This document shows positions 1 through 44,501 of a DNA stretch of 44,501 nt, piece by piece (the stretch's first letter is position 1; each line of letters begins with the position of its first letter). The translations under genes and the position numbers were made by a program. The notes under the pieces were generated by a model, which was not told the origin of the DNA, did no database searches, and saw only the letters and a program-made list of their open reading frames with translations. Source of the DNA: Sedimentitalea xiamensis (lineage in GTDB: Bacteria; Pseudomonadota; Alphaproteobacteria; Rhodobacterales; Rhodobacteraceae); the NCBI RefSeq assembly GCF_030164465.1, contig NZ_JASNJE010000035.1:1-44501 (forward strand), in the 5' to 3' direction.

Positions 1-321
1 GATGAAGCGGCTACCACCGCCGGAGCCATGTCGGGTCCAGGATGAACCGTATCAGGCTGCCTGGTCAGTCATTGATGGCCCGAGACTTCGACCGCCAGGT
101 CGCGGAACCACAGGTCCGCATCGCCGCGCCTGGACTACCCGTCACCGTGGCCGCAGAGCAAATCCGTCCGGAGAAAGGGGAAGCCCGCCTCGCAGCCGGG
201 TTGTGCAATAAGGTCCAATTGCAGGGCAAATCGAACTTGCAGGTCTCTCGGGCTTGTCTGCGAGACTGGCATCGCGAAAGCGAAGGATTGACACAAGTTC
301 CTCCAGTGACCTAATGGCGCG
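1..321. other. Left edge, no supported gene
   Basis: This stretch before the first clear gene contains short open frames on both strands, but none has a convincing ribosome binding site, domain or codon bias. One plus frame from about position 42 gives a short peptide with a DFDRQVAE-like segment that could be debris from the flank of an insertion sequence. I cannot confirm that from sequence alone. No terminal inverted repeat or tRNA was seen. Confidence 0.3.
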
Positions 322-1851
322 ATGACTCCATCACCGGACAAGTCAGGCGCTGCTCCGCTCTGGCTCTTGCTGCTGCTTCAGGCGGGGATTTCCGCGGCCG
401 GTCTCGTTGTCGAGATCGTCGCGGGCCGGATGATCGCGCCCTATGTCGGAATGAGCCTCTACACCTGGACCTCGATCATCGCCGTCGTGCTTGCGGGGTT
501 CTCGGTCGGTCACTGGTGGGGGGGACGTCTTGCGGTGCTGGAAAGCGGCCCGGCGTTGCGGCGTGCCGGTTGGATCATGATCGCGGCCGCTGTCTTCACG
601 GCCGCCGCGACGCTCGTGCTTCGCATTGCCGCCGAGCCGGTACTCGGATCGATCACCAATCCGCTGGCGGCCATCACGATGATTGCCGCGCTCGCCTTTT
701 TTCTCCCATCCCTGTTCGCAGGGGTGCCGGCGCCGGTTCTGGCCGTTGTTGCGATGCGGCACACCACCCAGTCCGAGCGCGCGCTTGGTGCGATGTTCGC
801 CGCCGGCGCTGCGGGAGCGATCGTCGGAACGCTCCTCGCGGGATTTCTGTTCGTCTCTTGGCTCGGGTCGGTAGGCACCCTGACCGTCATCGCCTTGTTC
901 TACACGCTCGCCGCGACGCTCTGCTTCAGGCTGGGTGGGCTTGCCGGGCGACAGATTCTCCTGGCGGTGGCCGCCGCCACTGTCGCACTGCTCGCCGGGC
1001 TGCGAGCGCTTGCACTTCCTTCCGTCTGCGATGTGGAAAGCAGCTACTATTGCATCCGAACTGTCCCGCTGGCGGACGATCCGAACGCGCCCGTGAACCT
1101 CATGGTCATCGACCACCTTGCCCACGGTATCAACGCGCGCGAAGCGCCCAGGGTGATGTTCACCGATCATACCGCCATGCTCGACGCCTTGCCGCGGATG
1201 CGCATGGGCCGGGACGACTTCACCTCGTTTCACATCGGCGGCGGGTCCTATTCGGTTCCCAGAGCATGGGCGGACCGGGGGGCCTCGACGATCATGGTCG
1301 CAGAGATCGATCCATCCGTGACCCGCGTGGCCATGCGGGATTTCTGGTTCGACCCGGAGACCGCGGCGGTTACGCACAAGGATGGCCGTGTTGCGCTCCG
1401 CGAAAGCGGCCGTGCATTTGATGTCATCGTCGGCGATGCCTTCACCGATATCGCGGTTCCGGCGCACCTGGTCACCGAGGAGTTCTTCCGGCTTGTGGCG
1501 GAGCGCCTGGAAAAGGGCGGAGTCTTCGCGATGAATGTCATCGACAACGTGGACCGTCTCGACGCGCTCGCGGCCCTGGTTGTCACGTTGAGCAACGTAT
1601 TTCCCAGTGTCGAGGTCTGGACGGAAGCGCGCGGTCCCGAACCCGGTGAGCGCCGCGTCTTCGTGCTGCTCGCAGGCGATGCCGCCAGCCCTGTTTCGGA
1701 GATCGCGGCCAGAACGCCCGAACCCAAGCGATTTGCCGCGCTGGAACAGGGATTTCTGGATGACATCATAGCGCGAACCGGCGCCCGCGTGCTGACCGAT
1801 GACCATGCTCCGATCGATCGGCTCATGGGGCTCGGTCCGTTGCTGGATTGA
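322..1851 (+). CDS. Membrane-anchored spermidine-synthase-like protein (fused MFS/spermidine synthase type)
   Basis: A 509-residue protein with two parts. The N-terminal ~230 residues are a run of hydrophobic segments that look like about seven or eight membrane helices. The C-terminal half is a class I SAM-dependent methyltransferase-like fold of the spermidine synthase family, with a glycine-rich FHIGGGSY segment, an acidic EID that would hold the aminopropyl donor, and a VGDAFTD motif. Proteins of this fused architecture are common in bacteria, but their reaction is mostly unproven; polyamine synthesis is only one possibility. The start ATG at 322 has a weak Shine-Dalgarno. It stands alone on the plus strand: the next gene (AraC) converges on it with a ~200 bp gap. 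Family assignment is firm, substrate is not. Confidence 0.85.
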   Translation: MTPSPDKSGAAPLWLLLLLQAGISAAGLVVEIVAGRMIAPYVGMSLYTWTSIIAVVLAGFSVGHWWGGRLAVLESGPALRRAGWIMIAAAVFTAAATLVLRIAAEPVLGSITNPLAAITMIAALAFFLPSLFAGVPAPVLAVVAMRHTTQSERALGAMFAAGAAGAIVGTLLAGFLFVSWLGSVGTLTVIALFYTLAATLCFRLGGLAGRQILLAVAAATVALLAGLRALALPSVCDVESSYYCIRTVPLADDPNAPVNLMVIDHLAHGINAREAPRVMFTDHTAMLDALPRMRMGRDDFTSFHIGGGSYSVPRAWADRGASTIMVAEIDPSVTRVAMRDFWFDPETAAVTHKDGRVALRESGRAFDVIVGDAFTDIAVPAHLVTEEFFRLVAERLEKGGVFAMNVIDNVDRLDALAALVVTLSNVFPSVEVWTEARGPEPGERRVFVLLAGDAASPVSEIAARTPEPKRFAALEQGFLDDIIARTGARVLTDDHAPIDRLMGLGPLLD

Positions 1852-2055
1852 TCCACAAGAGCGCTCTGCACAGGGTTGATGTCGTGAAAAGTCACGGAGC
1901 TGATGCAGCCGGCCAGAATATGCAGATCCTTGACATCTGCGCACCGGTCGCGAACTGGCGAATTGTGGGACAGCCTGCCAGTGGATTCGGGAAAGCGGTG
2001 CATCGTGCCGACAGGTATCCGAACTGCTTCATGACGCATTGAGGCCGGCGATTGC

Positions 2056-2928
2056 CTATGGCCAGGCAGCAAACGACTGGAATTCGACGTTGGGTTTCTT
2101 GCTGAACGATCTCCGGAACGCGCCCGGGTTCTGCCCGGTCTCGCGCTGGAAGAAACGGGTGAAATACGCGGGGTCCGCAAAGCCCAATCGGAAGGCCACC
2201 TGCGAAACCGGCATGCCAGTGTTGGCCAGCAGTTCCATGGCGTCGCGCACCAGCAAGCGGTGCAGGTAGGCGCGTGGCGACAGCCCCGTGGCCCGCTTGA
2301 CCGCTGAACCCAGGCGGTTGCGGCTGACCTTCAGGTCGCGGGCGTAATCGTCGACAAGCCGGTGATCGCGCACGCGCTGGGCGGCCAGCAGGACAAATCG
2401 TTCGGACAGGCCCTGCGGTGCGCCGCCGAGGTGGACGAGATCCTTGCGCGCCATCCGCCAGATCTGCAACACAAGCAGCGCGAGATAGTTCGCTGCGGCG
2501 ATGTCGGCGCCCGGATCGGTGCCCTGACGTTCACTGGCAAAGCCCGCGAGAAGATCGGTCATCGCGCCAAGCGCGTCGGTCGGAAGCTCCAGGTTCTGTG
2601 ACAGTGTGCGCTGCATCTGGTCGCCGATGGGTGTCACCGGCAGCACCTGCAGCAGCGTCGTTTCCGGGATCGAGACCAGCGTTCCGCGCGCCCCGATCTC
2701 GACGATCAGGTCGCGCCTCTCTCCGTCGGCCCACCACAGAATGCGGGGCCCCGCATGTTCGGGCGTCGCGTCGCCAGGCCCTTGGAGGCGCGCTGTGCCG
2801 TACTCCAGCCACAGAAGATGCGAGGTGCGCGGCGCCAGGGTAAATGCGATGCGCGACAGCGGGCTGCGGATCCGGTGCAGTCCGGTGGCCGGCCGGCGCG
2901 AGGCGATAGGTCTGTGGGTGATGGGCAT
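2056..2928 (-). CDS. AraC-family transcriptional regulator
   Basis: A 290-residue protein. The last ~100 residues carry the two helix-turn-helix units typical of AraC/XylS: a first helix pair around LVDDYARDLKVSRNRL and the conserved GFADPAYFTRFFQRETG stretch followed by PGAFRRS. The N-terminal ~180 residues are a cupin-like effector domain, with no recognisable ligand signature. It is transcribed away from the livJ-like gene at 3112, with 183 bp between the two starts. It is therefore the obvious candidate activator of the transport/aldehyde dehydrogenase operon. A 9-bp inverted repeat in the shared gap, one arm overlapping this gene's start codon, is a possible operator. Regulator class is certain; the target and inducer are inferred from position. 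Confidence 0.9.
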   Translation of the reverse strand: MPITHRPIASRRPATGLHRIRSPLSRIAFTLAPRTSHLLWLEYGTARLQGPGDATPEHAGPRILWWADGERRDLIVEIGARGTLVSIPETTLLQVLPVTPIGDQMQRTLSQNLELPTDALGAMTDLLAGFASERQGTDPGADIAAANYLALLVLQIWRMARKDLVHLGGAPQGLSERFVLLAAQRVRDHRLVDDYARDLKVSRNRLGSAVKRATGLSPRAYLHRLLVRDAMELLANTGMPVSQVAFRLGFADPAYFTRFFQRETGQNPGAFRRSFSKKPNVEFQSFAAWP

Positions 2929-2993
2929 GGCGGAGCGATGCTGGGATAAAACCCGCCAAGTTTCAAGCGTAGGTGCAAGAAATGGCTCCGCCA
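2928..2993. promoter_or_regulatory. Inverted repeat in the AraC/livJ divergent promoter
   Basis: TGGCGGAGC at 2928-2936 is exactly mirrored by GCTCCGCCA at 2985-2993, with 48 bp between the arms. The left arm touches the araC-type start codon. AraC-family proteins often bind separated half-sites, sometimes with looping, but they usually prefer direct repeats, so this is a suggestion only. Confidence 0.25.
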
Positions 2994-3111
2994 GTGCATT
3001 TATGCCGATGCCATTGGGGCGCTACGATCTGATCTGACCCCGCGAGCCGCACCGGATGGCGGGGCCGGGGAGACAATGGGCCGGCGGAGACCGGCCGAAA
3101 GGGAGGAACTC

Positions 3112-4329
3112 ATGATTGGCATTACGCGGCGCACATCCCTGCGCGCGCTTTCTCTCGGTATGGTGTCTGCGGCGGCGATGACCGCCGGCATGGCCGCCGC
3201 TCAGGACGACACGGTGACCATCGGCTATGCCGTGGCGCGGACCGGCCCCAACGCGACCGGCGCCGGCATCACGACGATCCCGAACTACGAGCTTTGGGTC
3301 GATACGGTGAACAAGGCGGGCGGCCTAGCAATGCCCGATGGTTCGCGGCGGATGATCGAGGTCGTGGAATACGACAACCGTTCGGCAAACGAAGACATCG
3401 TTCGTTCGATCGAACGGCTTGCGACGCAGGACGAGGTCGACCTGATCCTGCCGCCCTGGGGCACCGGCTCCAACCTGGCCATCGCGCCGCTGATGGCTCG
3501 ATTCGGCTATCCGCAGATGGCTGTGACCGCGGTGACCGACAAGGCCCCGGAATTCGCGGAACGCTGGGACCGCAGTTTCTGGATGCTGGGCGGCGGGCAT
3601 GACTACGCGACAGGCCTTGTCGAGGTGTTGTCGGCGGCCCGCGACGCGGGCAGGATCAACGACAAGGTCGCCGTCGTCTCCGTCGCGGACGGTTTCGGCA
3701 TCGACCTGATCAACGGCGCGCGCCCCGCCTTCGAGGAGGCGGGGTTCGAACTGGTCTACGATGAGACCTACCCGCTGGGCACCTCGGATTTCGCCGCCAT
3801 CATGAACGGGGCGCAGGACTCGGGGGCGGACAGCTTCGTCGCTTTCTCCTATCCGCCCGGCTCTTTCGGGATGACCAAGACGGCGCAGTCGATGAACTAC
3901 AATCCCAAGGTGTTCTACATCTCGGTTGGCGGTGCCTTTCCGATCTATCCCGGCGTCGCGGACGGCAAGGCCGAGGGCGTCATGGCCATCGGCGGCGTGA
4001 ACGCCGACAGCCCGACGATCCAGGACTATTTCCAGCGCCACACTGCCTTTGTCGGCAACCCGCCGGACAGCTGGGCCTCGGCGATCACCTATGCCTCGCT
4101 CGAAATGCTGGCGCAGGCAATCGAGCGCGTGGGCCTGGATCACGCCGCGCTGGCCAAGGAACTTTCGACCGGCGTCTTCGACACGGTCGTGGGCGAGGTC
4201 AGGCTGGAGAACAACCAGCTGCGCGACCTGTGGTGGGTCGGCCAGTGGCAGGGCGGATCGTTCCGTGCCGTGAACCCGGCCGACAAGGAGGGCGCCTCCG
4301 AACCCGTCATTCCCAAGCCGGAATGGTGA
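3112..4329 (+). CDS. ABC transporter substrate-binding protein, branched-chain amino acid (HAAT) type
   Basis: A 405-residue periplasmic ligand-binding protein of the LivJ/amide-binding family. The ATG at 3112 is chosen over an upstream in-frame alternative because it follows a clear AGGAGG-like site. The N-terminus is an export signal ending near AAAQDD; it contains TRRTSLR, so Tat export is possible, although a Sec signal would look similar. The mature part starts with VTIGYAVARTGPNA, the usual first strand and ligand loop of this family. It heads a run of livH, livM, livG and livF homologues, so it delivers the substrate of that ABC importer. The substrate need not be an amino acid: relatives bind aromatic and keto acids. 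The downstream aldehyde dehydrogenase and ThDP enzyme favour a 2-oxo or aromatic acid, which is an inference. Confidence 0.9.
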   Translation: MIGITRRTSLRALSLGMVSAAAMTAGMAAAQDDTVTIGYAVARTGPNATGAGITTIPNYELWVDTVNKAGGLAMPDGSRRMIEVVEYDNRSANEDIVRSIERLATQDEVDLILPPWGTGSNLAIAPLMARFGYPQMAVTAVTDKAPEFAERWDRSFWMLGGGHDYATGLVEVLSAARDAGRINDKVAVVSVADGFGIDLINGARPAFEEAGFELVYDETYPLGTSDFAAIMNGAQDSGADSFVAFSYPPGSFGMTKTAQSMNYNPKVFYISVGGAFPIYPGVADGKAEGVMAIGGVNADSPTIQDYFQRHTAFVGNPPDSWASAITYASLEMLAQAIERVGLDHAALAKELSTGVFDTVVGEVRLENNQLRDLWWVGQWQGGSFRAVNPADKEGASEPVIPKPEW

Positions 4330-4338
4330 TCCGAGGAT

Positions 4339-4359
4339 CCGCGCCGCTTGTCGGCGCGG
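4339..4359 (+). terminator. Hairpin between binding-protein gene and permease gene
   Basis: CCGCGCCG and CGGCGCGG form an 8-bp perfect stem with a five-base CTTGT loop, ten bases after the livJ-like stop codon. No T-run follows, so full termination is unlikely. In binding-protein operons such intercistronic hairpins commonly protect the upstream mRNA or cause partial termination, giving more binding protein than permease. That role is inferred. Confidence 0.45.
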
Positions 4360-4389
4360 GCCAAGTCCGAACCGCCTGAAGGTATCCCG

Positions 4390-5259
4390 ATGCTCACGAC
4401 GACTGTCATCCTCGGCCTCGTGCTGGGCGGCACCTATGCGCTGCTCGCGCTGGGGCTGACATTGCAATACGGGATAGCCCGTATCATGAACCTGGCCTAC
4501 GGCGAGCTGACGCTGCTTTCTGCCTTCGTGGTCGTGGCCCTGTTCCAGGGGCTGGGACTGTCTCCACTGTTGACCCTGCCGCTGGTGGCGGCGGGCGGCT
4601 ACGGGATCGGTTGGCTGCTATACGCGGTAATGATGCGGCCGCTGGTGGCGCGCTCGCAGGGCCGCGGGCGGCTCGAGGTCGACAGCATCCTCGCCACCTT
4701 CGGCCTGCTGTTCCTGATCCAGGGCGGGCTGCTGCTGGCCTTCGGGGCCAATTTCACCTCGATTTCCTACCTCGATCGCGGCGTGACCGTGCTGGGCGTG
4801 TCGGTCGCGCTGAACCGGCTGATCGCCTTCGGCATCTGCGTCGTGGTGGGCGCGGCGCTGGTCGTGGCTCTGAAAACGACGCGCTGGGGGCTGATCATGC
4901 GCGCGGTGGCGCTGACACCGGGTTCGGCGCCGCTGGTCGGTATCGATGTGAATCGCGCGGCGCGACAGGGCTTTGCGCTCGGTTCGGCGCTGGCGGCGGT
5001 GGCGGGGGCGTCGATCTCGATGTATCAGACCTTTTCGGCCACGGCCGGTGTCGTTTTTACCATGAAGGCGCTGGTGATCGTCATCATGGGCGGCGTCGGC
5101 AACGTGCCGGGCGCGCTGGCCGCCGGCTTCGGCCTGGGCCTGATCGAGACCTTTGTCGCCACCGCCATCGACCCCGGCCTGACACTGGCCGCGACCTTCG
5201 CGATCTTCCTGCTGGTGCTGCTATGGCGCCCGCAGGGCCTGTTCGGAGCGCGCCGTTGA
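4390..5259 (+). CDS. HAAT ABC transporter inner-membrane permease, LivH type
   Basis: A 289-residue integral membrane protein of the LivH family, almost entirely hydrophobic with about eight membrane segments. Recognisable stretches are GLTLQYGIARIMNLAYGEL near the N-terminus, typical of LivH, and the coupling region with VGIDVNRAARQGFALGSALAAVAG. The ATG at 4390 is preferred to an upstream TTG because it follows GAAGG and gives the normal family length. Its stop TGA overlaps the ATG of the next permease gene by one base, implying translational coupling. It forms the transmembrane channel with the LivM-like protein. Confidence 0.92.
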   Translation: MLTTTVILGLVLGGTYALLALGLTLQYGIARIMNLAYGELTLLSAFVVVALFQGLGLSPLLTLPLVAAGGYGIGWLLYAVMMRPLVARSQGRGRLEVDSILATFGLLFLIQGGLLLAFGANFTSISYLDRGVTVLGVSVALNRLIAFGICVVVGAALVVALKTTRWGLIMRAVALTPGSAPLVGIDVNRAARQGFALGSALAAVAGASISMYQTFSATAGVVFTMKALVIVIMGGVGNVPGALAAGFGLGLIETFVATAIDPGLTLAATFAIFLLVLLWRPQGLFGARR

Positions 5260-6167
5260 TGCGCCTGATCCTGCCCCTGATCTGCCTTGCGGTATTGGCG
5301 GTCTTGCCGCTACACTTCTCGGATTACGGTCTGGGTCTGCTGATCGGAGCGGCGACCTATGTCACGCTCGCCTCGGCCTGGGCGCTCTTTTCGGGGCACA
5401 CGCATTACATCTCTCTGGCCACCGTCGCCTTCTACGGCGCCGGCGCCTATACCGTCGCCGTGCTGAATGAGGTGCTGCCCTATCCGGCCATTCTGCTCTG
5501 CGCCGCCGTGATCGGCGGGACGCTGGCGTTGATCGTCGGCCTTTCGACGCTGCGGCTGCGGGGTGTCTACTTCGTCATCTTCAGCTTTGGGCTGGCCGAA
5601 CTGATCCGCCAGCTCATCACCTGGTACGAGGTCAATGTCACCGGCACACTGGGCCGCTACATCTTTCTCGATATCACCACGCGGCAGATCTACTGGCAGA
5701 TGCTGGCGCTTGGCGCCGCGACCATCGCGTTGACCGCCTGGATCATGCGCGCGCGCCTGGGCCTTGCCTTGCGGGTGATCGGCGACGACGAAACGGTGGC
5801 CGCGCATTCCGGCGTCAACCTTGCGCGGGTGAAGCTGATCGCCTTCGTGCTGTCTTCGGTGATCCTGACGCTGGCCGGCGCGATCACCTCGCCGCGCTAC
5901 GTCTACGTCGAACCTTCGATCGTCTTCAATCCGACGGTCAGCTTCCTGACGGTCATCATGGCGCTGCTGGGCGGGGCGAACCGGCTGTGGGGTCCGGCCC
6001 TGGGGGCGGTGCCGCTGTTCCTGGTTTTCGAATTCCTGTCGTCGAATTTCCCGGACACCTACCCGATCTTCCTGGGCCTGTTGTTCATAGGCGTGGTCTT
6101 CGTGGTGCCCGACGGACTCATCTCGGCCGCCGAGAGGCTGACGCGGCGGGGGCAGGTGCGGGCATGA
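5259..6167 (+). CDS. HAAT ABC transporter inner-membrane permease, LivM type
   Basis: A 302-residue membrane protein of the LivM family. Family features are an early SLATVAFYGAGAYTVAVL segment, the LRGVYFVIFSFGLAELIRQ stretch, and the cytoplasmic coupling loop with ALRVIGDDETVAAHSGVN. The start ATG at 5259 overlaps the livH-type stop. The stop overlaps the ATG of the following ATPase gene. It pairs with the LivH-like protein to form the channel and contacts the LivG/LivF-type ATPases. Confidence 0.92.
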   Translation: MRLILPLICLAVLAVLPLHFSDYGLGLLIGAATYVTLASAWALFSGHTHYISLATVAFYGAGAYTVAVLNEVLPYPAILLCAAVIGGTLALIVGLSTLRLRGVYFVIFSFGLAELIRQLITWYEVNVTGTLGRYIFLDITTRQIYWQMLALGAATIALTAWIMRARLGLALRVIGDDETVAAHSGVNLARVKLIAFVLSSVILTLAGAITSPRYVYVEPSIVFNPTVSFLTVIMALLGGANRLWGPALGAVPLFLVFEFLSSNFPDTYPIFLGLLFIGVVFVVPDGLISAAERLTRRGQVRA

Positions 6168-6892
6168 GCTTTCTGCGGATCGACAGGGCGGTGAAGCAGT
6201 TCGGCGGCCTCAGGGCGGTGGACGAAGTGTCCTTCTCTCTACAGCGCGGAGAGATTGTCGGACTGCTGGGGCCGAACGGGTCCGGGAAGACGACGGTCAT
6301 CAACCTCGTGTCCGGCGCGCTCCCGGTCACATCGGGCGAGATATGGCTGGACGGGCGGCGGCTGACCGGTCTGCGCTGCGACCGCATCGCGCGGGCCGGG
6401 GTGGCGCGGACCTTTCAGCTGGTCCGCACGCTGCCGTCGCTCAGCCTGATGGAGAATGTCATGATCACGGCGGTCTTCGGCCGCAGCACGCATTGGGGCG
6501 AAAAGGCGCGCCGTGTCGCGGAGGACGCGCTCGCGACGGTGGGCCTCGCCGAACGTGCTTCGGCCGTCGCCGGCGATCTGACCTACATCGATCAGAAGCG
6601 GCTGGAACTGGCCCGCGCGCTGGCGGCCGAACCCGAGATCCTGCTGCTGGACGAATGGCTCGCGGGTCTGAACCCGACGGAACTGGCCGAGGGCGTTGCC
6701 CTGATCCGGCGGCTGCACGAAGGCGGGCTGACGATCCTGATGGTCGAACACATCATCGACGCGGTGCGTGCCCTGTGCCCGCGCGTGGTGGTGATGAACT
6801 CGGGGCGGCTCATCGCCGACGAGGCGACCGAAGCCGCGCTGTCCGACCCTGCCGTGGTCTCCGCCTACCTGGGAGGAGAGGTCGATGCTTGA
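6164..6892 (+). CDS. HAAT ABC transporter ATP-binding protein, LivG type
   Basis: A 242-residue ATPase. Walker A is GPNGSGKTT (residues 36-44). The Walker B region reads ILLLDEW, with Trp where Pro is usual, followed by LAGLNPTEL. The signature is the degenerate LTYIDQKRLELARAL that is usual for LivG rather than a canonical LSGGQ. The H-loop is in VEHIIDAV. The start overlaps the upstream permease stop by four bases, and its own stop overlaps the next ATG. It powers the importer from the cytoplasmic face as a heterodimer with the LivF-like protein. Confidence 0.92.
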   Translation: MSFLRIDRAVKQFGGLRAVDEVSFSLQRGEIVGLLGPNGSGKTTVINLVSGALPVTSGEIWLDGRRLTGLRCDRIARAGVARTFQLVRTLPSLSLMENVMITAVFGRSTHWGEKARRVAEDALATVGLAERASAVAGDLTYIDQKRLELARALAAEPEILLLDEWLAGLNPTELAEGVALIRRLHEGGLTILMVEHIIDAVRALCPRVVVMNSGRLIADEATEAALSDPAVVSAYLGGEVDA

Positions 6893-7607
6893 GGTCAAGG
6901 ACCTGACCGTCGCCTATGGCAAGCACGTCGCGCTGGACGGCGCCTCGCTGAACGTCGGGCAGGGGCGCATGGTGGCGATTCTCGGCGCGAACGGCGCGGG
7001 CAAGTCCTCGTTGCTGGGCGCCATCGGTGGCCCGGTGCGGCCCGTATCGGGCGACATCCTGTATCGGGGGCACTCATTGCTGACGCTGCCTGCGCACCGG
7101 CGGGTGGAGGAGGGCATCGCGCTCGTGCCCGAGGGCAGGGGCATCTTTCCCGCGCTTTCGGTCGAGGAAAACCTGTTGCTCGGCGCCATCCCTGACCGTG
7201 CGCGCCGGTCCGCGACCGAACGCATGGCGGAGGTCCTGGCGCTGTTTCCCAAGCTGGCCGAACGGCGGAGACAACTTGCGGGCACGATGTCGGGGGGCGA
7301 GCAACAGATGGTCGCCATCGGCCGCGCCCTGATGTCGAACCCCGACCTTTTGCTGCTGGACGAGCCGTCGCTGGGCCTGGCTCCCATTGTCGCCAAGGAA
7401 GTCTTTGCCGCGCTCTCGCGCATCCGTGCGACCGGTCTCACGATCCTGATCGTCGAGCAGAACGCGCGCGCCACGCTGGAGCTGGCCGATTTCGCCTATC
7501 TCATGGAGGTCGGCCGGATATCCGGTTCCGGCCCCGCTCACCAGATCAAGTCGGACCCCGCCGTGATCCGCGCCTTTCTGGGTGGCGCGCTGGCCGATAC
7601 CCGTTGA
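6885..7607 (+). CDS. HAAT ABC transporter ATP-binding protein, LivF type
   Basis: A 240-residue ATPase with Walker A GANGAGKSS, signature MSGGEQQMVAIGRAL and Walker B LLLLDEPSLGLAP, the standard LivF set. The ATG at 6885 lies inside the end of the LivG-like gene (8-bp overlap) and is preceded by a good GGGAGGAG site. It completes the five-gene importer and is followed after 12 bp by the aldehyde dehydrogenase gene, so transport and metabolism are probably co-transcribed. Confidence 0.93.
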   Translation: MLEVKDLTVAYGKHVALDGASLNVGQGRMVAILGANGAGKSSLLGAIGGPVRPVSGDILYRGHSLLTLPAHRRVEEGIALVPEGRGIFPALSVEENLLLGAIPDRARRSATERMAEVLALFPKLAERRRQLAGTMSGGEQQMVAIGRALMSNPDLLLLDEPSLGLAPIVAKEVFAALSRIRATGLTILIVEQNARATLELADFAYLMEVGRISGSGPAHQIKSDPAVIRAFLGGALADTR

Positions 7608-7619
7608 CAGGAGAACCGG

Positions 7620-9068
7620 ATGGAAAAGCTAAACCTCTACATCAATGGCGAATACGTCCCGGCCGAGGGAGGGCGCAGCTTTACCCGCGCGAACCCGGTT
7701 ACCGGCGATGACGTGACCGAGGCCGCGGCGGCCTCGCTTGGGGATGTGGCGCGCGCGGTCGATGCGGCGGCGGGCGCATTTGCCACCTGGTCGGTGACGC
7801 CGCCCGGAGAGCGGCGGCGAAAGCTGCTGGCGGCGGCGCAGAACCTCGACGCGCGGGCCGACGACATCGTGCAGGCGATGAAGGACGAGGTCGGCGCGAC
7901 CGAGGCCTGGGCGCGGTTCAACTGCATGCTGGCCGCCGACATGCTGGTCGAGGCCGCAGCCTTGACCACCCAGATCAAGGGCGAGGTGATCCCGTCGAAC
8001 CGTCCCGGCTCGACCGCGATGGCGATCCGGCAGCCGGCGGGCGTGGTGCTGGCCATGGCGCCCTGGAACGCGCCGGTGATCCTGGGCGTGCGCGCCATCG
8101 CGACGCCGCTGGCCTGCGGCAACACCGTGGTGATGAAGACCTCGGAGCTTTGCCCCCGCGTCCATGCCCTGATCGTCGAGGCGGTGGCCGAGGCGGGCCT
8201 GCCCGCGGGCGTGCTGAACGCCATCTCGAACGCGCCCGACGAGGCCGCTGACGTGGTCGCGGCGCTGATCGAACACCCGGCCGTGCGCCGCGTGAATTTC
8301 ACCGGATCGACCCGCGTGGGTCGCATGATCGGCGAGCTGGCCGGGCGCAATCTGAAACCCGCGCTGCTGGAACTGGGGGGCAAGGCTCCGATGATCGTGC
8401 TGGAGGACGCGGACATCGACGCCGCCGTCGCGGCGGCGGGGTTCGGCGCTTACATGAACCAGGGGCAGATCTGCATGTCGACCGAGCGGATCATCACCGT
8501 GGGCGAGGCCGGCGACCGGTTCGTCGAGGCGTTCCGTGCCAAGGTCGAAAGCCTCACCGCGGGCGACCCGCGCGAGGGGAACGCGCCGCTGGGTTCGCTC
8601 GTCAACCTCGCCGCCGCCGAGCGGATCGAGGACCTCATGGCGGACGCGCTTGACAAGGGCGCCACATTGATCGCGGGTGGCGGACGCGGCACAATGCTGA
8701 ATGCCGCCGCTCTTGACCAGGTCACCGCCGACATGCGCATCTATACCGAGGAAAGCTTTGGCCCCGTGGTCGCGATCATCCGCGCGGGCTCGGTCGATGA
8801 GGCTGTGCGCATCGCCAACGACAGCGAGTTCGGTCTGTCGGCGGCCGTCTTTGGCCGTGACACGATGAAGGCTCTCGAGGTCGCCAGGCGAATCGAGAGC
8901 GGCATCTGTCACGTCAACGGGCCGACCGTCCACGACGAGGCGCAGATGCCCTTCGGAGGGGTCAAGGCTTCGGGCTACGGCCGCTTCGGCGGAAACTGGG
9001 GGATCGCGGAATTCACCGAACTGCGCTGGATCACCTTGCAGGACGGCGATCTGCACTATCCAATCTGA
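7620..9068 (+). CDS. NAD(P)+-dependent aldehyde dehydrogenase, vanillin/salicylaldehyde dehydrogenase-like
   Basis: A 482-residue protein of the ALDH superfamily. The general base Glu251 (in LLELGGKAP) and the catalytic nucleophile Cys285 (in GQICMSTERI) have the usual 34-residue spacing, and the nucleotide-binding loop FTGSTRVGR is present. The C-terminal VHDEAQMPFGGVKASGYGRFGG is characteristic of the vanillin/salicylaldehyde/benzaldehyde dehydrogenase branch rather than betaine aldehyde dehydrogenase. An AGGAGA site precedes the ATG. It lies between two transport systems and upstream of a ThDP decarboxylase-like gene. The likely job is oxidation of the aldehyde formed by that enzyme to a carboxylic acid. 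The substrate is inferred. Confidence 0.9.
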   Translation: MEKLNLYINGEYVPAEGGRSFTRANPVTGDDVTEAAAASLGDVARAVDAAAGAFATWSVTPPGERRRKLLAAAQNLDARADDIVQAMKDEVGATEAWARFNCMLAADMLVEAAALTTQIKGEVIPSNRPGSTAMAIRQPAGVVLAMAPWNAPVILGVRAIATPLACGNTVVMKTSELCPRVHALIVEAVAEAGLPAGVLNAISNAPDEAADVVAALIEHPAVRRVNFTGSTRVGRMIGELAGRNLKPALLELGGKAPMIVLEDADIDAAVAAAGFGAYMNQGQICMSTERIITVGEAGDRFVEAFRAKVESLTAGDPREGNAPLGSLVNLAAAERIEDLMADALDKGATLIAGGGRGTMLNAAALDQVTADMRIYTEESFGPVVAIIRAGSVDEAVRIANDSEFGLSAAVFGRDTMKALEVARRIESGICHVNGPTVHDEAQMPFGGVKASGYGRFGGNWGIAEFTELRWITLQDGDLHYPI

Positions 9069-9094
9069 TCGGGCAACCAAGGGAGGAACGACCG

Positions 9095-10141
9095 ATGATG
9101 AAGAAACTGGGACTGGCCGCGATGGCCACCGCCGCTCTGGCGCTCTCTGCGGGCGCCGCGCTGGCGCAGGAGCATGTTTTCAAGCTGCACCATTTCCTGG
9201 GCGCCAAGGCGCCCGCGCAGACGCAGATGCTCGAACCCTGGGCGCGCGCCGTCGAGGAAAACTCGGGCGGCAGCGTCAAGATCGAGATCTATCCGTCGAT
9301 GACCCTGGGCGGGCGGCCGCCCGAACTGGTCAACCAGGTGCGTGACGGCGTTGTCGACCTGGTCTGGACGGTGAACGGCTACACGCCGGGCCTGTTTCCG
9401 CGCACCGAGGTGGTCGAGCTGCCCAACGTCTTCCTGAACGACCCCGTGGCCACGAACCTGGCGCTATTCGACATGTACGACGAGCACCTGGCCGGGGAAT
9501 ATCAGGGGATCGAGCCGATGTTCCTGCATGTCCACGCGGGCCAGGCGATCCACACCGTCGACAAGGAGATCCGGACGCCCGAGGACATGGAAGGCCTCAA
9601 GATGCGTATTCCGACCCGCACCGGTGCCTGGGTGATCGAGGCGCTGGGCGCCTCGCCGGTGTCGATGCCGGTTCCGGACCTGCCGCAGGCGCTGTCCAAG
9701 AAGGTGGTCGACGGCGCCTTCATCCCGTGGGAGATCATCCCCGCCCTCAAGATCCAGGACCAGACGGAGTACCAGATCGAGGGATACGACAAGGCGCGGT
9801 TTGGCACGACGACCTTCCAGGTCTCGATGAACAAGGCCCGCTGGGACAGCCTGCCCGAAGACGTGCAGCAGGCCTTCCGCGATGCCTCGGGGCGTGAGTG
9901 GGTGGCCGAGGTTGGCCGCATCTGGCGCCAGATCGACGAAGGCGGCATCAAGGTCGCGACCGACGCTGGTAATACCCATGTCACCCTGACCGAGGACGAG
10001 ACGGCCGCCTTCAACGCGGCGCTGGAACCGGTGGTTCAGCGCTGGATCGATGACGTGTCGTCCAAGGGCATCGACGGTCAGGCGATGGTCGATACCGCGC
10101 GCACGCTGATCAAGAAGAACGCCGAGGGCTCGATGAACTGA
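9095..10141 (+). CDS. TRAP transporter solute-binding protein (DctP family)
   Basis: A 348-residue periplasmic binding protein with a clear signal peptide ending ALAQEHVF. It contains the DctP-family stretch with the conserved ligand-binding arginine in GLKMRIPTRTGAWVIEALG, followed by PVSMPVPDLPQAL, which contacts the substrate carboxylate. The ATG follows AAGGGAGGAA. Its stop overlaps the start of the DctQ-like gene by one base. It captures an organic acid for the DctQM permease. This second importer sits in the same gene run as the HAAT ABC system, which is unusual duplication unless the two handle different parts of one substrate class. Confidence 0.92.
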   Translation: MMKKLGLAAMATAALALSAGAALAQEHVFKLHHFLGAKAPAQTQMLEPWARAVEENSGGSVKIEIYPSMTLGGRPPELVNQVRDGVVDLVWTVNGYTPGLFPRTEVVELPNVFLNDPVATNLALFDMYDEHLAGEYQGIEPMFLHVHAGQAIHTVDKEIRTPEDMEGLKMRIPTRTGAWVIEALGASPVSMPVPDLPQALSKKVVDGAFIPWEIIPALKIQDQTEYQIEGYDKARFGTTTFQVSMNKARWDSLPEDVQQAFRDASGREWVAEVGRIWRQIDEGGIKVATDAGNTHVTLTEDETAAFNAALEPVVQRWIDDVSSKGIDGQAMVDTARTLIKKNAEGSMN

Positions 10142-10647
10142 TGTTTCACGCCGAGACACAAGGCCGCAGCGGGATTTCCGCTGCGGTCGCATGGGCGGTC
10201 ACCCTCTGGGCGCTGCTGGGCGGCCTCGTGTTGCTGGCGGTTGTCACCATCAACGTGCTTTCGGTGGTGGGCGGCGTCGTTTGGAAGCCGTTCCCCGGCG
10301 ACTTCGAGCTGACCGAGATCGGCGTCGCGGTCGCCGTCTTCGCCTTTCTGCCCTATTGCCAGCTGACCGATGCCAACGTGACCGCCGATATCTTTACCGC
10401 CCGCGCGTCGCCGCGCGCGCTGGCCCTGCTGCGGGCCATGGCCTCGCTGCTGGCCTTCGGATTTGCCGCCCTGCTGGTCTGGCGGATGTATCTCGGCATG
10501 ATCGACCAGAAGACCTACGGCTATGTCACCGCGATACTGCAGGTGCCGATCTGGTGGGGTTTCGTGCCGATCCTCGTTTCGCTGGCGCTGCTCGTCGCGG
10601 CCGCGCTGATCACCTTTTTCGAATCCAGCCGCGAGGTTCGCGCATGA
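10141..10647 (+). CDS. TRAP transporter small membrane subunit (DctQ family)
   Basis: A 168-residue protein with four predicted membrane helices, matching the DctQ family in size and topology. It contains the usual charged first loop with PFPGDFELTEIGVAVAVF. The start overlaps the dctP stop and the stop overlaps the dctM start by four bases. It associates with the DctM-like protein in the inner membrane. Confidence 0.9.
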   Translation: MFHAETQGRSGISAAVAWAVTLWALLGGLVLLAVVTINVLSVVGGVVWKPFPGDFELTEIGVAVAVFAFLPYCQLTDANVTADIFTARASPRALALLRAMASLLAFGFAALLVWRMYLGMIDQKTYGYVTAILQVPIWWGFVPILVSLALLVAAALITFFESSREVRA

Positions 10648-12002
10648 GCGACCCTATTGCCTTGGGACTCATTGCGCTGGTCGTGCTGATCGTCCTTATC
10701 GCGATCCGCATCCCCATCGCCTATTCCATGATCCTCGTCGGCGGCGTGGGCATCGCGCTGCTGAACGGCCCGGCGCTTCTGCTGAGTCAGCTCAAGACGC
10801 TGGCTTACGGGCAGTTCTCGATCTACGACCTGTCGGTCGTGCCGATGTTCGTCCTGATGGGCGAACTGGCGACCGGCGCGGGCCTCAGCCAGGCGCTGTT
10901 CCGCGGAGCGAATGCCTGGCTGGGCTGGATGCGCGGCGGCACGGCGATGGCCGCCATCGCGGGCTGCGCAGGTTTTGGCGCGGTCTGCGGCTCGTCGCTG
11001 GCCACCGCTTCGACCATGGGCAAGGTCGCCCTGCCCGAACTGAAACGCTACAACTATTCCGGCGCGCTGGCGACGGGATCGCTGGCGGCGGGGGGCGTGC
11101 TGGGCATCCTGATTCCGCCCTCGGTCGTGCTGATCGTCTACGCCGTCATCGTCGAGGCCAATATCGTCACCATGTTCGCCGCAGCCCTGCTGCCGGGCAT
11201 CCTGGCGGTGCTGCTCTTCATCGCGACAATCGCGATCTACGTCCTGATCCGCCCCGAGGCCGGTCCGCCGGGCGGCGTCTCGACCCGGTCCGAGTTCGTC
11301 TCTGCCACGCTCGGGTTGCTGCCGGTCATGATCATCTTCGGCCTGGTGCTGGGCGGCATCTACGCGGGTTTCTTCAACCCCACGCCCGCTGCCGCGATCG
11401 GCGTGTTCCTCGTCTGGGCCTACGGGCTGGCCAGGGGCCGCCTCGGGTTCACGGCCATGATCGCGGCGCTGAAGGCCACGGCGCGCACATCCGGCATGAT
11501 CTACCTCATCCTGCTTGGCGCCGAGCTGATGAAGATCTTCATGTCGCGCATCGGCCTGCCGCAGCAGGCCGCCGCCTGGATCGCCGAAAGCGGCCTGGCG
11601 CCGATGACGGTGATGATCCTGCTGCTCTTCGCATTGATCCTTCTGGGCTGCCTGATGGACAGCCTGTCGATGATCCTGCTGGTCATCCCCTTCTTCTGGC
11701 CGATGCTGCTGGAGATCAACGGAGGCATCTATCAGGGCGCGGATGGCTCGGGCTTCGGCATGAGCACCGAGGATCTCAAGGTCTGGTTCGGGATACTGGC
11801 GCTGATCGTGGTCGAACTGGGACTCATAACGCCGCCCGTGGGCATGAACGTCTTCATCATCTCGGCACTGGCCAAGGACACACCGATGATCGAGACCTTC
11901 AAGGGCGTCGCGCCTTTCTTCACCGCCGAGTTGCTGCGCGTGGCGTTGCTGCTGGCGTTTCCGGCGCTGACGCTGTGGCTGCCAGGCATTCTGGGAGGTT
12001 GA
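10644..12002 (+). CDS. TRAP transporter large membrane subunit (DctM family)
   Basis: A 452-residue membrane protein with about twelve hydrophobic segments. Family landmarks are VPMFVLMGELATGAGLS, the AGFGAVCGSSLATASTMGKVALPEL stretch and LGILIPPSVVLIVYAV, followed later by LGCLMDSLSMILLVIPFFWPM and TPPVGMNVFI. The ATG at 10644 overlaps the dctQ stop. It is the sodium-coupled transport subunit; coupling to sodium is known for the family, not shown here. Confidence 0.92.
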   Translation: MSDPIALGLIALVVLIVLIAIRIPIAYSMILVGGVGIALLNGPALLLSQLKTLAYGQFSIYDLSVVPMFVLMGELATGAGLSQALFRGANAWLGWMRGGTAMAAIAGCAGFGAVCGSSLATASTMGKVALPELKRYNYSGALATGSLAAGGVLGILIPPSVVLIVYAVIVEANIVTMFAAALLPGILAVLLFIATIAIYVLIRPEAGPPGGVSTRSEFVSATLGLLPVMIIFGLVLGGIYAGFFNPTPAAAIGVFLVWAYGLARGRLGFTAMIAALKATARTSGMIYLILLGAELMKIFMSRIGLPQQAAAWIAESGLAPMTVMILLLFALILLGCLMDSLSMILLVIPFFWPMLLEINGGIYQGADGSGFGMSTEDLKVWFGILALIVVELGLITPPVGMNVFIISALAKDTPMIETFKGVAPFFTAELLRVALLLAFPALTLWLPGILGG

Positions 12003-12004
12003 CG

Positions 12005-13702
12005 ATGAGCCATGTTACCGCAGGCGGCGCGATCTTTCCCCGGCTCAAGGCTCTGGGGGTGGATTACGTCTTTGCCAACTCCGGCACCGATTTTCCGCCG
12101 ATCATCGAGGGGCTGGCGCAGGCCGCGGCCGAAGGCATCGCCCTGCCGCAGGCGCTGGTCATGCCGCATGAGCATGCGGCGATGGGCATGGCGCACGGCT
12201 ATTACCTGATGACAGGTCGGGCGCAGGCGGTGATGCTGCACACCAACGTCGGATTGGCCAACGGCGCCATTGGCGCAATCAACGCGGCCTGCGAGCATGT
12301 TCCCATGATCCTGATGTCGGGCCGCACGCCGGTCACCGAGAAGGACCGCTTTGGCGCGCGCACCGTGCCCATCGGCTGGGGGCAGGAGATGCGCGACCAG
12401 ACGGCGCTGGTGCGCGAGGCGTCGAAATGGGACTACGAACTGAAGTTCCCCGAGCAGATACCCGAGCTTCTGGACCGCGCCCACGCCATCGCGACATCGA
12501 CGCCGAAGGGGCCGGTCTACCTGTCGATCCCGCGCGAGGTGCTGTGCGAGACGGTGTCGGCCGAGGGGCTCGACTCCGCGCCAACGATTGCCGCCGCTCG
12601 GTCCGCGCCCGACCCCGAGGGCATTCGGACCCTGGCGGGCTGGCTCGCCGCGGCGGAAAACCCGCTGATCGTGGCGCAGCGCGGTTCGGGGGATGCGGCC
12701 AGCTTCGCCGCCTTCGCGGACTGGGTCGAGGACTGGGGCATAGCGGTCTGTTCGTGGTGGGCCACGCATTTGGCGATCCCGACCGACCACCCGTGCCATG
12801 TCGGCGCCGACCCCGGGCCGTGGCTCGAGAAGGCCGATGTCGTCGTGATCCTCGATTGTCTTGCTCCCTGGATGCCCGACGCGCACAAACCGCGCCCGGA
12901 GGCCCGCATCGCCAACATGGGTCCGGACCCGATCTTCTCGCGCTTTCCGGTGCGCAATTTTCGGTCGGACCTCTCGGTCGTTGGCGAGAACGCTCAGACA
13001 ATCCCGGCCCTCATTGCGGCGATGGAGCGTTTGCCGCGCGACGATGCGGCGCTCGATACCCGTCGCAGACGCTTGGCCGAGGGCAGCGCTGCGCATCGCC
13101 GGAACACGTCGCGGAATGCGCAGCCAAGGGGAGGCGTCCTGACCAAGGCCGCTGTCAGCCGCATCCTTGGCGAGGCGTTGGACGCGCAGGGGGCGCCAAC
13201 CTCGGTCTTTTCGGAGCTGGGCACCCAACTGGGCGCGCTTCCCCGGCGCGAACACCGCTCCTGGTTCCAGGAGCCTCATTCCGGTGGCCTGGGCTGGTCC
13301 TTCCCGACCGCGCTCGGCGCGCAGTTGGCCGAACCCGACCGGCTCTGCGTTGCGACGATGGGCGACGGCAGCTACATGTTTTCCAATCCCGTCGCCTGCC
13401 ATCAGATCGCCGAGGCGCTGTCGCTGCCGACGCTGATCGTGATCCTGAACAATGGCGAATGGGGTGCGGTCCGCCACTCGGTCACCGGCCTCTATCCCGA
13501 TGGTGCGGCGGCCAAGGCCAACGCCATGCCGCTGACCGGTCTCACTCCCTCTCCCGATTTCTGCAAGGTCGCTTCGGCGAGTCGCGCCTGGACCCGCGCC
13601 GTGACCTCTGCAAGCGAACTGCGCCTGGCGCTCGACGCCGCGATCTCTGCCACAAGAAATGAGCGACGCTGCGCCCTCGTTGATGTCCGAATCCGCGATT
13701 AG
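12005..13702 (+). CDS. ThDP-dependent 2-oxoacid decarboxylase/acetolactate-synthase-like enzyme
   Basis: A 565-residue protein with the three-domain architecture of the ThDP enzyme family. Glu56 in MPHEHAAMG is the cofactor-activating glutamate. The pyrophosphate/Mg2+ motif begins at Asp454 in MGDGSYMFS and ends with the LNN sequence. The ATG at 12005 follows GGGAGG and is preferred to an upstream in-frame start. Family members include benzoylformate and other 2-oxoacid decarboxylases, sulfopyruvate decarboxylase-like proteins and acetolactate synthase; sequence alone does not decide. Next to an aromatic-type aldehyde dehydrogenase, decarboxylation of a 2-oxo acid to an aldehyde is the best guess. 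It is the last gene of the plus-strand run. Confidence 0.85.
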   Translation: MSHVTAGGAIFPRLKALGVDYVFANSGTDFPPIIEGLAQAAAEGIALPQALVMPHEHAAMGMAHGYYLMTGRAQAVMLHTNVGLANGAIGAINAACEHVPMILMSGRTPVTEKDRFGARTVPIGWGQEMRDQTALVREASKWDYELKFPEQIPELLDRAHAIATSTPKGPVYLSIPREVLCETVSAEGLDSAPTIAAARSAPDPEGIRTLAGWLAAAENPLIVAQRGSGDAASFAAFADWVEDWGIAVCSWWATHLAIPTDHPCHVGADPGPWLEKADVVVILDCLAPWMPDAHKPRPEARIANMGPDPIFSRFPVRNFRSDLSVVGENAQTIPALIAAMERLPRDDAALDTRRRRLAEGSAAHRRNTSRNAQPRGGVLTKAAVSRILGEALDAQGAPTSVFSELGTQLGALPRREHRSWFQEPHSGGLGWSFPTALGAQLAEPDRLCVATMGDGSYMFSNPVACHQIAEALSLPTLIVILNNGEWGAVRHSVTGLYPDGAAAKANAMPLTGLTPSPDFCKVASASRAWTRAVTSASELRLALDAAISATRNERRCALVDVRIRD

Positions 13703-13762
13703 GTCAACAGGTTCGTCGAGGCATCTTCCTGCTTTTGCATTGGCCCGCATTCCGATGGCTTG

Positions 13763-13784
13763 CCGCCGGCGGCATTCCCGGCGG
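13763..13784. terminator. Hairpin between converging ThDP-enzyme genes
   Basis: CCGCCGG and CCGGCGG form a 7-bp stem with an eight-base loop, within the 133 bp between two converging genes. The left part also contains the perfect 14-bp palindrome TGCCGCCGGCGGCA at 13761-13774. An A/T-rich AATTTC follows on the plus side. It could stop transcription from both directions. Confidence 0.45.
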
Positions 13785-13835
13785 AATTTCGAGAAGATGC
13801 GCGGTGGTCCGACCGGAACATGCCCTGCCGGAAGA

Positions 13836-15461
13836 CTAGATACGCATGCGCGGTACGTCGTTCGGGTCCAGACGCAGTTCGATCAGGAGCGGTTTGTCTC
13901 TGGTCTCGATGGCCTCGATCGCGGTTTCGAGGCCCGCCGCGGACTCCACCAGAACCCCGCGCCCGCCCAGTGCGGTTCCGATTTGTGCGAAGGAGGGCCA
14001 CTCGAACATCGAAAGGCCCGGATCCATCTTGCGGTCGAGGAACTGGATATGTTCGGCGCCATAGGCCGAGTCGTTTGCCACGATGACGATCAGGTCCTGG
14101 TTCATCCGGACGGCGGTGTTGAACTCGTTGATGCCGCCCATCATGAAGCCGCCATCGCCGGTAAAGAGGACCACGGGCCGGTTCGGCACGGCATAGCCCG
14201 CACCGATGGCGACCTGCAACCCGAGGCCGATGGAGCCGAAATTGGTCGTGGCGATGAAGCTTTCGGCATTGGGGCAGGACAGGCGGCACCAGACCTCGGT
14301 CATGAACCGTCCGCCATCGGTGGTCAGGAACCGATCCTTGGGCAGTGCCTCCTCCAGGCGGTCGAGCGCGTATTCGAAGTTCACGCATCCGGGTTTGGCC
14401 TTGTCGGGATTGCCTTTGGGATGGGCGGTCAGCACGTCCATGGCCAGTTCGGCCGTGAAGCCGCTGCCGGGGATTTCGGCCTCATCGAGCCACCAGACGA
14501 TGTTGTCCGCCGTCAGTCCCGCATCGGCCACGAGCGCCGCGTCGGGATGGTAGTTCTTGGCGACCTCGGTAGCGGTATCGTTGATCTGAACGACGCGCTT
14601 GCCCTGCATCAAAGCGCCCTTGTCGGTGGTGAAATGGTGCAGGGAGGAGCCGAATGCGACGACGCAATCGGCCTTGGCAATCGCGTCATAGGCGGCGGGC
14701 GTCGACAGCGTGCCGAAGATATCGATGTTGTAGGGGTGGTCGTTGAACATTCCCTTGGCCTTGAGCGTGGTGGCGAGCGGGGCCTGCAAACGGTCGGCCA
14801 GCTTCCTGATCTGCTCGACCGCGTCCTTGGCGCCGATCCCGGCCAGGATGATCGGACGCCGCGCGCTTGCGATCATGCCCACCGCCTCGTCCAGGTCGTT
14901 GCCCTCGGGCACGTAGGAAGGCGCATTGAAGGCGGGGAAGACGTGCCGGACATGTTCCACCTCCTGCCACATGAAATCGGCGGGCATGTTCAGCACGATG
15001 GGCCGCTTTTCCACCTGCGCCCGGTAGATGGCATGGGCAACGTCATAGGAGGCGGTTTCGGGCGAGCGCATCTGTTCGAACCCGGCCCCCGTGATCTTGA
15101 CCGTTTCACGCTGGTCGATGTTCTGCAGGTTATGCGGGTTGGAGACGGCGGTATCGCCTGCCAGCAGCACCATCGGCACATGGCCGCGTGCGCCCTCGGT
15201 CAGCGCGGTGACGCAGTTGGTCAGCGCCGGGCCATGCGTGACGGTGGCGATGCCGACCTTGCCCGCGACCCGCCCGTAGGCCATCGCCATCAGGACCGCG
15301 CTGCCCTCGAAGGCGACGGGCACGAAGGTCGCGCCGCTCGAACGCACGAAATGATCGACAAAGAAGAGATTGGCATCGCCCATCAGCCCGAACATCGTGT
15401 CCTGGCCATGGTCGGAAAGGGATTGGGCAATGGATTGGTAGACATACATGCTGGGGCTCAT
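13836..15461 (-). CDS. ThDP-dependent enzyme, acetolactate-synthase large-subunit-like
   Basis: A 541-residue ThDP enzyme. Glu52 in VAFEGSAVL is the activating glutamate. A GDG motif with Asp436 is followed by the FNTAVRMNQDLIVIVANDSAYG segment that binds the cofactor diphosphate. The middle domain, with FGSSLHHF, is of the FAD/nucleotide-type fold of this family. Start ATG at 15461 gives the normal N-terminus, although no strong Shine-Dalgarno is seen. It faces the other ThDP gene and is only distantly similar to it, so it is not a recent duplicate. The reaction is unknown; carboligation and decarboxylation are both possible. Confidence 0.83.
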   Translation of the reverse strand: MSPSMYVYQSIAQSLSDHGQDTMFGLMGDANLFFVDHFVRSSGATFVPVAFEGSAVLMAMAYGRVAGKVGIATVTHGPALTNCVTALTEGARGHVPMVLLAGDTAVSNPHNLQNIDQRETVKITGAGFEQMRSPETASYDVAHAIYRAQVEKRPIVLNMPADFMWQEVEHVRHVFPAFNAPSYVPEGNDLDEAVGMIASARRPIILAGIGAKDAVEQIRKLADRLQAPLATTLKAKGMFNDHPYNIDIFGTLSTPAAYDAIAKADCVVAFGSSLHHFTTDKGALMQGKRVVQINDTATEVAKNYHPDAALVADAGLTADNIVWWLDEAEIPGSGFTAELAMDVLTAHPKGNPDKAKPGCVNFEYALDRLEEALPKDRFLTTDGGRFMTEVWCRLSCPNAESFIATTNFGSIGLGLQVAIGAGYAVPNRPVVLFTGDGGFMMGGINEFNTAVRMNQDLIVIVANDSAYGAEHIQFLDRKMDPGLSMFEWPSFAQIGTALGGRGVLVESAAGLETAIEAIETRDKPLLIELRLDPNDVPRMRI

Positions 15462-15793
15462 CGACGGTTTTCTGGTTGCTCAGATCACATTCATATCGAA
15501 CCACCGACGCGCAAAGTACGCAAACTTTTTGTTCGCAGAGAAAGTTATGCGGAAGATGCGCATGAATTCGGGCGTTCTCGTCAATTCGGACCATCCGGAT
15601 GGGGTTGGGCGCCGCCATCTACGGGGAATGTGTGTTCATGAACATGCCCCAGTGTTCTCACTCCGAAAGGCCCAACAGGCTGAAGGCGTGGATTGCGCCA
15701 ATGTCGGGGCGCGAAGATGAATCCCGCGCTTGGCGGTGCCGCCGTCGCAAGGGAGATATCGGAGCGGTTGCGCGGCGTCCTTTGCGTTGCGCC
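15462..15793. other. Gap between two minus-strand genes
   Basis: This 332-bp stretch lies upstream of the second ThDP gene and downstream of the TetR gene. I see no supported coding region. It holds an A/T-richer patch around 15510-15550 that is a plausible promoter region for the ThDP gene, and a perfect 12-bp palindrome at 15633-15644. Confidence 0.5.
15633..15644. promoter_or_regulatory. Palindrome TGTTCATGAACA, possible operator
   Basis: This is a perfect 12-bp palindrome about 170 bp upstream of the minus-strand ThDP gene. Its form is typical of a dimeric regulator site. No regulator can be assigned from the sequence, and it is rather far from the start codon. Confidence 0.25.
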
Positions 15794-16420
15794 TCAGTCC
15801 TCGACGGCGCTGTGGCGGGTCATGAATCGCTGGAAGTCGGACTCGGCCGGCTTCCGGCCGGTGAATACCTCCACATAGCCGGGCATGCGGGCGAAACGCT
15901 GGTGCCGGTCCTCTGTCACCTGCATCGAAACATATCCGATTTGCGTGTAGATCATGGTCAGTGCGCGCACTTCTGCCTCTGCCGGATCATATCCGAAGCG
16001 CAGGAACATCGCCGTCATTGCCTCTGCGCGCCGCTGGTCGGCGCAGTCGAGCCGTTTCTGTAGCGCGGCGTCGTTGCGCGCCCAGTTGCGCACCGCCAGA
16101 TCGAGCCGCGAGTCGAACAGGGAATCGTCCAGCCAGCAATCGAACAGGTTGAACACGGCTTCGCAGATGTCATCCGCATAGGCTTCGCAGCGGGCGACAA
16201 GGTTGCCGGTGTTCTTGTCCTCCCAATGCCGGATCATCGCTTCGAGCAGCGCCTCGCGGTCCTTGAAATGCCAGTAGAAGCCGGTCCGGGTGAGGCCCAG
16301 CCGCTTGGCCAGCGGCATGATCTTCACCGCCTCGACGCCACTTTCGGTCAGGACGTCATAGGCGGCCTTGAGCCAGACATCTTCGCTGGCGCGCGGCCGG
16401 GGGGGCTGAATTTTGTTCAT
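15794..16420 (-). CDS. TetR/AcrR-family transcriptional regulator
   Basis: A 208-residue protein. The N-terminal DNA-binding domain includes the helix-turn-helix IMPLAKRLGLTRTGFYWHFKDREALLEAMI (about residues 35-64), the classical TetR pattern with FYWHF. The C-terminal ~140 residues are the helical effector and dimer domain, with no recognisable ligand signature. It is divergent from the MttB-family gene at 16503, and the 82-bp gap holds two palindromes that look like its operators. A promoter for this gene overlaps one operator, implying autoregulation. There is no Shine-Dalgarno, and the predicted transcription start falls on the ATG, so the mRNA may be leaderless. Control of the demethylation operon is inferred from this arrangement. 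Confidence 0.9.
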   Translation of the reverse strand: MNKIQPPRPRASEDVWLKAAYDVLTESGVEAVKIMPLAKRLGLTRTGFYWHFKDREALLEAMIRHWEDKNTGNLVARCEAYADDICEAVFNLFDCWLDDSLFDSRLDLAVRNWARNDAALQKRLDCADQRRAEAMTAMFLRFGYDPAEAEVRALTMIYTQIGYVSMQVTEDRHQRFARMPGYVEVFTGRKPAESDFQRFMTRHSAVED

Positions 16421-16426
16421 GGGGTC

Positions 16427-16455
16427 AATATGGAAAAACTTGACATGTATGTCAA
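16427..16455 (-). promoter_or_regulatory. Candidate promoter of the TetR gene, leaderless
   Basis: Read on the minus strand, TTGACA (16455-16450) is followed by 17 bases and then CATATT (16432-16427). This is a perfect -35 and a 4/6 -10 hexamer. Transcription would start about seven bases on, at or next to the ATG at 16420. The -35 lies inside the first operator palindrome. Confidence 0.5.
16440..16455. promoter_or_regulatory. TetR-type operator 1
   Basis: TTGACAT-GT-ATGTCAA is a perfect inverted repeat, with 7-bp arms around a 2-bp centre, in the gap between the TetR gene and the methyltransferase operon. It overlaps the -35 of the tetR-type promoter. Length and symmetry fit binding by a TetR dimer. 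Confidence 0.6.
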
Positions 16456-16461
16456 CTTGAT

Positions 16462-16475
16462 TGACAGATATGTCA
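16462..16475. promoter_or_regulatory. TetR-type operator 2
   Basis: TGACA-GATA-TGTCA is a second palindrome with the same half-site as operator 1. The centres of the two are 21 bp apart, two helical turns, so two dimers could bind on one face of the DNA. It lies 27 bp before the methyltransferase start codon, where binding would block transcription of that operon. Confidence 0.6.
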
Positions 16476-16502
16476 TGTCGGGTGAGTCTCGGGGGGACGA
16501 CA

Positions 16503-18077
16503 ATGAGCGAAACTATTTCGGCAACGCGCAAGTCGCGGCGGCGGGCGCGCGGTGGGGACGGCAATCCGCGCAGCGGCGCACCGGGACAGAACCCGCATCT
16601 GGAGGTGCCGTTCATAACGCGCGGCATCCCGACCTATGACCTGCTGAACGCCGACAGCCTGGAAAGGATCGAAAAGACCGCCGACCGGATCCTGGCCGAA
16701 ATCGGGATCGAGTTCCGGGACGACAGCGAAACCGTGCGGCTGTTCCGCGAGGCGGGCGGGCAGGTGACGGAGCTGGACAAGGATCGCTGGAACATCCGGT
16801 TCGAGCCGGGCATGATCCGCGAAATCCTTGCAACCGCCCCGGCGCGGTTCACCCAGCATGCCCGCAATCCGGCGAAGTCGGTGGAAATCGGCGGCGACGC
16901 GGTGGTGTTCGCGCCGTCCTATGGCTCGCCCTTCGTGATGGATCTCGACAAGGGGCGCCGCTACGGCACGATCGAGGATTTCCGGAACTTCGTGAAGCTG
17001 GCGCAATCGAGCCCCTGGCTGCACCATTCCGGCGGCACCATATGCGAACCGACCGATATCGCCGTCAACAAGCGGCATCTCGACATGGTCTATGCCCATA
17101 TCCGCTATTCGGACCGGGCGTTCCTGGGGTCGATCACGGCGCCGGAACGCGCCGAGGACAGCATCGAGATGTGCCGGATCCTGTTCGGCGCCGATTTCGT
17201 GGACCGGAACTGCGTCGTCATGGGCAATTTCAACACCACATCGCCGCTGGTGCTGGATGGCGTGACCACCCAGGGCATCCGGGCCTACGCGGCGGCGGGG
17301 CAGGGGTCGATCCATCTGCCTTTCCTGCTCGGTGGTGCGGTGTCGCCGCTGACGATGGCGGGATCGGTGGCCCAGTGCCTAGCCGAAAGCATGACATCCT
17401 GCGCGCTGACCCAGCTCGTGCGTCCCGGCGCTCCGGCAGTGCTTGCCGCGTTTCTCAGCACCATGTCGCTGCGTTCCGGTTCGCCCACGTTCGGGACCCC
17501 GGAACCCGCGCTGGGATCGCTGGTCATGGGGCAGCTCGCCCGGCGCCTGAACATGCCGCTGCGCTGCGCCGGGAATTTCTCGACCTCGAAACTGCCCGAT
17601 GCGCAGGCGATGCAGCAATCGATGATGTCGATGATGTCGGCGGTGCATTGCGGTGCAAACTACATCCTGCATTCGGCGGGGTTCCTCGACGGGCTCCTGT
17701 CGATGTCCTACGAGAAATTCATGCTGGATGCCGACCTGTGCGGCGCGTTGCACGCCTATATCAAGGGGGTGGATGTCACCGAAGACACGCTCGGCTTCGA
17801 TGCGCTGGCCGAAAAGGGCCCCGGCGAACACCTGTTCTCCTCCGCCCATACATTGCGCCACTATCAGACCGCTTACTGGGACAGCGCGCTGGACGACAAC
17901 CAACCCTGGGAAACCTGGGACGAACGGGGCGGCATCGACTCCGCCACCCGCGCCAATGCGCGCTGGAAAGCAAGTCTCGAAAGCTATGAAGCGCCCGCGC
18001 TCGATCCGGGGATCGACGATGCGCTGCGGGATTTCATGGAAACGAAGAAAGCGTCGATGGCCGACGCCTGGTATTGA
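16503..18077 (+). CDS. MttB-family (trimethylamine methyltransferase superfamily) protein, non-pyrrolysine
   Basis: A 524-residue protein of the COG5598 methyltransferase superfamily, whose members transfer a methyl group from quaternary or tertiary amines to a corrinoid protein. A basic N-terminal stretch precedes the conserved barrel region, with TYDLLNADSLERIEKTADRIL near the start and a C-terminal half containing TFGTPEPALGSLVMGQLARRL and the HCGANYILHSAGFLDGLLS stretch. No in-frame TAG occurs, so it is the non-pyrrolysine type, like glycine betaine or proline betaine methyltransferases. It starts at 16503 after GGGGGGA. It is the first gene of a four-gene operon with two amine-dehydrogenase-like flavoproteins and a racemase-like gene. 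No corrinoid protein gene is nearby, so the methyl acceptor is unknown. Family sure, substrate unknown. Confidence 0.85.
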   Translation: MSETISATRKSRRRARGGDGNPRSGAPGQNPHLEVPFITRGIPTYDLLNADSLERIEKTADRILAEIGIEFRDDSETVRLFREAGGQVTELDKDRWNIRFEPGMIREILATAPARFTQHARNPAKSVEIGGDAVVFAPSYGSPFVMDLDKGRRYGTIEDFRNFVKLAQSSPWLHHSGGTICEPTDIAVNKRHLDMVYAHIRYSDRAFLGSITAPERAEDSIEMCRILFGADFVDRNCVVMGNFNTTSPLVLDGVTTQGIRAYAAAGQGSIHLPFLLGGAVSPLTMAGSVAQCLAESMTSCALTQLVRPGAPAVLAAFLSTMSLRSGSPTFGTPEPALGSLVMGQLARRLNMPLRCAGNFSTSKLPDAQAMQQSMMSMMSAVHCGANYILHSAGFLDGLLSMSYEKFMLDADLCGALHAYIKGVDVTEDTLGFDALAEKGPGEHLFSSAHTLRHYQTAYWDSALDDNQPWETWDERGGIDSATRANARWKASLESYEAPALDPGIDDALRDFMETKKASMADAWY

Positions 18078-18087
18078 GGATTTTCGA

Positions 18088-20133
18088 ATGTCCAGGGACC
18101 CGCTGCTCCAGCCTTATCAGCTCAAGCATCTGACGCTCAGAAACCGGATCATGACCACGAGTCACGAGCCGGCCTATCCCGAGGACGGCATGCCCAAGGA
18201 CCGTTACCGTGCCTATCATGCCGAAAGGGCCAAGGCGGGCGTGGCGCTGACGATGACCGCCGGTTCGGCGGCGGTGTCAAAGGACAGCCCGCCGGTCTTC
18301 AACAACATCCTCGCCTTCAAGGACGAGGTGGTTCCCTGGATCCGACGGTTGACCGACGGCTGCCATGAACACGGCTGCGCGGTGATGATCCAGCTGACGC
18401 ATCTGGGCCGCCGGACCGGCTGGAACAAGGGCGACTGGTTGCCGTCCGTTTCGTCGTCCAAACACCGCGAACCCGCGCACCGGGCCTTTCCGAAGCGGAT
18501 CGAGGATTGGGACATCGAACGCATCATCACCGATTTCGCGGACGCCGCCGAACGGATGCAGGCGGGCGGAATGGATGGGATCGAGCTTCAGGCCTATGGC
18601 CACCTGATCGACCAGTTCTGGTCGCCGCTGACCAATGATCTGACCGGACCCTACGGTGCCGACACGCTCGAAAACCGCCTGCGGTTCCCTCTGGATGTCC
18701 TGACGGCGATCCGAAAACGTGTCGGCGACGACTTCATCGTCGGTTTCCGCTACACGGCGGACGAGGCGCAGAAGGGCGGGATCACGCCGGAGGAAGGCAT
18801 CGAAATCTCGAAACGGCTGGCTGCGACCGGTCAGGTCGATTTTCTCAACGTGATCCGGGGGCGAATCCACACCGATCCGGCGATGACCGACGTGATCCCG
18901 GTCCAGGGCATGAAGGCTGCGCCGCATCTGGATTTCGCGGGCGAAGTGCGAAAGGCCACCGGAATGCCAACCTTTCACGCCGCGCGCATCCCGGATGTGG
19001 CCACGGCCCGCCACGCGGTTGCCGAGGGCCTGCTGGACATGGTCGGCATGACCCGCGCCCACATGGCGGATCCGCATATCGTCCGGAAGATCGCCGAAGG
19101 GCGCGAGGATGACATTCGTCCCTGCGTCGGCGCGACCTATTGCCTTGACCGGATCTACCAGGCGGGCGATGCGCTCTGCCTGCACAACGCCGCCACCGGG
19201 CGCGAACTGACCATGCCGCACGACATCGCCCCGGCGAAGGTGCGAAAGACCGTGGTCATCGTGGGGGCCGGACCGGCCGGGCTCGAAGCCGCGCGCGTCG
19301 CCGCGGAGCGGGGCCATGACGTGACCGTCTTCGAAGCGGCCGCGGTGCCCGGTGGCCAAGTGCGCCTGACCGCCCAGTCGCCGCGCCGTCGCGAAATGAT
19401 CGGGATCATCGACTGGCGCATGGCGCAATGCGCGGCCCGCGACGTGGCGTTCCGGTTCAACACCTGGGCCGAAGCCGCCGACGTCACCGCGCTGAACCCC
19501 GACGTCGTGATCGTCGCCACCGGCGGGCTGCCCAATACGGAACTTTTCGAAACCGGCGTCGAACAGGGCAATGTCGTGACGAGCTGGGACATCATCTCGG
19601 GCGATGTTGCGCCTGCGGAAACCGTCCTGATCTATGACGAAAGCGGCGATCACCCCGGGCTTCAGGCCGCGGAAATCGCCGCCGCCGCGGGATCTAAAGT
19701 GGAGGTGATGACCCCCGACCGGGTATTCGCGCCGGATATCATGGCGATGAATCTGGTGCCCTACATGCGGTCGCTGCAGGACAAGGACGTGCATTTCACG
19801 GTCACGCGGCGGCTTCTGGACGTGAAGCGGGACGGCAACAAGCTGACCGCGACCATCGGCACCGACTACAGCGATCATTCCTACGCGGCGCAATATGACC
19901 AGGTGATCGTCAATTACGGCACCCTGCCGCTGGACGATCTCTATTTCGATCTGAAGCCGCTGTCGTCGAACGGCGGCGCGGTCGATCAGGACGCGCTGAT
20001 CGCAGGCCGTCCGCAAACCGTGGTCCGCAATCCTGAAGGCGCGTTCCAGCTGTTCCGCATCGGCGATGCGGTCAGCGCCCGAAACACCCATGCGGCGATC
20101 TACGATGCGCTGCGGTTGCTCAAGGATATCTGA
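18088..20133 (+). CDS. FMN/Fe-S/FAD amine N-demethylase, DgcA or N-methylproline demethylase-like
   Basis: A 681-residue protein of the old-yellow-enzyme/trimethylamine dehydrogenase family. An N-terminal FMN barrel (to about residue 340) is followed by a cluster loop and then a nucleotide-binding half starting with [22 protein letters not shown]. The early [20 protein letters not shown] and the [16 protein letters not shown] stretch are typical of the dimethylglycine/N-methylproline demethylase branch. The cluster loop has Cys346, Cys352 and Cys364, but the usual second cysteine is Ala349. It follows the methyltransferase gene by 10 bp with a GAGGA site. The probable reaction is oxidative removal of an N-methyl group from a tertiary or secondary amino acid, giving formaldehyde or methylene-THF. 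No electron-accepting partner is encoded nearby. The substrate is inferred. Confidence 0.85.
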
Positions 20134-20134
20134 G

Positions 20135-21163
20135 GTGCGGACGGGTCGCGTCATCCAGACGATCTCGGCCCATGCCGAGGGCGAGGTCGGTGACGTCATC
20201 ACCGGTGGCGTCGCGCCGCCGCCGGGCGACACGCTCTGGGAGCAAAGCCGCTGGATCGCACGGGACGACAGGCTGCGCCGCCTGATGCTGAACGAACCCC
20301 GCGGCGGCGTGTTCCGTCATGTGAACCTTCTGGTGCCGCCCAGGCATCCCGAGGCGCAGATGGGGTTCATCATCATGGAGCCGGAAGACACGCCGCCCAT
20401 GTCCGGGTCCAATTCCATCTGCGTCGCCACCGTGCTGCTGGACGCCGGTATCCTGCCGATGATGGAACCGGTGACGGAACTGGTGCTCGAAGCCCCCGGC
20501 GGGCTGGTCCGGGTGAGGGCCGATTGCCGCGATGGCAAGGCGGAACGGATACATGTCCGCAACCTGCCGTCCTTCGCCGACCGGCTCGATGCGGCGATCG
20601 AGGTCGAAGGCCTTGGCACCCTTACCGTCGATACCGCCTTTGGCGGCGACAGTTTCGTGATCGTCGATGCCGATGCGCTCGGTTTCGGGATCGCGCCCGA
20701 CGAAGCAGACGACCTTGCCCGTCTCGGGGTGCGGATCAGCGATGCCGCCACGGAACAACTGGGCTTCGCGCATCCCGAGCTTCCAGACTGGACGCATGTG
20801 TCATTCTGCCTTTTCGCGGGGCCGGTTGTACGCGACGGCGCGGCACTGACCGCGCGTTCGGCCGTCGCCATCCGTCCCGGCAAGATCGACCGATCTCCGA
20901 CCGGAACCGGGGTCTCGGCGCGCATGGCGGTGCTTGCGGCGCGGGGCGGCATGGCCGAAGGTGACACCCTGACCGCGATTTCGATCATCGGGTCCACCTT
21001 TTCCGGGCGGATCGCGGGAACCACGAGCCTTGGCGGGCGCCCTGCCATTCTTCCCGAAATCTCGGGACGGGCCTGGATCACCGGCACCCATCAGCACATG
21101 CTGGACCCCTCCGATCCCTGGCCGCTGGGCTACCGTTTGTCAGACACCTGGGGCCGGCGATGA
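20135..21163 (+). CDS. Proline racemase-superfamily protein with Ser/Thr at the catalytic cysteine positions
   Basis: A 342-residue protein of the proline racemase/4-hydroxyproline epimerase/trans-3-hydroxyproline dehydratase superfamily. The start is a GTG at 20135, just after the upstream stop and preceded by AAGGA. The first catalytic position, in [13 protein letters not shown], is Ser90 where racemases have Cys. The second, in [14 protein letters not shown], is Thr256 where racemases have Cys. Thr at the second position is known from trans-3-hydroxyproline dehydratases; Ser at the first is known in some epimerases. The combination argues against simple two-base racemisation and suggests a dehydratase or another activity. 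Its place between two N-demethylase-like genes suggests it acts on the demethylated or partly demethylated amino acid. Superfamily certain, reaction unknown. Confidence 0.85.
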
Positions 21164-23142
21164 CGGCGTTTCCGCATGTCTTCAAACCTGTCAGGCTCCG
21201 CCGCAAGACCCTGAAGAACCGCGTTGTCTTCGGGGCCCACACCACCAACATGGCCCGCGACGGGCTGCCCGGCGACCAGCATCTGGCCTACTACCGCGAA
21301 CGCGCCATGGGCGGTGCGGCGATGATCGTGGTCGAACCGATGCCGGTCCATCCCGCCGCCGTGCTGACCCATGGTAATTTCCGTGCCGGTTCCGACGCGG
21401 TCATTCCGCATTTCCGCCGGATCACCGAGGCCTGCCAGGCCCATGGCACGGTGATGATCCAGCAGCTTTATCACATCGGCGCGCATGGCGATTCCGACAA
21501 TTCCTGGCACGCCCACTGGTCGCCCTCCGGCGGACCCAGCTATCATGACAGCGACGGCAGCCACGAGATGAGCGAGGCCGAGATCGAGGAAACCATCGAC
21601 GGTTTCGTTCAGGCCGCGATCCGCTGCCGCAAGGCTGGTTTCGACGGAGTCGAGGTCTGGGCCGCCTATCACGGTCTGCTGGATCAGTTCTGGACCCCGT
21701 TTTCCAACCGGCGGAGCGACAAGTGGGGCGGCAGCCTGGAAAACCGCACCCGCGCCTCGCGCGAGGTGCTGCGCCGCATCCGCGCCGCCTGCGGCGAAGA
21801 TTTCATCATCGGGCTGGCGGTCAACGACGAACCCGATGTCGAAGCCGCGCTCAGCCGGGAAGAAACCGCGCGGATCGTCGCCCTGCACGACGCCGAGGGG
21901 TTGATGGACTACGTCACCTGCGGCTTTGGCGGCTACTTCGACTTCTACAAGCTGATGCCGACCGTGCTCTATGGCGAAAAACTGGGCGCCGACCTCGCGG
22001 CGATGCTGAAGACCGAGGTGCGCAATGCGCTCGTCACTGCCGAATGCCATATCCGCACGCCGGGCAACGCCAACACGGTCCTGGGTGCCGCGGAGGCCGA
22101 CCTGGTGTCGATCGTGCGCGGTCAGATCGCCGACCCGCATCTCGTCAACAAGGCGGCGGAACAGCGGGAAGACGACATTCGGGGCTGCCTGTCCTGCAAC
22201 CAGCAATGCTGGGGCCGGCGCGGCCGCGACTATTACATTTCCTGTCTGGTCAACCCGTCCGCCGGGCACGAATACCTTTGGGGCGGCGACCGGTTCGAAC
22301 CTGCCGGTGAGAGGCATTCGGTGCTGGTCGTCGGCGGCGGTCCGGCCGGCCTGGAGGCTGCGCGGGTGGCTGCCGAACGCGGACACAGGGTGACGCTGGT
22401 CGAGGCCGGGCCGAAACTGGGCGGACAGTTCCGGCTTGCCGGGCTGCAACCGCGCCGTGGCCAGATCACCGAACTGATCGCCTGGTACGAACGGCAACTC
22501 CTTGGGCTGGGGGTCGACATCCGCTTCAATTGCTACATGGACACCGGCGATATCGCCGCATTCGGGGCCGGCCGGGTGCTTCTCGCCACCGGGTCGCTGC
22601 CCGCCGAAACCGGGTTCCAGAAGGCGCTGCCGCACCTGGCTGCATTGCCCGGCATCGGGTCGGGCAATGTCTGGTCGGCCGAAGATGTGATGATGCAGGC
22701 CGCCCGGCTCGGGCCACGGGTGGTGGTGCTGGACGAGGGCGGCAACTGGCGTGGTTGCGGCACCGCCTGGAGGCTGGCGGAGGATGGCCACGAGGTCACG
22801 ATCGTCACTCCGGACGCGCTGGTGGGCAAGGAGTTGCAACGGTCCGCGACCGACTGGCCGCTGCGGCGGGCATTGGCCCGTCTGGGCGTGCGTTTCGTGA
22901 CGGAGTCGGCGATCCGGGAATGGAACGCGCAGGGCGCGATGGCCGAGAGCCTGCTGACCGGCAAGACAGAGCTATTGGCGGCGGATTCGCTGGTGCTGGC
23001 CACGCCGAATGTGGCCGATCCGCGCATTCGTCTGGAGCTGGCGGCATGCGGCGTCGCCATGCAGGCCATCGGCGACGCCAACGCACCCCGCAACGCGGCG
23101 CTGGCGATCTTCGAAGGACGAAAGGCGGGGCTTGCGGTCTGA
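21160..23142 (+). CDS. Trimethylamine dehydrogenase-like FMN/4Fe-4S/FAD oxidoreductase
   Basis: A 660-residue protein with the same architecture as the flavoprotein at 18088 but only moderately similar to it. It has an N-terminal FMN barrel, a complete cluster loop (Cys343, Cys346, Cys350, Cys362), and a nucleotide-binding half starting [22 protein letters not shown]. Relatives include trimethylamine and histamine dehydrogenases and dienoyl-CoA reductase. The TMADH cysteinyl-FMN site is not recognisable. The ATG overlaps the racemase-like stop by four bases, so it is the last gene of the operon. The likely role is a second oxidative dealkylation or dehydrogenation of the same compound family; the substrate is unknown. 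Confidence 0.83.
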
Positions 23143-23197
23143 GCTGGCGCAAGGCTTTTCCGAACCTCGATGAAGGCCCGCGCGTCCGGGCTTGACC

Positions 23198-23212
23198 TGA
23201 CTATTTTTGTCA
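23198..23212. promoter_or_regulatory. RirA-like iron box upstream of the TonB receptor gene
   Basis: TGACTATTTTTGTCA matches the TGA-N9-TCA pattern of the iron-responsive (IRO) box bound by RirA in rhizobia and Rhodobacteraceae. It exactly fills the spacer of a candidate promoter: TTGACC at 23192-23197 and TATTGC at 23215-23220. The site lies about 85 bp before the receptor ATG. A repressor bound there would block transcription when iron is plentiful. Confidence 0.6.
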
Positions 23213-23298
23213 ACTATTGCCGCTCGAATAACACGCAGCCAGACCGCCGTTCCTTGATGGGCATCCAGCCACGCGACGCCAGATCAAAGGACAAATGC

Positions 23299-25251
23299 AT
23301 GACCAGTTCACCCCGCGGCATTCTGCTGCTCGGAACGGCGCTGTGTGCCGGGATGGCTTCCGCGCAGGAGACCGCCGACCCATACTTTCTCGGCACGCTG
23401 CGCATCGGCACCCAGGCCGCACAGAACCTGCTTGGAAACGACAAGATCACCGAAGAGGAAATCGAGGAACGCAATCCCACCACCATGGCGGACGTTTTCA
23501 AGGGCGAGTCCTCCGTCACCACCAGCGGCGGCGCGGCCATTGCGCAGTAGATTTTCGTCAACGGTATCGAGGAAAGCCTGTTGTCGGTGACGATCGACGG
23601 GGCCAGGCAGAACAAATCGGCGTTTCATCATACGGGAAACATCCTTCTGGACCCGGCGCTGCTGAAATCCGCCGAGGTCAGCGAAGGCATCGCGCCCGCC
23701 GATGCGGGACCGAACGCGCTGGCCGGCGGGTTGGCCTATACCACTAAGGACGCCCGCGACTTTCTTGAGATCGACGAAACGATCGGCGGTCTTCTGACCC
23801 TGCGCGGGGGCAGCAATGGTGAGGGGTTCCGCCGGTCGCTGACCCTGTTCGGGCAGGCAGATGGCTTCGAATGGCTGCTGAGCGGCACGCGCCAGACCGG
23901 AGAGGATTATCAGGACGGCGACGGCGTCACCGTGCCCGGCACCGAAGCGGACCTGAGCGCCTACGTCCTGAAGCTCGCCCATACCTCCGCGAGCGGGAAA
24001 CGGTTGTCCTTTTCGGCCTCCGAAACAGAGGATACCGGAATCCGGGCTGCCCAGGCCGGACCCGGCGGCATCCTGTTCACCCGGCCCGATTTCGCGGCGG
24101 TCGTCGGGCGGCCCAGCCTGTTCGTCGAAGGGTTGTCCCGCCGGAGCTCCTATACGCTGACCTATGAGGACGAAGCCCCGCAGGGCTGGTTCGCGCCGAA
24201 ACTGCAACTCAGCTACAATGAACAGGAAATCGACGCTTCCGGCGTCTGGGGTCTGAACACCAGTCTGAGCGGCTTTGCCGCGAACGAATTCCTGCTCGGC
24301 AACGGCACGCTGAACGCGGGGATCGACTTTTTCCAGGAGACGGCGGAAGGCAAAGGGCGTGGTCCCGGACCCTTCGGCTCGTCCGGTGAGGAAACCCTGT
24401 GGAGCGTCGGCATGTTCGCCCAGGCGCGGCAGAACCTCAGCGACCGGGTCTCCGTGTCCTATGGCGGGCGGATCGATCATCAGGAATTCGAAGGCGCCGA
24501 TGGATCCCGCTTTTCGGACACCGGCGTCAGTCTGAACGGCGCAATCGACCTGGTGTTGACCGATACGCTGAGCCTCAATGCCGGGCTAGCCTCCAGCTGG
24601 GGCGGGTTCGAACTGGGCGAAGCGGCGCTGATCGATTTCGGCGGCGCCTGGGACTATACCGGCTTCAGGTCTTCGCGGGGGAACACGGCCCGCATCGGGC
24701 TGCGGCATGAAAACGGTCCCTGGGCCGCGAGCGGGGCGCTGTTCCATACGGCGATCGACGACATCGCCGCGGTCTTGCCGACAGGCGGAGCGCGCGGAGA
24801 ACTGGCCGATCTGACATCGCGCGGCTTTGACGGGTCGGTGTCCTGGACGGGAGAGCGGGCCTTTGCGCGACTGAACTATACCTATGCGGATGTGGAACTC
24901 GACGGCGATCCGATCAGCACCACCGCATATTACTATGGGCGGCCGGTCGGACATATCTTTGCGCTTGAGGGCGCCTATCAGGTGGCGCCCGAATGGCGGG
25001 TCGGCGGCAATGCCGAGATCGCGCTGAAAGACGATGACGCGGTTACGCCATTGCCGGGATACGTGGTCGCCAGCCTGTATGCGAGCTACAGACCGGTCCG
25101 TTTCGAAGGGATGGAGATTCGCCTCGACGTTCAGAACCTGTTTGACGAGACCTACGCCAAGCGCGGATCGGACGGGGTCGGCCTGGCAAACGTGGTCGCC
25201 CTGAATGAACCGGGGCGCACGATGTCGCTGACGGCGTCGCTGCGGTTCTGA
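23299..25251 (+). pseudogene. TonB-dependent outer-membrane receptor interrupted by an in-frame TAG
   Basis: The frame encodes a receptor of about 650 residues: signal peptide ending AGMASAQE, a plug domain, and a beta-barrel ending in MSLTASLRF with the terminal Phe typical of outer-membrane proteins. Translation would stop after 83 residues at TAG (23548-23550), in the plug. The same frame then continues unbroken with FVNGIEESLLSVTIDGARQ, and the rest of the barrel shows no other lesion. A single substitution, or a sequencing error, explains this. AAAGGA precedes the ATG, and an iron box lies upstream. Neighbouring siderophore-transport genes suggest a ferric siderophore or haem ligand. If the TAG is real the receptor is inactive; reinitiation would lack the signal peptide. 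Confidence 0.85.
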
Positions 25252-25341
25252 TCGGCAAGGGCGGGATCCGTTACCCTCCCCCCTTGCAAACCAGCGCGGC
25301 GTCCGGTTTCGCCGAAACGCCGTTTGACGCCGGTCAATCGG

Positions 25342-25367
25342 GGTCCCCGAAGACACTTTCGGGGACC
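25342..25367. terminator. Strong hairpin after the TonB receptor gene
   Basis: GGTCCCCGAA and TTCGGGGACC form a perfect 10-bp stem with a six-base GACACT loop, 90 bp after the receptor stop. No T-run follows. It lies between converging genes and may end transcription from the receptor side. Confidence 0.5.
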
Positions 25368-25477
25368 TGACAGGCAAAACGCGATCTTCAGGAAGGCCGG
25401 AGGACTCTTCGCGAGGTTCGGGTCCGTGCCGGGGTTTGATGCGATCCCCGGCGAAAACAGCAAGGATCGGGTTCGCC

Positions 25478-25491
25478 CGAAACGTGTTTCG
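25478..25491. terminator. Short hairpin after the DUF2218 gene
   Basis: CGAAAC-GT-GTTTCG is a 6-bp inverted repeat with a 2-base centre, about 30 bp beyond the minus-strand DUF2218 stop. It is flanked by GCC and GGGC that could lengthen the stem imperfectly. No T-run. Weak candidate. Confidence 0.3.
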
Positions 25492-25521
25492 CCGGGCGCC
25501 GATTTCCGAAACCGCCCTGCA

Positions 25522-25812
25522 TTACTTCGGCACCCAGTTCATTCCTGCGAATTCCTCCCGGAAGGCGAAACGTCTGAGATGATCGTCGATGATGTGCCGC
25601 GCGCGCGCCAGACCTGCGTCGTCTTCGGCGGTGATCTCGACAGACAGCGCATCGCCGGTCGCGGTCAGGCGCGCGGGGCCGGGCGGCAGGGCAACCGCGC
25701 CATTTTCCGGGTCGTACTCCACCGCAACCTTATGGGCAAAGTGCTTGCAGAGCTGTTGCAGATATTTCGATCCGTTCGGGGTTTCAAACCGACCCGTTTC
25801 GATCCTTGGCAT
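25522..25812 (-). CDS. DUF2218 family protein
   Basis: A 96-residue soluble protein of the DUF2218 family, with an N-terminal ETPNGSKYLQQLCKHFAHKV segment and an H-D-H stretch (RHIIDDHLRRFAFRE) near the C-terminus. A good AAGGATGA precedes the ATG. Members are often encoded with siderophore or haem uptake genes, and a role in intracellular siderophore handling has been suggested, but I know of no settled function. It is transcribed divergently from the siderophore-binding protein gene. An iron box lies in the shared gap, so both are probably iron-repressed. Confidence 0.8.
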   Translation of the reverse strand: MPRIETGRFETPNGSKYLQQLCKHFAHKVAVEYDPENGAVALPPGPARLTATGDALSVEITAEDDAGLARARHIIDDHLRRFAFREEFAGMNWVPK

Positions 25813-25827
25813 GGTTTCATCCTTTTC

Positions 25828-25842
25828 TGACTATTTCAGTCA
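25828..25842. promoter_or_regulatory. RirA-like iron box in the DUF2218/binding-protein gap
   Basis: TGACTATTTCAGTCA fits TGA-N9-TCA, with 5-bp arms TGACT/AGTCA. It shares the first nine bases TGACTATTT with the box at 23198. It lies 16 bp upstream of the DUF2218 start and about 100 bp upstream of the binding-protein start, so one site could control both directions. Confidence 0.6.
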
Positions 25843-25943
25843 GTTTATCGCTTGCGCTTTACCGGCGCAATCGGTTAGCAGGTCACAAACGCCAAGCCAC
25901 GCCCAACGGCCAGCCACGCATATGCCATCAAGGAGTTGTCATC

Positions 25944-26849
25944 ATGCGCATGGGTCTTCTCGGCGCCTTGCTTTCGGCGGTCATCGCGGGCCCCGCGCTC
26001 GCAGGCAAAGTCACCATCGACACGGCCACTGGTCCGGCGACGGTCACGGCCAATCCCACGAGGGTCGCGGTCTTTGATATTGCCGCCCTGGACACCCTGA
26101 CCGCCCTGGGCGTGACGGTCGCAGGCGTTCCGTCGCCAGTTTATGTCGACAGTCTACAGAATGTCGCGGAAGCGGCGCAGGTCGTCGGCACGCTTTTCGA
26201 GCCTGATTTCGAGGCGCTGGCCGTCCTGCAGCCGGACCTTATTGTCATCGGCGGGCGGTCCTCCGCACAGGCGAAAGCCTTGGCCGATATTGCGCCGGTG
26301 ATCGACATGACGATCTCCGGCGGGGATACGGTTGCGCAGGCACATGCCCGGATCGCCGCTTTCGGAGCGATCCACGGAAAGCGGGCAGAGGCCGAGGCCT
26401 TGAGCGCGGAACTGGACGCCAGGCTTGCCTCTGTCCGGTCGGCGGTCTCCGGAAAGGGCAACGCGCTTGTTCTGCTGACCAATGGCGGCAAGATCTCCGC
26501 CTTCGGCGCGGGCAGCCGGTTCGGCTGGCTGCACAGCGCACTCGGCCTTCCTGAAGCGGTTCCGGGGCTTGACTCCGAAACGCACGGGCAATCGGTTTCC
26601 TTTGAATTCGTTGCAGATGCCGATCCGGACTGGCTGCTGGTCGTCGATCGGGGCGCGGCCGTCGGAGCCGGAGGCGGGGCGGCCGCGGCGACGCTGGACA
26701 ACCGGCTGATTGCCCGGACCAAAGCGGCGCGGAACGGGCGGATCGTCTTTCTCGACGCCACCACGCTTTATATCGCAGGTGGCGGCGCAAATGCGATGAT
26801 GCGAACGCTTGGCGAAATCGCGTCCGCCTTCGGCGATCCGGACAGCTGA
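25944..26849 (+). CDS. Siderophore ABC transporter substrate-binding protein (CeuE/FatB type)
   Basis: A 301-residue periplasmic binding protein of the class III (FepB/BtuF-like) fold. The start at 25944 follows AAGGAG and gives a signal peptide ending GPALAGKV. The mature part has the typical PTRVAVFDIAALDTLTALG strand and the LQPDLIVIGGRSS segment of the catecholate-siderophore group. It is followed by two permeases and an ATPase, so it delivers ferric siderophore in the periplasm. The iron box upstream supports iron over cobalamin as the cargo. Confidence 0.88.
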   Translation: MRMGLLGALLSAVIAGPALAGKVTIDTATGPATVTANPTRVAVFDIAALDTLTALGVTVAGVPSPVYVDSLQNVAEAAQVVGTLFEPDFEALAVLQPDLIVIGGRSSAQAKALADIAPVIDMTISGGDTVAQAHARIAAFGAIHGKRAEAEALSAELDARLASVRSAVSGKGNALVLLTNGGKISAFGAGSRFGWLHSALGLPEAVPGLDSETHGQSVSFEFVADADPDWLLVVDRGAAVGAGGGAAAATLDNRLIARTKAARNGRIVFLDATTLYIAGGGANAMMRTLGEIASAFGDPDS

Positions 26850-26853
26850 AACC

Positions 26854-27786
26854 TTGGCCCGCGCTCTTGTTTGTTCCGCGCTGGCCGGCTTGGTCCTGGT
26901 CAGTCTTGCGCTGGGCGCGGCATCGCTTTCCGAAGGCGGCGGCTGGCTTCTCATGGCCAGCCGGTTCCCCCGCACCGCCGCCGCCGTGCTGGCCGGTGCC
27001 GGGCTGGCGCTGGCCGGCGTGGTCGTGCAGCAGGTGGTGCAGAACCGCATGGTCGAACCGTCGCTGACCGGAACGCCCGAAGCGGCGATGCTCGGGCTTC
27101 TGGCGGTGACATTGATCGCGCCGGGATCGCCCGTCGCGGTCAAGATGCTCTTTGCGGCGGCCTGCGCCATGGCGGGGATGGCCGGGTTCCTCGCGCTTGC
27201 GGACCGGGTTCCGCAACAGGATCCGATGCTGTTGCCGATCATCGGGCTGGTCTACGGAGGCATCCTGGGCGCGATCGCCACCTGGTTCGCTTGGTACAGC
27301 GACCTGTTGCAGTATCTGGGCATGTGGCGGCTCGGCGAATTCTCCGGCGTCATGCAGGGGCGTTATGAATGGCTCTGGGTCGTGGCGGTGCTGGCGGTCT
27401 TGCTTTATGTCGTGGCCGATCGGATCACGATCCTCGGGTTCGGCGAGGCGCAAGCGCGGTCTCTGGGGCTGAACTACGCGCAGACGCGAACGTTCGGGTT
27501 GGTGGTCGTGTCGCTGCTCACGGCGCTGGTGCTGGTGACGGTGGGCGCATTTCCCTTCGTCGGGCTTGTCGCACCCAACCTGATATCGCGATGGCGGGGC
27601 GACAATCTGCGCACCAATCTGGCTTGGATCGCGGTTTTCGGCGGCGCGCTGGTTCTGGCGGCCGACGTGGTCGGGCGTCTTGTCCGGTATCCTTTCGAAA
27701 TCCCGGCCGCCACCGTGTTCGCGGTTCTGGGCGCTGCGGTGTTTCTCTGGCTCCTTTACGCCGCGCCGGGCCGGTCCCATGGTTGA
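26854..27786 (+). CDS. Siderophore ABC transporter permease (FecCD family)
   Basis: A 310-residue membrane protein with about nine hydrophobic segments. It has the FecCD-family motifs SRFPRTAAAVLAGAGLALAG and VGAFPFVGLVAPNL. No ATG fits; a TTG at 26854, four bases after the binding-protein stop, gives the normal family N-terminus. A TTG at 26809 is possible but overlaps the upstream gene. Its end overlaps the start of the second permease by 8 bp. Confidence 0.86.
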   Translation: MARALVCSALAGLVLVSLALGAASLSEGGGWLLMASRFPRTAAAVLAGAGLALAGVVVQQVVQNRMVEPSLTGTPEAAMLGLLAVTLIAPGSPVAVKMLFAAACAMAGMAGFLALADRVPQQDPMLLPIIGLVYGGILGAIATWFAWYSDLLQYLGMWRLGEFSGVMQGRYEWLWVVAVLAVLLYVVADRITILGFGEAQARSLGLNYAQTRTFGLVVVSLLTALVLVTVGAFPFVGLVAPNLISRWRGDNLRTNLAWIAVFGGALVLAADVVGRLVRYPFEIPAATVFAVLGAAVFLWLLYAAPGRSHG

Positions 27787-28723
27787 GCGGCGGCTGATCG
27801 GACTCGGCTTTGGCCTGCTGGTCGTCGGTTCAGCGTTCCTGTTCTGGTCGCTGCGCGCGCCCTACGGATTCATTCTGGAATTGCGCGCGACGAAACTCGT
27901 GGCCCTTGTCTGCGTCGGCGCTGCGGTCGGGGCGGCGACCGTCCTGTTCCAGACGGTCGCGATGAACCGTCTTCTGACGCCTGGCATCGTCGGGTTCGAT
28001 GCGCTTTTCATCCTGTTTCAGACGCTCCTCGTCGCGGCGCTTGGAGGGGTCGGCGCGGCGCAGATTCCCGGCGCGCTGCGTTTCGTGCTGGAGACCCTGG
28101 TTCTCATGGGTGCGGCGGCAGTGCTTTTCGGCGTGGTCTTCCGGCGGGGCCGCGGCGACGTCACAAGGATGATCCTGACCGGGATCATCCTCGGCGTGCT
28201 GCTGCGCGGCCTGGCCGAAACGGTCCAGCGCATGCTCGATCCTTCGGAATTCGCGGTGGTACAACAGGCGATGTTCGCCTCTTTCGGACGCGTCGATCCG
28301 GGCCAGCTTGGCGTGGCGGTTCTGATCCTGTCCGGCGCGTTGGCCATTGCGTTCAGGCTGTCGCCGGCACTGGATGTGGCGGGGCTCGGTCGCGGGACGG
28401 CTCGGGGGCTTGGGCTGGATCACGACCGCATTGTATGGGCCACGCTGCTTCTGGTCGCGGCGATGGTGTCGGTCTCGACCGCTCTTGTCGGTCCCGTCAC
28501 GTTCCTGGGATTGCTCGCCGCGAGCCTTGCCCGCCTCGTGACCGACACCCATCGCCACGCGGTGCTGATACCGGCTGCGGCCCTGACCGGCTCCGTGATC
28601 CTGGTTGCCGGGCAGTTCGTGTTCGAGCGGCTGCTGTCCGGCCAGTCGGCTTTGGCCGTCGTGGTCGAATTTCTCGGCGGGCTGCTCTTCCTGTTCCTTG
28701 CTCTGAACAAGGGTCGCCCATGA
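27779..28723 (+). CDS. Siderophore ABC transporter permease (FecCD family), second subunit
   Basis: A 314-residue membrane protein, again FecCD-like, with LFQTVAMNRLLTPGIVGFDAL and the coupling region LGLDHDRIVWATLLLVAAMVS. The pair of unequal permeases is the arrangement seen in CeuBC/YclNO systems. The ATG lies inside the end of the preceding gene and the stop overlaps the ATPase start (ATGA). Confidence 0.88.
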   Translation: MVERRLIGLGFGLLVVGSAFLFWSLRAPYGFILELRATKLVALVCVGAAVGAATVLFQTVAMNRLLTPGIVGFDALFILFQTLLVAALGGVGAAQIPGALRFVLETLVLMGAAAVLFGVVFRRGRGDVTRMILTGIILGVLLRGLAETVQRMLDPSEFAVVQQAMFASFGRVDPGQLGVAVLILSGALAIAFRLSPALDVAGLGRGTARGLGLDHDRIVWATLLLVAAMVSVSTALVGPVTFLGLLAASLARLVTDTHRHAVLIPAAALTGSVILVAGQFVFERLLSGQSALAVVVEFLGGLLFLFLALNKGRP

Positions 28724-29475
28724 TCCGGATCGAAAGGCTCACTTACAAGGTCGGACCCGCCGCGATCCTGCACGATGTCGATCTGAGGCTCGATGCGGGC
28801 GGGATCACGGCCCTGATCGGTCCCAACGGGGCGGGCAAGTCTTCGCTGCTTCACTGCATCGCCGGGCTGAACAGGCCCGCGTTCGGAACCGTGCGGATCG
28901 GCGATCTCGATCCGTTCGCGGCGCCGGGTTCTCTCAGGGCCCGCGCGGTGGCGCTGTTGCGGCAATCGCCCGCCGTGGTGAGCCGCCTTCGTGTGCGGGA
29001 ACTCGTGGCCTTTGGCCGCTGGCCGCATCATCGGGGCCGGGCAACGCCGCAGGACGATGCTGTCGTGGCACGGGCGCTGGAGATTTTCACGCTTGAGGCG
29101 CTTGCCGACCGTCCGGTGGAAACCTTGTCGGGCGGACAGCGGCAGCGCGCGTTCATCGCGATGACCTGGGCGCAGGATACACCCTGGATGCTCCTTGACG
29201 AACCGCTCAACGCGCTCGACCCGCGCCATGCGCGCGACCTGATGGTGCGTCTGCATGACCTGTCGCGCGCCGGGGATCGCAGCGTGATAATCGTCTTGCA
29301 CGATATCAACGCCGCCGCCGGCTGGGCGGACCGGATCGTGGCCATGAAGGACGGTCGCGTGGCGGCCCGCGACACAACCGCCGCCCTGCTCACGCCGGAA
29401 ACGCTCGGCGCGGTGTTCGACACGCCGTTCGAGGTTCTGAACACCGGGGGCCGCCCGGTGGTGGTGGCCCGCTAG
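28720..29475 (+). CDS. Siderophore ABC transporter ATP-binding protein
   Basis: A 251-residue ATPase with Walker A GPNGAGKSS, signature LSGGQRQRAFIAM, Walker B WMLLDEP and switch histidine in VLHDINAAAGWADR, the YclP/FatE-like set. It overlaps the upstream permease stop by four bases. It is the last gene of the iron operon and is followed by a 202-bp gap before the DHDPS-like gene. Confidence 0.9.
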   Translation: MIRIERLTYKVGPAAILHDVDLRLDAGGITALIGPNGAGKSSLLHCIAGLNRPAFGTVRIGDLDPFAAPGSLRARAVALLRQSPAVVSRLRVRELVAFGRWPHHRGRATPQDDAVVARALEIFTLEALADRPVETLSGGQRQRAFIAMTWAQDTPWMLLDEPLNALDPRHARDLMVRLHDLSRAGDRSVIIVLHDINAAAGWADRIVAMKDGRVAARDTTAALLTPETLGAVFDTPFEVLNTGGRPVVVAR

Positions 29476-29677
29476 CCGCGGCGTCTCAAAAGATTGCGCT
29501 CCACTGCCGCGGCCTGTGAAAACCGACGTGATCGACATGCGCATTGCCGCAGGATTGACCCGATCTGTTTCCGTCCCGCCGAGCTTGAATCCCGGCTGGA
29601 AATTCCCGAAGCTGCGCCCGCCTGGCGGCCGAAGCCAGCGGTCATCCCGCGCCGCGAATAACACGATAGGATCTTTC

Positions 29678-30601
29678 ATGACACGACTTGCAACCGACGC
29701 CGCAGGGGTCTTCGTGATCGCGGTGACGCCGTTCCACCCGGATGGGCGCATCGATCTGGAGAGTTGCGACCGGATGGTCGATTTCTACCTTGATGCGGGT
29801 GCGACCGGCCTCACGGTGCTGGGCATCATGGGCGAAGCGCCCAAGCTGACGGTCGAGGAATCGCGTGACGTGGTCGCCCGGATTCTGGCGCGTGTGGACG
29901 GGCGTGTGCCGGTGGTCGTCGGGGTTTCGGCTCCGGGTTTCGCGCAAATCGCGACATTGACGGCGATGGTCATGGATCTCGGCGCGGCGGGAGTCATGGT
30001 GGCGCCGCCCGGCAGCCTTCGGACCGACGATCAGATCGTGACCTACTATGCCCAGGTCGCGGAACTGATCGGCGACGTGCCGTTCGTGTTGCAGGATTTC
30101 CCGCTTGTCACCGGCGTGCAGATGGCCCCGAAGGTCATCGCCCGGATCGTCAACGACCTTCCAACCTGCGTTTGCCTCAAGCATGAGGATTGGCCCGGTC
30201 TCGAAAAGATCAGCGCCCTGCGCGCCGATGGCATGCTGAACCGGCGCATATCGATACTCTGCGGCAACGGCGGCTTGTTTCTGCCGGAAGAGATGATGCG
30301 CGGGGCGGATGGGGCGATGACCGGATTCGCCTATCCCGAAATGATGGTCAGCGTGATCCGGAACTGCGCGGCGGGCGATTCGGACCGTGCGCAGGACATC
30401 TTTGACGCTTACCTGCCGCTCGCCCGGTTCGAACAACAGCCCGGCATGGGGCTGGCCATCCGCAAATACACCCTGGCGCGGCGCGGGGTGATTGCCCATG
30501 ACGCCCTGCGCCGTCCGGGCGGATCATTGTCGCAGAAAGGCAGGGAAGAGGTCGACAGGCTGATTGCGCGACAGGAAAGGCGTCTGACGGAACTGGGCTG
30601 A
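29678..30601 (+). CDS. Dihydrodipicolinate synthase-superfamily protein, atypical active site
   Basis: A 307-residue (beta/alpha)8-barrel protein of the DapA/NanA class I aldolase-lyase superfamily. The Schiff-base lysine is Lys168 (in CVCLKHEDWPG). The DapA Thr-Thr motif is replaced: GIMGE at residues 49-53 instead of GTTGE. The active-site tyrosine is replaced by Gln139 (in VLQDFPLVTG). These changes rule out DapA function. Relatives act as sugar-acid aldolases or dehydratases and as the deaminase of hydroxyproline breakdown, but none of these can be assigned. The start at 29678 follows ATAGGA. It is separated by 368 bp from the ferredoxin oxidoreductase gene and is on the same strand, so the two may or may not be co-transcribed. 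Confidence 0.82.
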   Translation: MTRLATDAAGVFVIAVTPFHPDGRIDLESCDRMVDFYLDAGATGLTVLGIMGEAPKLTVEESRDVVARILARVDGRVPVVVGVSAPGFAQIATLTAMVMDLGAAGVMVAPPGSLRTDDQIVTYYAQVAELIGDVPFVLQDFPLVTGVQMAPKVIARIVNDLPTCVCLKHEDWPGLEKISALRADGMLNRRISILCGNGGLFLPEEMMRGADGAMTGFAYPEMMVSVIRNCAAGDSDRAQDIFDAYLPLARFEQQPGMGLAIRKYTLARRGVIAHDALRRPGGSLSQKGREEVDRLIARQERRLTELG

Positions 30602-30969
30602 TCCGTTCCCGGACGGCTTGCCGCCGTCGCGCCACGCATGGGGATCATGTCGATGGACCGCGCTTTGCGAAGCCGCCCGCGCGACCGACACGGGGTCTTT
30701 CCGCGACCTGTTCGCTGCCCCGCCGGCCCCGGAGATCGGTCCTCGGGACAGTCTCTCGGCCGGGTTCGACACGCGCGGACCGGGCGGTTCTTCCTGTTTC
30801 GGGCATCCTGGGCGCATCCGGCATCCGTCGCCCAACGCCGCGCGCGGTGCGTCCCAACGGCCGGATACGCCAGAGTTTCGCTACGGCATTTTCCTGAATC
30901 CGGTTAGACAGGTGCGTGTCCTTGAGCCTATTCTGGCATCGACCTCCGGCCCGGAAACAGGACCTACGC
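30602..30969. other. Gap between the DHDPS-like and oxidoreductase genes
   Basis: No coding region is supported in these 368 bp. A short hairpin, GACGGC-TTGCC-GCCGTC (30612-30628), 11 bases after the upstream stop, might slow transcription, although no T-run follows. A weak promoter-like pair may exist near 30905-30930, but I would not call it. Confidence 0.4.
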
Positions 30970-33900
30970 ATGCTTGATCATCCAGAAACCAAACGGCTCG
31001 ATTTCGAACTTTCGGACCGTATCGCCAAATCCGAGGGCTGGGTCTACATGACCGGTATGCAGGCGCTCGTGCGCCTGCCGATCCAGCAGCGCAAGCGCGA
31101 CGCCGCGGCGGGGCTGAACACCGGCGGCTATATCTCCGGCTATCGCGGCTCGCCCATAGGGCGCTACGACATGGAACTCTGGATGGCCGCGCAAGAGCTG
31201 AAAGAGAACAACATCGTCTTCCAGCCGGGCCTGAACGAAGACATGGCGGCGACCGCGACCTGGGGCAGCCAGATGGTCGGCCTGTTCCCCGGCGCGACGG
31301 TCGAAGGGGTATTTTCCATCTGGTATGGCAAGGCGCCGGGCATGGACAGGGCGATGGATCCGATCCGCCACGCGAACTTTGCCGGCACCAATCCCAAGGG
31401 CGGTTCGCTGTTGCTGGTGGGCGACGATCACGGCGCGAAATCGTCCACGGTCGCCTGTTATTCGGATTACAATTTCATGTCCTCCGGCATTCCGCTTCTG
31501 GCCCCTGCCAATGCCCAGGAGGTGCTGGATTTCGGCTTGCACGGCATTGCTCTCAGCCGGTTCGCAGGCTGTCTGGCGGGCATGAAGCTTGTCACCGATG
31601 TGGTCGAAGGCGGCGGATCTGTCTTCGTTTCCCCGGATTCGCCGGTGATCATCCAGCCCGATGCGCCCAAGGCCCCCGGCATCACGCCCTTCACGCCGAT
31701 CCTTGAACAGGAACGGCTCTTGTACGACATGCGCATCGCGCGGGCGCTGGCCTATATCCGCGCCAACGGTCTGAACCGCCTGTCCGGCTCCGGGACGGCC
31801 CGCGTCGGCATCGTTGCTGCCGGCAAGGCGTGGCAGGATCTGAACCAGGCCCTGAACGAAATGGGGCTGAATGACGACGCGCTGGGCGGCGTCGGCATCC
31901 GGTTGCTGAAGGTTGGCGCGGTCTGGCCGCTGGACGACGACATCCTGCGCCGTTTTGCCGAAGGGCTGGACACCATCGTCGTGGTGGAAGAAAAGCGCCC
32001 GCTGCTCGAAGACCAGATCCGCAGTCATCTGTACGGACGCCCGAACGCCCCCCGTATCGTCGGAAAGACCTTTGGCTCGCAGGTCTACGCCCATGACGCG
32101 TCCGAGGTCGCCTTTGCCAATTTCGGAGAGTTCGATCCCGGCCGGATCCGGTCGGTTCTCACGCGCGTCATCACCGATCTGGACCCGGCATCGAACCTGT
32201 CGCTGCCCAACCGCCCGTCCGGGGCCGGCATGTCGGGCGGGGCCTTGCGGTTGCCGTCGTTCTGCGCGGGCTGTCCGCACGGGCGGTCGACCCAGGTGCC
32301 GGACGGCAGCCGCGCGCTGGCCGGGATCGGCTGCCATACGATGGCCGTGTTCCGGGATCCGATGAAAACCAACTCGATCACGCAGATGGGAGGGGAAGGC
32401 GCGGCCTGGCTGGGCCAGTTCCATTTCACCGACGAAAAGCACGTTTTCGCCAACATGGGCGACGGAACCTATTTCCATTCCGGGATCATGGCGATCCGGG
32501 CCGCGGTCGCGGCGAAGGCCAACATCACCTACAAACTGCTGCACAACGGGTTCGTGTCGATGACCGGCGGCCAGCCTGTCGATGGCGAAATTGACCCGCT
32601 GAAGATGATCGCGCAGTTGCAGGCCGAAGGCGTCGGCGCCATCGCCCTGGTCGCGGATGAACCCGAGAAATATGCCGAAAGCGCGCTTCCGGCCGGTGTC
32701 AGCCTGCATCCGCGCACCGAGATGGATCTGGTGCAGCGCCAGATGCGCGAGCGGACAGGTGTGACGGCGATCGTCTACGACCAGCCCTGCGCCACCGAAC
32801 GCCGCCGCCTGCGCAAGCGCGGCAAATGGGCCGATCCGGACAAGCGCGTGTTCATCAACCCCGAGGTTTGCGAAGGCTGCGGCGATTGTTCCACCGTGTC
32901 CGGCTGCATGGCCATCGAGCCGCTGGAAACCGAGTTCGGGCGCAAGCGCAAGATCAACCAATCGTCCTGCAACAAGGATTTTTCCTGTGTCGAAGGGTTC
33001 TGCCCCAGTTTCGTCACCGTCTCCGGGGTGCGTCCCCGCAAGCCCGAATCGGTCGATATCGTGATCGATGCCAGCCATCTTCCGGCGCCGGCCTGGCGAC
33101 CGGTTGACCGGTCCTGGGCGGTTCTGGTGTCCGGTATCGGCGGCGCCGGCGTCGTGACTGTCGGTCAGACCCTCGCGGTGGCGGCGCATGTGGATGGCTG
33201 GTTCAGTTCGAACCTCGACATCACCGGACTGGCGCAGAAATACGGTGCGGTTCATTCTCACATCAAGATGGCCCGCACCCCGGCCGACATGGCCGCGACC
33301 CGGATCGCCACCGGCGAAGCCGATGCGCTGATCGGATGCGATCTGGTCGTCGCCGCCGGGGACGAGACGCTTGGCAAGCTGGACATCGACGAGGCGGTGG
33401 CGGTGACGGACACGACCGTGGTGCCGACGTCGGATTTCGCCAAGAACCCGGACTGGCAGTTGAACGGCGACGAACAACTGTCCCGTCTGACCCGGCTCCT
33501 CGGCGACCGCGCCAGGGGGCTGGACGCGCAGCGGCTCGCGACACGGCTTCTGGGCGACTCGGTCTTCGCCAACATGTTGCTGGTCGGGGCGTCCTGGCAG
33601 CAGGGAGGATTGCCGCTGTCGCACGAGGCGCTGATGCGGGCCATCGACCTCAACGGCGTCAAGCCGGCCGAGAACCGCCGCGCCTTCGATCTCGGGCGGC
33701 TGGCGATCGCCGACCCCGACGCCGTAGCGGCGATGCTGCGCGGATCGGAAGAGCCGGTCGATCTGGGTGCCCGCCGCGAAAAGTCGCTGGACGAACTGGT
33801 CGACCACCGTTCGGGCGAACTGATCGCCTATGACGGCGACAGGCTGGCGCGCCGGTACAGGGACATGGTGGCCGGTGTCCGCAGCGCTTCGCAGGCGGCC

Positions 33901-34434
33901 GGGCTTGGCGAAGAACTGACCGTGGCGGTGGCGCGCTATTATTACAAGTTGCTCGCGGTGAAGGACGAGTGGGAGGTCGCGCGCCTGTATTCCAAGCCCG
34001 GTTTCCGCAATTCGCTCGCCGAAACCTTCGAAGGCACGCCAGAGTTGACGTTCTATTTCGGGGCCTGGCCCTATGGCGGTCGCGACGAAAAGACCGGCAG
34101 AATGGTCAAGGGCGCGGTGAGCGGCAAGAAGGCCCTGCGGTTCTTCGGCCTGATGAACCGGTTGCGGGGTCTCCGCGGCACCATGCTCGATCCGTTCCGC
34201 AACAGCGAAGAGGCGATTCTGGCGCGGCGGCTGCTCGCCGATTACGAGGCGGATATCGATTTCGCCCTTGCCCATCTGTCGCGCGACAAGGCAACCGAGC
34301 TTGCGGACCTGCTGGCCCTGCCGGAACATATCCGTGGCTACGGCCATGTTCGCGAACGCCACGCCGCCGAGGTCGAAAAGCGCCGCAAGGCCCTGAGAAC
34401 CAAGATTGCGGCCAGCCCGGCCGTGGCCGCCTGA
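30970..34434 (+). CDS. Fused indolepyruvate:ferredoxin oxidoreductase-family protein
   Basis: A 1154-residue protein in which both subunits of the 2-oxoacid:ferredoxin oxidoreductase are fused. The N-terminal part holds the pyrimidine-binding domain. [13 protein letters not shown] and the ThDP motif [10 protein letters not shown] (Asp498) sit in the middle. An Fe-S region begins at Cys634 with CEGCGDC and continues through [12 protein letters not shown]. The C-terminal gamma-type domain starts with [20 protein letters not shown]. It would oxidatively decarboxylate a 2-oxo acid to the acyl-CoA, reducing ferredoxin. Members act on aryl- and branched-chain 2-oxo acids; the exact substrate is not visible. 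It starts at 30970, after CAGGAC, and ends 14 bp before the IlvD-type gene, whose products are 2-oxo acids. Confidence 0.88.
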
Positions 34435-34448
34435 CGGGGAGAGACCAC

Positions 34449-36320
34449 ATGAAACTCCGTTCCGACGTCGTGACGAAAGGCGTGCTCAATACCGGGGCTC
34501 GGGCGCTATGGCGGGCGACCGGCACCGGACCGGATGACTTCGGCAAACCCATCATCGCGATTGCCAATTCGTTCACGCAATTCGTGCCCGGCCATGTTCA
34601 TCTGCGCGACGTCGCCCCGATGGTCGCCGAGGAGATAACGGCCGCCGGTGGCGTTCCCAAGGAGTTCAATACCATCGCCGTCGATGACGGCATCGCCATG
34701 GGTCACGACGGCATGATGTATTCGCTGCCGTCGCGCGACAATATCGCCGACGCGGTGGAATACATGTGCAACGCGCATGCGGCGGACGCGCTGATCTGCC
34801 TGTCGAATTGCGACAAGATCACACCCGGCATGCTGATGGCGGCGCTGAGGTTGAATATTCCGACGATCTTCGTATCCGGCGGGCCCATGGAGTCCGGCAA
34901 GATCAATTTCCGCGGCGCCGATCTTCGCGTCGATGCGATCGATACGCTGCTGGTCATGGGCGACCCGACCGCCACCGAATCCGAAATCGAGGCCATGCAG
35001 GAGGCGGCATGCCCGACCTGCGGTTCCTGCGCCCTGATGGGAACCGCGAATTCGATGAACTGCCTGACGGAAGCCTTCGGCCTGGCCCTGCCCGGAAACG
35101 GCACGGTGCTCGCCACGCACAAGGACCGGGAACGCCTGTTCCGCGACGCCGCGCGCCGGATCGTAGGCATGGCGCACGACCACTATCGCGACGGGAACGA
35201 AGGGGTCCTGCCGCGCGCCATCTGTTCGCGGGAAGGTTTCGAGAACGCCGCGCGTGTCTCCATGGCGATTGGCGGATCGACCAATACGATCCTGCACCTT
35301 CTGGCCGCGGCGCAGGAAGCGGGGGTCGCCTGGACGGTCGAGGATTTCAACCGCATTTCGAATTCGACGCCCTGCCTCTGCAAGGTGTCGCCAAGCGCCC
35401 ATGAAGTCTTTGTGGAGGATATGCACCGTGCGGGCGGTGTGATGGCGGTGATGGGCGGTCTGAAACGGGCGGGCCTGCTCAACGCGGATAATCCCGCGGC
35501 CTATGCGCCGACGATCGGCGCGGCGATCGACGACTGGGATATCACGGCGACCGGGAGCGACGCGGCGCACCGGTTCTACCGCGCGGGACCGGGCGGCGTA
35601 AGGACCATGCGCCCGTTCAGTCAGGAGATGCGGTTTTCCGAACTCGACCTGGATCGAGAAAGCGGTGTCATCCGTGATGTCGACCATGCATTCAGCGACA
35701 CCGGCGGGCTTACGGTGCTATATGGAAACATCGCCCCGGACAGCTGTATTGTGAAATCCGCGGGCGTTCCCGCCAACCTCTTCGAGTTCAGGGGCCGCGC
35801 CCGTGTATTCGAAAGCAAGGATGATTGCATTGCCGCGATCACGTCGGATCGGATATTGCCCGGCGACTGCGTCGTGATCCGCTATGAAGGGCCGCGCGGC
35901 GGTCCCGGTATGCAGGAGATGCTGACTCCCACCGGTCTCATCAAGGCGCGCGGATTGGGCGACAAGGTCGCGTTGATCACCGACGGGCGTTTTTCGGGCG
36001 CGACTTCGGGCCTGTCTATCGGCCACATCTCGCCCGAGGCCGCATCGGGCGGGCTGATCGCCTTGATCGAGGAAGGCGACGAGGTCGCGATTTCGGTGCC
36101 GGACCGGACGATCGAACTGCTGGTCGATTCGGAAGAGATCGTCCGGCGCCGCCAGTCCATGCTGGACCGAGGGGCCGAGGCCTGGACGCCGCGCGGTCGT
36201 GTCCGCCCGGTTTCCACCGCATTGCGCATCTTTGGCCTGATGGCCAGTTCCGCCGACAGGGGCGGTTCGCGTGACAAGGCCTTGCTGGAGAAACTGGAAC
36301 AGGCGGCAAAAACGTCCTGA
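34449..36320 (+). CDS. Dihydroxy-acid dehydratase, IlvD type
   Basis: A 623-residue protein very close to E. coli IlvD along its length: [20 protein letters not shown] near the N-terminus, the cluster cysteines in [10 protein letters not shown] and [11 protein letters not shown], the [19 protein letters not shown] stretch, and [17 protein letters not shown] near the C-terminus. The enzyme removes water from a 2,3-dihydroxy acid to give a 2-oxo acid, using an Fe-S cluster. In branched-chain amino acid synthesis it makes oxoisovalerate. No other ilv genes are nearby. It is 14 bp behind a 2-oxoacid:ferredoxin oxidoreductase gene, so a catabolic paralogue with a different dihydroxy acid is likely. 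A GGGGAGAG site precedes the ATG. Confidence 0.9.
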
Positions 36321-36379
36321 CCAGCGCCCGCGTTTCCCGCCCAAAGCGAAGCCCCCGTCGCGGAAGAACCAGAGACAGG

Positions 36380-36408
36380 TTGCAAATTGCCGCGCAACGC
36401 CGTCTTAT
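36380..36408 (+). promoter_or_regulatory. Possible promoter of the choX-type gene
   Basis: TTGCAA (36380-36385) and TCTTAT (36403-36408) are spaced by 17 bases, each a 4/6 match to sigma-70 hexamers. It sits in the 126-bp gap before the choX-type start. A weak call made without experimental support. Confidence 0.25.
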
Positions 36409-36446
36409 CCGGCGTCAGAAACGAACGAAAACAGGGGGAATTCCAG

Positions 36447-37376
36447 ATGATTAACTTGTTTGGCAAAGCGGCGGTCGTGATCGGTCTTGGCGCCGGAATG
36501 GCCATGGCGAATTGCGACGAAGTCACTTTCTCGGATGTCGGCTGGACCGACATCACCGCCACCACGGCCGTCACCACCGTGATACTGGATGCGTTGGGCT
36601 ATGACACGGATATCAAGATCCTGTCGGTTCCCGTCACCTACACGTCGATGGCCGCGGGCGATATCGACGTGTTCCTCGGCAACTGGATGCCGACGATGGA
36701 AGCCGACATCGCCCCCTACCGCGACGCGAAAACCGTGGACACGGTGCGCACCAATCTGGAAGGCGCGAAATATACCCTGGCGGTCAACCGGGCCGCCGCC
36801 GACCTCGGGATCGGCAATTTCGCGGACATCGCCGCGCATGCGGACGCGCTGGATGGCAAGATCTACGGGATCGAGCCGGGCAATGACGGAAACCGCCTGA
36901 TCCAGTCGATGATCGACGGCAACGCCTTTGGACTCGAAGGGTTCGAGGTGGTGGAAAGCTCCGAACAGGGGATGCTGGCGCAGGTGGCCCGCGCCGACAA
37001 GCGCGGAGAACCGATCGTGTTCCTCGGCTGGGAACCGCATCCGATGAACGCGAATTTCACCTTGACCTACCTGGAAGGCGGGGACGACTTCTTTGGCCCG
37101 GACCTCGGCGGCGCGACGGTCATGACCAACACCCGTGCCGGATATGTCGAAGAGTGCCCGAATGTGGGCAAGCTGCTGACGAACCTCGAATTCACGCTGG
37201 CGATGGAAAACCAGATCATGGGCGCGATTCTGGATGGCGGCAAGAAGCCGGATGAAGCCGCCGCCGAATGGATCAAGGCCAATCCGGAAGCGCTCAAGGC
37301 CTGGCTGGACGGCGTGAAGGATGCCGAGGGCAATGACGACGCATTCGCGCGGGCCAGCAAGGCCTTGCTGGACTGA
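36447..37376 (+). CDS. choX: Choline-type ABC transporter substrate-binding protein
   Basis: A 309-residue periplasmic protein of the OpuAC family with a signal peptide ending MAMANCDE. It aligns without gaps at the ligand site to ChoX of Sinorhizobium meliloti. The four aromatic-cage residues correspond to Trp33, Trp80, Tyr109 and Trp195, and the two polar contacts to Asp35 and Asn146, all shifted by exactly ten from ChoX numbering. This supports choline or acetylcholine-like ligands. The start follows GGGGGAA. A strong terminator-like hairpin directly after it probably makes it more abundant than the permease. No betaine-synthesis genes are in the window, so the imported compound may feed the demethylation genes instead. 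Confidence 0.93.
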   Translation: MINLFGKAAVVIGLGAGMAMANCDEVTFSDVGWTDITATTAVTTVILDALGYDTDIKILSVPVTYTSMAAGDIDVFLGNWMPTMEADIAPYRDAKTVDTVRTNLEGAKYTLAVNRAAADLGIGNFADIAAHADALDGKIYGIEPGNDGNRLIQSMIDGNAFGLEGFEVVESSEQGMLAQVARADKRGEPIVFLGWEPHPMNANFTLTYLEGGDDFFGPDLGGATVMTNTRAGYVEECPNVGKLLTNLEFTLAMENQIMGAILDGGKKPDEAAAEWIKANPEALKAWLDGVKDAEGNDDAFARASKALLD

Positions 37377-37382
37377 TCGCGG

Positions 37383-37417
37383 CCGGGTGTGGCGCCCAGC
37401 GTCGCGCCCGGATTTTT
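37383..37417 (+). terminator. Intrinsic terminator or attenuator between choX and choW
   Basis: A 13-bp stem (37383-37395 with 37399-37411, including three G-U pairs) has a CCA loop and is followed by TTTTT at 37413-37417. It begins six bases after the choX-type stop and lies before the permease gene. Partial termination here would set a high ratio of binding protein to membrane components. Confidence 0.7.
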
Positions 37418-37464
37418 CCGCCAGCCGGCCCGATCACGCAGGCGCGGCCCACCGATAGAGCGAC

Positions 37465-38298
37465 ATGAACTGGCTGACCGACCACAAACTGCCGATCGAC
37501 GATTTGGCCGAGACCGGTTTCGACTGGTTGCAGACCAACGGTGCATGGTTCTTCGATGGGCTGGCGCTGGGAATGGAATCGCTGATCGATGCCATTCTCT
37601 GGGTGCTGCAAACGCCGCATCCCCTGATCGTGGTGGCGGCCTTCGCGGCCTTGACCTGGCTGATCCAGCGCAGCTGGAAGATCGTCGCGCTGGTGGTCCT
37701 GGGATTCCTGTTCATCCTCAACCAGGGCTATTGGGAAGAAACCACGGAGAGCCTGACGCTCGTCCTGTCGGCCTGCGTCGTCTGCATGGGTGCGGGCGTG
37801 CCCATCGGTATCGCCGTCGCGCATCGGCCGCGGCTCTACCGGGCGGTCGCGCCGGTTCTGGATCTCATGCAGACGCTGCCGACCTTTGTCTACCTGATCC
37901 CGGCCATCGTGTTCTTCGGGATCGGCATGGTGCCCGGACTGATCGCGACGGTGATCTTCGTTCTGCCGGCCCCGATCCGGCTGACCCAGCTCGGGATATC
38001 GTCCACCCCCAAGGACCTTCTGGAAGCCGCCGAAGCCTTTGGGGCGAAGCCGTCGCAAACGCTCTGGAAGATCGAACTGCCCTATGCGCTGCCGCAGATC
38101 ATGGCCGGGCTGAACCAGACCATCATGCTGTCCCTGTCGATGGTCGTGATCGCGGCGCTCGTGGGGGCCGACGGGCTGGGTGTGCCGGTGGTGCGCGCCC
38201 TCAACCAGGTGAACACCGGGCTGGGTTTCGAGAGCGGGCTGATCATCGTGGTCGTTGCGATCATGCTCGACCGGATGCTGCGGGTGCACCGGAAATGA
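37465..38298 (+). CDS. choW: Choline-type ABC transporter permease
   Basis: A 277-residue inner-membrane protein of the ProW/OpuAB family. A long N-terminal stretch precedes the membrane segments. The permease signature is recognisable in EAAEAFGAKPSQTLWKIELPYALPQIMAGLNQ, the EAA loop that contacts the ATPase. The Shine-Dalgarno is weak. Its stop overlaps the ATG of the ATPase gene. Assignment to choW rests on its position between choX and choV homologues and its family. Confidence 0.9.
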   Translation: MNWLTDHKLPIDDLAETGFDWLQTNGAWFFDGLALGMESLIDAILWVLQTPHPLIVVAAFAALTWLIQRSWKIVALVVLGFLFILNQGYWEETTESLTLVLSACVVCMGAGVPIGIAVAHRPRLYRAVAPVLDLMQTLPTFVYLIPAIVFFGIGMVPGLIATVIFVLPAPIRLTQLGISSTPKDLLEAAEAFGAKPSQTLWKIELPYALPQIMAGLNQTIMLSLSMVVIAALVGADGLGVPVVRALNQVNTGLGFESGLIIVVVAIMLDRMLRVHRK

Positions 38299-39311
38299 GG
38301 AACGCGGTCGAATTCGACAGGGTCAATATCGTATTCGGCGATCACCCCGACCGGGCGCTTCCCCTGATGGATGCCGGTCAAAGCCGCGCCGAAGTGCAGG
38401 AAGCGACCGGCCAGATCCTCGGGGTGCACGACTGTTCGCTGGACGTGGCCGAAGGCGAGATCCTTGTCCTTATGGGCCTGTCCGGGTCCGGCAAATCGAC
38501 CCTTCTGCGCGCGGTCAACGGGTTGAACCCGCTGGTGCGCGGGCAGGTGCGGGTCAGCGACGGGACACGGATGATCGATGTCACGGGCGCCGATGCCGCG
38601 ACCCTGCGGCATGTCCGCCAGACCCGCGTGTCGATGGTGTTCCAGCAGTTCGGCCTGCTGCCCTGGCGCAGTGTGCGGGCCAACGTGGCGCTGGGGCTGG
38701 AACTGTCCGGTCTGCCGCGCGCTGAACAGGCGCGCCGTGCCGACGAACAACTGGCGAAGGTCGGACTGAAGGATTGGGGCCATTGCAGGGTGGGCGACCT
38801 GTCCGGCGGCATGCAGCAACGCGTTGGACTGGCGCGGGCCTTTGCGACCGATGCGCCGATTCTCCTGATGGATGAACCCTTCTCGGCCCTGGACCCGCTG
38901 ATCCGCACCCGGCTCCAGAATGAATTGCTCGATCTGCAACGGGACATCCGGCGCACCATCATCTTTGTCAGCCACGATCTCGACGAAGCCTTCAAGCTGG
39001 GCGGGCGGATCGCCATCATGGAAGGTGGGCGGATCGTGCAATGCGGGACGCCACGGGACATTTTTTCGAACCCGGTATCCGACTATGTGGCGGATTTCGT
39101 CGCGAACATGAACCCGCTGGGCGTTCTGACCGCGCGCGACGTGATGGGACCCGCCGTCGCCGGCGCGACGGCCGAGGTCGAGGCCGAAACGCCGGTCCGC
39201 ACCCTCATGGGCCAGTTGCGGGGCGATGGGGCGCTGCTGGACGTGACGGGCGAAGGCGGGCGGATCGGAACCGTTTCGGCCCGCAGTCTTGTAGAGCGGC
39301 TCGCGCAGTGA
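38295..39311 (+). CDS. choV: Choline-type ABC transporter ATP-binding protein
   Basis: A 338-residue ATPase of the ProV/OpuAA family with Walker A GLSGSGKST, signature LSGGMQQRVGLARAF and Walker B ILLMDEPFSALDP, followed by the FVSHDLDEAFKLG switch region. The C-terminal ~70 residues extend beyond the ATPase core and are shorter than a full tandem CBS domain. It overlaps choW by four bases and is the last gene of the transporter. A long dyad structure lies immediately after its stop. Confidence 0.92.
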   Translation: MRNAVEFDRVNIVFGDHPDRALPLMDAGQSRAEVQEATGQILGVHDCSLDVAEGEILVLMGLSGSGKSTLLRAVNGLNPLVRGQVRVSDGTRMIDVTGADAATLRHVRQTRVSMVFQQFGLLPWRSVRANVALGLELSGLPRAEQARRADEQLAKVGLKDWGHCRVGDLSGGMQQRVGLARAFATDAPILLMDEPFSALDPLIRTRLQNELLDLQRDIRRTIIFVSHDLDEAFKLGGRIAIMEGGRIVQCGTPRDIFSNPVSDYVADFVANMNPLGVLTARDVMGPAVAGATAEVEAETPVRTLMGQLRGDGALLDVTGEGGRIGTVSARSLVERLAQ

Positions 39312-39315
39312 CACA

Positions 39316-39360
39316 TAGTGCCCGAAGGACCCTATCCCGGGATACGTCCGCGAGGCACTA
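39316..39360. repeat. Nested 45-bp inverted repeat after choV
   Basis: Three nested arms mirror each other about 39338/39339. Outermost: TAGTGCC (39316-39322) with GGCACTA (39354-39360). Middle: GGAC (39327-39330) with GTCC (39346-39349). Innermost: the perfect palindrome TATCCCGGGATA (39333-39344). It occupies almost the whole gap between choV and the next gene. Its 3' arm contains the GAGG that would be that gene's ribosome binding site. It could be a terminator for the transporter operon, an RNA switch hiding the ribosome site, or a protein-binding site. Confidence 0.6.
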
Positions 39361-39363
39361 GAC

Positions 39364-39630
39364 ATGGTGGCATTCCTGCGTCTCATGTTCATGCTGATGA
39401 TCGTTCTGACGATTGTCTACGTTGCGCTGTCTCTGTATTCTCGGTCCGTGCGGCGCGGCAAACTCGAGGCGCATTGGGATCGAAAGGGAATGACCGGCGA
39501 TCGCGAAGCCTTCGTGCGGCGTGGGCTGAAGAAATACGACGGGTCGTTCCGGCGCAAACTGATCCTCGGGGTCTACGTGGTTCCGCTGGCGATGATTGCG
39601 ATCCTGGTCTACGTAACGAATTTCATGTGA
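39364..39630 (+). CDS. Small membrane protein, conserved in Rhodobacteraceae
   Basis: An 88-residue protein with an N-terminal membrane helix (about residues 3-23), a charged middle with WDRKGMTGDREAFVRRGLKKYD, and a C-terminal membrane helix. Similar small proteins occur next to DUF1523 genes in the Rhodobacteraceae as far as I recall, but no function is known to me. It lies 10 bp upstream of the DUF1523 gene. Its ribosome binding site is part of the preceding inverted repeat. Confidence 0.7.
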   Translation: MVAFLRLMFMLMIVLTIVYVALSLYSRSVRRGKLEAHWDRKGMTGDREAFVRRGLKKYDGSFRRKLILGVYVVPLAMIAILVYVTNFM

Positions 39631-39640
39631 GGACGGACCG

Positions 39641-40276
39641 ATGGTCTACGTAAAATGGGCGTTCATCCTTCTGTTCTGGGGTTTGCTGGGGGCGGTCCTG
39701 CATTACACGCTGCCGCAGCGGGACATCGGCCGCATCACCGACACCTACGAGAAACGCGTGGATCTGGACGGCGAGAACAGCCTGTTCTGGGCGCAGCACG
39801 ATATCGGCGGCAGCACCACCGTGACCGGCCGGGACGTCTTTTTCATCCAGTCGCGGCTGAAGAACGGCAAGGTGATGGTCTATCGAAACGAAGACACCGG
39901 CTGGAGCTGGCCGCCCTATTTCAAGGTCAACAGTTCGAACCTGCAGGCTGAGGCGTCCGATCTGAAGTCGACCGCCGAGAACCCCAAATGGGTGGTGATC
40001 CGGCACTATGGATGGCGCAACGAATTCATTTCGATCTTCCCCAATGCGGTCAGCGTCCGCCCGATCGCGGACCCGGACACGCGTCTGATCCCCTGGTTCA
40101 ATATCGTGTTCCTGACAGTGTTGGCGGCGCTCTTCTGGGCGATCTGGGTGCGTTGGAGACGCTTCCGTCAGGCGCGTATCGATCCCGTGCTCGAAGACAT
40201 CGGCGACAGCATGGAAGCGACCGGCGATGCGATTGCCGAAAAGAGCGGGCGATTTCGCCGCTGGCTGGGCCGATGA
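39641..40276 (+). CDS. DUF1523 family membrane protein
   Basis: A 211-residue protein matching the DUF1523 family: an N-terminal membrane helix, a periplasmic-looking domain with VDLDGENSLFWAQHDIGG and RDVFFIQSRLKNGKVMVYRNEDTGW, and a second membrane helix near residue 150 followed by a charged tail. Start ATG at 39641 follows GAGGA. The function is unknown. It is paired with the 88-residue membrane protein gene upstream. Confidence 0.8.
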   Translation: MVYVKWAFILLFWGLLGAVLHYTLPQRDIGRITDTYEKRVDLDGENSLFWAQHDIGGSTTVTGRDVFFIQSRLKNGKVMVYRNEDTGWSWPPYFKVNSSNLQAEASDLKSTAENPKWVVIRHYGWRNEFISIFPNAVSVRPIADPDTRLIPWFNIVFLTVLAALFWAIWVRWRRFRQARIDPVLEDIGDSMEATGDAIAEKSGRFRRWLGR

Positions 40277-40291
40277 ATGGCCCGCGCGAAC

Positions 40292-40311
40292 CGCGGCGCC
40301 ATTGCGCCGCG
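40292..40311. terminator. Hairpin after the DUF1523 gene
   Basis: CGCGGCGC-CATT-GCGCCGCG forms a perfect 8-bp stem with a four-base loop, 15 bp after the DUF1523 stop. It is followed by a slightly T-rich stretch but no T-run. It separates the small-membrane-protein pair from the phospholipid genes. Confidence 0.5.
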
Positions 40312-40388
40312 CTCGGATTATCCCGTTGATCCCCGCCATGTGTCCGGGCTAGGACAACTGCATATCCCCGAAGGCGAGATGACCGCAC

Positions 40389-41081
40389 ATGACCATGCTT
40401 GGAACCTTTATCAAGCCGATGCACCGCGAAGGCATCCGTTTTGTCGCCATTTTTGCGGTGGTCGCGGCGTTGCTGTTCCTGATTTCCGACGAGCTCGGCT
40501 GGATCGGTGTGGGCCTTACCGTCTGGTGCTACTACTTTTTCAGGGACCCGAAGCGAACCACGCCGATCCGGGACGGGCTGATCGTCAGCCCGGCGGATGG
40601 CGTGGTTTCGCTGATCGAACCGGCGGTCCCTCCTGCCGAACTGGGGCTGCCGGACGAACCGCTGACGCGGGTCAGCGTTTTCATGAACGTGTTCAACTGT
40701 CACGTGAACCGGGCGCCGGTCGCCGGTGAAGTCGCGGCGGTCGCCTATCGTCCGGGCAAGTTCTTCAACGCGTCGCTGGACAAGGCCAGTTCCGACAACG
40801 AACGCAACAGCCTGAGCATCCGTATGGCGGACGGGCGTCAGGTCGCGGTGGTGCAGATCGCGGGCCTGGTGGCGCGGCGCATCGTTTGTTTCGTGCAGAA
40901 GGGCGATCCGCTGATGACCGGAGAACGGTTTGGGCTGATCCGCTTCGGATCGCGGCTGGATGTCTACCTGCCGGACGGTGTCGCCCCTATGGTCAGCGTC
41001 GGCCAGACCATGGTCGCCGGTGAAACGGTGCTGGCCGATTTGACGTCGGCCGAGACGGCGCGCGCCGGGCGAACGGGCTGA
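40389..41081 (+). CDS. psd: Phosphatidylserine decarboxylase proenzyme (short type)
   Basis: A 230-residue protein with two N-terminal membrane helices and the short-type PSD domain. The [11 protein letters not shown] motif near residue 188 contains the Gly-Ser pair where the proenzyme cuts itself to make the pyruvoyl group. [17 protein letters not shown] is the other conserved stretch. It makes phosphatidylethanolamine from phosphatidylserine at the inner membrane. The next gene, four bases on, makes phosphatidylserine, so the two form the usual pair. The ATG follows AAGGCGAG. Confidence 0.92.
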
Positions 41082-41084
41082 CCC

Positions 41085-41831
41085 ATGTCCGACGATCGCC
41101 AGCCCCACCGCGCAGATCTGCCGATCGTTTCGCTTCTTCCGAACATTGTGACCATCGCGGCCATCTGCGCCGGCATGTCCGCCATCCGGTTCGGCTTTGA
41201 AGGCCAGTTCAAGGCAGCCGTCATCATGGTTCTGGTGGCGGGCATTCTGGATGGTCTGGACGGCAGACTGGCGCGGCTCTTGAAATCGGAATCCGCGATG
41301 GGTGCGGAACTGGATTCCCTTGCGGATTTCGTGAACTTCGGCGTAACCCCGGCGCTGGTGCTCTATGCTTGGGGGTTGCAGGGGACAAACAGCGCCGGGT
41401 GGATCGCGGTGCTGATGTTCGCGATCAGTTGCGTGATGCGGCTTGCCCGCTTCAACATCGACAGCAAATCGGAAATCTCCGGGCAACAGCCCGACCGCTT
41501 CGTCGGCGTTCCCGCGCCGGCGGGGGCGTTCCTTGTTCTCCTGCCCATGCTCCTGTCGTTCCTGGTCGACGATCCCGATTTCATCCCGCCCGCGCTGGTC
41601 GGGATCTACATGATCTGCATCGGGTTCCTGATGATCAGCAGGATCCCGACCTATTCCTTCAAGAAAACGCGGGTGTCGCGGAAAAACGTCAAGTATCTGC
41701 TGCTTGGATTCGCGTTTCTGGCCGCCGGTCTACTGACGCGCACCTGGGCCACTCTGATCGTGCTCAACCTGGCCTATTCCGGCAGTGTCCTCTGGGCCTG
41801 GTTCAACCGGAACAAGCCGGATTCCCCGTGA
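41085..41831 (+). CDS. pssA: CDP-diacylglycerol-serine O-phosphatidyltransferase
   Basis: A 248-residue integral membrane enzyme with the CDP-alcohol phosphotransferase signature between Asp56 and Asp81: D-x2-DG-x2-AR-x8-G-x3-D-x3-D, all four Asp present. It makes phosphatidylserine from CDP-diacylglycerol and serine, the substrate for the decarboxylase encoded just upstream. About eight membrane segments, the standard type II enzyme. It ends 13 bp before the converging glycosyltransferase gene. Confidence 0.92.
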   Translation: MSDDRQPHRADLPIVSLLPNIVTIAAICAGMSAIRFGFEGQFKAAVIMVLVAGILDGLDGRLARLLKSESAMGAELDSLADFVNFGVTPALVLYAWGLQGTNSAGWIAVLMFAISCVMRLARFNIDSKSEISGQQPDRFVGVPAPAGAFLVLLPMLLSFLVDDPDFIPPALVGIYMICIGFLMISRIPTYSFKKTRVSRKNVKYLLLGFAFLAAGLLTRTWATLIVLNLAYSGSVLWAWFNRNKPDSP

Positions 41832-41844
41832 CGCAAGGCCCGGT

Positions 41845-43422
41845 TCAATCGGCGAAGAGATTTTCCATCGAGGCGATCTTCAGGGCCTGTTCCCGGGAAA
41901 TGCCGAGAAAATTCCGCAATGCCTCGGCGCTCCGGTGCGGGTCGTCGGTTTCGGAAATCCGCCCGTATCGTGAAAAACCGGCGTCGCGGATGCGGTCGCT
42001 TTCACCAAGGATGTCGTTGCGGATGGCGGGCAGCAGCCGTTCCAGAGTCGCGGCGCTGGTTTGGTCGCCGGCGAGTCCGACGCGCCGCGCATGTCCGATC
42101 AGGTAATCGTCGGCGAAGCGGCAGTTCATTTCCAGAATGCGCGTTTCCGACTGGTCCGCCTGGAAATCCTGCATCAGGTCGAGATTGCCGGGGTCCATGC
42201 AGACGATGAGGCGATCAGTCTCGAAATGGTCAAACAGCATCCGCATCAGGGCACGCCGATGCCGGGTGCGTTTCCTGAGCGATGACTGGATGCCGCCAAG
42301 ATCCGGAAGCGGGGTGTCTTCCTCGTTGAACAGGTAGGAAATGGCGGGCAGGTTCGTCACCTTCCGGATCCGGTCCAGAAGGCGTTTCGCCACGTGCCAT
42401 TTCTTGCAGACCACGATCATGAGTTCGCGTTCGCGGCCCAGCGAAGACTCGGTTTCCCAGAAACGCGGCGCGAACCGTTCGCCTACGCGCCCCCGTCCGG
42501 ACAGGAATTCGTAGAGCTTGCGCCCTTCGTTGCTGATCTGGAACGAGATATCCTGTTGCGCATACAGCCGCCCGAGGCGTTCCTTCAGTTCGGCCGCTTC
42601 GGAACTGATCTTGCGTGCGAACAGGAAATTCTGACCGAGCAGCAGGTCATGGTGGTCGTTGTAGAACGTGACCGGCATGCCGTAATCCGTGAACAACAGG
42701 AACGTCAGGGAGCGCGTTTCGATCTCGGGTTCCGGAACCAGATGGCGCACGAGCGTCTGGAAAAATGTTTCGTCCGGAATCCATGTGGTCCGGAAGAACC
42801 GGATCACATCGCGGCGGGCGTCGCAGAAGTCAAGAATGGCCTCGATCGTCCTGCGCCTGAGGCACCACCACTGGCTGCCGATCTGCACCTTGATGTCAGG
42901 CGGAACCGGCCGCCGCAGTCCCAGCCGGCGCTGCATGTCGACCGATGCATAGAAAAGCGCCTTGTGCTTGCGCTCATTGAACAGGTGGCGAAAGACCAGG
43001 CGGTCGTCCTTCAACCCGGTCTTGATCCAATCGCTCTGAAAGAAATCGAAACTTTCGACGAAATCAGCGTCGTGCGAATCCAGATACCGGCGCGCGAACT
43101 CGGCTGTCTTGATCGGCATGCAGTCGCCGGACAGCATGTAGAAATGCGTCGCGCGGGGAAATGTCTCGAGCGCGGTCTGAACCGCGTTCAGGGTCGCCTG
43201 CACCAGGGACCATTCGCCCCAGCCGCATTTGACCCGTTTGTCGGAGAAAACGACGTTGGGATTGTTCGCCAGCGCGGTCCGGATCTTCAGGTAGTCCCCC
43301 GACCGGGCGCGGGCATCGAAATGGATCGAAAGGCAATCGCCCGCGTCCGTCAGCCATTCCGCTTGCCGAATGATCGCGTCGGGATCCTTGTGGCACAACA
43401 GGATATACGCGATTTTCGCCAT
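41845..43422 (-). CDS. Beta-1,6-N-acetylglucosaminyltransferase-like protein (GT14, DUF5928)
   Basis: A 525-residue protein. The start at 43422 (MAKIAYILLCHKDP) matches the family N-terminus and is preferred to longer upstream frames. The first ~270 residues are a core-2/I-branching GT14 glycosyltransferase domain with HFDARA, GEWSLVQATL and HFYMLSGDCMPI. The rest is a DUF5928 domain with EMNCRFADDYLIGH. These occur together in Rhodobacteraceae. The acceptor is unknown but a cell-surface glycan is likely. It diverges from a sulfotransferase gene, with 144 bp between the starts. Confidence 0.83.
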   Translation of the reverse strand: MAKIAYILLCHKDPDAIIRQAEWLTDAGDCLSIHFDARARSGDYLKIRTALANNPNVVFSDKRVKCGWGEWSLVQATLNAVQTALETFPRATHFYMLSGDCMPIKTAEFARRYLDSHDADFVESFDFFQSDWIKTGLKDDRLVFRHLFNERKHKALFYASVDMQRRLGLRRPVPPDIKVQIGSQWWCLRRRTIEAILDFCDARRDVIRFFRTTWIPDETFFQTLVRHLVPEPEIETRSLTFLLFTDYGMPVTFYNDHHDLLLGQNFLFARKISSEAAELKERLGRLYAQQDISFQISNEGRKLYEFLSGRGRVGERFAPRFWETESSLGRERELMIVVCKKWHVAKRLLDRIRKVTNLPAISYLFNEEDTPLPDLGGIQSSLRKRTRHRRALMRMLFDHFETDRLIVCMDPGNLDLMQDFQADQSETRILEMNCRFADDYLIGHARRVGLAGDQTSAATLERLLPAIRNDILGESDRIRDAGFSRYGRISETDDPHRSAEALRNFLGISREQALKIASMENLFAD

Positions 43423-43455
43423 TTCGAGTAAGATACGCCCATGCTTTGTTAAATG

Positions 43456-43469
43456 TTTATCCTGATAAA
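43456..43469. promoter_or_regulatory. Palindrome in the glycosyltransferase/sulfotransferase gap
   Basis: TTTATC-CT-GATAAA is a perfect inverted repeat in the A/T-rich divergent gap between the glycosyltransferase and the sulfotransferase. It is a possible operator or a promoter element. No regulator can be assigned. Confidence 0.3.
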
Positions 43470-43566
43470 GATGAAGACGAATTGAATAAACCCGAATTGT
43501 TTGCTTTCTGGGCTTCAACGGGTCCGAAGCCGGATCAGGGCAAGACAGGCCGAAGGGGCGGAGCAC

Positions 43567-44385
43567 ATGGGATTTCCCGGAATCTGGATGACGGAATCCG
43601 AAAGCATGGTCTATCGCGTGGTGCCAAAATGCGCCTGCTCGACCATTGGCCAGATCATGTACTATTCCGATCACGGGGCGTTTTTCGACGGCGATATCCA
43701 CGATGCGGAGTCGGGTCTTCACAAATGGGCGCAGGAGGCGAGTCAGGGTCCGATCAGCCGAAATGTGACCGAACACCGATCCTATGCGTTCACTTGCGTG
43801 CGCAATCCCTACGCGCGCATACTCAGTTCCTTCTTTGACAAGATCTGCGGGATGCAGCGCAACGGCAAACGCTATCGTGGCAATCTCGTCCCGATGCTGG
43901 TCGCAAACTATGGGGTCGAAGTCGGCGGAGAGGACGGAAAACAGGATTTCGACCAGATCAGGTCATTCCGGCGGTTTCTTCTCTTCGCGCGGGACACGAT
44001 CCGCTGGCGCAAGCCGATGGATCCCGACATCCACTGGTCGTCCATGTCCGGCCACATAGGGACCTTCATCCGGAACGGCGGCACCTATGACGATATCTTC
44101 TGGACGGAACGCTTTGACGATGGGATGGCCAAGGTGCTCGCGGCGACGCGGACCCCAAAGCCTGTCGATCTGAAAGCGATCCCCAGGTTCAACGAAAGCG
44201 AAGGGCACGGGCCGAAGCGCGCGCATCCCGTCCAGGCGTATTTCGACGACCTGTCGATGCATCTCGTCTATGAAATCTACAAGCGCGATTTCGAACTGTT
44301 CAAGTACGATGTCCAGGACCCGTCCAACAAGATGCCGGTCGGGGAAATCGATCTGGACGAAGTCCACGCGAAACTGGGCGACTAA
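43567..44385 (+). CDS. Sulfotransferase family 2-like protein
   Basis: A 272-residue protein with the 5'-phosphosulfate-binding motif VPKCACSTIG (residues 19-28) and a 3'-phosphate-binding motif in CVRNPYARILSSFFD. It would transfer sulfate from PAPS to a sugar or other acceptor. The start at 43567 follows GGGGCGGAG and gives the typical short N-terminus. It lies divergent from a glycosyltransferase, which suggests sulfation of a surface glycan. The acceptor is inferred. Confidence 0.8.
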   Translation: MGFPGIWMTESESMVYRVVPKCACSTIGQIMYYSDHGAFFDGDIHDAESGLHKWAQEASQGPISRNVTEHRSYAFTCVRNPYARILSSFFDKICGMQRNGKRYRGNLVPMLVANYGVEVGGEDGKQDFDQIRSFRRFLLFARDTIRWRKPMDPDIHWSSMSGHIGTFIRNGGTYDDIFWTERFDDGMAKVLAATRTPKPVDLKAIPRFNESEGHGPKRAHPVQAYFDDLSMHLVYEIYKRDFELFKYDVQDPSNKMPVGEIDLDEVHAKLGD

Positions 44386-44397
44386 AGCATTTCGGGA

Positions 44398-44501
44398 TTA
44401 ACCTGGCGCATATCCTGCAGCGCGAAAGTAGTTCATGCATTCGTCGGGAGTGAACAGGTCGCATATCCTTCCGAGCGCGCTGAACAACTCCGTAAACGTC
44501 C
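44398..44501 (-). CDS. IS630-type transposase, C-terminal end, cut by the window edge
   Basis: Read on the minus strand into the edge, the frame ends in LFTPDECMNYFRAAGYAPG and a TAA stop at 44400-44398. The DLF-P-EC-NYF-AAGY pattern is the characteristic C-terminus of IS630 family transposases. Only the last ~33 residues are in the window. It ends 13 bp after the sulfotransferase stop. No inverted repeat end could be recognised in the short distance available. Confidence 0.75.
   Translation of the reverse strand, partial: TFTELFSALGRICDLFTPDECMNYFRAAGYAPG

Follow-up and report, generated by a model that had tools for sequence, protein, structure and literature searches.

Proline betaine catabolism in Paracoccus and Rhodobacter reportedly begins with a demethylation by a Rieske oxygenase. 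The hydroxyproline betaine pathway is said to include HpbD, an epimerase of the enolase superfamily. A corrinoid enzyme acting on proline betaine has been described from Eubacterium limosum, an anaerobic acetogen, in which MtpB is a proline betaine:corrinoid methyltransferase (cited in PMC8604678, excerpt). In Ruegeria pomeroyi, glycine betaine is demethylated by unlinked MtgC and MtgD, and the authors suggest other substrates for additional PF06253 proteins (PMC12478193, excerpt). Marine bacteria carry up to seven PF06253 proteins with substrates not known, according to the same excerpt. Two proteins mentioned there, SPO2108 and SPO2134, are candidate orthologues of the MttB described below.

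Here we describe a 23-kb stretch within the window (the whole 44,501-nucleotide piece of Sedimentitalea xiamensis DNA that was analysed) that contains a compact four-gene operon, mttB-OYE1-T3HypD-OYE2, probably for proline-type betaine breakdown. As excerpted accounts have it, the Paracoccus/Rhodobacter route shares with the proposed pathway two successive N-demethylations to proline, an HpbA-like second demethylase and, in relatives, TetR, proXWV and P5CR-like neighbours. Unlike that route, the proposed pathway has MttB for the Rieske oxygenase, plus T3HypD and OYE2. MtpB, likened by its description in the excerpt, is also a non-pyrrolysine member of the MttB superfamily with a shared corrinoid protein encoded apart; in the window, by contrast, the mttB gene shares its operon with an HpbA-like gene and a T3HypD gene. 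The MtgBCD system of R. pomeroyi likewise combines a PF06253 protein with an unlinked MtgC-type protein, DUF1638 and an MtgE-type protein, but its neighbours are others (PMC12478193, excerpt). Known T3HypDs are tied to hydroxyproline pathways in the excerpted literature, whereas this one sits in an mttB-hpbA operon. The operon would offer one PF06253 clade a concrete, testable substrate class. It suggests that proline betaine breakdown can use a B12-linked enzyme where an oxygenase is otherwise employed, and it may connect that breakdown with 3-hydroxyproline chemistry. No paper on this operon was found in the open literature, although one may still exist. The features are as follows.

15794..16420, minus strand: TetR-family regulator, divergent from mttB (PF00440, 39.4 bits)
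16440..16476, no strand: operator-like palindromes TTGACATGTATGTCAA and TTGACAGATATGTCAT, arranged in tandem between TetR and mttB
16503..18077, plus strand: mttB, non-pyrrolysine MttB-superfamily methyltransferase (PF06253, 714 bits)
18088..20133, plus strand: OYE1, HpbA-like putative N-methylproline demethylase flavoprotein (PF00724 + PF07992)
20135..21163, plus strand: T3HypD, Pro_racemase family (NF047722, 625.8 bits, cut-off 550)
21160..23142, plus strand: OYE2, second TMADH/FadH-type flavoprotein (family profiles)
about 23.3-29.5 kb: TonB receptor, binding protein, two FecCD and ATPase uptake system (family profiles)

The intergenic gaps mttB/OYE1, OYE1/T3HypD and T3HypD/OYE2 are 10, 1 and -4 bases. 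Searches with hmmscan bore out the enzyme families that the sequence-only reading had listed: MTTB, two Oxidored_FMN + Pyr_redox proteins, one Pro_racemase-family protein, DHDPS, a POR/DUF6537 ferredoxin oxidoreductase (IOR), ILVD_EDD, and OpuAC with ABC_tran. That list omitted the TonB/FecCD iron/haem uptake system, which separates the amine genes from the other genes listed. The genes do share one strand over 23 kb as was claimed, but demonstrable linkage as one unit ends at 23,142. A tRNA scan and an Rfam scan of the window at gathering thresholds gave no matches.

The MTTB domain is full length (profile positions 11-499 of 500, cut-off 25 bits). The frame is without an internal stop, hence without an in-frame amber codon, and the protein scores below the pyrrolysine-type equivalog TIGR02369 (228.8 against a cut-off of 525), in agreement with the earlier call of a non-pyrrolysine MttB. 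The best of its five PDB matches is 4YYC, with no substrate stated in its listing entry; the second and third are MtgB-type, one of them named glycine betaine methyltransferase. The genome encodes three further PF06253 proteins. Contig 7 carries a protein with B12-binding and B12-binding_2 domains near DUF1638 and a homocysteine methyltransferase; it falls below the NCBI MtgC cut-offs (186 of 370), and we infer that this MtgC-like protein pairs with MttB. The MtgB-type matches, the additional PF06253 proteins and the many amines used by MttB relatives (PMC8604678, excerpt) would also suit a reading in which the substrate of MttB is glycine betaine, carnitine or some other betaine, OYE1 and OYE2 are general N-methyl amino acid demethylases and the proline link is accidental. 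We consider this improbable: a pyrrolidine ring is indicated by the HpbA identity, by T3HypD and by the neighbours of pyrroline-reductase type alike.

OYE1 is 70.8% identical over 681 residues to a Paracoccus protein annotated HpbA (N-methyl-L-proline demethylase), and 72.7% identical to a Shinella homologue annotated merely as a flavin oxidoreductase. The name HpbA for OYE1 comes from this one annotation and from the literature. The previous view of both flavoproteins as N-demethylase-type enzymes is upheld. Ene-reductase roles for OYE1 and OYE2 were also considered. The Tyr of SEGYLINEF has a role in dienoyl-CoA reductase; it aligns with His in OYE1 and with Gly in OYE2, for which reason we prefer to read both as dehydrogenases/demethylases. 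The presence of two OYE-type proteins also brought homarine or some other pyridinium betaine into question as substrate. No homarine genes were named in the titles found by literature search, and the idea was dropped once OYE1 matched HpbA.

The racemase-like protein scores above the cut-off of the T3HypD equivalog. Its catalytic motifs, SGSNSIC and DRSPTGTG, supply a Ser/Thr pair matching that reported for a crystallised t3HypD, so that it is like known T3HypDs in both sequence family and catalytic residues. The sequence-only reading had the family right, but its changed active site is this known pair. A Cys-to-Val difference from PDB relatives (DRSPTGTGV) was rejected as a new catalytic pair: it affects a residue next to the catalytic Thr and not the Thr itself, and the Cys is also absent from 41 of 42 relatives. 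Three of the 42 (L143, L150 and L154) carry Cys instead of Thr, and L150 lies in an hpbA operon.

We favour, with some confidence, a TetR-controlled operon in which MttB, HpbA-like OYE1, T3HypD and OYE2 would serve proline-type betaine catabolism. MttB would take one N-methyl from proline betaine (its putative substrate, judged by context), and probably from a 3-hydroxyproline betaine, and load it onto the Co(I) of an MtgC-type corrinoid protein that is shared and whose gene lies elsewhere in the genome. The methyl would then pass to tetrahydrofolate, and MttB would fill the role that an oxygen-dependent Rieske demethylase has in the known pathway. OYE1 may oxidatively take off the second methyl, as suggested by its 71% identity to annotated HpbA. 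T3HypD, firmly placed in its family, would dehydrate the 3-hydroxylated product to Delta1-pyrroline-2-carboxylate. This could be reduced to L-proline by an enzyme encoded elsewhere; a candidate OCD protein on contig 11 has pyrroline-2-carboxylate reductase as its best NCBIfam model, below the cut-off (229.5 of 322). The step of OYE2 is the least certain, probably an oxidation at a further N-methyl or ring position that leads to the same imine. The quaternary or hydroxylated amino acid betaine suggested from the sequence is supported as substrate. More specifically, but only tentatively, the substrate could be 3-hydroxyproline betaine (3-hydroxystachydrine) or N-methyl-3-hydroxyproline, in a pathway so far undescribed, with cobalamin demethylation, flavin demethylation and T3HypD dehydration in turn; OYE2 would then perhaps act on a ring intermediate that is dehydrated or D-configured.

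TetR control is part of this favoured explanation, and the palindromes are a putative operator. The TetR start at 16420 was picked by eye, and the open frame extends to 16627. Among 45 mttB loci with TetR, 26 gaps pass a distance and orientation filter. A motif related to the palindromes occurs in 14 (strict) or 19 (relaxed) of the 26, the window counted, where mononucleotide shuffles predict 0.0075 and 0.0275. No further copy within one mismatch was found elsewhere in the window.

Gene order in relatives retains the core of the operon. TetR is found in those 45 of 80 loci with close mttB homologues, OYE1 in 54 and OYE2 in 21 (flanks up to 10 kb, many contigs short, identity thresholds set by the author). 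Gene order in relatives, the check proposed with the sequence-only reading, keeps these genes together and, where compared, not the distal ones. A P5CR-like gene is present in 20 of the 80, often at the place of T3HypD, which is itself in 2. In the 62 loci that extend 5.5 kb or more to the right, the counts are OYE1 43, OYE2 17, P5CR-like 13 and T3HypD 2. In relatives, the mttB/hpbA module has P5CR-like, OCD or Ldh-family genes as direct neighbours. Four of the 80 loci carry a ProU/choline-type ABC ATPase with 31-40% identity to that of the window; betaine import near mttB therefore occurs, with another transporter than the choline-type one proposed as part of the set.

Among 394 genomes of the same family, mttB (E <= 1e-210) is in 72, hpbA (E <= 1e-230) in 200 and both in 70 (Fisher p about 2e-21, kinship of genomes ignored). 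Since 150 hpbA places are listed for 200 matched genomes, adjacency counts are lower bounds: mttB lies within 10 kb at 35 or more of the 150, a Rieske gene within 15 kb at 17 or more, and both lie near none of them. Within the 200 hpbA genomes, mttB and the Rieske gene co-occur in 16 (odds ratio 0.38, p 0.003) and 73 have neither; over all 394 they are independent (16 both, p 0.87). A Rhodobacter plasmid outside the 150-place sample is an exception to the mutual avoidance: about 12 kb of it hold hpbA, TetR, proXWV, a Rieske gene, LysR and mttB. The Rhodobacter hpb-locus Rieske query, itself picked by genomic context, has no match in the S. xiamensis genome at E 1e-110. Several observations count against the proline betaine model: the 73 hpbA genomes with neither gene, the independence over all 394, the Rhodobacter plasmid, the rarity of T3HypD at mttB loci, and mttB places that lack a nearby hpbA. 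Of the 74 mttB places, 39 are without a listed hpbA inside 10 kb, namely 12 among the 44 best (70-100% identity) and 27 among the 30 remaining ones (63-71%). Also against it, in the only same-genus genome sampled (G106), mttB, hpbA and T3HypD are all absent at the cut-offs used.

The distribution of T3HypD bears on whether the operon joins two diets under one regulon, MttB and HpbA handling proline betaine only and T3HypD (perhaps OYE2 too) free trans-3-hydroxyproline, with no hydroxylated betaine involved. The family is characterised on free trans-3-hydroxyproline, and T3HypD is absent from most mttB-hpbA loci. Among its best 96 places (identity of at least 64%; 168 genomes matched), 13 have a listed hpbA no more than 10 kb off and 83 lie away from one. 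Many of 40 fetched places adjoin other hydroxyproline-type genes, their families read by eye. We nevertheless hold such a division unlikely, as T3HypD is packed tightly within the operon and lies between OYE1 and OYE2 likewise in several lineages. The hpbA-operon T3HypDs do not form one specialised clade: contexts are mixed across a tree that left out rows below 250 residues (e.g. L059, L077), and the hpbA-operon label takes 6 changes, of which well-supported branches force no fewer than 5.

The genes past 23,142 look like separate modules, and the linkage shown reaches no further. The sequence-only reading had favoured a wider, apparently uncharacterised region running from import to a 2-oxo-acid module. 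One pathway over the whole 16.5-39.3 kb, import to 2-oxo-acid oxidation, would suit the shared strand, yet we judge it very improbable. Homologues of IOR, DHDPS, choX, TonB and Fec were not found above identity cut-offs in the flanks (up to 10 kb) of the 80 mttB loci. A linkage check of IOR, DHDPS and choX in 25 whole genomes placed the choX orthologues (17 genomes) either on a contig without mttB or at distances of 97 and 243 kb from it, and those of IOR and DHDPS (2 genomes each) on contigs other than that of mttB. In favour of the longer pathway, single genomes have weak relatives at 22-26 kb from mttB (IOR 28% in G409; DHDPS 30% in G418 and 27% in G399). The lack of a further operator copy speaks against it. 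IlvD exceeds the cut-offs of two dihydroxy-acid dehydratase equivalogs, PRK12448 (950.5 against 710) and TIGR00110 (716.3 against 618), and looks like an ordinary branched-chain biosynthesis enzyme, which also counts against a place in one betaine pathway. T3HypD, too, is of a characterised family. The transporter passes the choline ABC models TIGR03414 and TIGR03415. On a Paracoccus plasmid, as in the window, hpbA adjoins an iron-uptake system and an IOR-family gene, which favours the single pathway; these genes are 40-43% identical to those of the window.

To the left of TetR, a plus-strand frame at 13659-15641 was rejected as a gene; it is without a family match, and the overlapping minus-strand ORF at 13836-15461 encodes a ThDP enzyme.

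The window is part of contig 28 of a 4.75 Mb genome. Family scans recovered every gene class that the sequence-only reading had named within 16503-39311, with corrections; that reading had omitted an iron or haem-type uptake system. The features are as follows.

2056-15461: second catabolic-looking block, with an AraC regulator, a Liv-type ABC transporter, an aldehyde dehydrogenase, a DctPQM TRAP transporter and two ThDP enzymes (one plus, one minus)
16420 (start, placed by eye), minus: TetR regulator
16503-18077, plus: mttB, non-pyrrolysine MttB-superfamily (PF06253) methyltransferase
18088-20133, plus: OYE1, HpbA-like N-methylproline demethylase flavoprotein
20135-21163, plus: T3HypD, trans-3-hydroxyproline dehydratase family, start a probable GTG at 20135
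21160-23142, plus: OYE2, second TMADH/FadH-type flavoprotein
about 23.3-29.5 kb: TonB receptor and Fec/haem-type ABC uptake system

The gaps from mttB to OYE2 are 10, 1 and -4 bases, which suggests a single transcript. Gene families, order and linkage are observed. We infer the reactions and substrate, and the favoured reading of the core operon is a proline-type betaine pathway with a cobalamin-dependent first step. T3HypD points to a 3-hydroxylated relative of such a betaine; literature on Capparaceae plants names a compound of this kind, 3-hydroxystachydrine.

OYE1 has 70.8% identity with a protein from Paracoccus that bears the annotation hpbA, N-methyl-L-proline N-demethylase, and 72.7% with a Shinella homologue. 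OYE2 shares only 30-33% identity with these two proteins. In PDB alignments both flavoproteins lack the Tyr of dienoyl-CoA reductase, OYE1 lacks one Cys aligned to the TMADH iron-sulfur motif (CVGATYC versus CIGCNVC), and OYE2 retains CLSCNQQC there. On a Sinorhizobium fredii plasmid (NZ_CP029232.1, 24185-27856) mttB and OYE2 (matches H35 and H68, at 64.6% and 66.8%) are adjacent and convergent. A gene annotated as DMSP lyase lies between hpbA-like and electron-transfer flavoprotein genes in Shinella/Rhizobium (L162:1564-2169, L163:1492-2094); the Shinella gene matches PF16867 at 195 bits.

T3HypD had been described as a racemase-like protein with a changed active site. It carries Ser in SGSNSIC and Thr in DRSPTGTG, at positions corresponding to Ser 90 and Thr 256 of the crystallised t3HypD B9K4G4, as given in passages of the structure paper (PMC4113996), and the supposed change is therefore the norm for this family. 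Cys replaces the Thr in 3 of 42 relatives. T3HypD proteins from hpbA contexts, 12 of the 44 in a tree, fall into more than one group. The context label needs 6 changes, at least 5 of them forced by well-supported branches, with 20 of 500 label shuffles equally low and 17 rows in no group. Because the hpbA-context proteins are scattered, T3HypD seems to have switched gene context several times. Its matches are short or split at two relatives' loci (L059, near 5929; L077, near 5.9-6.2 kb), possibly as remnants. In Paracoccus, Pseudosulfitobacter, Rhizobium and Shinella the hpbA module is bordered by OCD- or Ldh-family genes, and pyrroline-2-carboxylate reductases are among the members of this kind. 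The own genome encodes, on another contig, an OCD protein with 47% identity to those of Paracoccus and Pseudosulfitobacter.

Gene order in relatives, the comparison that the sequence-only reading had proposed, shows linkage for part of the region. Among 80 close mttB loci (mttB identity 73-88%; gene matches by cut-offs that we set), OYE1 is present in 54, TetR in 45 and OYE2 in 21, followed by a P5CR-like gene (20), two LysR types (19 and 18), a 2OG-oxygenase-like gene (5), T3HypD (2) and IlvD (1). Weaker choline/ProU-type ATPase relatives (31-40%) occur in four (L014, L040, L061, L072). The P5CR-family gene often occupies the position of T3HypD, and some loci carry both. The same mttB clade also has an alternative context, LysR - mttB - isopenicillin-N-synthase-like 2OG/Fe oxygenase (family by eye; L052, L054, L063, L067, L079).

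In 394 same-family genomes from 393 genera, mttB (E <= 1e-210) was found in 72, hpbA (E <= 1e-230) in 200 and both in 70. Linkage declines as the mttB homologue becomes more distant: of the 44 best mttB places 32 have an hpbA within 10 kb, versus 3 of the 30 others. Among 150 listed hpbA places, with mttB and T3HypD sought within 10 kb and the Rieske gene (the oxygen-dependent first-step demethylase of the known pathway) within 15 kb, 31 have mttB only, 4 mttB and T3HypD, 9 T3HypD only, 17 the Rieske gene only, and 89 none of the three; none has both mttB and the Rieske gene. The 200 hpbA genomes comprise 16 with mttB and Rieske, 54 with mttB only, 57 with Rieske only and 73 with neither. The two genes avoid each other among hpbA genomes (p 0.003) and are independent across all 394 (p 0.87). 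This is consistent with one first-step demethylase having taken over from another. The pattern is not clean: 73 hpbA genomes lack both, and on a Rhodobacter plasmid that was not part of the sample a stretch of about 12 kb contains mttB and the Rieske gene together with hpbA and proXWV.

A search of the own genome for a Rieske homologue gave no match at the cut-off used. No corrinoid protein adjoining mttB was found in the window; contig 7 of the genome encodes an MtgC-like protein, with DUF1638 and a homocysteine methyltransferase nearby. In Ruegeria pomeroyi, mutant evidence in passages of PMC12478193 has unlinked MtgC and MtgD serving glycine betaine demethylation, and further substrates are suggested there for other PF06253 proteins. 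The own genome has three more of these, on contigs 66, 4 and 44 (about 49, 35 and 27% identical to that of the window), with no obvious betaine gene beside them by eye.

The palindrome T(T/C)GACA-N4-TGTC(A/G)A occurs in the TetR-target gap of 14 of 26 loci, including the window, against 0.0075 in mononucleotide shuffles, and a relaxed form in 19 against 0.0275; the 26 gaps are interrelated and are not independent events. Relaxed sites number 21 in 4.4 kb of gap sequence versus 52 across the 80 loci as a whole (1.42 Mb). The window has two palindromes, at 16440 and 16461. Its sole further match at up to 2 mismatches lies inside choX, a gene of the choline-type ABC transporter, with 0.72 expected by chance.

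Downstream of the uptake system follow a DHDPS-like gene, the indolepyruvate ferredoxin oxidoreductase family (IOR) gene, ilvD and the choline-type ABC transporter. The frame of the TonB-dependent haem-type receptor (23299-25251) contains an interrupting TAG in phase, at 23548-23550. In the 80 mttB loci no match above cut-offs was found for IOR, DHDPS, choX, TonB or Fec genes, nor for the aldehyde dehydrogenase, dctP, dctM, livK or either ThDP gene of the upstream block. Of 25 mttB-bearing genomes, 2 have an IOR orthologue (71-72%), 2 a DHDPS-like one (59-66%) and 17 a choX one (67-80%). All are on other contigs than mttB, except choX in two genomes (97 and 243 kb away); these assemblies are fragmented, and a separate contig is not proof of distance. 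None of these orthologues is close to mttB in the 25 genomes, and a single pathway across the wider region is not supported. Individual genomes do carry weak relatives at a distance of 22-26 kb from mttB (IOR 28%, G409; DHDPS 30%, G418, and 27%, G399). No IOR is among the matches listed for the 80 loci. A Paracoccus plasmid (L159, 11072-23793) carries in a row T3HypD, OCD, P5CR-like, hpbA, iron-chelate uptake and IOR-family genes. This row is a partial echo of the wider order in the window, and its iron-uptake and IOR-family proteins are 40-43% identical to those of the window.
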